This document shows positions 1 to 34,485 of a DNA stretch of 34,485 bases, piece by piece. The stretch's first letter is position 1. The number at the start of each line of letters is the position of its first letter. Below the pieces are notes generated by a model. The model searched no databases and was not told the origin of the DNA. It saw only the letters and a program-made list of their open reading frames with translations. Origin of the DNA: Nonlabens sp. (GTDB taxonomy: Bacteria; Bacteroidota; Bacteroidia; Flavobacteriales; Flavobacteriaceae); NCBI GenBank assembly GCA_020630715.1, contig JAHDIQ010000012.1, positions 43,674 to 78,158 on the forward strand. Reading direction: 5' to 3'. The position numbers and the translations under genes were made by a program.

Positions 1-62
1 ATATCTAATATCTAATATCTAATATCTAATATCTAATATCTAATATCTAATATCTAATATCT
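1..62. repeat. Heptanucleotide tandem array, unit ATATCTA
   Basis: Perfect 7-bp direct repeat, 8 full copies plus 6 bases, running from the window edge to two bases before the hemF stop codon, so the true array may be longer. It occupies the place where a hemF terminator would be expected, and no hairpin is visible. The unit length is not a multiple of three, but no gene reads through it, so it is not a coding phase-variation switch here. Confidence 0.97.
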
Positions 63-64
63 TT

Positions 65-970
65 TTAAACCCAATCCTTAGGATTCTTCAATACTTCTAG
101 CATTTGTTCTTCTGGAGAATCAGGTTCTGGATGATGGTCATAGCGCCACTGCACATGTGCTGGTAAACTCATCAATATACTTTCTATCCTACCATTAGTT
201 TTTAAGCCGAATAAGGTTCCTTTATCGTGAACTAGGTTGAATTCTACATAACGACCACGACGTATTTCCTGCCAGTCACGTTGCGCAGGTGTATAAGAAA
301 GTTCTTTTCTTTTTTCTACGATAGGAACATAAGCTTCTAGAAAATGAGTTGCCATATCCATCTGGAAGCTTAACCAGTCTTCCATCGTATGTTCATCACT
401 AGCTTTACAGTAATCATAAAAAAGACCACCTATACCGCGAGCCTCACCACGATGAGAATTGTGGAAATATTCGTCACACTTCTTTTTAAAAATGGCATAA
501 TCTGCTACTTCATGACGATTACAAACGGTTTTGCAAACTTGGTGAAAATGGATCGCATCTTCCTTATATAAATAATATGGAGTAAGATCTAATCCACCGC
601 CAAACCATGAATCTACTACCTCACCGCTCTTATCATACATCTCAAAATATCTGAAATTTGCATGTACCGTAGGAACTTGAGGATTCACCGGATGAATTAC
701 TAGACTTAGTCCAGTGGCATAAAAATCTACATCACCTACCTTAAAATAGGCTTGCATCGCTGGTGCAAGCGGTCCATAAACCTCACTGATATTGACACCA
801 CCTTTTTCAAAAACAGCACCATTTTCTATCACTCTGGTAAAACCACCACCACCTTCTTCACGATTCCATTGATCTTCTTTAAAAGTAGTAGTTCCATCTA
901 GGTTTTCTAGAGTGGTCGTTATGGTGTCTTGTAATGATTTTATAAAATCGTAAAACCTAGTTTTAATCAT
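65..970 (-). CDS. hemF: Oxygen-dependent coproporphyrinogen III oxidase
   Basis: Cytosolic enzyme that oxidatively decarboxylates two propionates of coproporphyrinogen III to give protoporphyrinogen IX, using O2. The 301-aa length is normal for HemF. Family motifs are clear: HANFRYFE at residues 103-110, FGGGLDLTPYY at 123-133 and RGEARGIGGLFYDY at 174-187. The ATG overlaps the stop of the upstream EI24 gene by 4 bases (ATGA), which implies translational coupling at the distal end of the hem operon. The stop lies next to the terminal heptamer array. The O2-dependent form fits an aerobic or microaerobic life. No oxygen-independent hemN is in this window. Confidence 0.97.
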   Translation of the reverse strand: MIKTRFYDFIKSLQDTITTTLENLDGTTTFKEDQWNREEGGGGFTRVIENGAVFEKGGVNISEVYGPLAPAMQAYFKVGDVDFYATGLSLVIHPVNPQVPTVHANFRYFEMYDKSGEVVDSWFGGGLDLTPYYLYKEDAIHFHQVCKTVCNRHEVADYAIFKKKCDEYFHNSHRGEARGIGGLFYDYCKASDEHTMEDWLSFQMDMATHFLEAYVPIVEKRKELSYTPAQRDWQEIRRGRYVEFNLVHDKGTLFGLKTNGRIESILMSLPAHVQWRYDHHPEPDSPEEQMLEVLKNPKDWV

Positions 971-1761
971 GAATTACTGATTTGTGTGGAGTTACTTTTT
1001 CGTTGTAGCATTAATTGTTCTTCAGCAATCATTTTTTCTAGAGTGACTCGAGATGCTGCGGTAACCGAGAATGGTAACACTAGAATCACGCCTAATACCG
1101 GAATGAATAACATCGCCATAAAAACTATCCCTATTCCTATGGCAACACCACGATGTCTTGCTACAAATTTTACACTATTTCTATACGTAAAATGACGTTC
1201 TAGCGTGTAATCCATATTACCAAAACCGGCATAATACGCCTGAACTATAAATGCTAGAATTGTAAATACAATTCCTACTACAGGAATAAAACTCAACAAC
1301 AATAACGGAATGGTAATACTAAATTCATAAGCGATATTACGCACGTTAATACGTACTGCTCGCCATAGCTGTTCCATGTTTGTAGTATCACGATGTTCTA
1401 CATGATGACGAGCCTCAGGATAAAAGTGTTTTTCTATACGTTCTGAAACTGGAGACATAAAAGGTGCGCTTAACGCCATCACAGCATGCTTATAGAGAAT
1501 AAATCCTAATAGAATAATTGATATCGCGCTAATCCATACTGCGATCTCATGAAAAGTTTCTTTTCCCCATTCCCAAATCCATAAACGGTCGATAAGATTT
1601 GCGAGATTGTCTGATAATCCATAAGCAGCAAGAGCTACTGCACCAGCAATGACCACACTTATGATCATGGGGACTAGAAAAAACTGCCATAGCTTTAATT
1701 TTCCGATTAACGAGAATCCATCTGCATAAGCTTTAAGTCCAGTGATGATGTTTTTAAACAT
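967..1761 (-). CDS. EI24 domain (CysZ-like) integral membrane protein
   Basis: A 264-aa inner-membrane protein with about four hydrophobic stretches (roughly residues 24-48, 72-100, 147-180 and 205-236). The fold and sequence style match the EI24/CysZ-like family (Pfam EI24). CysZ of enterobacteria is a sulfate transporter, but the Bacteroidota members have no assigned substrate and CysZ activity should not be assumed. It begins 2 bases after the 67-aa gene and overlaps hemF by 4 bases, so it is embedded in the haem operon. A porphyrin-related or general envelope role is possible but is only inferred from position. Confidence 0.85.
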   Translation of the reverse strand: MFKNIITGLKAYADGFSLIGKLKLWQFFLVPMIISVVIAGAVALAAYGLSDNLANLIDRLWIWEWGKETFHEIAVWISAISIILLGFILYKHAVMALSAPFMSPVSERIEKHFYPEARHHVEHRDTTNMEQLWRAVRINVRNIAYEFSITIPLLLLSFIPVVGIVFTILAFIVQAYYAGFGNMDYTLERHFTYRNSVKFVARHRGVAIGIGIVFMAMLFIPVLGVILVLPFSVTAASRVTLEKMIAEEQLMLQRKSNSTQISNS

Positions 1762-1763
1762 GA

Positions 1764-1967
1764 TTAGATATTTTCAAAAATAATTTGTCCCACTAAAAAC
1801 AAGATTAAACCTACTAATACGATTGTAAAATATTTTACTAACCTTTTTCCTACGACATTCACGGAATGCTTGAATTCCTTAGAATCAGATCTGTAATCAA
1901 AGTAGTAAGCAATAGCAATAAAAATAATACAAAATGGTAATAATGCTACACCTATTTGATAAGTCAT
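1764..1967 (-). CDS. Small two-helix membrane protein of unknown function
   Basis: A 67-aa protein with two hydrophobic segments (about residues 3-22 and 46-65) joined by a basic, polar loop containing YRSDSKEFK. No recognised domain. It lies between hemE (9-base gap) and the EI24 gene (2-base gap) in the same orientation, so it is almost certainly cotranscribed with them. The tight packing and hydrophobic composition argue that it is a real gene and not a shadow. A function as a small subunit or partner of the EI24 protein is possible but unsupported. Confidence 0.75.
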   Translation of the reverse strand: MTYQIGVALLPFCIIFIAIAYYFDYRSDSKEFKHSVNVVGKRLVKYFTIVLVGLILFLVGQIIFENI

Positions 1968-1976
1968 CTGATAGAT

Positions 1977-2996
1977 TTAATACTCCTTTACAGCATCTAC
2001 AAAAGCCTGAGCATTAGGTACAGGAATGTTAGGTAAGATCCCATGACCTAAATTTGCTACAAATCTATCTTTACCGAATTCGTCAATCATTTGCTTTACC
2101 ATTTTTTTAATCGTCGCTGGTGGCGAGAATAATCGTGATGGATCAAAGTTACCTTGTAAGGTGATTTCGCCACCAGAAAGGTAGCGTGCATTTCTAGCAC
2201 TACACGTCCAGTCTACACCTAAGGCACTAGCGCCGCTTTTTGCCATATCGCCTAATGCAAACCAACATCCTTTTCCAAAAACGATTACTTCTGTTTCTGG
2301 TTTTAACGCATCGATAATTTGTTGAATATATCTCCATGAAAATTCTTGGTAATCCACTGGTGATAACATGCCACCCCATGAGTCAAAAACTTGCACTGCA
2401 TTCACGCCATGCTTTACTTTTAATTTTAGGTAAGCGATTGTCGTATCTGTAATGCGTTGCAGTAACTCGTGCGCAGCCTCAGGCTGTGTGAAGCAAAATT
2501 CTTTTGCTTTGTCAAAGTTTTTACTTCCTTGACCTTGCACGCAATAACACAAAATCGTCCATGGTGAACCTGCAAATCCTATTAAAGGCACCTCGTCATT
2601 TAATTCTTGCTTTGTTAAATCAATGGCTTGCATTACATAATTTAAGGCATCTGCCACATCTGGGACTACAACTCTATCTAGATCTGCAGCAGTTCTTATA
2701 GGGTTAGGTAACCACGGTCCTACGCCAGGCTTCATCTCTACATGGATATTCATTGCTTGTGGAATCACTAGAATATCAGAAAATAAAATCGCTGCGTCTG
2801 TTCCTATTTGTTTTATAGGCATTACGGTGATTTCTGTAGCTAATTCTGGTGTCTGGCATCTGGTAAAGAAGTCGTATTTCTCTTTGAGCTTCATAAAATC
2901 TGGCAAGTATCTTCCTGCCTGTCGCATCATCCATACTGGTGGACGTTCTACGGTTTCTCCTTTTAATGCTCTTAAAAATAAATCGTTTTTAATCAT
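1977..2996 (-). CDS. hemE: Uroporphyrinogen decarboxylase
   Basis: Removes the four acetate carboxyls of uroporphyrinogen III to give coproporphyrinogen III, the substrate of HemF two genes further down the operon. At 339 aa it is the normal family length. The N-terminal signature [13 protein letters not shown] is at residues 20-32, with the substrate-binding Arg pair region, and the second signature [10 protein letters not shown] is at 140-149. The ATG lies 8 bases inside the end of hemD, which indicates coupled translation. Confidence 0.98.
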
Positions 2997-3666
2997 TTTG
3001 TAATGCCTTTATTGCGGTTACTAGTGTGTTTTCAATGGTTGCTTTGGTCGCTACGGTTACTTTTACTGCAAATTTTCTAGCAGTGATGGCGGTGGTTTCT
3101 CCTATGCAAATGGCATGATGGAGTTGTTTTGGATTCGCTTTCGCGAAAGCGTAAACACCACGAGGACTATAGCACAAAACAGCATCAAAAATACGATCAT
3201 AAGACCGCATCACCATTTGTGTATCATATACTTTTACCTCTTTAAAGTTTATTTGTGACGTCTGAAGTGCCTGTGGTAGTTCATCCCTTCTATGAACACC
3301 AGTTATGTAGGTGAATGCATCCTGTGAATGATGATCCATAATATATCTAGCGAGTGCTTTACCGTTAGGAGAAATGTGAATGACCTGACATCCTAAATCT
3401 CTTAATTGCTTACTTGTTTTTGCACCTACCACATAGCAGTTTTTTACCCGATTAAGATGAGGTATGATCGATGGGATAGCGTTACTACTAGTAATAATAA
3501 CATGGTCTAAAGCAACATCATTTAAATCATGTTCAACAGGAGTTACTTTTAATGCGTTGTAATGCGTGATTCCTATGCCAGATCCTAGAGCTAATTCCAG
3601 TTGGGCTGGAGCCAGCTTTTTTGTACTTAGAATGCTTTTTGAAATAGTAGAATGAGACTGAATCAT
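2989..3666 (-). CDS. hemD: Uroporphyrinogen-III synthase
   Basis: Cyclises hydroxymethylbilane to uroporphyrinogen III, feeding HemE. At 225 aa it is within the family range. Sequence conservation in HemD is weak. The call rests on the opening [11 protein letters not shown] (residues 12-22), the IITSSNAI segment (57-64), the late [10 protein letters not shown] segment (165-174) and the position immediately before hemE. It is the first gene of the operon. The recurrent palindrome CGCTTTCGCGAAAGCG lies inside it and encodes AFAKA at residues 173-177. The first Met is only 4 bases downstream of a possible -7 element, so the message may be nearly leaderless. hemA and hemC, which often precede hemD in flavobacteria, are not upstream here. 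Confidence 0.9.
3136..3151. repeat. Iterated palindrome CGCTTTCGCGAAAGCG, copy 1 (in hemD)
   Basis: Exact 16-bp palindrome inside hemD. It reads as AFAKA in that frame. The next bases are TAA, as in several other copies. Confidence 0.97.
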
Positions 3667-3670
3667 GAAG

Positions 3671-3678
3671 TAAAGGTA
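3671..3678 (-). promoter_or_regulatory. Possible -7 element of hemD operon
   Basis: TACCTTTA on the minus strand, a one-base variant of the Bacteroidota TAnnTTTG. It ends 4 bases before the hemD ATG. No TTG is seen 17-23 bases upstream, so the assignment is tentative. If correct, the leader would be about one nucleotide. Confidence 0.4.
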
Positions 3679-3840
3679 ATTAGAGAGACATAAAGTATAA
3701 GTTTGGTTGTTTAAAATTAACCTTTGTTTAATGAATGTATCTCAAACAACATTATCTCGCTGTTTATTTATTAATCTTTAGTAAAGTTTATGGTCTCTAC
3801 TTCATTTTATACGATCTTTATCCTGAAAAGAGTATTAATG

Positions 3841-3848
3841 TATTTTTG
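3841..3848 (+). promoter_or_regulatory. Possible -7 element of the Crp/Fnr gene
   Basis: TATTTTTG matches TAnnTTTG exactly and ends 5 bases before the first ATG at 3854. Transcription starting about 4 bases downstream would leave almost no leader for that ATG, or about 14 bases for the in-frame ATG at 3866, which has GGAG at 3856-3859. Confidence 0.5.
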
Positions 3849-3853
3849 AAATA

Positions 3854-4432
3854 ATGGAGCTACCTATGTTTTTTAGGCAGCTTTCTGGTGCTAGTGATCA
3901 ACCTAGCCTAGAATATGCTGAGCAAATTTTTAACCGATTAGAATCTAGAAAAGTAAAGAAAAATCAAACCTTACTACGTGCTAGAACGATTCCTAACGAG
4001 TTGTTTTTTATTAAAAAAGGTCTGGTTAAAGTAAGTGTACAGGATGAAAAAGGCAATCATCATGTTTGTGACTTTCATGCAGAAAATGAGGTCGTAGGAT
4101 CTATTCATGGCTATTTACTTCAAAAAAGATCTGACTTAATCATTACCTGTTTAGAACATACAGAGGTTTTATGTCTCAATTTTCAAGATTTTGAGTTTAT
4201 CAGTCAGTCATATCAAGGTTTTAAAACCAGTTTTTACGAGCTTGTTTTTAAATTTGAACATCGCAGATTTATCGATAAGAGTATGATGATCGCACAAGAT
4301 GCAAGATCCAGATATGAGGTATTTATAAGTAAACATCATGCCATTGTGGATCGTATACCGCTTAAGGATGTTGCTTCTTATTTAGGTATTAAACAGCAAT
4401 CTTTAAGCAGGTTGCGACGTGATATGCAGTAG
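3854..4432 (+). CDS. Crp/Fnr-family transcriptional regulator
   Basis: A 192-aa protein with an N-terminal cyclic-nucleotide-binding-type beta-roll (about residues 20-130) and a short C-terminal helix-turn-helix (about 165-192; the recognition helix includes IKQQSLSRLRR). This arrangement is typical of the many Crp-like regulators of Bacteroidota. There is no Cys cluster for an Fnr-type iron-sulfur centre, so oxygen sensing is not indicated. It diverges from the haem operon and shares a 187-base intergenic region with it, making hemD a candidate target by position only. The start is ambiguous: ATG 3854 (near-leaderless) or ATG 3866 (Met5, preceded by GGAG). Confidence 0.88.
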   Translation: MELPMFFRQLSGASDQPSLEYAEQIFNRLESRKVKKNQTLLRARTIPNELFFIKKGLVKVSVQDEKGNHHVCDFHAENEVVGSIHGYLLQKRSDLIITCLEHTEVLCLNFQDFEFISQSYQGFKTSFYELVFKFEHRRFIDKSMMIAQDARSRYEVFISKHHAIVDRIPLKDVASYLGIKQQSLSRLRRDMQ

Positions 4433-4466
4433 ATTTTAAGTATTAAGGTGACATAGATCAAATCAT

Positions 4467-4474
4467 TATCTTTG
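4467..4474 (+). promoter_or_regulatory. -7 promoter element of yicC-gmk-nadD
   Basis: TATCTTTG, an exact TAnnTTTG match, 23 bases before the yicC ATG. No convincing -33 TTG is seen at the usual distance. Confidence 0.55.
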
Positions 4475-4497
4475 TGATCCTATTTTAATAGCTACTA

Positions 4498-5370
4498 ATG
4501 ATATTATCCATGACTGGTTATGGTAAAAGTGTTGCTCAATCTGGTGACAAGAAAATTACCGTAGAAATCAGAACCTTAAATAGTAAGAATCTAGATCTTA
4601 ATATGCGCTTATCTAGCATATATAAAGAACGTGAATTACACCTACGACAACTAGCCGCAAAAGAATTAAAACGTGGTAAAGTAGATTTTGCTATCCACGT
4701 AGAGCATACAGGTGTTTCTTCTACCGCACAATTAGATACTGCAGTAATAGCTTCATATATAACGCAACTTAAAACGGTAAGCGGTATTGTGCTTCCATCA
4801 GATGATGATGCAAAACTGCTAGAAATTGCTTCAAAATTTCCGGATGTTTTTTCTTCTAAAAAAGAGGATATTTCAAAAGAAGAATTTGAACTTATTGAAA
4901 AAACAGCATTAGAATCCTTAAAAGCAGTTACAGCTTATCGACTAGATGAAGGGAATTCTCTATTAGCAGAATTTAAGGATCGTATTCACAATTTAAAATC
5001 TTTACTGGAGCAAGTAAAAGCAATTGATGTAGATCGTTTAAGTGCTGTGAGAACTAGATTAGAAAAAGCGGTTCACGATATGAAAGAAACCGTAGATGCA
5101 AATCGCTTTGAACAGGAATTGATCTTTTATCTAGAGAAATATGATATTACAGAAGAGAAAGTACGACTTAATAATCATCTAGATTATTTTCTAGAAACGA
5201 TGGATTCTGATGATTCTCAAGGTAAAAAACTAGGATTTATTAGTCAGGAAATAGGACGTGAAATTAACACGATAGGAAGTAAAGCAAATCATGCTACCAT
5301 GCAACAAATCGTTGTGCAAATGAAAGATGAGCTAGAAAAAATTAAAGAACAAATGCTTAACGTATTGTAA
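4498..5370 (+). CDS. yicC: YicC-family endoribonuclease-like protein
   Basis: A 290-aa YicC/YloC family protein. It opens with SMTGYGKS (residues 4-11), the family hallmark, and ends with the conserved C-terminal region containing GREINTIGSKAN (about 252-263). E. coli YicC has been shown to be an endoribonuclease that affects small-RNA turnover; the flavobacterial member is assigned by homology. The stop codon shares one base with the gmk start (TAATG), so the two are translationally coupled. Pairing of yicC with gmk is a common bacterial arrangement. An alternative start at the Met before TGYGK (4510) would shorten it by four residues. Confidence 0.93.
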   Translation: MILSMTGYGKSVAQSGDKKITVEIRTLNSKNLDLNMRLSSIYKERELHLRQLAAKELKRGKVDFAIHVEHTGVSSTAQLDTAVIASYITQLKTVSGIVLPSDDDAKLLEIASKFPDVFSSKKEDISKEEFELIEKTALESLKAVTAYRLDEGNSLLAEFKDRIHNLKSLLEQVKAIDVDRLSAVRTRLEKAVHDMKETVDANRFEQELIFYLEKYDITEEKVRLNNHLDYFLETMDSDDSQGKKLGFISQEIGREINTIGSKANHATMQQIVVQMKDELEKIKEQMLNVL

Positions 5371-5966
5371 TGGAAGCAGTGCCTAAACTTATCGTTTTTA
5401 GCGCACCATCTGGTGCAGGAAAAACAACACTGGTAAGACATTTATTAAAACAGGAACACCTAAATCTCGCTTTTTCTATTAGCGCAGCATCTAGAGAACC
5501 TCGTGAAGGAGAGATCGATGGTGTTCATTACTATTTTCTAGGAATTCCAGAATTTAAAAATCGTATAAGAGCAAATGATTTTCTAGAATTTGAAGAAGTT
5601 TATAAAGACCAGTTCTATGGTACACTTAAGGGTGAAGTAGAACGATTATGGTCAGAAGGTAAAAATGTAATCTTTGATATAGACGTAGTAGGTGGATTGC
5701 GGTTAAAAAGTAAATTTCCAGAACGATGCATTTCTATTTTTGTAAAACCACCATCTATTAACGAGCTACAAAAACGACTTAAAAAGCGCAAAACAGAATC
5801 TGCAGAAAAAATAGCCATGCGTGTTGCAAAAGCTAGTACAGAAATGGCAACTGCTCCACAATTTGATGTGATCATTAAAAATGACGATCTAGAAATCGCA
5901 AAAAAAGAAGCAGAACAAATAGTACAGGATTTTATCAATAAAAAAGTAACATCTAGTGAAAAGTAA
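5370..5966 (+). CDS. gmk: Guanylate kinase
   Basis: Phosphorylates GMP to GDP with ATP. The P-loop SAPSGAGKT is at residues 11-19. The GMP-binding region with SREPREGEIDGVHYYF (about 41-56) and the lid region with KRLKKRKTESAEKI (about 134-147) are both present. The 198-aa length is normal. It is the second gene of yicC-gmk-nadD; it overlaps the yicC stop by one base and nadD by 11 bases, so the three enzymes are likely made from one mRNA. Confidence 0.97.
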   Translation: MEAVPKLIVFSAPSGAGKTTLVRHLLKQEHLNLAFSISAASREPREGEIDGVHYYFLGIPEFKNRIRANDFLEFEEVYKDQFYGTLKGEVERLWSEGKNVIFDIDVVGGLRLKSKFPERCISIFVKPPSINELQKRLKKRKTESAEKIAMRVAKASTEMATAPQFDVIIKNDDLEIAKKEAEQIVQDFINKKVTSSEK

Positions 5967-6540
5967 TGTAGGTCTTTACTTTGGTACATTTAATCCTGTT
6001 CACATAGGACATCTAGCCATTGCAAATTATCTAGTAGAACATAGCAATCTAGATGAAATCTGGATGGTGGTAACGCCACATAATCCGCACAAGAAAAAGA
6101 AAACTTTACTAGATGACTACCAGCGATTACACATGGTACATCTAGCAACAGAAGATTATCTGAAAATAAAAGCCTCTAATATTGAATTCGGGCTACCACA
6201 ACCTAATTATACAGTAAACACGCTAGCTCATCTTACTGAAAAATTTCCCGAAAAAAGCTTTACGTTGATTATGGGTGAGGACAATTTAAAAAGCCTCCAT
6301 AAATGGAAAAACTATGAAGTGATTCTAGATGATTTTCAAGTGATCGTTTATCCACGTGTTTCTACTGGTAACATACCAGCACAGTTTTTAAATCACCCTA
6401 AGATTACAAAGATTGATGCGCCTATTATGGAGATTTCTAGCACCATGATACGTAATGCGATTCATGATGGTAAAGACCTTAGGTATTTCATGCATCATAA
6501 AGTACAACAGTACGTAGAAGAAATGAATTTTTATAAATAA
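5956..6540 (+). CDS. nadD: Nicotinate-nucleotide adenylyltransferase
   Basis: Converts nicotinate mononucleotide and ATP to deamido-NAD in NAD synthesis. Nucleotidyltransferase motifs are GLYFGTFNPVHIGH (6-19, including the HxGH-type motif) and ISSTMIR (160-166), with HNPHK at 42-46. Length is 194 aa. The start is GTG (5956), 11 bases inside gmk; the ATG at 5966 runs directly into a stop in another frame and cannot be used, and no later Met precedes the catalytic motif. A GTG start within an upstream gene fits coupled translation. Confidence 0.95.
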   Translation: MKSNVGLYFGTFNPVHIGHLAIANYLVEHSNLDEIWMVVTPHNPHKKKKTLLDDYQRLHMVHLATEDYLKIKASNIEFGLPQPNYTVNTLAHLTEKFPEKSFTLIMGEDNLKSLHKWKNYEVILDDFQVIVYPRVSTGNIPAQFLNHPKITKIDAPIMEISSTMIRNAIHDGKDLRYFMHHKVQQYVEEMNFYK

Positions 6541-6543
6541 CAA

Positions 6544-6578
6544 AAACCGCCTGTAATCAACAGATCAACAGACGGTTT
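6544..6578 (+). terminator. Imperfect hairpin after nadD, possible terminator
   Basis: Arms of 11 bases with a single C/A mismatch and a 13-base loop, starting 3 bases after the nadD stop. The right arm ends in TTT but is followed by CC and not by a T run, so its strength is doubtful. Confidence 0.4.
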
Positions 6579-6806
6579 CCAACCAACCAATAAGAATTTT
6601 TCTTTTTATTTAAGTCTACCAGAAGTCGTTATTCTTACATTGATAATGCAAAAGTTAACTTAAAGTAGATCACTTTCATTTCTTAAACAAAGAACGTAAA
6701 CAGCGCAGTAAATAGTGCCTAAAAAATCATAAGCCATCGTTAAATGCTTGTTAAGTATGCATGACTAGCCGTGATGTTTTAAGAATTGAAATATTGCTGG
6801 TTATTT

Positions 6807-6822
6807 CGCTTTCGCGAAAGCG
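6807..6822. repeat. Iterated palindrome CGCTTTCGCGAAAGCG, copy 2 (intergenic)
   Basis: Exact 16-bp copy between nadD and gpsA, preceded by TATTT and followed by GAATAAT. Confidence 0.97.
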
Positions 6823-6922
6823 GAATAATACTCACTATCTTACTAATAAATGGATGGATACGATGTCATAAACCTTGAAGCATCCATCTAAAAATGGTAT
6901 TTTAGCAGTCTAACCATTTTAT

Positions 6923-7918
6923 ATGGAAACAACCAAAAAATATGCAGTAATAGGTGGCGGAAGCTGGGCAACCGCGATCGTTAAAATGCTGTGCGAGAAC
7001 CTAGATGAAGTAGGCTGGTATATGCGTAGTGTTTATGCAATTGAACATATAAAACGTAATGACCATAACCCTAATTACTTAAGCTCTGTTGAGTTTAATC
7101 CTAAGCAATTATTATTATCAGATGACATAAATGAAGTGGTGGATCGTGCAGATGTTTGCATTTTTGCGGTTCCCAGTGCTTTTGTTTACGGTGCATTAGA
7201 AGAATTAACCATTCCGCTTAAAGGTAAAATTATCTTTAGTGCGATTAAAGGAATCGTACCAGAAACTGGATTAATTGTAGGTGAGCATTTTAATGAGCAT
7301 CATAACATCGCATTTGAAGATATAGGAGTAATTACAGGTCCATGCCATGCAGAGGAAGTTGCGCTAGAACGATTATCATACCTAACCATAGCCTGCGCAG
7401 ATTCTGAGAAAGCTGATATGCTAGCAAATGTTATGTCTAGCGATTACATCAACTGTAAAACCAGTGATGACATCATAGGTACAGAATATGCAGCAATGCT
7501 TAAAAATATTTATGCTATTGCAGCTGGAATTGCACATGGATTAGGATATGGTGATAATTTCCAAAGCGTATTAATGAGTAACGCTATAAGAGAAATGAAA
7601 CGTTTCATTAAGAAAGTTCATAAAATGAAACGTAATATTAATGATAGTGCCTATCTAGGAGACTTACTAGTTACAGGATATTCTGTGTTTTCTCGTAATC
7701 GACTTTTTGGTAATATGCTAGGGAAGGGATATACGGTACGTAGTGCTCAACTAGAAATGAGTATGGTGGCAGAAGGTTACTATGCTACAAAAAGTGCTTA
7801 TAAAATTAATCAAGAACATGGAGCACGTACGCCTATTCTAGATGCGGTTTATAGCATCTTATACGAAAATAAAAACCCTAAAAAGGTATTTAAAAAACTA
7901 GCTGATAAGCTGGACTAA
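6923..7918 (+). CDS. gpsA: NAD(P)-dependent glycerol-3-phosphate dehydrogenase
   Basis: Reduces dihydroxyacetone phosphate to sn-glycerol 3-phosphate, the backbone for phospholipid synthesis. The Rossmann motif VIGGGSWATA is at residues 9-18, and the conserved catalytic region NIYAIAAGIAHGLGYGDN (about 193-210) includes the active-site Lys just before it (MLKNIYA). At 331 aa it is the usual length. The aldehyde dehydrogenase gene follows after 14 bases, so the two may be cotranscribed, although their reactions are unrelated. Confidence 0.96.
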   Translation: METTKKYAVIGGGSWATAIVKMLCENLDEVGWYMRSVYAIEHIKRNDHNPNYLSSVEFNPKQLLLSDDINEVVDRADVCIFAVPSAFVYGALEELTIPLKGKIIFSAIKGIVPETGLIVGEHFNEHHNIAFEDIGVITGPCHAEEVALERLSYLTIACADSEKADMLANVMSSDYINCKTSDDIIGTEYAAMLKNIYAIAAGIAHGLGYGDNFQSVLMSNAIREMKRFIKKVHKMKRNINDSAYLGDLLVTGYSVFSRNRLFGNMLGKGYTVRSAQLEMSMVAEGYYATKSAYKINQEHGARTPILDAVYSILYENKNPKKVFKKLADKLD

Positions 7919-7932
7919 ATTTAAAAATAAAT

Positions 7933-9486
7933 ATGTCAAATATTGCAAGCAGCTTCGGGATGGATGAAGCTTTGAAACAACTAGGTATTAAGGATGTAAA
8001 TCATGGTACTTCTACAGGAAATCACCACTTTGGTAGTGGAGCAGAAATTGCTTCTTACTCACCAGTAGATGGTGAGCTTATAGGTAAAGTAACTACAACT
8101 ACAACAGCAGACTATGAAGTGGTCATGGAAAAAGCAACCGCGGCTTTTATAGACTGGAGAGCTATGCCAGCTCCTCAAAGAGGAGAAATTGTAAGACAAT
8201 TTGGTAATAAACTAAGAGACCTTAAAGAACCTTTAGGAAAGCTCGTTTCTTATGAGATGGGTAAATCTTTACAAGAAGGTTATGGTGAGGTACAAGAAAT
8301 GATTGACATCTGTGATTTTGCAGTAGGTCTATCTAGACAGTTAAATGGACAGGTCATCCCATCAGAACGTCCTGGACACGTGATGAGAGAACAATGGCAT
8401 CCTATAGGTGTAGTTGGAATCATATCTGCATTCAACTTTCCAGTAGCCGTATGGGCATGGAACACTGCTCTTGCATGGATTTGTGGAGACGTATGTGTAT
8501 GGAAAGGATCTGAAAAAGCACCTTTTTGTACTGTTGCTTGTCAAAATATCATTGCAGAAATTTTAAAAGAAAACGATTTACCAGAAGGTATTTCATCTAT
8601 CATTAATGGAGACTATAAAGTAGGAGAAATGATGACTACAGATTCTAGAATTCCTTTAGTATCTGCTACAGGATCTACTAGAATGGGTAGAATCGTAGGA
8701 GCAACTGTTGCGCAACGTTTTGGAAAATCTTTACTAGAGTTAGGAGGAAATAATGCGATCATTATCACACCTAGTGCAGATTTAAAAGTGGTAGTACCAG
8801 GTGCTGTATTTGGTGCAGTAGGAACCTGTGGACAGCGTTGTACTTCAACGAGAAGATTGATCATTCATGAATCTGTTTATGATAAAGTACGTGATGCCAT
8901 CGTAGGTGCTTATGGACAGTTAACTATAGGTAATCCACTAGATGAAAAGAATCATATAGGTCCATTAATTGATCATGACGCTGTAAATACCTATTTAGCA
9001 GCTATTGAAAAAGCAAAAGCTGAAGGTGGAAATGTATTAGTTGACGGTGGTGTTCTTGAAGGTACAGGATATGAAAGCGGTTGCTACGTTAAACCAGCTA
9101 TCATTGAGGCAGAGAATCATTTTGAAATTGTACAGCACGAGACTTTTGCTCCTATTTTGTATTTAATGAAATATTCTGGTGAAGTAGAAAATGCTATTGC
9201 AATGCAAAATGGTGTAGCACAAGGATTATCAAGTGCCATTATGACTAATGAGATGAAAGAAGCAGAGAAATTCTTATCATTTGCCGGATCAGATTGCGGA
9301 ATTGCAAATGTGAACATAGGAACTAGTGGTGCAGAGATAGGTGGAGCCTTTGGTGGTGAAAAAGAAACCGGTGGTGGACGTGAGTCTGGATCTGATGCTT
9401 GGAAAGTTTACATGAGAAGACAAACTAATACAGTAAACTACTCTGACGAGTTGCCTCTAGCACAAGGGATCAAATTTGATCTATAA
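7933..9486 (+). CDS. ALDH7-type aldehyde dehydrogenase (aminoadipate-semialdehyde dehydrogenase-like)
   Basis: A 517-aa NAD(P)-dependent aldehyde dehydrogenase of the antiquitin (ALDH7) type. Catalytic residues are visible: Asn169 in SAFNFP, Glu269 in LLELGGN and Cys303 in GQRCTSTRR. Close family members oxidise alpha-aminoadipate semialdehyde (piperideine-6-carboxylate) in lysine breakdown, and many flavobacteria have one copy annotated this way, but no lysine catabolic neighbour is seen here. It ends at a strong terminator 24 bases downstream. Betaine-aldehyde or other aldehyde substrates remain possible. Confidence 0.9.
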   Translation: MSNIASSFGMDEALKQLGIKDVNHGTSTGNHHFGSGAEIASYSPVDGELIGKVTTTTTADYEVVMEKATAAFIDWRAMPAPQRGEIVRQFGNKLRDLKEPLGKLVSYEMGKSLQEGYGEVQEMIDICDFAVGLSRQLNGQVIPSERPGHVMREQWHPIGVVGIISAFNFPVAVWAWNTALAWICGDVCVWKGSEKAPFCTVACQNIIAEILKENDLPEGISSIINGDYKVGEMMTTDSRIPLVSATGSTRMGRIVGATVAQRFGKSLLELGGNNAIIITPSADLKVVVPGAVFGAVGTCGQRCTSTRRLIIHESVYDKVRDAIVGAYGQLTIGNPLDEKNHIGPLIDHDAVNTYLAAIEKAKAEGGNVLVDGGVLEGTGYESGCYVKPAIIEAENHFEIVQHETFAPILYLMKYSGEVENAIAMQNGVAQGLSSAIMTNEMKEAEKFLSFAGSDCGIANVNIGTSGAEIGGAFGGEKETGGGRESGSDAWKVYMRRQTNTVNYSDELPLAQGIKFDL

Positions 9487-9508
9487 GTAGATTTACCTTA
9501 AATATAGT

Positions 9509-9539
9509 AAGCCACTAGTTTTAGCTAGTGGCTTTTTTT
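9509..9539 (+). terminator. Rho-independent terminator after the aldehyde dehydrogenase
   Basis: Arms AAGCCACTAG (9509-9518) and CTAGTGGCTT (9525-9534), 6-base loop, followed by a T run. It closes the gpsA-ALDH unit. Confidence 0.93.
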
Positions 9540-9546
9540 GTGATTT

Positions 9547-9562
9547 CGCTTTCGCGAAAGCG
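9547..9562. repeat. Iterated palindrome CGCTTTCGCGAAAGCG, copy 3 (intergenic)
   Basis: Exact copy just after the ALDH terminator, with flanks GATTT and TAACC. Confidence 0.97.
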
Positions 9563-9693
9563 TAACCATTAAGAATCTGTTCATTTATATTTTGTTTACG
9601 ATTTTCAATTGGTAGTTTTTAGTTCAACACCGGCTTTTCAACGATAAAATAGGTGGTTTAATGGGTTTTAATATTTAAAGCTTTGTCAGTCAG

Positions 9694-9723
9694 TTGGTTC
9701 TGTTAAATTTTATATTAACTTTA
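9694..9723 (+). promoter_or_regulatory. Possible promoter of the OmpA-like/HhH pair
   Basis: TTG at 9694-9696, a 19-base spacer, then TAACTTTA at 9716-9723, one base off TAnnTTTG. The ATG at 9744 is 20 bases downstream. Confidence 0.45.
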
Positions 9724-9743
9724 AGAAATTAAACTAATCAACC

Positions 9744-10685
9744 ATGGGAAAAATAAAATATCCTTTAGGGATACTTATCACTATGATCATAGGTGCGTTA
9801 CTAAATATGTATCTATGTTGTGGATGCTGGGATGACGACGCATCTAGCGATACTGCCGTAAGCAAGGTGGTAGATGAAAGTGTCACAAATGAAACGATTG
9901 CTTTGCGCAGTCCAGACCTTATACTCAATGACTATTCTGGTAACAGTATTGTTTTGAATAATGATAATTTCAATTTCTTAAATAGTAATTATCATTACAT
10001 GCAACCTCTTGCAGGTAGTGTGCCAGCCAGCTTAGGAACTATTAAAAGTTATTTAGAAGATAATGCGGATAGTAAATTGAATATAAAAGGGCTGTATATG
10101 GAGGAAGAAGTAAACAATTCTGCGTTTACTAACTTAGGAGAAGCTAGAGCAAATGATGTGAAAAACTACTTGCTTTCTATGGGCTACGATAGTGCAAGAA
10201 TGGGTATTTCTGGTGAACTAGTAAATAACCTAACGGTTAAAGATAGTCTTTTACTAGGTCCAGTAGATTATTCACTTTCTAAACTGCCTACCGGTGATGC
10301 TGCAGAGGCAAGAGAAAGAGAATTAGATAGTCTAGCAACTTATTTAAGAGCAAATCCTCTAATTCTAAAATTTGCAACTGGCGCATCAACGATTAATCTT
10401 AACGCAACCCAACGTGAGAAAGTTTCAAAAATGGTAAGATATATGGATGCTCGTCCATCTTCAGAATTATTATCTGTAGGACACACAGATAATACAGGAT
10501 CAAGAGCTACGAATATTAAAATAAGCGCAGATCGTGCTGCATTTGCAAAATCTTACCTTGTAGAAAACGGTATCGCGGGATCTAGAATTGAATCGCTAGG
10601 AAAAGGTCCAGATGAACCTATCGCTAGTAATGATACAGAAGAAGGAAAAGCAACAAATAGACGCGTAGTCGTTACATTAAAATAA
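9744..10685 (+). CDS. Membrane-anchored protein with C-terminal OmpA-like domain
   Basis: A 313-aa protein. Residues 1-6 are basic (MGKIKY), 7-25 are hydrophobic, and a Cys-rich CCGCW motif follows at 25-29. This does not match a clean lipobox, so an uncleaved N-terminal anchor is as likely as a lipoprotein. The C-terminal 80 residues are an OmpA/MotB peptidoglycan-binding domain (SVGHTDNTGSRATNIKISAD at about 236-255, ending NRRVVVTL). The segment around 115-160 (GEARANDVKNYLLSMG) resembles a second, degenerate copy of the same fold. Topology by the positive-inside rule puts the bulk outside the cytoplasm. It is followed 28 bases later by an HhH membrane protein. Confidence 0.82.
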   Translation: MGKIKYPLGILITMIIGALLNMYLCCGCWDDDASSDTAVSKVVDESVTNETIALRSPDLILNDYSGNSIVLNNDNFNFLNSNYHYMQPLAGSVPASLGTIKSYLEDNADSKLNIKGLYMEEEVNNSAFTNLGEARANDVKNYLLSMGYDSARMGISGELVNNLTVKDSLLLGPVDYSLSKLPTGDAAEARERELDSLATYLRANPLILKFATGASTINLNATQREKVSKMVRYMDARPSSELLSVGHTDNTGSRATNIKISADRAAFAKSYLVENGIAGSRIESLGKGPDEPIASNDTEEGKATNRRVVVTLK

Positions 10686-10713
10686 AACCAATCAATAACA
10701 ACAAATAAACAAT

Positions 10714-11283
10714 ATGGATACTTCAAATTTATGGTGCTGGTTATGCCCATTACTTACAGGAATCATCTCAGGAATTATAGGATATTACTGGGGAAAATCA
10801 AATTCAACTACAACTAATAATTGTGATGAGTGGATTCATAAAAACAAAGAATTACAATTAGAAATAGATCGTTTAAAAGCAGATCTTAGTGCTGCAAAAT
10901 CTGCACCTAAAATGAGCGTTGATACTTCAACGGCTGCTAGCATGGCTAGTGGATTTGCTGCTGGTGCGGTAGCTCCATCGCTTAACTTTAATGCAGACGC
11001 TGCAAAAGCAGCCATAGGTAAAAAAGTTAAAGCAGATGACCTAACCTTAGTAGAAGGTATAGGCCCTAAAATTGCAGAGTTGTTCCATAATCACGATGTG
11101 AAAACATGGTACGCTTTATCAGAATGTTCTATTGAAAAATGTCAGGAAGTTTTAAATTCTGGTGGTAAACGTTTTGAAATTCACAATCCTGGAAGCTGGC
11201 CATTACAAGCTCGTATGGCTTTTAATGGAGAATGGGAAAAACTTGCAACATGGCAAGACGAACATAAAGGCGGAAGATTATAA
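10714..11283 (+). CDS. Membrane-anchored coiled-coil protein with helix-hairpin-helix domain
   Basis: A 189-aa protein: one membrane helix (about residues 8-26), a short coiled coil (about 40-63), a low-complexity Ala/Ser linker (about 64-100), then a helix-hairpin-helix of the LTLVEGIGPKIAELF type (110-124) and a conserved tail containing NPGSWPLQARMAFNGEW (158-174). HhH domains usually contact nucleic acid non-specifically. The N-terminal end lacks positive charge and Lys follows the helix, which predicts the HhH part in the cytoplasm, opposite to its OmpA-like partner. No catalytic residues are recognised. A strong terminator follows the gene. Confidence 0.82.
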   Translation: MDTSNLWCWLCPLLTGIISGIIGYYWGKSNSTTTNNCDEWIHKNKELQLEIDRLKADLSAAKSAPKMSVDTSTAASMASGFAAGAVAPSLNFNADAAKAAIGKKVKADDLTLVEGIGPKIAELFHNHDVKTWYALSECSIEKCQEVLNSGGKRFEIHNPGSWPLQARMAFNGEWEKLATWQDEHKGGRL

Positions 11284-11307
11284 TTAATCTTCTTACACTT
11301 TTAATTA

Positions 11308-11338
11308 AAGCTGCCTTTCCTAGGCAGCTTTTTTTTTA
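11308..11338 (+). terminator. Rho-independent terminator after the HhH gene
   Basis: AAGCTGCCT (11308-11316), 5-base loop, AGGCAGCTT (11322-11330), then a T tract that runs into the end of the converging gene (stop at 11336-11338). On the other strand the stem lies beyond the stop of the zinc-ribbon gene and could also serve it. Confidence 0.9.
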
Positions 11339-12439
11339 TTGGTACTTATTGAATAAGAAAACAATCACGGCTAGAATTAAGATTCCGGCTAATATGGCAA
11401 GGAATATCTTCCAAAAACTATACGGTCGCTTACCGTGAATTTTACCAGATTGCCCATTTACAAAGAAGTTATATTTTTTACCATCGTAGTTATAAGAACT
11501 TATATAAACTGGTAGTAGAATGTGCTTAAAGGTTTCTTCAGAAAGATGCATCTCCATAGCATGTATGCGTTGTGTGTCACCACCTATGTCGCGTCGTATC
11601 CAGTTTCTAGCAATTTGCTCTGCTTCTTGGGTAGCTTCTAGATGTCCATCTTTAAGAGGTATGGTATACTTCTCTGTTACATAACCAGCTAAATATTTAG
11701 TATTAAAAGACTTTAATTCTTTAAGATTCCAGTTACTTATTTGTTTTGGAATCTGATTGCCACGTTGTTTTGATGCTTTTACTAATGTATCGTCCACAAA
11801 GCCATTTACTTCACCAGATGCTGGTTTCCAGCTGGTACGACGTTCTCTAACGGTTCTTTTATTTTTACCAGATCCCGTAGTTCTAGTGACATAGTAGTAA
11901 TCACCGCGTTCACCACGATAAGGTGAACGTAATTGTGCGTCAAAAGTCCAGTAAGGAACATACAATCCTTTAGTAAATTCAGGACTGATAGTAGCGCGCT
12001 GTAAATTGTTAGGAGCCCACCATAAACCGTCTACCCAGTTTTTAAAAATTTGATGTGCTTTTTTTTGATCTAATTTAAAAGGAACTACCGCACCTGGAAC
12101 AATCCACTGTTCATGGTATTGATCTTCAATAATTAATGGCATCGTGCAGTAAACACAATGTAATGACTTGTAATTTTCTTCTATATGTTGATTTGCACCA
12201 CAGTTTTTACAGTGCAACATAGAAATTTCCATAGAGTGCGATTGTGCACCTACTTCTTTTAGATACTTGTTTAATTCTAACTCGTCAAATGCATTTTGAT
12301 CCTGCTCAATAGTTTCATTATGACCACAATAATCACAGGTAATCAGATCTGTTCCTGGTTCATAAGTTAATGCGGCGCCACAATTGACGCAGGACTTCTT
12401 ACGTTCAGAAGATTGAGAAGGTGTAGTTGGTGAGTCCAA
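11336..12439 (-). CDS. Zinc-ribbon membrane protein (YdjG-like)
   Basis: A 367-aa protein with two CxxC...CxxC zinc ribbons (Cys17/20/35/38 and Cys77/80/95/98), a long soluble central region and one C-terminal membrane helix (about residues 342-363). This fits a tail-anchored cytoplasmic protein. The start is TTG at 12439; an in-frame stop 12 bases upstream and no Met before residue 70 leave no ATG alternative. It follows an SPFH-domain gene in the same direction, as YdjG and YdjI do in Bacillus subtilis, where with YdjH they recruit PspA. No PspA-like or YdjH-like gene is nearby. Function in flavobacteria is unknown. Confidence 0.8.
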   Translation of the reverse strand: MDSPTTPSQSSERKKSCVNCGAALTYEPGTDLITCDYCGHNETIEQDQNAFDELELNKYLKEVGAQSHSMEISMLHCKNCGANQHIEENYKSLHCVYCTMPLIIEDQYHEQWIVPGAVVPFKLDQKKAHQIFKNWVDGLWWAPNNLQRATISPEFTKGLYVPYWTFDAQLRSPYRGERGDYYYVTRTTGSGKNKRTVRERRTSWKPASGEVNGFVDDTLVKASKQRGNQIPKQISNWNLKELKSFNTKYLAGYVTEKYTIPLKDGHLEATQEAEQIARNWIRRDIGGDTQRIHAMEMHLSEETFKHILLPVYISSYNYDGKKYNFFVNGQSGKIHGKRPYSFWKIFLAILAGILILAVIVFLFNKYQ

Positions 12440-12487
12440 ATTAATTTTTAACTAGCTAATGAGACTTTAAAAACAAGTGCTAGAACT

Positions 12488-12516
12488 GTCAGATTCCGCA
12501 TCAAGTGCGGAATGAC
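12488..12516. repeat. REP-like hairpin, copy A
   Basis: ATTCCGCA (12493-12500), loop TCAAG (12501-12505), TGCGGAAT (12506-12513). Outer GTC/GAC pairing extends the stem if two bases bulge. It lies between the SPFH gene and the zinc-ribbon gene. A diverged copy with the same loop lies upstream of the SPFH gene. Confidence 0.88.
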
Positions 12517-12556
12517 AATTCTGTTAATAATGATATCTTTTTAATTAAAAAATATC

Positions 12557-13687
12557 TTATGGTAATGGTGGTGGTGTATTACCACCTAAAAACCCTTTTA
12601 ATTCTTCCACTTGACTTAAGGCTTTCCATCCATCCATACCAGCTTTCCATACTAGAGTGTCTTTATTGATCGTACGACTAGCAAAAAGACTGCGCAGTTG
12701 ATCAAAAGGAACTGGTCCAGCTTGTGCACCGTTTGCAGCATAGTAATATTGTACTGCTACTGGTATAGGTGGTGGCATTACTGCTGCTTGTTGTTGAGGC
12801 ATGGCTTGTTGTCCGCCCATTTGAGGAGACATCATACCACCCATTTGTTGCGCTAGTACAAATCCCATTCCCATTCCCATTCCGGCGCCTGCTGTACCGC
12901 CTTCATTTGCTGCTGCAGCTTCAATCGCTTTTGCAGTTTTGAATTTAGTCAACTTGTCTAAATCTAATTTATCTAAACGGCTGTATTCAAAGATCTCTTT
13001 TTTGAGCTCTTCTGGCATAGAAACATTTTCAATGTAGAATTTCTCTAGAGAGATTCCTACGCTTAAAAATTCTGGTTGCATCACTTCCTGACAGGTTTCT
13101 GAAAGCTCGCTGGTATTTGCGGCGTATAGCTCTATAGGTAGATTTGCTTCACCTACCGTGTCTGTAAAACGTGTTGCGATAAGACTTTTAAGATGTTCAT
13201 TAATTTCAAAATTTGTGAAATTATTATCTGTTCCTACAATGTCTATGATGAATTTTCCTGGATCTGCCACTTTAAAGGCATACGTACCAAAGGCTCTAAT
13301 TTCCACGAGTCCAAAGCGATCATCACTTAAAGTAATCGGGTTTTTAGTTCCCCATTTTTCATCCGTAAATAGATGTGTATTTACAAAATAAACCTCGGCC
13401 TTAAAAGGTGAATTAAAACCATATTTCCATCCTTTAAGTGTGGTAAGAATAGGTAAGTTTTGTGTGGTAAGATCGTAAGTACCTGGTGTGAAAACATCTG
13501 CCAGTTGTCCTTCATTTACAAAAACAGCAGCCTGTCCTTCACGTACAATAAGTTTTGCTCCGTTTTTAATCTCGTTCTGGTAACGTTCAAAACGATGTGC
13601 TATGGTGTCATCTGTGTAATCCAGCCATTCGACAATGTCTATAAATTCGTGACTTAATTTTTCTTTTATTTTATCAAAAATACTCAT
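12557..13687 (-). CDS. SPFH-domain protein with C-terminal GYF-type domain (YdjI-like)
   Basis: A 376-aa protein. Residues about 20-240 form an SPFH/YdjI-type domain (older name virion core protein-like) with GAKLIVREGQAAVFV near residue 42 and FTPGTYDL near 67. A Gly/Met/Gln/Pro-rich linker (about 265-310) follows. The C-terminus is a GYF_2-like domain (about 314-368) with AGPVPFDQLRSL and WKAGMDGWKAL. SPFH proteins scaffold membrane microdomains, and GYF domains bind proline-rich peptides. The TPPPLP tail of the same protein could be a ligand. It is cotranscribed with the zinc-ribbon gene after a 117-base gap containing a hairpin, and it is bracketed by two REP-like elements. Confidence 0.82.
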   Translation of the reverse strand: MSIFDKIKEKLSHEFIDIVEWLDYTDDTIAHRFERYQNEIKNGAKLIVREGQAAVFVNEGQLADVFTPGTYDLTTQNLPILTTLKGWKYGFNSPFKAEVYFVNTHLFTDEKWGTKNPITLSDDRFGLVEIRAFGTYAFKVADPGKFIIDIVGTDNNFTNFEINEHLKSLIATRFTDTVGEANLPIELYAANTSELSETCQEVMQPEFLSVGISLEKFYIENVSMPEELKKEIFEYSRLDKLDLDKLTKFKTAKAIEAAAANEGGTAGAGMGMGMGFVLAQQMGGMMSPQMGGQQAMPQQQAAVMPPPIPVAVQYYYAANGAQAGPVPFDQLRSLFASRTINKDTLVWKAGMDGWKALSQVEELKGFLGGNTPPPLP

Positions 13688-13740
13688 GTGATAACGGTTT
13701 TAATTTCGGTGATTAAGTTAGTGAAAATATTGAATGTTTC

Positions 13741-13756
13741 CGCTTTCGCGAAAGCG
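13741..13756. repeat. Iterated palindrome CGCTTTCGCGAAAGCG, copy 4 (intergenic)
   Basis: Exact copy 53 bases upstream of the SPFH start, followed by TAAT. Confidence 0.97.
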
Positions 13757-13786
13757 TAATTTTTGAGATCATCGAATCACCATAGA

Positions 13787-13814
13787 CAGATACCACATCA
13801 AGTGTGGAAATTCA
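13787..13814. repeat. REP-like hairpin, copy B
   Basis: CAGATACCACA, TCAAG loop (13798-13802), TGTGG (13803-13807). It aligns base for base with copy A (12491-12517). The central stem pair has changed from G-C to A-T on both arms, a compensatory change that supports selection on the hairpin. Confidence 0.75.
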
Positions 13815-13855
13815 ATACCTAATTATTATAGTGCTAAAACTCAATTACTCAAAAA

Positions 13856-13876
13856 GACTGCGGACTGTGGACTAAT
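13856..13876. repeat. Decayed heptamer array (GACTNNN)3
   Basis: GACTGCG, GACTGTG and GACTAAT in tandem, 19 bases downstream of the phosphatase stop. The 7-base period matches the arrays at both window ends, though the unit differs. Confidence 0.6.
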
Positions 13877-13894
13877 CTACCATAGACTAAAAAA

Positions 13895-14638
13895 TTAATT
13901 TCTACCATTTTCATCGGGATATAATTTGTGTACTGGATCGCTTTGCCAGATTTCCTTAGTTTCTACACATAATGCGGTAAGCGGTCCTTTATAAGCAGCT
14001 GCAGTATCTACGTTCCATAAATTTGCGGCATTTATAGGTGTATGTTTTCCTAATCGTGACGTAGGTGTATGACCTATAAAAATTTCTTTAAACAGTTTTA
14101 ATCTATTAGGATACCGATCGTTATCTGGTGATAAATTAGGATCTATACATAGTGCCATTTCCCATAGGGTGCGATCCCAGCAAGTGATGTTCTTATAATA
14201 CTCATATTCTGGGCCGTTGAGGTTATGAAATCCTGCATGAAAATAGCCGTTGTTGTTTTGATCAACGTAGTAGTTATGCAAGGATTCAAAGAAAGCGATA
14301 TGTTTTTCTATATCTCGCGCATCACGGTTTTTATAGTTTTCTATAGTTGTCGCACCACCATGATGCAACCACATTTCATTATGGGTTTTGGTTTTTAGAT
14401 AATTTAAAAACAGTTCATCATGATTTCCACGTAGGAAGATAGGAGCAGTATGGTTGTTGTTATTTCGCTTTCGAGAAAGCGAGATTAGAAACTCTACCAC
14501 CTCATAACTTTCTGACCATCCGTCTACATAGTCACCTAGGAAAATGAGTCTGTCGCTGGGTTGTATTTCCAGCCGTTCTATAAGTTGCGTTAGCGCTTTA
14601 AATGCGCCGTGTATATCGCCTATGACTAATGTTCTCAC
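13895..14638 (-). CDS. PPP-family metallophosphoesterase (Ser/Thr phosphatase-like)
   Basis: A 247-aa calcineurin-like phosphoesterase with the metal-binding motifs GDIHG (7-11), GDYVDG (35-40) and GNHDE (71-75). A distal GHTP motif and a segment with NVDTAAAYKGPLT (near residue 214) are also present. This set suits a PPP-type protein phosphatase or ApaH-like dinucleotide hydrolase; which one cannot be told. The start is GTG at 14638, overlapping the stop of the AlbA_2 gene (GTGA), with the motif-bearing strand beginning three residues later. A one-mismatch copy of the iterated palindrome encodes LSRKR at residues 54-58, in a variable loop. Confidence 0.88.
   Translation of the reverse strand: MRTLVIGDIHGAFKALTQLIERLEIQPSDRLIFLGDYVDGWSESYEVVEFLISLSRKRNNNNHTAPIFLRGNHDELFLNYLKTKTHNEMWLHHGGATTIENYKNRDARDIEKHIAFFESLHNYYVDQNNNGYFHAGFHNLNGPEYEYYKNITCWDRTLWEMALCIDPNLSPDNDRYPNRLKLFKEIFIGHTPTSRLGKHTPINAANLWNVDTAAAYKGPLTALCVETKEIWQSDPVHKLYPDENGRN
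14466..14481. repeat. Iterated palindrome, copy 5 with one mismatch (in phosphatase gene)
   Basis: CGCTTTCGAGAAAGCG: the second G of the central CGCG is reached through one C-to-A change, so the palindrome is broken by one base. Flank TATTT matches other copies. Confidence 0.9.
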
Positions 14639-15771
14639 GAGTTGTATTTTACTTTTCTTAATATGCGTAATGATTCCTTGTAAGCGCGGTAGGCTTTAGG
14701 ATATTTTTTAAAACCTGCTTTATGGTTTTTCATCTTTACAATAGGCTCACCTATGTTGTTAAATTTACAAATAAGCATGGTCTCTGGTAAAGATTGAAAG
14801 TCTTTAAGTTCGCGAGTTGTGAATTCCTGACCTGATTCTAATTTGCGCAATAGGTATAGATTTGAATTATAAATATGGTGTAAGCTGCGCCTGTCGTAAT
14901 ATGGTGGATTAAATAATATTTTAGTCTCTAGTTGATACGTTCCATTTGGTAAAAAACGTAAGGTCTGTCGCTCTAGAGGATGGTATTTTTGGTGCTTTCC
15001 TATTCCTAATTCTACAAATTCAAGGATGCTAAAACTATCCTCATCATAGGAAATTTGGACTTCGTCTAGTGCGCTGTAAAACAAACGTACTTGTTCATTT
15101 ACTAACTCTATATCAACTCTAGAATAGTACTGCTCCTTATTAACCTGTTTTAATTTACCAGACCAGCATATTACAAATTGCTCTTTAAAGACTTTGTAGT
15201 GAGTTTCTAGACCGCGCTGTTTACGAGTCATAAATTCAACAACATGGTCCAGTGTAAGTTCTATGTTATTGCTGGATTGCTTCTCTATTTGTTGTACGAT
15301 AGCGCTATTTACATCATTGATCTCGATGTCAAAAACCTTAGGCATGCTTATACTGCCATCTCTAAAAAATACACTACCACCATAGTATTTCCAGATGTTT
15401 TTGCGCAATGCGGTGAGACCTTTTTGAGCTCTAATGGTCACTAGACCTATCACTTTACCAGCCGGTAAATGTGGGAATGGAATATTCTCATACTGAATAA
15501 TAGGTGCGTTTTCTAAATAAGCATTTACTAAATTTTGCAATTTAGAATCGTCAAAAAAATCAACACCTAGCACTTCATTATTCATATCATCCACACCTAT
15601 GACGATGTAACTGTTATTTGCAGGATTAGAATTAGACAGCGCACAGATATGTTTGAGGAATTTTGCTTTTCCCTCTTTGTGGCTTAAATCTAATAATAGC
15701 TTTTTATCATAGAAGCTGTTCTCATCATTATGAGCTAGTAGATTTTTAATTAATAAGCGTTTATTAATCAT
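14635..15771 (-). CDS. AlbA_2 (Schlafen-type) domain protein
   Basis: A 378-aa cytoplasmic protein with an N-terminal AlbA_2/Schlafen-type putative nucleic-acid-binding domain (about residues 8-130): the early EGKAKFLKHICALSNS stretch, YIVIGVDD (55-62) and GKVIGLVTIRA (about 105-115). The remaining 240 residues match no domain I know. Databases often label this family ATP-binding, but no Walker motif is visible. The stop overlaps the GTG start of the phosphatase, so the two are probably translated together. It diverges from lpxH across an 86-base region with a strong dyad. Confidence 0.8.
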   Translation of the reverse strand: MINKRLLIKNLLAHNDENSFYDKKLLLDLSHKEGKAKFLKHICALSNSNPANNSYIVIGVDDMNNEVLGVDFFDDSKLQNLVNAYLENAPIIQYENIPFPHLPAGKVIGLVTIRAQKGLTALRKNIWKYYGGSVFFRDGSISMPKVFDIEINDVNSAIVQQIEKQSSNNIELTLDHVVEFMTRKQRGLETHYKVFKEQFVICWSGKLKQVNKEQYYSRVDIELVNEQVRLFYSALDEVQISYDEDSFSILEFVELGIGKHQKYHPLERQTLRFLPNGTYQLETKILFNPPYYDRRSLHHIYNSNLYLLRKLESGQEFTTRELKDFQSLPETMLICKFNNIGEPIVKMKNHKAGFKKYPKAYRAYKESLRILRKVKYNS

Positions 15772-15779
15772 GTGTTCTA

Positions 15780-15802
15780 AATTAAGTCACGTACACTTAA
15801 TT
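15780..15802. promoter_or_regulatory. Dyad operator candidate between the AlbA_2 gene and lpxH
   Basis: Perfect 8-bp arms AATTAAGT (15780-15787) and ACTTAATT (15795-15802) with a 7-base spacer CACGTAC. It starts 9 bases upstream of the AlbA_2 ATG and has no T run, which favours protein binding over termination. Confidence 0.55.
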
Positions 15803-15845
15803 AAAGTAGAATTATAAATTAAAGTTTCATTAATTGTAACCATAG

Positions 15846-15853
15846 TATCTTTA
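15846..15853 (+). promoter_or_regulatory. Possible -7 element of lpxH
   Basis: TATCTTTA, one base off TAnnTTTG, ending 4 bases before the lpxH ATG, so the transcript would be almost leaderless. Confidence 0.4.
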
Positions 15854-15857
15854 CAGC

Positions 15858-16610
15858 ATGCAAATACCTACAGGTAAAAAAATATATTTTTCTAGCGACA
15901 ATCATCTAGGTGCACCTACTCAAGAGTTGAGCAAGCCTAGAGAACGTAAATTTCTCAACTGGCTGGATGAAGTTAAGGAAGATGCCGCAGCCATTTTTTT
16001 ACTGGGTGATTTATTTGATTTCTGGTTTGAATATAAGCACGTAGTACCTAAACATCAGGTGCGTGTGCTAGGTAAACTAGCCGAAATTCAAGATAGCGGT
16101 ATTCCTATTTACTTTTTTGTGGGAAATCATGATTTATGGATGTTTGGTTATTTTGAAGATGAGTTAGGTATTCCAGTTTATCACGATTCACAGGTTTTTG
16201 AATTTAACGATAAGAAGTTTTTTATAGGTCATGGTGATGGGAAAGGTCCTGGCGATAAAGGTTATAAACGCATGAAAAAGGTGTTTACTAATGGATTTTT
16301 TCAGTGGTGTTTTAAATGGATTCATCCAGATATAGGTGTAGGAATTGCGCGTTACTTATCAGTAAAAAATAAATTGATCTCAGGTGATGAAGATGCAAGG
16401 TTTTTAGGTGAGGAGAATGAATGGCTTGCACAGTATGCAAAACGTAAACTAGAAAAAGAGCATTTTGATTACTTTATTTTTGGCCATAGACACATGCCTA
16501 TGGAAATTAAGGTAGGTGAGAATTCTACCTATTTTAATCTAGGAGACTGGATCAGTCATTATACTTATGGTGTTTATGATGGTAATGATATGTTACTTAA
16601 AAAGTATTAA
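15858..16610 (+). CDS. lpxH: UDP-2,3-diacylglucosamine diphosphatase
   Basis: A calcineurin-like phosphoesterase that hydrolyses UDP-2,3-diacylglucosamine to lipid X in lipid A synthesis, at the inner face of the cytoplasmic membrane. Metal motifs are SDNHLG (13-18), GDLFD (50-54), GNHD (89-92), GHGD (124-127) and GHRH (209-212). The 250-aa length and the aromatic-rich middle (FFQWCFKW, about 147-154) match the Bacteroidota LpxH branch. Classical LpxH has DxH at the first motif, as here. No other lpx gene is adjacent. Confidence 0.9.
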   Translation: MQIPTGKKIYFSSDNHLGAPTQELSKPRERKFLNWLDEVKEDAAAIFLLGDLFDFWFEYKHVVPKHQVRVLGKLAEIQDSGIPIYFFVGNHDLWMFGYFEDELGIPVYHDSQVFEFNDKKFFIGHGDGKGPGDKGYKRMKKVFTNGFFQWCFKWIHPDIGVGIARYLSVKNKLISGDEDARFLGEENEWLAQYAKRKLEKEHFDYFIFGHRHMPMEIKVGENSTYFNLGDWISHYTYGVYDGNDMLLKKY

Positions 16611-16737
16611 TTCTCATTGTTGCTGTAAATCAACTGATTTAAGGTGTATTTCATCTATGTAGAGTTTTTTGTATATTCCTAATAGGCGTGTTCAGAGTTA
16701 ATTATGAAATTCGAGGTTCAAGTAAAAAAATTGAGCC

Positions 16738-17115
16738 ATGGAGCATCCTAAAATCTGGATTGTGGATAACGATCCTATCGATTCACAAATTATCAAAGAA
16801 ATGCTAGAGATTAATGAACTAGCAAAAGACGTACGTTTATTTCATTCTAATCAGGAAGTATTAGAAGAGATGAATAATAGTTCTAAAGTCCCTGAAATTA
16901 TTATTACAGAAAATAGAACACAACAAGTTAACGGGTGGAAATTAATGGAAGTAGCTAGAAAGAAATTTCAGAATACTAAAAATACTAGTTTCCATATGGT
17001 AAGTAATGCACTTACTAATACTGATCTTAGAGCCTTTAAGTCTTCTAATTTATTGAAATCTTTAAGTAAGAAACCATTACGACTGGATGATTTATTAGGA
17101 ATGGTTAAAGACTAG
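16738..17115 (+). CDS. Orphan receiver-like protein with Glu at the phosphoacceptor position
   Basis: A 125-aa single-domain CheY-like protein. The acidic pair is present (Asp10 and Asp12 in VDNDP), the switch Ser is likely Ser89 (MVSNA), and the conserved Lys lies in KKP (Lys112). Aligning the NGW motif (residues 65-67) with typical receivers (DxNMPxMNGW) places Glu58 at the phosphorylated Asp. It therefore cannot be phosphorylated in the usual way and may mimic the active state. There is no output domain and no histidine kinase nearby. Its last 11 bases overlap the 3' end of recJ on the other strand. The name response regulator should be used with caution. Confidence 0.8.
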   Translation: MEHPKIWIVDNDPIDSQIIKEMLEINELAKDVRLFHSNQEVLEEMNNSSKVPEIIITENRTQQVNGWKLMEVARKKFQNTKNTSFHMVSNALTNTDLRAFKSSNLLKSLSKKPLRLDDLLGMVKD

Positions 17116-18808
17116 CTTTTAAATCTTTTAAACGCAACTGAAGTGTGGTGTTACCTTGCCACACGTTTTGATCTAGAACATAGGCAATGTCAAATTTTTG
17201 CTCAGTTTTGATGAATTCTTGTTTATTTCCTAGATTAAAACCTATCGCGTCTATTCCATTTTTACTTTTAGAAGATGATACTATTTTTAGTTTTAGATGA
17301 TCTTCATCTTTACCTACACATTTACCGTATCCAGAATCCATGACTTTTGATGTCATAAAAACAGGACGCATATTTCCAGGCCCGAAAGGTCCCATTTGTT
17401 CTATTATCCTGTAAAATTTAGGGTTCACAGCTTCTAACGGAATCGTTGCGTCAATTTTTAATTCTGGTGTCAGGCTTTTTTTATCAATCGTAGCACATAC
17501 CACTTCTTCAAATCGGGCTTTGAATTTTTTATAATTCTCTGGTAATAAAGTAAGACCAGCCGCATACTTATGACCGCCAAATTGTTCTATAAACTCACCA
17601 CATTGTTCTAGTGCATTGTATACATCAAAACCACTTACACTACGAGCACTTGCAGCTAGTTTTTCACCACTTTTAGTAAATACTAACGTAGGTCTGTAAT
17701 AAGTTTCAATAAGCCTAGAAGCTACGATTCCTATCACACCTTTATGCCAGTTTTTATCATAGACTACGGTTGTGAAACCAGATTCTTCTTTATTCTCTAT
17801 GATTTGATTTAATGCTTTCTGAGTAATGGATCGATCTGCCTCACGACGATCTGCATTGAAGTCTTCAATTTCTTTTGCAAATTCAATCGCTTGTTCAAAA
17901 TCTGTTGTTGTCATTAACTCTACCGCATGTAGCGCATGTTTCATTCTTCCAGCAGCATTAATACGTGGTGCTATGATAAAAACAACATCTGTAATGCTTA
18001 ATTTATCCTTATTAACCTGATGGATGATGGCTTTAAAACCTGGCCGTGGATCTGTATTTATGACTTCCATGCCATGAAAGGCTAGGATGCGATTCTCACC
18101 AGTGATAGGAACAATGTCTGCGCCTATGGCAGTAGCGACAAGATCTAAATAAGGGATTAATAATTCAAAGTCCCATTCATGAGTTTCTACGATGGCCTGG
18201 CACAATTTAAAACCAACGCCACAACCGCACAATTCATCATAAGGATAATAGCAGTCTGCTCTTTTAGGATCTAAAACCGCTACGGCATCTGGTAATTTTT
18301 TTCCTGGTCTATGATGATCACAAATAATAAAATCAACGCCTTTTTCTTTAGCATACGCGACTTTGTCAATTGCTTTTACGCCACAATCTAACGCAATGAT
18401 TAAGGAAAACTCGTTATCTACGGCATAGTCTATTCCTTTATAACTTATCCCATAGCCTTCGTCATAACGATCTGGAATATAGGTGGCAACACGATCGTAA
18501 TAGGATGAAATAAATGTGGATACTAAAGCAACACTGGTAGTACCATCTACATCATAATCACCATAGATTAATATGTTTTCATTGTTTCCTATTGCTTTTT
18601 GGATTCGTTTTACAGCAACATCCATATCCTTCATAAGAAATGGATCATGAAGTTCATTTAAATCTGGTCTGAAAAAGGATTTTGCTTTCGCGAAAGCGTC
18701 AATTCCACGCTGTACTAATAAACCAGCCAGAAAAGGATCAATTGCTAATTCTGTACTCAGTTGCTTAGTTTTATTTGCACAAGGTTGAGGTTTTAAGGTC
18801 CACCGCAT
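17105..18808 (-). CDS. recJ: Single-stranded-DNA-specific exonuclease
   Basis: The 5'-3' ssDNA exonuclease of recombination and mismatch repair. DHH-family motifs are GDYDVDG (83-89), DHH (164-166) and, in the DHHA1 part, FGGHKYAAG (410-418). The C-terminal OB-type segment runs to 567. The length is normal for RecJ. Residues 38-42 (AFAKA) come from a copy of the iterated palindrome, in a poorly conserved N-terminal stretch. The 1-base gap to the upstream SPOR-like gene indicates cotranscription. Its 3' end overlaps the converging receiver gene by 11 bases. Confidence 0.96.
   Translation of the reverse strand: MRWTLKPQPCANKTKQLSTELAIDPFLAGLLVQRGIDAFAKAKSFFRPDLNELHDPFLMKDMDVAVKRIQKAIGNNENILIYGDYDVDGTTSVALVSTFISSYYDRVATYIPDRYDEGYGISYKGIDYAVDNEFSLIIALDCGVKAIDKVAYAKEKGVDFIICDHHRPGKKLPDAVAVLDPKRADCYYPYDELCGCGVGFKLCQAIVETHEWDFELLIPYLDLVATAIGADIVPITGENRILAFHGMEVINTDPRPGFKAIIHQVNKDKLSITDVVFIIAPRINAAGRMKHALHAVELMTTTDFEQAIEFAKEIEDFNADRREADRSITQKALNQIIENKEESGFTTVVYDKNWHKGVIGIVASRLIETYYRPTLVFTKSGEKLAASARSVSGFDVYNALEQCGEFIEQFGGHKYAAGLTLLPENYKKFKARFEEVVCATIDKKSLTPELKIDATIPLEAVNPKFYRIIEQMGPFGPGNMRPVFMTSKVMDSGYGKCVGKDEDHLKLKIVSSSKSKNGIDAIGFNLGNKQEFIKTEQKFDIAYVLDQNVWQGNTTLQLRLKDLKASL
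18684..18697. repeat. Iterated palindrome, copy 6 (14-bp core, in recJ)
   Basis: GCTTTCGCGAAAGC exact; the outer C is replaced by T on one side. It encodes AFAKA in recJ. Confidence 0.95.
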
Positions 18809-18809
18809 G

Positions 18810-19133
18810 TTATTTAATTTGTTTTATCCAGGTTTCTTTTAACAGTGGTAATTCTCTTGCGGCGATGAGCATATCTCTAAGCATGAAATCATTAGTTTCA
18901 TAGGCTATATATACATAAGTAAGGCCATTTTCAGGATTTACAAATGTTAATGGTTCAAAGCCTAAATCTGATAAGGTTTCTTTCCATTCTATGACGTTTT
19001 CCTGTTTTGAAAAGGCATTTGTTACTAGATAATAACCTGGTTTTACGGTTGTGTTTTCTGTTTTTTGTTCTTCATTTTGACCATAGCAGTAGCTAGAAAG
19101 GCATAAAAAAATAAAAAAGACAAAACGCTTCAT
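18810..19133 (-). CDS. Small secreted protein with SPOR-like domain
   Basis: A 107-aa protein. Residues 1-18 form a signal peptide ending near YCYG/Q. The mature part (about 33-105) begins GYYLVTNAFSK and is about the size and pattern of a SPOR-type peptidoglycan-binding fold, as in short flavobacterial SPOR proteins. The match is by eye and moderate. It is encoded one base upstream of recJ, so the two share a message although their roles (envelope, DNA repair) differ. TATCTTTC at 19178-19171 on the minus strand, 37 bases upstream, is a weak -7 candidate. Confidence 0.65.
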   Translation of the reverse strand: MKRFVFFIFLCLSSYCYGQNEEQKTENTTVKPGYYLVTNAFSKQENVIEWKETLSDLGFEPLTFVNPENGLTYVYIAYETNDFMLRDMLIAARELPLLKETWIKQIK

Positions 19134-19244
19134 GGTTTAAGCTTTGAGTTGTTAGAATCAGTAAGTTACCGAAAGATAAAACATATCTATTGTTTTTATC
19201 ATGTAGTTTTAGCTAATTTAGTGGATCACAATAAATGAAACTTC

Positions 19245-19835
19245 ATGCCACTTGTTACACCTTTAAATGCTAGTCACGATCCAGAAACGCAAGAGTTAGC
19301 TACTTTTTTTAATGAGACCTTAGGATTTTGTCCTAATTCTGTTTTAACCATGCAACGTAGACCAGCTATTTCAAAAGCTTTTATCAATTTAAATAAAGCG
19401 GTTATGGCAAATGAAGGTAGGGTGACGAGTGCTCTTAAAAGAATGATTGCTTGGGTTTCTAGTAACGCTACTGGTTGCAGGTATTGTCAGGCACATGCCA
19501 TAAGAGCTGCAGAACGTTATGGAGCTGAACAAGAACAACTAGATAACATTTGGGAATATCGCACACATCCAGCATTTAATAATGCAGAACGTGCTGCTTT
19601 AGACTTTTCCCTTGCAGCTAGTCAGGTTCCTAATCAGGTAAATCAGGAAATTCAGTATCGATTACATCAATACTGGGATGATGGAGAAATAGTAGAAATG
19701 TTAGGTGTGATATCACTCTTTGGTTACTTAAACCGCTGGAATGACTCTATGGGAACAACCCTAGAACAAGATGCTATCGATAGCGGAAATCAATATTTAG
19801 GAAAACACGGATTTGAGGTAGGAAAGCACCAGTAA
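19245..19835 (+). CDS. Carboxymuconolactone decarboxylase/AhpD-family protein
   Basis: A 196-aa all-helical AhpD-like protein with the CxxC-His signature CRYCQAH (Cys78, Cys81, His84), which in AhpD serves disulfide reductase and peroxidase activity. The extended form with a second half (about 105-190; RAALDFSLAASQVPNQV) matches peroxidase-related uncharacterised members and not the classical gamma-carboxymuconolactone decarboxylase. A detoxification role is likely, but the substrate is unknown. It is monocistronic and converges on the next gene with only 3 bases between the stops. Confidence 0.87.
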   Translation: MPLVTPLNASHDPETQELATFFNETLGFCPNSVLTMQRRPAISKAFINLNKAVMANEGRVTSALKRMIAWVSSNATGCRYCQAHAIRAAERYGAEQEQLDNIWEYRTHPAFNNAERAALDFSLAASQVPNQVNQEIQYRLHQYWDDGEIVEMLGVISLFGYLNRWNDSMGTTLEQDAIDSGNQYLGKHGFEVGKHQ

Positions 19836-19838
19836 AAA

Positions 19839-20576
19839 CTAATTTTTCTTAAACTCTAATATTTGAGTTCCTTGCTTTTCAAATTCAATCTTAATTGATT
19901 CATTTTCTTGAAATCCTATACCTATAAAATCTGTAGTTATGGCAAGATAACAGCCAGAACTGCTTATTTTAAGTGATCCTATGATACTACCTTCTTTTAA
20001 TACCATAAAATCAGATCCGTCTTGTTTTAAGGTATAGATCTTATCTGCAGTCTTGTATTCACTATTTGATGCGTCACCTGGTGTTTCTGACATTACTGGT
20101 ATATTTTTGTCTGGTAATTCAGAGTTTGGAAGTATTCTAGAATTACCTATCCTTTCATCGTCAACATAATTATGATCGTTTAAACTTCCTATTGCTTTTC
20201 TCAAAGCAGCTCTGTAATCTTTTTCAAAATTCTTAAGTCTAGATGTCCCAGTGATAGGGCCGTAAACTAGGTTATTACTGCAATCTATAAATTCTATATT
20301 CATAACCGTTTGCAGTCCTTTTTTCACTTTCACTTTTAATTGAAGCGTATTACAAGCGCCTTGATTCATGTCACTGGGAAGCGCTTCAGTATTTCTATAA
20401 GCCTTAAAATTCCGTTTTTTTAACTCAAAGACAACTTGTTCGTTCAACCGGTATTCATTAGCTATGTCTTGAAACTCATATTGATTTTCAACAAGAATGT
20501 ATTTATAATCATTCAAAGATTGCGCTGTGTTTAAAAATGGAGTGAAAAACACCACGAGTATTTTAAGTACTTTCAT
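19839..20576 (-). CDS. Secreted protein of unknown function
   Basis: A 245-aa protein with a probable signal peptide (residues 1-19, cleaved after a TAQS-like site). No recognised domain. The mature N-terminal half (about 22-140) alternates beta strands and has two Cys (74 and 99) that could form a disulfide outside the cytoplasm. The C-terminal part (about 180-245) is again beta-rich. The style resembles flavobacterial secreted proteins of unknown role. It diverges from recQ; a weak TATTTTAG at 20612-20605 (minus) lies within the recQ promoter spacer. Confidence 0.7.
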   Translation of the reverse strand: MKVLKILVVFFTPFLNTAQSLNDYKYILVENQYEFQDIANEYRLNEQVVFELKKRNFKAYRNTEALPSDMNQGACNTLQLKVKVKKGLQTVMNIEFIDCSNNLVYGPITGTSRLKNFEKDYRAALRKAIGSLNDHNYVDDERIGNSRILPNSELPDKNIPVMSETPGDASNSEYKTADKIYTLKQDGSDFMVLKEGSIIGSLKISSSGCYLAITTDFIGIGFQENESIKIEFEKQGTQILEFKKN

Positions 20577-20592
20577 TAGGTAATTTCTTAAA

Positions 20593-20623
20593 TTGTAAGA
20601 ACTACTAAAATAGAATAAATTTG
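20593..20623 (+). promoter_or_regulatory. Promoter of recQ
   Basis: TTG (20593-20595), 20-base spacer, TAAATTTG (20616-20623): a full match to the Bacteroidota consensus. The ATG lies 37 bases downstream. Confidence 0.65.
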
Positions 20624-20660
20624 TATTACAATTAATTCAACGCCACACAAACTAATATAA

Positions 20661-22808
20661 ATGAAACAATTAGAACTTCTCAAAAAGCACTTCGGGTACG
20701 ATAGTTTCCGGCCATTGCAGGAACAAATTATTAATGATGTATTAGATCATAAAGATTTAATGGTAGTCATGCCTACTGGTGGCGGAAAATCCATGTGTTT
20801 TCAATTACCATCATTAATGCTAGATGGAATTACACTAGTGATCTCGCCATTAATTGCTTTAATGAAAGATCAGGTAGATTCTTTAAAGGCAAACGGTATT
20901 CATGCTGGTTATTTTAATAGTTCTCAAGATAGTTCACAACAACAAGAGTTAATAGCAGCTTTAAATTCTAAGAGTTTAAAACTTCTTTATGTCGCACCAG
21001 AAAGTATTCAACTACTTCAAAATTATTTACAGCCTAAAGATGTTGCATTAATTGCAGTAGATGAAGCTCATTGTATTTCTACATGGGGACATGATTTTAG
21101 ACCAGCCTATACACAATTAACTTATCTTAAAAAGTCCTTTTCACAGGCTAGTATGATTGCACTTACAGCTACCGCAGATCGTGCAACACGTGAGGATATT
21201 AAAAAACAGCTTGATATTTCTGATGCACAGGAATACGTAGCGTCCTTTGATAGGCCTAATCTTACTTTAGAGGTGCGACCTGGAAACAACAGACTGGCGC
21301 AACTACGTCAATTTTTGAAAAAATATAAGGATGAATCTGGAATCATCTACTGTTTGAGTAGAAAATCCTGTGAAAAACTAGCAGATCAGCTCTCTGGTTT
21401 AGGATATTCTGTGGCAGCCTATCATGCAGGATTGGAACACCGCTTTCGCGAAAGCGTACAAGAACAATTCATTAAAGATGAGATTAAAATTGTGTGTGCG
21501 ACGATCGCATTTGGTATGGGAATCGATAAATCAAATGTGCGTTTTGTGATTCACTATAATATGCCAAAAAACATTGAGGGCTATTATCAGGAAATAGGTC
21601 GCGCTGGTAGAGATGGTGCGGATTCAAATGCGCTTTTATTTCACAGCTATGCAGATGTAATCCAGCTACGTAATTTTGCGATGGATAGTGGTAATAGTGA
21701 GGTGCAAATTGCAAAACTGGAACGTATGAAACAGTTTGCAGAAGCACTTACCTGTAGAAGAAGGATGTTGCTATCTTATTTTAATGAATATCTGGATACA
21801 GATTGTGGTAATTGTGATGTATGTTTAAATAAGCCTGATTTTTTTGATGCAACGGTGCTTGCTCAAAAAGCATTAAGTGCTGTTTATAGAATGAAAGAGC
21901 AAGCGTCTTTAAATTTATTAATTGATGTACTGCGTGGTGCTCAAAATGCTACCGTTATAGAAAGCGGCTTTCAAACCATTAAAACCTATGGTGCTGGTAA
22001 AGATATTTCGTGGAATAACTGGCAGCAATACATTATACAACTGATTAATCAGGGATTACTAGAAATTGCATTTCATGAATACAATCATTTAAAGTTAACA
22101 CCACAGGCACAGGCAGTTTTATTTGAGAATCAACCTGTACAACTTGCAGTGATTCCTAAACCAGAAGAACTAGCGGCAAGAAAATCTGCCGTAGAACAAT
22201 TACCTAGTGATGTTAATAAGGAATTATATGAAGCCTTGCGTAAGTTGCGCATGCAACTAGCTAGTCAGAAAAATCTGGCGCCTTACATGGTTTTTAGTGA
22301 TGTTACTTTAAAGGATATTGCAGCTAGAATACCATTAGATAAAGAAGAGTTTGAGGATATCACAGGAGTAGGAGCGCACAAATTAGAAATCTATGCTAGT
22401 GATTTTTTAAGTCTTACCCAAGAATATAAAATGATGCGTACTAGTGATTTTGTCTATCGTGTAGCCACATCATCACCTAAGAAAAAGAAAACACCTAAAA
22501 CGGATACTGTTTTTGAAAGTGTTCAAATGTACTGGGATGGAAAGACTGTAGAAGAAATTGCTATCATTAGAGAACTAAAAGAAGATACTATTTTAGGTCA
22601 TTTAAGTAAACGTTACATAAGTCATAAGGATGTAGACATCTCGCCTTATATTAATATCAGTGATGTAGAAAATATAGAGAGTAAATATGACTTGTTTAAA
22701 GAGCATAATGCGTTAAAACCGCTTTATGAACATTTCAAAGGTTCTTATTCTTATGGCATTTTAAGGCTAGCAATCACGCTTATAGAGGCAAACGTAAAAG
22801 CAATATAA
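20661..22808 (+). CDS. recQ: ATP-dependent DNA helicase RecQ
   Basis: A 715-aa 3'-5' superfamily 2 helicase for recombination and fork repair. Walker A is MPTGGGKS (37-44), motif II DEAH with the RecQ aromatic loop (134-150), and motif VI ends EIGRAGRDG (311-319). The RQC zinc cluster is Cys365, Cys382, Cys385 and Cys388, followed by a winged helix. An HRDC domain lies at about 515-595, and a Bacteroidota-type C-terminal tail at about 615-715. The iterated palindrome encodes RFRES at 261-265, between helicase motifs in the second RecA-like domain. The next gene starts one base after the stop. Confidence 0.97.
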   Translation: MKQLELLKKHFGYDSFRPLQEQIINDVLDHKDLMVVMPTGGGKSMCFQLPSLMLDGITLVISPLIALMKDQVDSLKANGIHAGYFNSSQDSSQQQELIAALNSKSLKLLYVAPESIQLLQNYLQPKDVALIAVDEAHCISTWGHDFRPAYTQLTYLKKSFSQASMIALTATADRATREDIKKQLDISDAQEYVASFDRPNLTLEVRPGNNRLAQLRQFLKKYKDESGIIYCLSRKSCEKLADQLSGLGYSVAAYHAGLEHRFRESVQEQFIKDEIKIVCATIAFGMGIDKSNVRFVIHYNMPKNIEGYYQEIGRAGRDGADSNALLFHSYADVIQLRNFAMDSGNSEVQIAKLERMKQFAEALTCRRRMLLSYFNEYLDTDCGNCDVCLNKPDFFDATVLAQKALSAVYRMKEQASLNLLIDVLRGAQNATVIESGFQTIKTYGAGKDISWNNWQQYIIQLINQGLLEIAFHEYNHLKLTPQAQAVLFENQPVQLAVIPKPEELAARKSAVEQLPSDVNKELYEALRKLRMQLASQKNLAPYMVFSDVTLKDIAARIPLDKEEFEDITGVGAHKLEIYASDFLSLTQEYKMMRTSDFVYRVATSSPKKKKTPKTDTVFESVQMYWDGKTVEEIAIIRELKEDTILGHLSKRYISHKDVDISPYINISDVENIESKYDLFKEHNALKPLYEHFKGSYSYGILRLAITLIEANVKAI
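21441..21456. repeat. Iterated palindrome CGCTTTCGCGAAAGCG, copy 7 (in recQ)
   Basis: Exact copy. It encodes RFRES here, a different frame from the hemD, recJ and helicase copies. Confidence 0.97.
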
Positions 22809-22809
22809 T

Positions 22810-23295
22810 TTGAAAATAGATCAATTAGAGTCAGGATATTTTGGCATAGGCATAGAACATCCTAAAACTCCAGAGAATTTAGGAGTCTTATGGCGTAGTG
22901 CGCAGAACTTTGGTGCTAGTTTTATATTTACTGTAGGTCATCGTTATTCAAAGCAAGCTTGTGACACTCACGATGCGGTAAAGGCAATACCTTATTTTCA
23001 CTATAAAGATTTTGAAGAGTTTTATTCCCACTTACCTAAAGGCGCTATGATTATAGGAGTAGAGTTAGATGAACGCGCAGTGGATTTAAAGGATTTTAAA
23101 CATCCACGTAATTGTGTTTATTTACTAGGAGCTGAGGATCATGGTTTAACAAAGAATGCAATACATAAATCACATCACTTAGTGAAATTTAATACACCTA
23201 AAAGCTTGAACGTTGCTGTCGCTGGTAGTATCATTATGTATGATAGAAACGTGAAAGGAACTTCTATTTATGTAAAAGGTATACCAAAATCGTAG
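22810..23295 (+). CDS. TrmH-family (SpoU) RNA 2'-O-methyltransferase
   Basis: A 161-aa SPOUT-fold methyltransferase. The three SpoU motifs are present: PENLGVLWRS (21-30, with Asn23 and Arg29), YLLGAEDHGL (101-110) and SLNVAVAGSIIMYDR (129-143). SAM-dependent 2'-O-methylation of tRNA or rRNA is expected, but the target nucleotide is unknown. The start is TTG at 22810, one base after the recQ stop, and no in-frame ATG occurs before the motifs. The weak start codon next to recQ suggests translation depends on ribosomes finishing recQ. Confidence 0.9.
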   Translation: MKIDQLESGYFGIGIEHPKTPENLGVLWRSAQNFGASFIFTVGHRYSKQACDTHDAVKAIPYFHYKDFEEFYSHLPKGAMIIGVELDERAVDLKDFKHPRNCVYLLGAEDHGLTKNAIHKSHHLVKFNTPKSLNVAVAGSIIMYDRNVKGTSIYVKGIPKS

Positions 23296-23364
23296 CTGAG
23301 GTACTATAAAGCTTGAAAAAATGAAATAAATTGATAATTAACCATTTAGATGATTAGATAATAC

Positions 23365-23372
23365 TACCTTTG
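23365..23372 (+). promoter_or_regulatory. -7 promoter element of the cold-shock gene
   Basis: TACCTTTG, exact consensus, 28 bases before the ATG. This leaves a short leader, unlike the long 5' leader of E. coli cspA. Confidence 0.55.
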
Positions 23373-23400
23373 TGACTTATTAATTTATTATTTTATTACA

Positions 23401-23595
23401 ATGAAACAAGGTACCGTAAAATTTTTCAACGAATCAAAAGGATTTGGATTTATCGTTGAAGATGGGACAGATCAAGATTGCTTCGTGCATGTAACTGGAC
23501 TTATCGATGAGGTAAGAGAAGGCGACAAAGTAGAGTACGAAGAGAAAGAAGGTAAAAAAGGAATGAACGCTGTAAACGTAAGAGTAGTACAGTAA
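23401..23595 (+). CDS. Cold-shock domain protein
   Basis: A 64-aa single cold-shock domain that binds single-stranded nucleic acid. It has the opening MKQGTVKFFNESKGFGFI, RNP1 KGFGFI (13-18) and an RNP2-like CFVHV (27-31) in which Cys replaces the more usual Val or Ile. It is very acidic towards the C-terminus. It is monocistronic, with its own promoter and a strong terminator 25 bases after the stop. Whether expression responds to cold cannot be told. Confidence 0.95.
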   Translation: MKQGTVKFFNESKGFGFIVEDGTDQDCFVHVTGLIDEVREGDKVEYEEKEGKKGMNAVNVRVVQ

Positions 23596-23620
23596 TTCTA
23601 AATATATTTTTTTGAATCTT

Positions 23621-23650
23621 AAAACCCGACTCATAAGAGTCGGGTTTTTT
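23621..23650 (+). terminator. Rho-independent terminator of the cold-shock gene
   Basis: AAACCCGACTC, loop ATAA, GAGTCGGGTTT followed by further T residues. A perfect stem. Confidence 0.95.
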
Positions 23651-23839
23651 AGTATTATATGTTTTTAATAGTGTAAAAAATCTAAACCCTAGTTTTTATA
23701 CTTTCTATATACATTCAAATAACCACAACAATTGGTTCTAGGTATAACTTAATTCTACAGCTAGTTAATGGAGCGTATATGTATCAATTGAACTGATTTA
23801 TTCATTGATTTTAAATCAATAGTTATGGTATTGCTTCAA

Positions 23840-23859
23840 TATACACATAGATGTGTATA
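23840..23859. promoter_or_regulatory. Perfect 20-bp dyad TATACACATAGATGTGTATA
   Basis: Nine-base arms around AG. No T run, and no gene start within 150 bases. It resembles a dimeric repressor site but no target is evident. Confidence 0.4.
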
Positions 23860-23977
23860 ATCGCTTTATTAGTTTCATTAAATGATAGTAGTCCATCTTA
23901 GACTTATTACTTAATATCATGGGATCTTAATGTTATAGACCACTGTAAATTCTTTGGTATAAAAAATAGAGCATAAA

Positions 23978-24003
23978 AAAAGCGCCTCAATTGAGGCGCT
24001 TTT
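23978..24003 (-). terminator. Rho-independent terminator of ompA
   Basis: Perfect palindrome AAAAGCGCCTCAA/TTGAGGCGCTTTT, 21 bases beyond the ompA stop. On the minus strand the T run continues, giving a strong terminator. Confidence 0.92.
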
Positions 24004-24024
24004 AAGTAATTTAAAGTGTGTGAT

Positions 24025-25404
24025 TTACTTTACTAAGTTAATCTCTACACGTCTGTTTTGTGCTCTTCCGGCTTTTGTACCATTATCTGCAACTGGTCTT
24101 GATTCACCATAACCAGCAGACATTAATCTAGAAGCGTTAATTCCGTTAGAAACTAAGTAGTTCATTACAGATTGAGCTCTTGACTCAGATAATTTCTGGT
24201 TGAAAGAATCTGAACCTGAACTATCTGTATGACCATCAATTGTAAATCTAGAATCTGGATACTTCTTAAGGATCGCCGTAATATCTGACAATACTCTTGC
24301 AGATTCAGCCTTTATAGTAGACTTAGACGTATCAAATAAGATCGTTTTAGCGTACTGATTTAGTTGTGCTTGTTCTTGTGCAGAAGGTGCAGCTGGCTTA
24401 GGACAACCTTGTAAAGATTTTAAACCTGGTGTGTTAGGACATTTATCATCTGCATCTACAACTCCATCTTTATCTGCATCTTTAATAACTGGACATCCAT
24501 TATTAGAAGCAGGACCTTTTTCTGTTTTACAACGGTCTTTACTATCTACTACACCATCACCATCAGTATCAGGATCTGGACAACCTTTGTTGTAAGCCGG
24601 ACCAGCCACATCTACACAATTATCATCTTTATCTAGAGTACCATCACCATCAGTATCAGGACAACCCATATTTTCTGCAGGACCTGCATTGTTAGGACAG
24701 TTGTCTTTACTGTCTTCAATTCCATCATTGTCGCTATCAGGACAACCCATGAATTCTTTTAAACCTGCTACTTCAGGACAGTTGTCCTTGTCATCATAGA
24801 TACCATCACCATCTGTGTCAGTTCCACCCCATTTCCATTTAAGACCAGCTACATGTTGGAAGTGTTTAGGGTTAGCATCTTCAAAAGCATGTCGGTAAGT
24901 CGTTTGTAGGTTAAAAGCTAAGTTTTCCAGTAAATAAATATCAAATCCGATTGTCCCATTAAATGTTCCAAATCCTTGATCGTCTAACCAAGTGTATCCA
25001 CCACCTATTCCTAGAAATGGATCAAAAATAGCTTGGGTACTCAATGCTTTACCAAAATTGTATTGTAAGCCTGCGTCAAGTGCAGCAAATGAATTCTTTG
25101 GAATTGAATTGTCTCCAGCTCTTTCAATTTGGTTTACAGAAAATGCTCCAGTTGCAATTACTCCGTCTCCAACGTAGTAACCGATTTGCACACGTGATGG
25201 GAAAGGCATGATATTATAGTGATCGTAATTAAAAAATTCATCAAAGTATCCACCTAGACCTGCATCTTCTTCACCTACTGGATAAAGATCGATTGCATTT
25301 ACTCCTAAAGAGAAGGCCCATCTGTTACCTTCATCTTGTGCGTTCATTGTAGTAGCGCCTAGCATAAGGACTGCCACTAAAGCAATTTTTAAAATATTTT
25401 TCAT
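24025..25404 (-). CDS. OmpA-family outer membrane protein with thrombospondin type-3 repeats
   Basis: 459 aa from the preferred start. A signal peptide (1-22, ending TTMNA/QDEG) is followed by an eight-strand-type beta-barrel (about 25-190), five Ca-binding thrombospondin type-3 repeats (about 195-335; DTDGDG, DSDNDG, DTDGDG, DTDGDG and DADKDG, each followed by a xxCP-type Cys), and a C-terminal OmpA peptidoglycan-binding domain (about 350-459; [10 protein letters not shown] and [17 protein letters not shown]). An upstream in-frame ATG at 25425 would add MKHKNPN; the ATG at 25404 gives a normal signal peptide. It likely links outer membrane and cell wall and is probably abundant. It has its own promoter and terminator. 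Confidence 0.94.
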
Positions 25405-25430
25405 GTTGGGGTTTTTATGTTTCAACTGTG

Positions 25431-25460
25431 CAAAATTAATCTCTTCTGTATTATTTACAA
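25431..25460 (-). promoter_or_regulatory. Promoter of ompA
   Basis: On the minus strand: TTG (25460-25458), 19-base spacer, TAATTTTG (25438-25431). The chosen ATG at 25404 follows 26 bases later; the ATG at 25425 would be only 5 bases from the -7 box, which supports the downstream start. Confidence 0.65.
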
Positions 25461-25518
25461 GGGTTTACACTATTTTTTTTATCAATTATTTAAACAAAAC
25501 GAACTAATTACTCACTTC

Positions 25519-26712
25519 TTAGATCACTTCCAGCTGTTTTCCTACTTTTTTAAATGCAGCAATTGCTTTGTCTAGGTGCTCCTTTTCATGAGCAGCACTT
25601 AATTGAACTCTAATTCTTGCTTTCTCTTTTGGTACAACTGGATAGAAAAATCCTATTACATAAATTCCTTCTTCTAATAACGCATCTGCCATTTTCTGTG
25701 ACAATTTTGCATCGTACAACATTACAGGAACTATCGCACTTTCTCCATCTATAATATCAAAGCCTAAAGCCATCATTCGTTCTTTGAAATACTTAGTATT
25801 GCTTTGCACTTTATCGATTAATGCAGTACTACTATCAATAAGTTCTAAAGCTTTTATAGATGCTCCTACAATTGATGGTGCTAGCGAATTTGAAAATAAA
25901 TATGGTCTAGAACGTTGTCTTAAAATTTCTATCACTTCTTTATTTGCACAAGTATAACCACCCATAGCGCCACCTAAGGCTTTTCCTAAAGTCCCTGTAA
26001 TGATGTCCACACGACCTAAAACACCTTTTGCCTCTAAAGTGCCACGGCCAGTATCTCCTAAAAATCCTGCGGCATGGCATTCATCTACCATAACTAGTGC
26101 ATCGTACTGATCTGCTAGGTCACATATTTTATCTAATGGTGCTAGTACTCCATCCATAGAAAACACACCATCTGTAACGATTACTTTAAATCGTGCACCA
26201 TCCGCAGTGGCTTGTTGTAATTGTTTTTCTAAATCTGCCATGTCTGCGCTGGCATATCTATACCTAGCGGCTTTACATAAACGTACGCCGTCTATAATAG
26301 AAGCATGATTTAAAGAATCTGATATGATCGCGTCTTCTTTAGTAAGCAATGGTTCAAAAACACCACCATTTGCATCAAAACATGCAGCGTATAAGATCGT
26401 GTCCTCACAACCGTAAAAATCTGCTAGCTTTTGTTCTAGTTCTTTATGAATGTCTTGCGTTCCACAAATGAAACGTACAGAGCTCATACCAAAACCATGA
26501 GAGTCTAATGTTTTTTTGGCAGCTTCTACTACTTTTGGATGTGATGAAAGTCCTAAATAGTTATTAGCACAAAAATTAATGACCTCACTACCATCATCTA
26601 ATTTGATGACCGCATCTTGTGGTGAAGTGATAATGCGCTCTTTTTTATAAAGGCCTTGACTTTTAATTTCTTCTAATTCGGCTTGTAGGTGTTCTTTTAT
26701 GCTTCCGTACAT
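25519..26712 (-). CDS. kbl: Glycine C-acetyltransferase (2-amino-3-ketobutyrate CoA ligase)
   Basis: A PLP-dependent alpha-oxoamine synthase that cleaves 2-amino-3-ketobutyrate with CoA to glycine and acetyl-CoA, the second step of threonine breakdown. At 397 aa it is the exact family size. The PLP lysine is Lys244 in GTLGKALGG, with the cofactor Asp-x-Cys-His motif VDECHAAGF (209-217) and the [14 protein letters not shown] opening (46-59). Serine palmitoyltransferase and KAS-type relatives share the fold, but the opening MYGSIKEHL favours Kbl. The partner threonine dehydrogenase (tdh) is not in the window. Confidence 0.94.
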
Positions 26713-26732
26713 AGTTGTTTATTTATGGAGTT

Positions 26733-26740
26733 CAAAGGTA
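26733..26740 (-). promoter_or_regulatory. -7 promoter element of kbl
   Basis: TACCTTTG on the minus strand, 20 bases before the kbl ATG. It lies within the short gap after the helicase gene, giving kbl its own promoter in addition to any read-through. Confidence 0.55.
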
Positions 26741-26760
26741 GTCATCCCACCTTTATTTTT

Positions 26761-29700
26761 CTAGTTCCAGACTTCTTGTTTCAGTTGGTCAGTGTATAAC
26801 AATACCTTTTTATCAATCGTATATCCCATGGAGATTAATAATTGCGCATAATGATTTAATTGCGATACATATTTTTCTGATGGTTGTCCTGTTTTGTAAT
26901 CTATAATAGTTACTCGATGATCATTTAAAATTAAGCGATCTGGAATATAACTTTGTCCTTGTGGTGTGAGAATCGCGTGTTCATTTACAATGGTTTGATC
27001 ACCTTTAAAATAAATTTCAAATTCAGGATGATTTAAAATGCTTTTAACGGTGGTAATTAATTCTTCTTGCTCTACACCTGTTAAGGAGTGATCATTATTA
27101 ATTTTTGAAATAACTACTGGTAGATCATTTATCGTAGTTATATATGCCATATAATCATGAAGCAAGTTTCCCTTTATGATAGCGGTATTTGCGCCAGTTG
27201 CCCATAATAATCCTTTACGAGTAGAAAACGAAACTTCAGTATGTTGATTCACGCCGTAAGGAGCTAATTCTAGATTTTTGCTTTCTTTTTCTACCTCGCT
27301 CACACGTGGTGCGTTTCCTAAATGATATCGAGTACTCAATTCATTTTCTGTAACGTGATCATGATGATTGTTAAAATAGTTTTCTAGCAATTGCGCATAA
27401 TTAATTCCATCACCTTGTTTTTTATAGGTTCCAGAAATGTATAATTGCTCGCACGATCTGGTAAACGCAACGTATAATAGATTGATATGATCCATTTGAA
27501 CTTTCATAATGTGTTCATCATAAACCGCAGATGCATTTTCTGGATAACTGCTTGCTTCCTTACTTAGTCCTATATATAGGTGATCAAATCCTGCATGATC
27601 ATCTGCATGTACAGGAATCCATCCAGTATCGTTTCTACTTTCTTCAATTCCTTTGTCTAAATGCGGTACGATTACTACAGGAAATTCCAGTCCTTTAGAT
27701 TTATGAATGGTCATTACCGTTACTGCATCGTCATCTGGTGTTGCTGGCACGCTCAATTTATCAGCTTCTTGATCCCATTCTTCTAGGAAACCAGATAAGC
27801 TGATCTCGTAACCGTTGCTGTAATTATATGCAAATTCTAGAAAGGCTTGCAGTCTAGGATCTGTATGGTTGAATAAATTTAAGCTAGATGCGGTAAGTTC
27901 TATGGCGTTGAATAATTGCGCTTTCGCGAAAGCGGAATCAACATCACCATTATTACTACTCATTAAACTGTTGCATAATTGAGAAACGGTCTGTTTTAGA
28001 TGCGTTTTAAGGAACTCATGCTGATCATCTAGCTCATGAAATGCGCTGTAAGCCAGTAAAAAATCCAACTTTACGGCCTGTTGATCTGGTGCCTGAATCA
28101 TGCGTAAGGTAGCCACCAGTAATTGCACGCGACTACTAGCATGAACCAGTAAACTTTGCCCAGAAACCACTTTAATCTGATGTTCATTAGTCAGGAATTG
28201 TGCAATGTCGTGACCTTCACTATGGCGACGTACTAAAATACAAATCTCACCATATTGAAATCTAGATTCTAGCGCCTGATTTATTTGCTCTAGCACAATA
28301 AGTGGATAGGCGTTAGGCAAGCTTTCATATCGGTCTTGTGCGATCTCTTTTGCGTCCTCATTCAGTAAATCAAACTGTACGTAACCACCTTTTTTTGAGG
28401 TAGGTTCTTGGCGTAAAAACTCTAAATACAATTGTTGATAAACAGGATGTTTTAATTCATTCCCATAAAACTCAAAAAAGGCATTGTTGAACTCAATAAT
28501 TCTGTTGTAACTGCGCCAGTTAGTTCCTAGCGTTTCATTCTTTTTAGGTACCTGAAATAAATCATCCTTATTCAGCAGATTCAGAAATTGATCTGCATCA
28601 CCACCGCGCCATCTATAAATAGATTGTTTTGCATCACCTACCAGCATGAGCGATCCTGCGTTACCTTTTTCATCCAGACTAACTAGCGCATTGCTTATTA
28701 ATGGCTCTAGATTATTCCATTGCATGGTGCTGGTATCCTGAAATTCATCTACGAAGTAATGGCGGTATTTCTCGCCCAATCGTTCATAAATAAATGGCGC
28801 TGGTTGATCCTTAATTTCTTTTTCTAGAATGCCATTAAACTCATAAATAGGAAGCAGTTGTTCTTCCTCTTTTATAGCGTCAATCTCCTTTAATAATTCA
28901 TTAATTAATGAAATAGGTACAATACGTTTTAGGACATTTTGATAAAATAAAATCACTCCATACCGATCGGTATATTGATGGGCTAACTCAATTAATTGTG
29001 GTCGCAAACTTTCAATGATTGACTCATTTGCACTGTTAGTGTCTTTGTGAGCTAATTGTGCAGTTTCCATATCTGCAACGTAAGCCACGTCTGGATTTAC
29101 CACAAATAAACCATTTGCGGTCGTGGTAATGAATTTATAGACACGACCAGATTTGTAGTAAAAATCATCTGCTTGTAAACCGTTCTCATTGATTTGTCTT
29201 ACAATAGGTTGTGCAAGCGATTGAATATAGGTAGTAGATTCTTTTATGTGATTTTTAAGTGTCTTTCTTAACTTCTTAAAATCCTCAATGGACTTATCCT
29301 TAAGTTGGACTAAATACGGATAGTGATTTTCATTTTTAATCAAATCTGCGATGTTTTCTAGATCATAACTAATGTCCCAGCTTTTATCTTGGTCTATTTT
29401 TGATAAAGAAAAATTCACGAGAATATCTGTAAGTTCCGGATCAATTCCTGCTCTAGCAATTAATCTATTGATGGCTTTTGAAATAACAGCACTAGTATCT
29501 AGAGCAACTTCAAATCCAGGATCGATGTCAATGTCCCTAGCAAAAGTTCTTAAAATACGATGGTTAAAAGCATCTATGGTTACAATGTCAAAAGCGCTGT
29601 AATCATGCAATAGCTTTTTGTGAATTTGTCTTGCTTTTTTAATCGTCGCTTCTGGGGTGCTTCCGGTGGCATCTATGATGTGATTAAAAATCCCATAACT

Positions 29701-29916
29701 ATCTTTAGGAATAGGTTGCAAGGTGAAATTCTCCAGATGCATTAGGATGCGCTCTTTCATTTCTGCAACTGCTTTATTAGTAAATGTAACTGCTAGAATA
29801 CGACGATAGCCGTCACTGTAATCATGCTTAAATAGTAGGGTAAGATAATCTCTGGCTAGCGTATAGGTTTTACCAGATCCAGCACTTGCACTATAAAAAA
29901 TTGTAGGAGTATCCAT
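26761..29916 (-). CDS. RecB/AddA-like UvrD-type helicase with C-terminal nuclease domain
   Basis: 1051 aa from the ATG at 29916. Superfamily 1 helicase: Walker A SAGSGKT (11-17), Walker B VDEFQDTS (389-396), and MTIHKSKGLEFP (motif V region). The last 100 residues form a PD-(D/E)xK nuclease: LLHDY (early His), IPDRL (Asp993), IIDYKTG (Asp1006, Lys1008) and QLNHYAQLL. This suits the AddA/RecB subunit of a double-strand-break resection complex. Its AddB-like partner is not adjacent. The frame stays open upstream to 30207, but that stretch is Ser/Cys-rich, overlaps hflX and lacks homology, while ATG 29916 places Walker A at residue 11 and follows a -7 box. Confidence 0.92.
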   Translation of the reverse strand: MDTPTIFYSASAGSGKTYTLARDYLTLLFKHDYSDGYRRILAVTFTNKAVAEMKERILMHLENFTLQPIPKDSYGIFNHIIDATGSTPEATIKKARQIHKKLLHDYSAFDIVTIDAFNHRILRTFARDIDIDPGFEVALDTSAVISKAINRLIARAGIDPELTDILVNFSLSKIDQDKSWDISYDLENIADLIKNENHYPYLVQLKDKSIEDFKKLRKTLKNHIKESTTYIQSLAQPIVRQINENGLQADDFYYKSGRVYKFITTTANGLFVVNPDVAYVADMETAQLAHKDTNSANESIIESLRPQLIELAHQYTDRYGVILFYQNVLKRIVPISLINELLKEIDAIKEEEQLLPIYEFNGILEKEIKDQPAPFIYERLGEKYRHYFVDEFQDTSTMQWNNLEPLISNALVSLDEKGNAGSLMLVGDAKQSIYRWRGGDADQFLNLLNKDDLFQVPKKNETLGTNWRSYNRIIEFNNAFFEFYGNELKHPVYQQLYLEFLRQEPTSKKGGYVQFDLLNEDAKEIAQDRYESLPNAYPLIVLEQINQALESRFQYGEICILVRRHSEGHDIAQFLTNEHQIKVVSGQSLLVHASSRVQLLVATLRMIQAPDQQAVKLDFLLAYSAFHELDDQHEFLKTHLKQTVSQLCNSLMSSNNGDVDSAFAKAQLFNAIELTASSLNLFNHTDPRLQAFLEFAYNYSNGYEISLSGFLEEWDQEADKLSVPATPDDDAVTVMTIHKSKGLEFPVVIVPHLDKGIEESRNDTGWIPVHADDHAGFDHLYIGLSKEASSYPENASAVYDEHIMKVQMDHINLLYVAFTRSCEQLYISGTYKKQGDGINYAQLLENYFNNHHDHVTENELSTRYHLGNAPRVSEVEKESKNLELAPYGVNQHTEVSFSTRKGLLWATGANTAIIKGNLLHDYMAYITTINDLPVVISKINNDHSLTGVEQEELITTVKSILNHPEFEIYFKGDQTIVNEHAILTPQGQSYIPDRLILNDHRVTIIDYKTGQPSEKYVSQLNHYAQLLISMGYTIDKKVLLYTDQLKQEVWN
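27919..27934. repeat. Iterated palindrome CGCTTTCGCGAAAGCG, copy 8 (in helicase-nuclease gene)
   Basis: Exact copy. It encodes AFAKA at residues 662-666 of the helicase, between helicase motifs. Confidence 0.97.
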
Positions 29917-29922
29917 GAATCT

Positions 29923-29930
29923 CAAAGGTA
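29923..29930 (-). promoter_or_regulatory. -7 promoter element of the helicase-nuclease gene
   Basis: TACCTTTG on the minus strand, ending 6 bases before the ATG at 29916, so a leader of about 2-3 bases is predicted. Confidence 0.5.
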
Positions 29931-29983
29931 AAAAAATAGCATCAGGTAATGGTGTGATTACACATAATTTCCTTAATCTTAAG

Positions 29984-30010
29984 CAAGGTTTATAATAGCT
30001 GTAAACCTTG
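29984..30010. promoter_or_regulatory. Dyad operator candidate upstream of hflX
   Basis: Perfect 9-bp arms CAAGGTTTA (29984-29992) and TAAACCTTG (30002-30010), 9-base spacer. The right arm ends 8 bases before the hflX -7 box, so a bound protein would cover the -33 region. It has no T run. Confidence 0.55.
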
Positions 30011-30018
30011 TAAAATGG

Positions 30019-30026
30019 TATCTTTG
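30019..30026 (+). promoter_or_regulatory. -7 promoter element of hflX
   Basis: TATCTTTG, exact consensus, 17 bases before the hflX ATG. The usual -33 TTG is missing at normal spacing; the dyad lies there instead. Confidence 0.55.
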
Positions 30027-30043
30027 TTCTTATATTACAGTTA

Positions 30044-31267
30044 ATGTTAGAAAGAGAATCCCACGAATACGAAAAAGCCATACTGGTAGGTGTGGTTACA
30101 CAACAACAATCAGAAGAAAAACTGGTAGAATACCTAGATGAACTGGAGTTTCTAGCGTATACGGCTGGTGCTAGTATTAAAAAACGCTTTTCGCAAAAAC
30201 TAGCCAAACCTAATCCTAAAACTTTTTTAGGATCTGGAAAGATGGAAGAAATTCAAGCTTATGTAAAGTCCCATAATATTGATACGGTCATTTTTGATGA
30301 TGAGCTGTCACCAGCACAGCAAAAAAACATCGAAAAAATCTTAGAAACTAAGATTATCGATCGTACCTATTTGATTCTGGATATTTTTGCACAGCGCGCA
30401 GAGACTAGTTATGCACGCACACAGGTGGAATTAGCGCAGTATGAATATTTACTGCCACGATTAGTAGGATTATGGACTCACCTTGAGCGCCAGAAAGGTG
30501 GAATCGGGATGCGTGGTCCTGGTGAAACAGAAATCGAGACGGATAGACGTATTGTACGCGATCGCATTTCTCTATTGAAGAAGAAATTAAAAACCATTGA
30601 CAAACAAATGGCTACCCAGCGCGGTAACCGTGGTAAAATGGTGCGCGTTGCCTTAGTAGGATATACTAACGTGGGAAAAAGTACCTTAATGAATGTCATT
30701 GCAAAAAGTGAGGTATTTGCAGAAAATAAACTTTTTGCAACTCTAGATACGACCGTGCGCAAAGTAGTCGTGAAAAACCTGCCTTTTCTACTTACAGATA
30801 CGGTAGGGTTTATACGCAAGTTACCTACTCAATTAGTAGAGTCATTTAAATCTACGCTGGATGAAGTACGAGAATCAGATTTGTTGCTTCATGTGGTTGA
30901 TATCTCGCACGGCAGTTTTGAAGATCACATTGCTTCTGTAAATAAAATTCTGGATGAGATTGATGCAGTAGATAAACCTACCATCATGGTTTTTAATAAA
31001 ATAGACCAGTATCAGGCTGTGGATTATGATGAGGATGATCTAGAATATGAAAGAAGTAGTGCAAATTACACCTTAGAAGACTGGAAACGCACTTGGATGG
31101 CGCGCATGGGTGAGAATGTGGTTTTTATTTCTGCTATTGAAAAGGAGAATATGGATAGTTTCCGTAAAAAAGTGTACGATCAGGTGCGTGAGATTCATGT
31201 TACTAGGTTTCCATATAATGCATTCCTTTTTCCAGATTGGGAAGATCTAGTTGAAAGTCAAGAGTAG
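30044..31267 (+). CDS. hflX: GTPase HflX
   Basis: Ribosome-associated GTPase that splits stalled or hibernating 70S ribosomes in other bacteria. An N-terminal ND1-type domain and helical linker run to about 190 (with the family hallmark GGIGMRGPGETEIETDRR at 152-169). The G domain follows: G1 GYTNVGKS (206-213), G3 DTVGF (252-256) and G4 NKID (about 318-321). At 407 aa it is normal. It diverges from the helicase gene. The rest of its own unit is empty, with 205 bases before the next gene. Confidence 0.96.
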   Translation: MLERESHEYEKAILVGVVTQQQSEEKLVEYLDELEFLAYTAGASIKKRFSQKLAKPNPKTFLGSGKMEEIQAYVKSHNIDTVIFDDELSPAQQKNIEKILETKIIDRTYLILDIFAQRAETSYARTQVELAQYEYLLPRLVGLWTHLERQKGGIGMRGPGETEIETDRRIVRDRISLLKKKLKTIDKQMATQRGNRGKMVRVALVGYTNVGKSTLMNVIAKSEVFAENKLFATLDTTVRKVVVKNLPFLLTDTVGFIRKLPTQLVESFKSTLDEVRESDLLLHVVDISHGSFEDHIASVNKILDEIDAVDKPTIMVFNKIDQYQAVDYDEDDLEYERSSANYTLEDWKRTWMARMGENVVFISAIEKENMDSFRKKVYDQVREIHVTRFPYNAFLFPDWEDLVESQE

Positions 31268-31281
31268 CGTTGTTGTCATTT

Positions 31282-31297
31282 CGCTTTCGCGAAAGCG
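31282..31297. repeat. Iterated palindrome CGCTTTCGCGAAAGCG, copy 9 (intergenic)
   Basis: Exact copy 14 bases after the hflX stop, flanked by CATTT and TAATT as in other intergenic copies. Confidence 0.97.
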
Positions 31298-31350
31298 TAA
31301 TTAATAAGACAAAACTACCACGGTACAGTTAGCACTTATCCTAGAAAGGA

Positions 31351-31376
31351 AAATGCATTGCAATTGAAATGCATTG
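31351..31376. repeat. Direct repeat AAATGCATTG, two copies upstream of the PfkB gene
   Basis: AAATGCATTG at 31351-31360 and 31367-31376, 16-base period, each containing the palindrome ATGCAT. It lies 48 bases upstream of the putative -33 box. Confidence 0.7.
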
Positions 31377-31424
31377 TCAAAAAGTGTAGCCGTTAAACTT
31401 AATAATTGCTCTCAACAATGATCT

Positions 31425-31456
31425 TTTGTCCTACACAGAACAATAGTCTATTTTTG
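31425..31456 (+). promoter_or_regulatory. Promoter of the PfkB-family kinase gene
   Basis: TTTG (31425-31428), 20-base spacer, TATTTTTG (31449-31456), ATG 16 bases downstream. Both elements match. Confidence 0.65.
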
Positions 31457-31472
31457 CACAAAAATTCACAGC

Positions 31473-32393
31473 ATGAGTAAATTAGTAGTAGTAGGAACCG
31501 TGGCTTTTGATGCTATTGAAACGCCTTTTGGTAAAACAGATAAAATCTTAGGTGGCGCCGCTACGTTTATAGGACTAGCCGCTTCTCATTTTAATACAGA
31601 AGTAGGATTAGTAAGTGTGGTAGGTGGCGATTTCCCACAGGAATACCTTGATATGATGAGTAATCGTGGTATGAACATCGATGGTGTGGAAGTAGTGAAG
31701 GATGGAAAAACATTTTTTTGGTCTGGTAAGTACCACAACGATATGAATTCGCGTGATACACTAGCGACAGAATTAAACGTCCTAGCAGATTTTAATCCAG
31801 TAGTTCCAGAAAGTTTTAAAGATGCCGAGGTTGTAATGTTAGGAAACCTACATCCAGCGGTGCAGTTAGGTGTGATTGAGCAAACACCAGAAGCAAAATT
31901 AATCGTTCTAGACACGATGAATTTCTGGATGGACAGCGCTTTAGATTTATTACATCAAGTGATTGCTAAAGTAGATGTGATCACAATTAATGATGAAGAA
32001 GCTCGCCAGCTTTCTGGAGAATATTCACTAGTAAATGCTGCGAGAAAAATTCATGCGATGGGTCCTAAGTACGTGGTGATTAAAAAAGGAGAACACGGTG
32101 CTTTATTGTTTCACAATGAAGAAATCTTTTTTGCGCCAGCATTACCGCTAGAAGAGGTTTTTGATCCTACTGGAGCTGGAGACACATTTGCAGGTGGTTT
32201 TTCAGGATTCCTAGCTGCTAGTGGAGACTATAGTTTTGAAAATATGAAACGTGCGATCATCTATGGATCTAATTTTGCATCCTTTGCCGTAGAAAAATTT
32301 GGTACAGAACGTATGCAAACGATTACTAAAGATGAAATCAACACAAGATTAGAGCAATTTAAAGCGCTTACAAAATTTGAAATTAATTCATAA
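31473..32393 (+). CDS. PfkB-family carbohydrate or nucleoside kinase
   Basis: A 306-aa ribokinase-like kinase. The N-terminal GG motif is ILGGAATFIGLAA (25-37), and the C-terminal signature is DPTGAGDTFAGGF (231-243) with the catalytic base Asp237. The substrate cannot be told. A bulky Trp/Phe-rich lid (FFWSGKYHND, 81-90) differs from ribokinase. It precedes the purF-type gene with 67 bases between them and a terminator in the gap, an order I recall from other flavobacteria, so a link to purine or ribose phosphate metabolism is plausible but inferred. Confidence 0.92.
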   Translation: MSKLVVVGTVAFDAIETPFGKTDKILGGAATFIGLAASHFNTEVGLVSVVGGDFPQEYLDMMSNRGMNIDGVEVVKDGKTFFWSGKYHNDMNSRDTLATELNVLADFNPVVPESFKDAEVVMLGNLHPAVQLGVIEQTPEAKLIVLDTMNFWMDSALDLLHQVIAKVDVITINDEEARQLSGEYSLVNAARKIHAMGPKYVVIKKGEHGALLFHNEEIFFAPALPLEEVFDPTGAGDTFAGGFSGFLAASGDYSFENMKRAIIYGSNFASFAVEKFGTERMQTITKDEINTRLEQFKALTKFEINS

Positions 32394-32406
32394 GAAAAAT
32401 CAATAG

Positions 32407-32433
32407 AGCCCTCAAAAATTTTGAGGGCTTTTT
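32407..32433 (+). terminator. Rho-independent terminator after the PfkB gene
   Basis: AGCCCTCAAAA (32407-32417) and TTTTGAGGGCT (32419-32429), followed by a T run. It separates the kinase from the purF-type gene, whose own -7 box starts just after. Confidence 0.92.
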
Positions 32434-32436
32434 AAT

Positions 32437-32444
32437 TACTTTTG
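32437..32444 (+). promoter_or_regulatory. -7 promoter element of the purF-type gene
   Basis: TACTTTTG, exact consensus, 16 bases before the ATG and immediately after the preceding terminator. Confidence 0.5.
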
Positions 32445-32460
32445 ACTTTTAGAAAACATC

Positions 32461-34359
32461 ATGAGTGATCCATTAAAACATGAGTGCGGTATTGCACTAA
32501 TACGTCTCTTAAAACCGCTAGAGTTTTATAAAGAGAAATACGGTACTGCTTTTTACGGTATCAATAAGATGTATCTGATGATGGAGAAACAGCACAATCG
32601 TGGTCAGGATGGTGCTGGATTTGCTAGTATTAAACTAGATGTAGAACCAGGACAACGTTATATCTCTAGAGTGCGCAGTAATGCGGCACAACCTATTCAG
32701 GACATTTTTTCACAGATTAATGAGCGCATTAATGGTGAATTAACCACTTCTCCAGAGATTAAAAATGATGTCGCTGCACAGAAAGCACAAATACCTTATG
32801 TAGGTGAGTTGCTTATGGGTCACGTACGTTATGGAACTTTTGGTAAGAACAGTATAGAAGCCGTTCATCCATTTTTACGTCAGAATAACTGGATGCACCG
32901 TAACCTGATTATGGCAGGGAACTTTAACATGACAAATGTGTTTGAGTTATTTGATAAGCTAGTAGAATTAGGACAGCATCCTAAAGACATGGCAGATACG
33001 GTAACCGTAATGGAGAAAGTAGGTCATTTTCAAGACCGTGAAGTTTCTAAATTATATAAAAAATTCAAAGCACAAGGTTTAAATAAACGAGAATCTTCCC
33101 CTAAAATCGCAGCCGAATTAAACGTTGCAAAAATCCTTAAAAAAAGTGCCAAAGACTGGGATGGTGGTTATGCTATGGCTGGTTTAATGGGTCATGGTGA
33201 TGCATTCTTATTACGCGATCCAGCAGGAATACGTCCTGCATATTATTATAAAGACGATGAGGTGGTTGTTGTAGCCAGTGAACGTCCTGTAATTCAAACG
33301 GCGTTTAATGTGCCTTTTGATGAAGTTCATGAACTAGATCCAGGTAAAGCGATCATCGTTAAAAAAGATGGATCTGTCACGATACCGCAAATCCAGAAAC
33401 CACTAGAACGTAAAGCTTGTTCTTTTGAGCGTATTTATTTTTCACGCGGTAGTGATGCAGAGATCTATCAAGAACGCAAGATGTTAGGGAAATTATTATT
33501 TCCTAAAATCATGGAATTCATAGATCATGATATTGATAATTCAGTGTTTTCATTTATTCCTAATACGGCCGAGACCAGTTTTTACGGAATGGTAGAAGCA
33601 GCTCATGAGGCTCTAGACGTTGAAAAACGTGAGGCTATATTAGCCGGTAATGGAAAGTTGACTAAAAAGCAGGTAGAGGATACGCTTTCGCGAAAGCTAA
33701 GAACCGAAAAAATAGCGATTAAAGACGCAAAACTACGTACCTTCATCACAGAAGATTCTTCACGCGATGATCTTGTAGCGCATGTATATGACGTGACTTA
33801 TGGTGTGGTTAAACCAGAAGATAATTTAGTTATTATTGATGATTCTATTGTGCGTGGTACTACCTTAAAGAAATCCATTCTTAAGATGATGGATCGTTTA
33901 AATCCTAAGCGTATTGTGGTAGTTTCTAGTGCGCCACAAATACGTTATCCAGATTGTTATGGTATTGACATGGCACGACTAGAAGGTCTTGTTGCTTTTA
34001 GAGCAGCACTAGCATTACATAAAGATCGTGGAACTTATGATATTGTAGAGCAAATCTATGATAAGTGTAAAACTCAAACTGAGTATAAAGATAAAGACGT
34101 TGTGAATTACGTTAAGGAACTTTATGATCCATTTACAGATCAAGAAATAAGCGATAAGATAGCACAGTTGCTAACAGATCATGACGTGAATACAGAAATC
34201 AAAATCATTTATCAAACCGTAGATAATTTACACAAAGCCTGTCCTAAAAATTTAGGCGACTGGTATTTTACAGGTGATTATCCTACAGTAGGTGGTAATC
34301 GCGTGGTAAACCGTGCGTTTATCAACTTCTATGAAGGAAATAGTGGTAGGGCTTATTAG
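32461..34359 (+). CDS. purF: Amidophosphoribosyltransferase (long Bacteroidota form)
   Basis: First committed step of purine synthesis: PRPP plus glutamine to phosphoribosylamine. The Ntn-type glutaminase domain starts with Cys9 in HECGIALI, so an 8-residue propeptide would have to be removed. QHNRGQDGAGF (about 45-55) and GHVRYGTFG (about 120-128) follow. The PRPP loop VIIDDSIVRGTT is at 457-468. At 632 aa it exceeds the roughly 500 aa of E. coli PurF, mainly through insertions in the middle and a C-terminal tail. Flavobacteria can also carry a shorter PurF, so this may be a second paralogue. A copy of the iterated palindrome encodes LSRK near residues 407-412. Confidence 0.9.
   Translation: MSDPLKHECGIALIRLLKPLEFYKEKYGTAFYGINKMYLMMEKQHNRGQDGAGFASIKLDVEPGQRYISRVRSNAAQPIQDIFSQINERINGELTTSPEIKNDVAAQKAQIPYVGELLMGHVRYGTFGKNSIEAVHPFLRQNNWMHRNLIMAGNFNMTNVFELFDKLVELGQHPKDMADTVTVMEKVGHFQDREVSKLYKKFKAQGLNKRESSPKIAAELNVAKILKKSAKDWDGGYAMAGLMGHGDAFLLRDPAGIRPAYYYKDDEVVVVASERPVIQTAFNVPFDEVHELDPGKAIIVKKDGSVTIPQIQKPLERKACSFERIYFSRGSDAEIYQERKMLGKLLFPKIMEFIDHDIDNSVFSFIPNTAETSFYGMVEAAHEALDVEKREAILAGNGKLTKKQVEDTLSRKLRTEKIAIKDAKLRTFITEDSSRDDLVAHVYDVTYGVVKPEDNLVIIDDSIVRGTTLKKSILKMMDRLNPKRIVVVSSAPQIRYPDCYGIDMARLEGLVAFRAALALHKDRGTYDIVEQIYDKCKTQTEYKDKDVVNYVKELYDPFTDQEISDKIAQLLTDHDVNTEIKIIYQTVDNLHKACPKNLGDWYFTGDYPTVGGNRVVNRAFINFYEGNSGRAY
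33683..33697. repeat. Iterated palindrome, copy 10 (14-bp core, in purF)
   Basis: GCTTTCGCGAAAGC exact at 33684-33697; one outer base is lost. It reads in the third frame as LSRK. Confidence 0.95.
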
Positions 34360-34385
34360 GTATCGGTTAGAATTAGTATCAAAAA

Positions 34386-34424
34386 AATAAAACCTAAAAT
34401 TCAATTTGAATTTTAGGTTTTATT
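34386..34424 (+). terminator. Strong hairpin terminator after purF
   Basis: Perfect 18-base arms (34386-34403 and 34407-34424) with a 3-base loop. The stem is AT-rich with central CCTAAAATT/AATTTTAGG, ending in a T-rich stretch. It is nearly symmetrical and could act in both directions. Confidence 0.85.
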
Positions 34425-34430
34425 AATTTT

Positions 34431-34485
34431 GCTAACAGCTAACAGCTAACAGCTAACAGCTAACAGCTAACAGCTAACAGCTAAC
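34431..34485. repeat. Heptanucleotide tandem array, unit GCTAACA
   Basis: Perfect 7-bp repeat, 7 copies plus 6 bases, running off the window edge directly after the purF terminator. It shares the frame CTAAnAn with the unit at the left end (CTAATAT and CTAACAG). Confidence 0.97.

Follow-up and report, generated by a model that had tools for sequence, protein, structure and literature searches.

The 14-bp palindrome GCTTTCGCGAAAGC occurs 609 times in the genome of the Nonlabens strain (Flavobacteriaceae) from which the window, a stretch of 34,485 nucleotides, was taken, and its copies form an evenly spaced lattice of sites. We tentatively prefer, at somewhat less than an even chance, the explanation that the palindrome is the site of a putative dimeric protein which organizes the chromosome roughly every 5 kb, a DNA-uptake signal being its close rival.

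Abundance and taxonomic range of the palindrome

The preliminary description of the window had claimed an extreme over-representation on the basis of ten copies of a 16-bp form. All ten were found, seven as perfect 16-mers and three with one mismatch, versus a mean of 0.04 copies in 100 shuffles of the window in which up to three mismatches were allowed. Four of the perfect copies are intergenic, as had been proposed (6807–6822, 9547–9562, 13741–13756, and 31282–31297). The other perfect copies lie inside a minus-strand ORF (2989–3666), where the copy at 3136–3151 reads AFAKA, in a RecQ-like gene (21441–21456, reading RFRES) and in a UvrD-like helicase gene (27919–27934, reading AFAKA). The degenerate copy at 14466–14481, which is coding and has a neighbor 725 bp away, does carry the single mismatch reported, in a central position. 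The two copies reported at 18684 and 33684 as 14-bp cores are present and actually match at 15 of the 16 positions, the mismatch being at one end; they occupy positions 18683–18698, in a RecJ-like gene, reading AFAKA, and positions 33683–33698, in a gene matching glutamine amidotransferase domains, reading TLSRK.

Genome-wide counts bear out the over-representation and show that it had been understated: the 609 copies compare with 0.0006–0.005 expected under Markov models of orders 4 to 2, and the reversed pattern, counted in the same way, gave 0. Nor is the motif confined to this region, since 214 copies are spread across the 1.06 Mb of the same genome that was read, and 92 were present in 20 sampled pieces of a second Nonlabens chromosome. 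All the genomes searched of Nonlabens, a genus of marine bacteria, carry the motif (23/23, with 288–857 copies each), as do all those of a second genus, g225 (18/18, 369–905 copies), and the single genome searched of a third, g209 (408 copies). In a draw of 397 Flavobacteriaceae genomes, the remaining 391 hold 0–19 copies each, and at most one copy per genome was found in 354 genomes of the phylum beyond the family. The motif had been called flavobacterial: the family was right, but hundreds of copies occur in only three of the 237 family genera sampled. The copies checked in non-carrier genera are located in metal-efflux genes, in agreement with a family search. Genus-specific palindromes of another sequence were also looked for, and no repeated 12-bp palindrome was detected in 15 non-carrier genera (20 pieces taken, five shorter than 15 kb dropped). 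Listings of the open-access literature showed no description of the motif.

Two cultured Nonlabens phages, which are close relatives, carry no copies, and in cultured phages and plasmids the extended motif finds only weak, partial matches. An integrase or transposase was identified in two (L050 and L059) of six motif-bearing viral contigs, from among the matches listed, in which a few of the proteins were scanned; these contigs constitute a biased set because they were picked for holding the motif.

Spacing, placement, and conservation of the sites

The gaps between sites in the genome of the window have a coefficient of variation of 0.53, versus 0.99 for random placement, and none of 10,000 simulations gave a value as low. 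In the second Nonlabens chromosome, the variance-to-mean ratio over the 20 pieces is 0.33, which again indicates even spacing, and an additional check was also even among the matches listed (the first 100, 100, and 61 positions). Copies with one mismatch sit in the gaps, at a median distance of 2963 bp from the nearest perfect copy versus 1121 bp for random points (p = 9e-11, n = 27, after dropping three of the 30 copies that were not flanked by perfect ones); in a second species, the same tendency was observed (p = 0.035, n = 5). The mean spacing amounts to one site every 4–9 kb, or some 300–900 sites per genome.

Based on gene positions from a simple in-house gene caller, 132 of the 214 copies lie in genes, where all three frames are used, and 82 are intergenic, giving a density about six times that of coding DNA. 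Convergent intergenic regions are the poorest, with 0.34 sites per kb versus about 1, and contain five of the 82 intergenic sites (p from 0.014 to 0.002 depending on the length cut). Low-GC stretches are also site-poor: the 11 lowest-GC 5-kb windows hold four sites, and two of the largest gaps are low in GC (the gene readings there agree with a family search).

Most of the palindrome is needed, and its flanks are symmetric and G-poor. The intergenic copies extend to a 24-bp palindrome surrounded by a symmetric, outward depletion of G which reaches about 28 bp from the 14-mer; the flanks are weaker in genome G234 (12 sites). Outside the full palindrome, the innermost words show little or no enrichment (TTCGCGAA, 14 versus 10.2 expected; TCGCGA, 123 versus 85.5; and CGCG), and the one-mismatch 16-mers deviate mostly at the outer base (63/88). 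Isolated half sites were considered and rejected: they are somewhat enriched, GCGAAAGCG for example occurring 33 times outside the palindrome versus 1.4 for shuffled words, but the majority of ten contexts inspected proved to be near-copies of the whole motif.

When sites were projected onto orthologous places, a perfect site was found in 422 of the 711 aligned projections (59%), versus 274 of 5006 (5.5%) for control 14-mers; these counts refer to ordered pairs, in which a shared site is counted several times, and 747 non-aligning projections were dropped. Projection of coding sites in one direction found 11 of 13 kept, and in the opposite direction 11 of 18; the proteins concerned are 49–84% identical, and sites with no aligned homolog were dropped. 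The motif at the RecQ gene (21441) is present at the equivalent place in L248 and L250 and absent in L249 and L251, the RecQ proteins being all about 80% identical with or without it. In comEC, the palindrome occurs at the same codon in 7/7 genomes from the other two genera that carry it, and two genera with this codon have ComEC proteins that are 35–38% identical. Beyond comEC, the comparisons between genera involve few sites (0/2 from the genome of the window to G234, 0/2 in the opposite direction, and 1/4 from G250 to the genome of the window). That hundreds of regularly spaced copies often stay in place while the surrounding genes change points to a genome-wide DNA-binding system. Even spacing, long symmetric flanks, positional conservation, and the DNA-uptake alternative are all additions to the preliminary description.

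Possible functions of the lattice

We infer from these patterns that the palindrome is bound by a protein, as a dimer, in an architectural role. A putative sequence-specific and probably dimeric protein, encoded by the three carrier genera, would bind the palindrome and act on the whole resident chromosome, where some 300–900 bound sites might make up a lattice that anchors or loads the packing machinery, by bridging, clamp loading, or the setting of domain boundaries. This reading is supported by the near-lack of enrichment of the inner words outside the 14-mer, the even spacing, the symmetric flanks, and the conserved places, as well as by the scarcity of sites in convergent DNA, unlike terminator-linked uptake signal sequences (USS), and by the presence of an integrase or transposase in two of the six viral contigs scanned together with the lack of the motif in the cultured phages. 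It is weakened because a motif driven by uptake would equally show even spacing, an intergenic excess, and a scarcity in low-GC DNA, because few sites apart from comEC document conservation between genera, because the G234 flanks are weaker, and because the viral contigs are a biased set and the two phages close relatives.

The rival signal would be a palindromic one of self-recognition: competent cells would favor site-bearing DNA, recombination would copy the site into homologous DNA, and molecular drive would spread and space it, in the manner of the Haemophilus USS and the Neisseria DUS. We regard this as possible, with a lesser probability than chromosome organization. Uptake sequences are described, in passages of PMC7811141 and PMC2397512, as relatively evenly distributed and scarce in newly acquired DNA, and the present motif shows hundreds of even copies, fewer in DNA judged acquired by the proxy of low GC, with the intergenic excess given above. 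The ComEC domain was found in all 30 carriers searched, but it does not discriminate carriers because 14 of 15 non-carriers have it too. The motif is palindromic, whereas the USS of Haemophilus and the DUS of Neisseria are not known to be so. According to passages of PMC7965970, Riemerella columbina, placed by its authors in the Flavobacteriaceae, shows natural competence and a preference for its own DNA, whereas Flavobacterium johnsoniae was not competent under the conditions used there. USS pairs often form terminators (PMC5217627), whereas the present motif is depleted in convergent regions. This depletion also argues against a rho-independent terminator repeat, which would be richest at gene ends, above all convergent ones, and bidirectional terminators or a dispersed REP-like mobile repeat seem highly improbable: the palindrome can form a 6-bp RNA stem and is in excess between genes, but the one site folded gave a z of -0.10, most copies are genic in three frames, and the spacing is even. 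A recombination, repair, or replication mark resembling Chi, or another genome-wide signal, is unlikely. Chi of E. coli occurs about once per 5 kb, a density of the same order, but the known examples of Chi are short and oriented, whereas the motif is long and palindromic.

The preliminary description had also drawn a parallel with HIP1 and left a methyltransferase target as an option; a nucleoid-protein site, another of its options, is the one we favor. The parallel holds as a description, since the palindrome is iterated and over-represented genome-wide in both genes and intergenic DNA. Passages of Elhai (2015; PMC4390886) tie cyanobacterial HIPs to methyltransferases and also report outer-base deviations for HIP1, but a methyltransferase making or keeping the present motif by recognizing its core is very unlikely: the inner words are not clearly enriched on their own, and the three families covered do not track the motif. 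PF00145 was found in 10/17 Nonlabens, 5/12 g225, 0/1 g209, and 10/15 non-carrier genomes, PF01555 (above the cut-off) in 9/17, 0/12, 1/1, and 7/15, and PF02086 in 4/17, 9/12, 0/1, and 7/15, respectively. An extra ParB/Noc-like protein was likewise disfavored, a single ParB_N match being present in 18 of 20 carriers and 28 of 35 non-carriers; no canonical parS was found within two mismatches in the chromosome parts read, outside which the origin may lie.

If the sites organize the chromosome, the evenly spaced lattice would be encoded in the sequence, and deleting sites or inserting new ones could serve to probe the size of chromosome domains. It might then represent an undescribed system of the Bacteroidota, in which one putative protein and an identical palindrome at hundreds of regular sites provide a ruler, marked about every 5 kb and written in the sequence, whose age would explain its presence in distinct genera, a proposal we make with slightly more reserve than that of an organizing role itself. 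If the motif serves DNA uptake instead, the signal would be palindromic and would belong to a phylum with no case described in the open-access listings. Under either explanation, it may tag DNA from the carrier genera; the copies checked elsewhere lie in metal-efflux genes.

HIP1 is commoner than the Nonlabens motif. Like HIP1 (GCGATCGC) of cyanobacteria, as presented in passages of PMC4390886, the motif is an iterated genome-wide palindrome found in some lineages only, with an unsettled function; unlike HIP1, it spans 14–24 bp with long flanks, requires most of the word, and is not tracked by the three methyltransferase families. It resembles the Noc and ParB sites (NBS and parS) in being a palindrome of similar length, but differs from them in its hundreds of copies, its half-site spacing, and the lack of a second ParB_N match in 18 of the 20 carriers. 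The NBS and parS palindromes are read by dimers, and they number in the tens, with a half-site spacing other than that of the Nonlabens motif. With USS and DUS, it shares hundreds of relatively evenly spaced copies, an intergenic excess, a scarcity in low-GC DNA, conservation at orthologous places, and flanks in which at least one base is scarce; unlike these sequences, it is palindromic, with two-sided flanks, a longer core, and site-poor convergent regions.

Abundance and taxonomic distribution

All ten copies of the 16-bp palindrome reported in the window by the preliminary description were confirmed, as was the intergenic position of four of them, the other six lying inside genes. The copy at 14466-14481 is the only one in the window that is broken centrally, and it is the nearest to a perfect neighbor (725 bp) among the 27 one-mismatch copies in the sample of this genome (1.06 Mb, 214 copies). 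The RecJ-like, RecQ-like, and UvrD-like genes, which share a 13-kb stretch (17105-30207), each carry one copy. A genome-wide excess was borne out by the Markov models of orders 2 to 4: the inner 14-mer occurs 609 times in the 2,978,537 bp (17 contigs), 0.005 to 0.0006 occurrences being expected, and the reversed-pattern control word is absent from this genome.

All 23 Nonlabens genomes searched, including that of the window, contain 288-857 copies of the 14-mer. Of 397 genomes drawn from 237 genera of the family, six showed high counts, namely four Nonlabens genomes, G234 (408), and G250 (857); the remaining 391 contain 0-19 copies each, at least one being present in 74. The genus of G250, g225, shows 369-905 copies in 18 of the 18 genomes searched, and that of G234, g209, is represented by this single genome. 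Outside the family, the maximum in the 354 genomes of the phylum searched was one copy, found in eight of them. The closest named relatives of the RecQ of the window are those of N. ulvanivorans and other Nonlabens (70-80% amino acid identity), which assigns the window to Nonlabens. Judged by this protein, G250 is as distant from Nonlabens (55% identity) as are the non-carriers that possess this ortholog (51-57%); the sole RecQ found in G234 was a more distant one (37%). A close RecQ ortholog was found in 22 of the Nonlabens genomes searched, but not in Nonlabens G017.

Structure, placement, and spacing of the sites

The 82 intergenic copies in the sample share a 24-bp palindrome, ATT[AT]CGCTTTCGCGAAAGCG[AT]AAT, and the outward strand is G-poor on either side of them: with positions numbered outward from the end of the 14-mer, the G content is 1-9% at positions 4-20, 20% at position 21, and 4-6% at positions 23-28, as compared with about 15% in intergenic DNA. 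A second Nonlabens genome (92 sites) and G250 (23 sites) show the depletion near the sites as well, and G234 (12 sites) shows it less strongly. When occurrences within the full 14-mer are set aside, the innermost words show little enrichment or are depleted (TTCGCGAA, 14 vs. 10.2 expected; TCGCGA, 123 vs. 85.5; CGCG, 1131 vs. 1487), whereas longer parts are enriched (TTTCGCGAAA, 12 vs. 1.4; CTTTCGCGAAAG, 6 vs. 0.04; CGCTTTCG, 26 vs. 5.9), as expected from near-copies of the full site.

The intergenic share (82/214) contrasts with the roughly 9% of DNA that is non-coding; it amounts to 39/92 in the second Nonlabens, 25/72 at the RecQ loci, 10/23 in G250, and 2/12 in G234. Divergent regions hold 27 copies in 25.5 kb, tandem regions 50 in 52.4 kb, and convergent regions only 5 in 14.9 kb, this scarcity having a p-value of 0.014 to 0.002 depending on the length cut. 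The coding copies are read as AFAKA (77), TLSRK-like (31), or RFRES-like (24) peptides. The first tenth of the gene holds 23 of these 132 sites, and AFAKA often lies, as judged by eye, within apparent signal peptides (e.g., L208, 7419-8606; contig C4 of this genome, 45554-47119).

The copies are evenly spaced: the coefficient of variation of the gaps is 0.53 vs. 0.99 with random placing, a value not reached in any of 10,000 simulations, and gaps shorter than 1.5 kb number 7 of 203, 54 being expected. Among the positions listed, under-dispersion was also found in G234, in G828 (g225), and in a contig of another Nonlabens (0.68-0.74; as low in 0, 3, and 6 of 10,000 simulations, respectively). 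Copy numbers in twenty 20-kb pieces taken around a second Nonlabens chromosome range from 3 to 7 (variance/mean 0.33, p = 0.003), and no gradient was seen over these pieces. One-mismatch copies fall in the gaps, their median distance to the nearest perfect copy being 2963 bp vs. 1121 bp for random points (n = 27, p = 9e-11); in a second species, n = 5 and p = 0.035. Two of the six largest gaps have a low GC content (0.314, with glycosyltransferase, cytidylyltransferase, and epimerase genes, and 0.321), and the other four have 0.36-0.37, one of them containing restriction-modification genes. A total of 4 sites fall in the 11 5-kb windows with the lowest GC content, as compared with averages of 0.7-1.2 per window in the other GC classes (Spearman 0.24, p = 0.0004). 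The closest pair in the sample, 222 bp apart (L201-L204, contig C10, about 333,600-333,850), borders a low-GC, restriction-modification-like island devoid of further copies, the copy-free stretches measuring 12.8 kb to one side and 15.3 kb to the other.

Conservation at orthologous places

Among 711 aligned projections at the RecQ loci of 19 Nonlabens genomes, including the window, 422 keep the perfect 14-mer, as compared with 274 of 5006 for nearby control 14-mers. At 68-72% nucleotide identity, 54.5% of the sites (n = 389) and 2.1% of the controls (n = 2857) are kept; below 68%, none of three sites is. Coding sites projected from this genome onto Nonlabens G022 are identical in 11/13 cases, the proteins being 49-84% alike, and in 11/18 cases in the reverse direction. 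Between genera the sites are few: 1/2 from this genome to G250 and 1/4 back, 1/1 each way between G022 and G250, and 0/2 each way between this genome and G234. In comEC, a gene chosen for its function and whose overlap with listed sites was spotted afterwards, the palindrome lies on one shared codon in all six g225 genomes examined and in G234 (e.g., L304 in G828; L306 in G234), the proteins of the two genera being 35-38% identical. This codon lacks the palindrome in all three non-carriers and all ten Nonlabens examined, G015 having a 13-base remnant there; in six of these ten, a copy lies downstream of comEC instead.

Copies elsewhere and possible roles

Twelve stretches from eight genomes of other genera with small clusters of the motif were opened (L208-L219). 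In the seven with listed genes (five genomes), each of the 23 copies falls within a predicted gene. The ten motif-bearing genes scanned there are metal-efflux or Fur-type genes, with matches to the RND efflux (ACR_tran), outer-membrane efflux, CusB/HlyD, P-type ATPase, and, once, Fur families. Some of these islands have a common pair of copies 933 bp apart. The motif may be a tracer of DNA from the carrier genera in these Flavobacteriaceae. Degenerate copies (1-2 mismatches) have a higher share there (17:34 perfect vs. 45:214 in the genome of the window, p = 0.013), which is only suggestive, the islands being partly related to one another; the ratio is 6:12 in the small sample from G234, as in the islands, 7:23 in G250, and 15:92 in G022. 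The cultured Nonlabens phages P12024S and P12024L (L268, L269) contain neither the motif nor TCGCGA, an empty 35.7 kb having a probability of 0.0007 at host density, although the two phages are close relatives. Some viral contigs, selected by motif presence, carry 2-4 copies each among the matches listed; the ten proteins scanned from six of them include an integrase (L050), a transposase (L059), and portal and capsid proteins (L101). The 12-kb L101 has three copies 4.5-6.5 kb apart. The 16-, 14-, and 12-base words were not found in the open-access library searched; judged by titles and the beginnings of abstracts, no description of the motif was found there, and the ten papers containing TTTCGCGAAA are not about it by title.

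Four features of the site, its length, its symmetry, its flanks on both sides, and its dependence on most of the palindrome, suggest that a putative dimeric protein reads it. An importance of the array in its entirety is suggested by the even spacing, the gap-filling near-matches, and the long conservation. Together with the scarcity in convergent regions, these features lead us to prefer, tentatively, a putative chromosome-organising protein acting at the sites. A DNA-uptake signal is a somewhat less likely alternative; this reading and that of a chromosome-organising protein have most of their predictions in common. That so few copies lie in convergent regions argues against terminators, and likewise against a plain copy of the pattern of the uptake sequences of Haemophilus (USS) and Neisseria (DUS), from which the motif departs in this respect.
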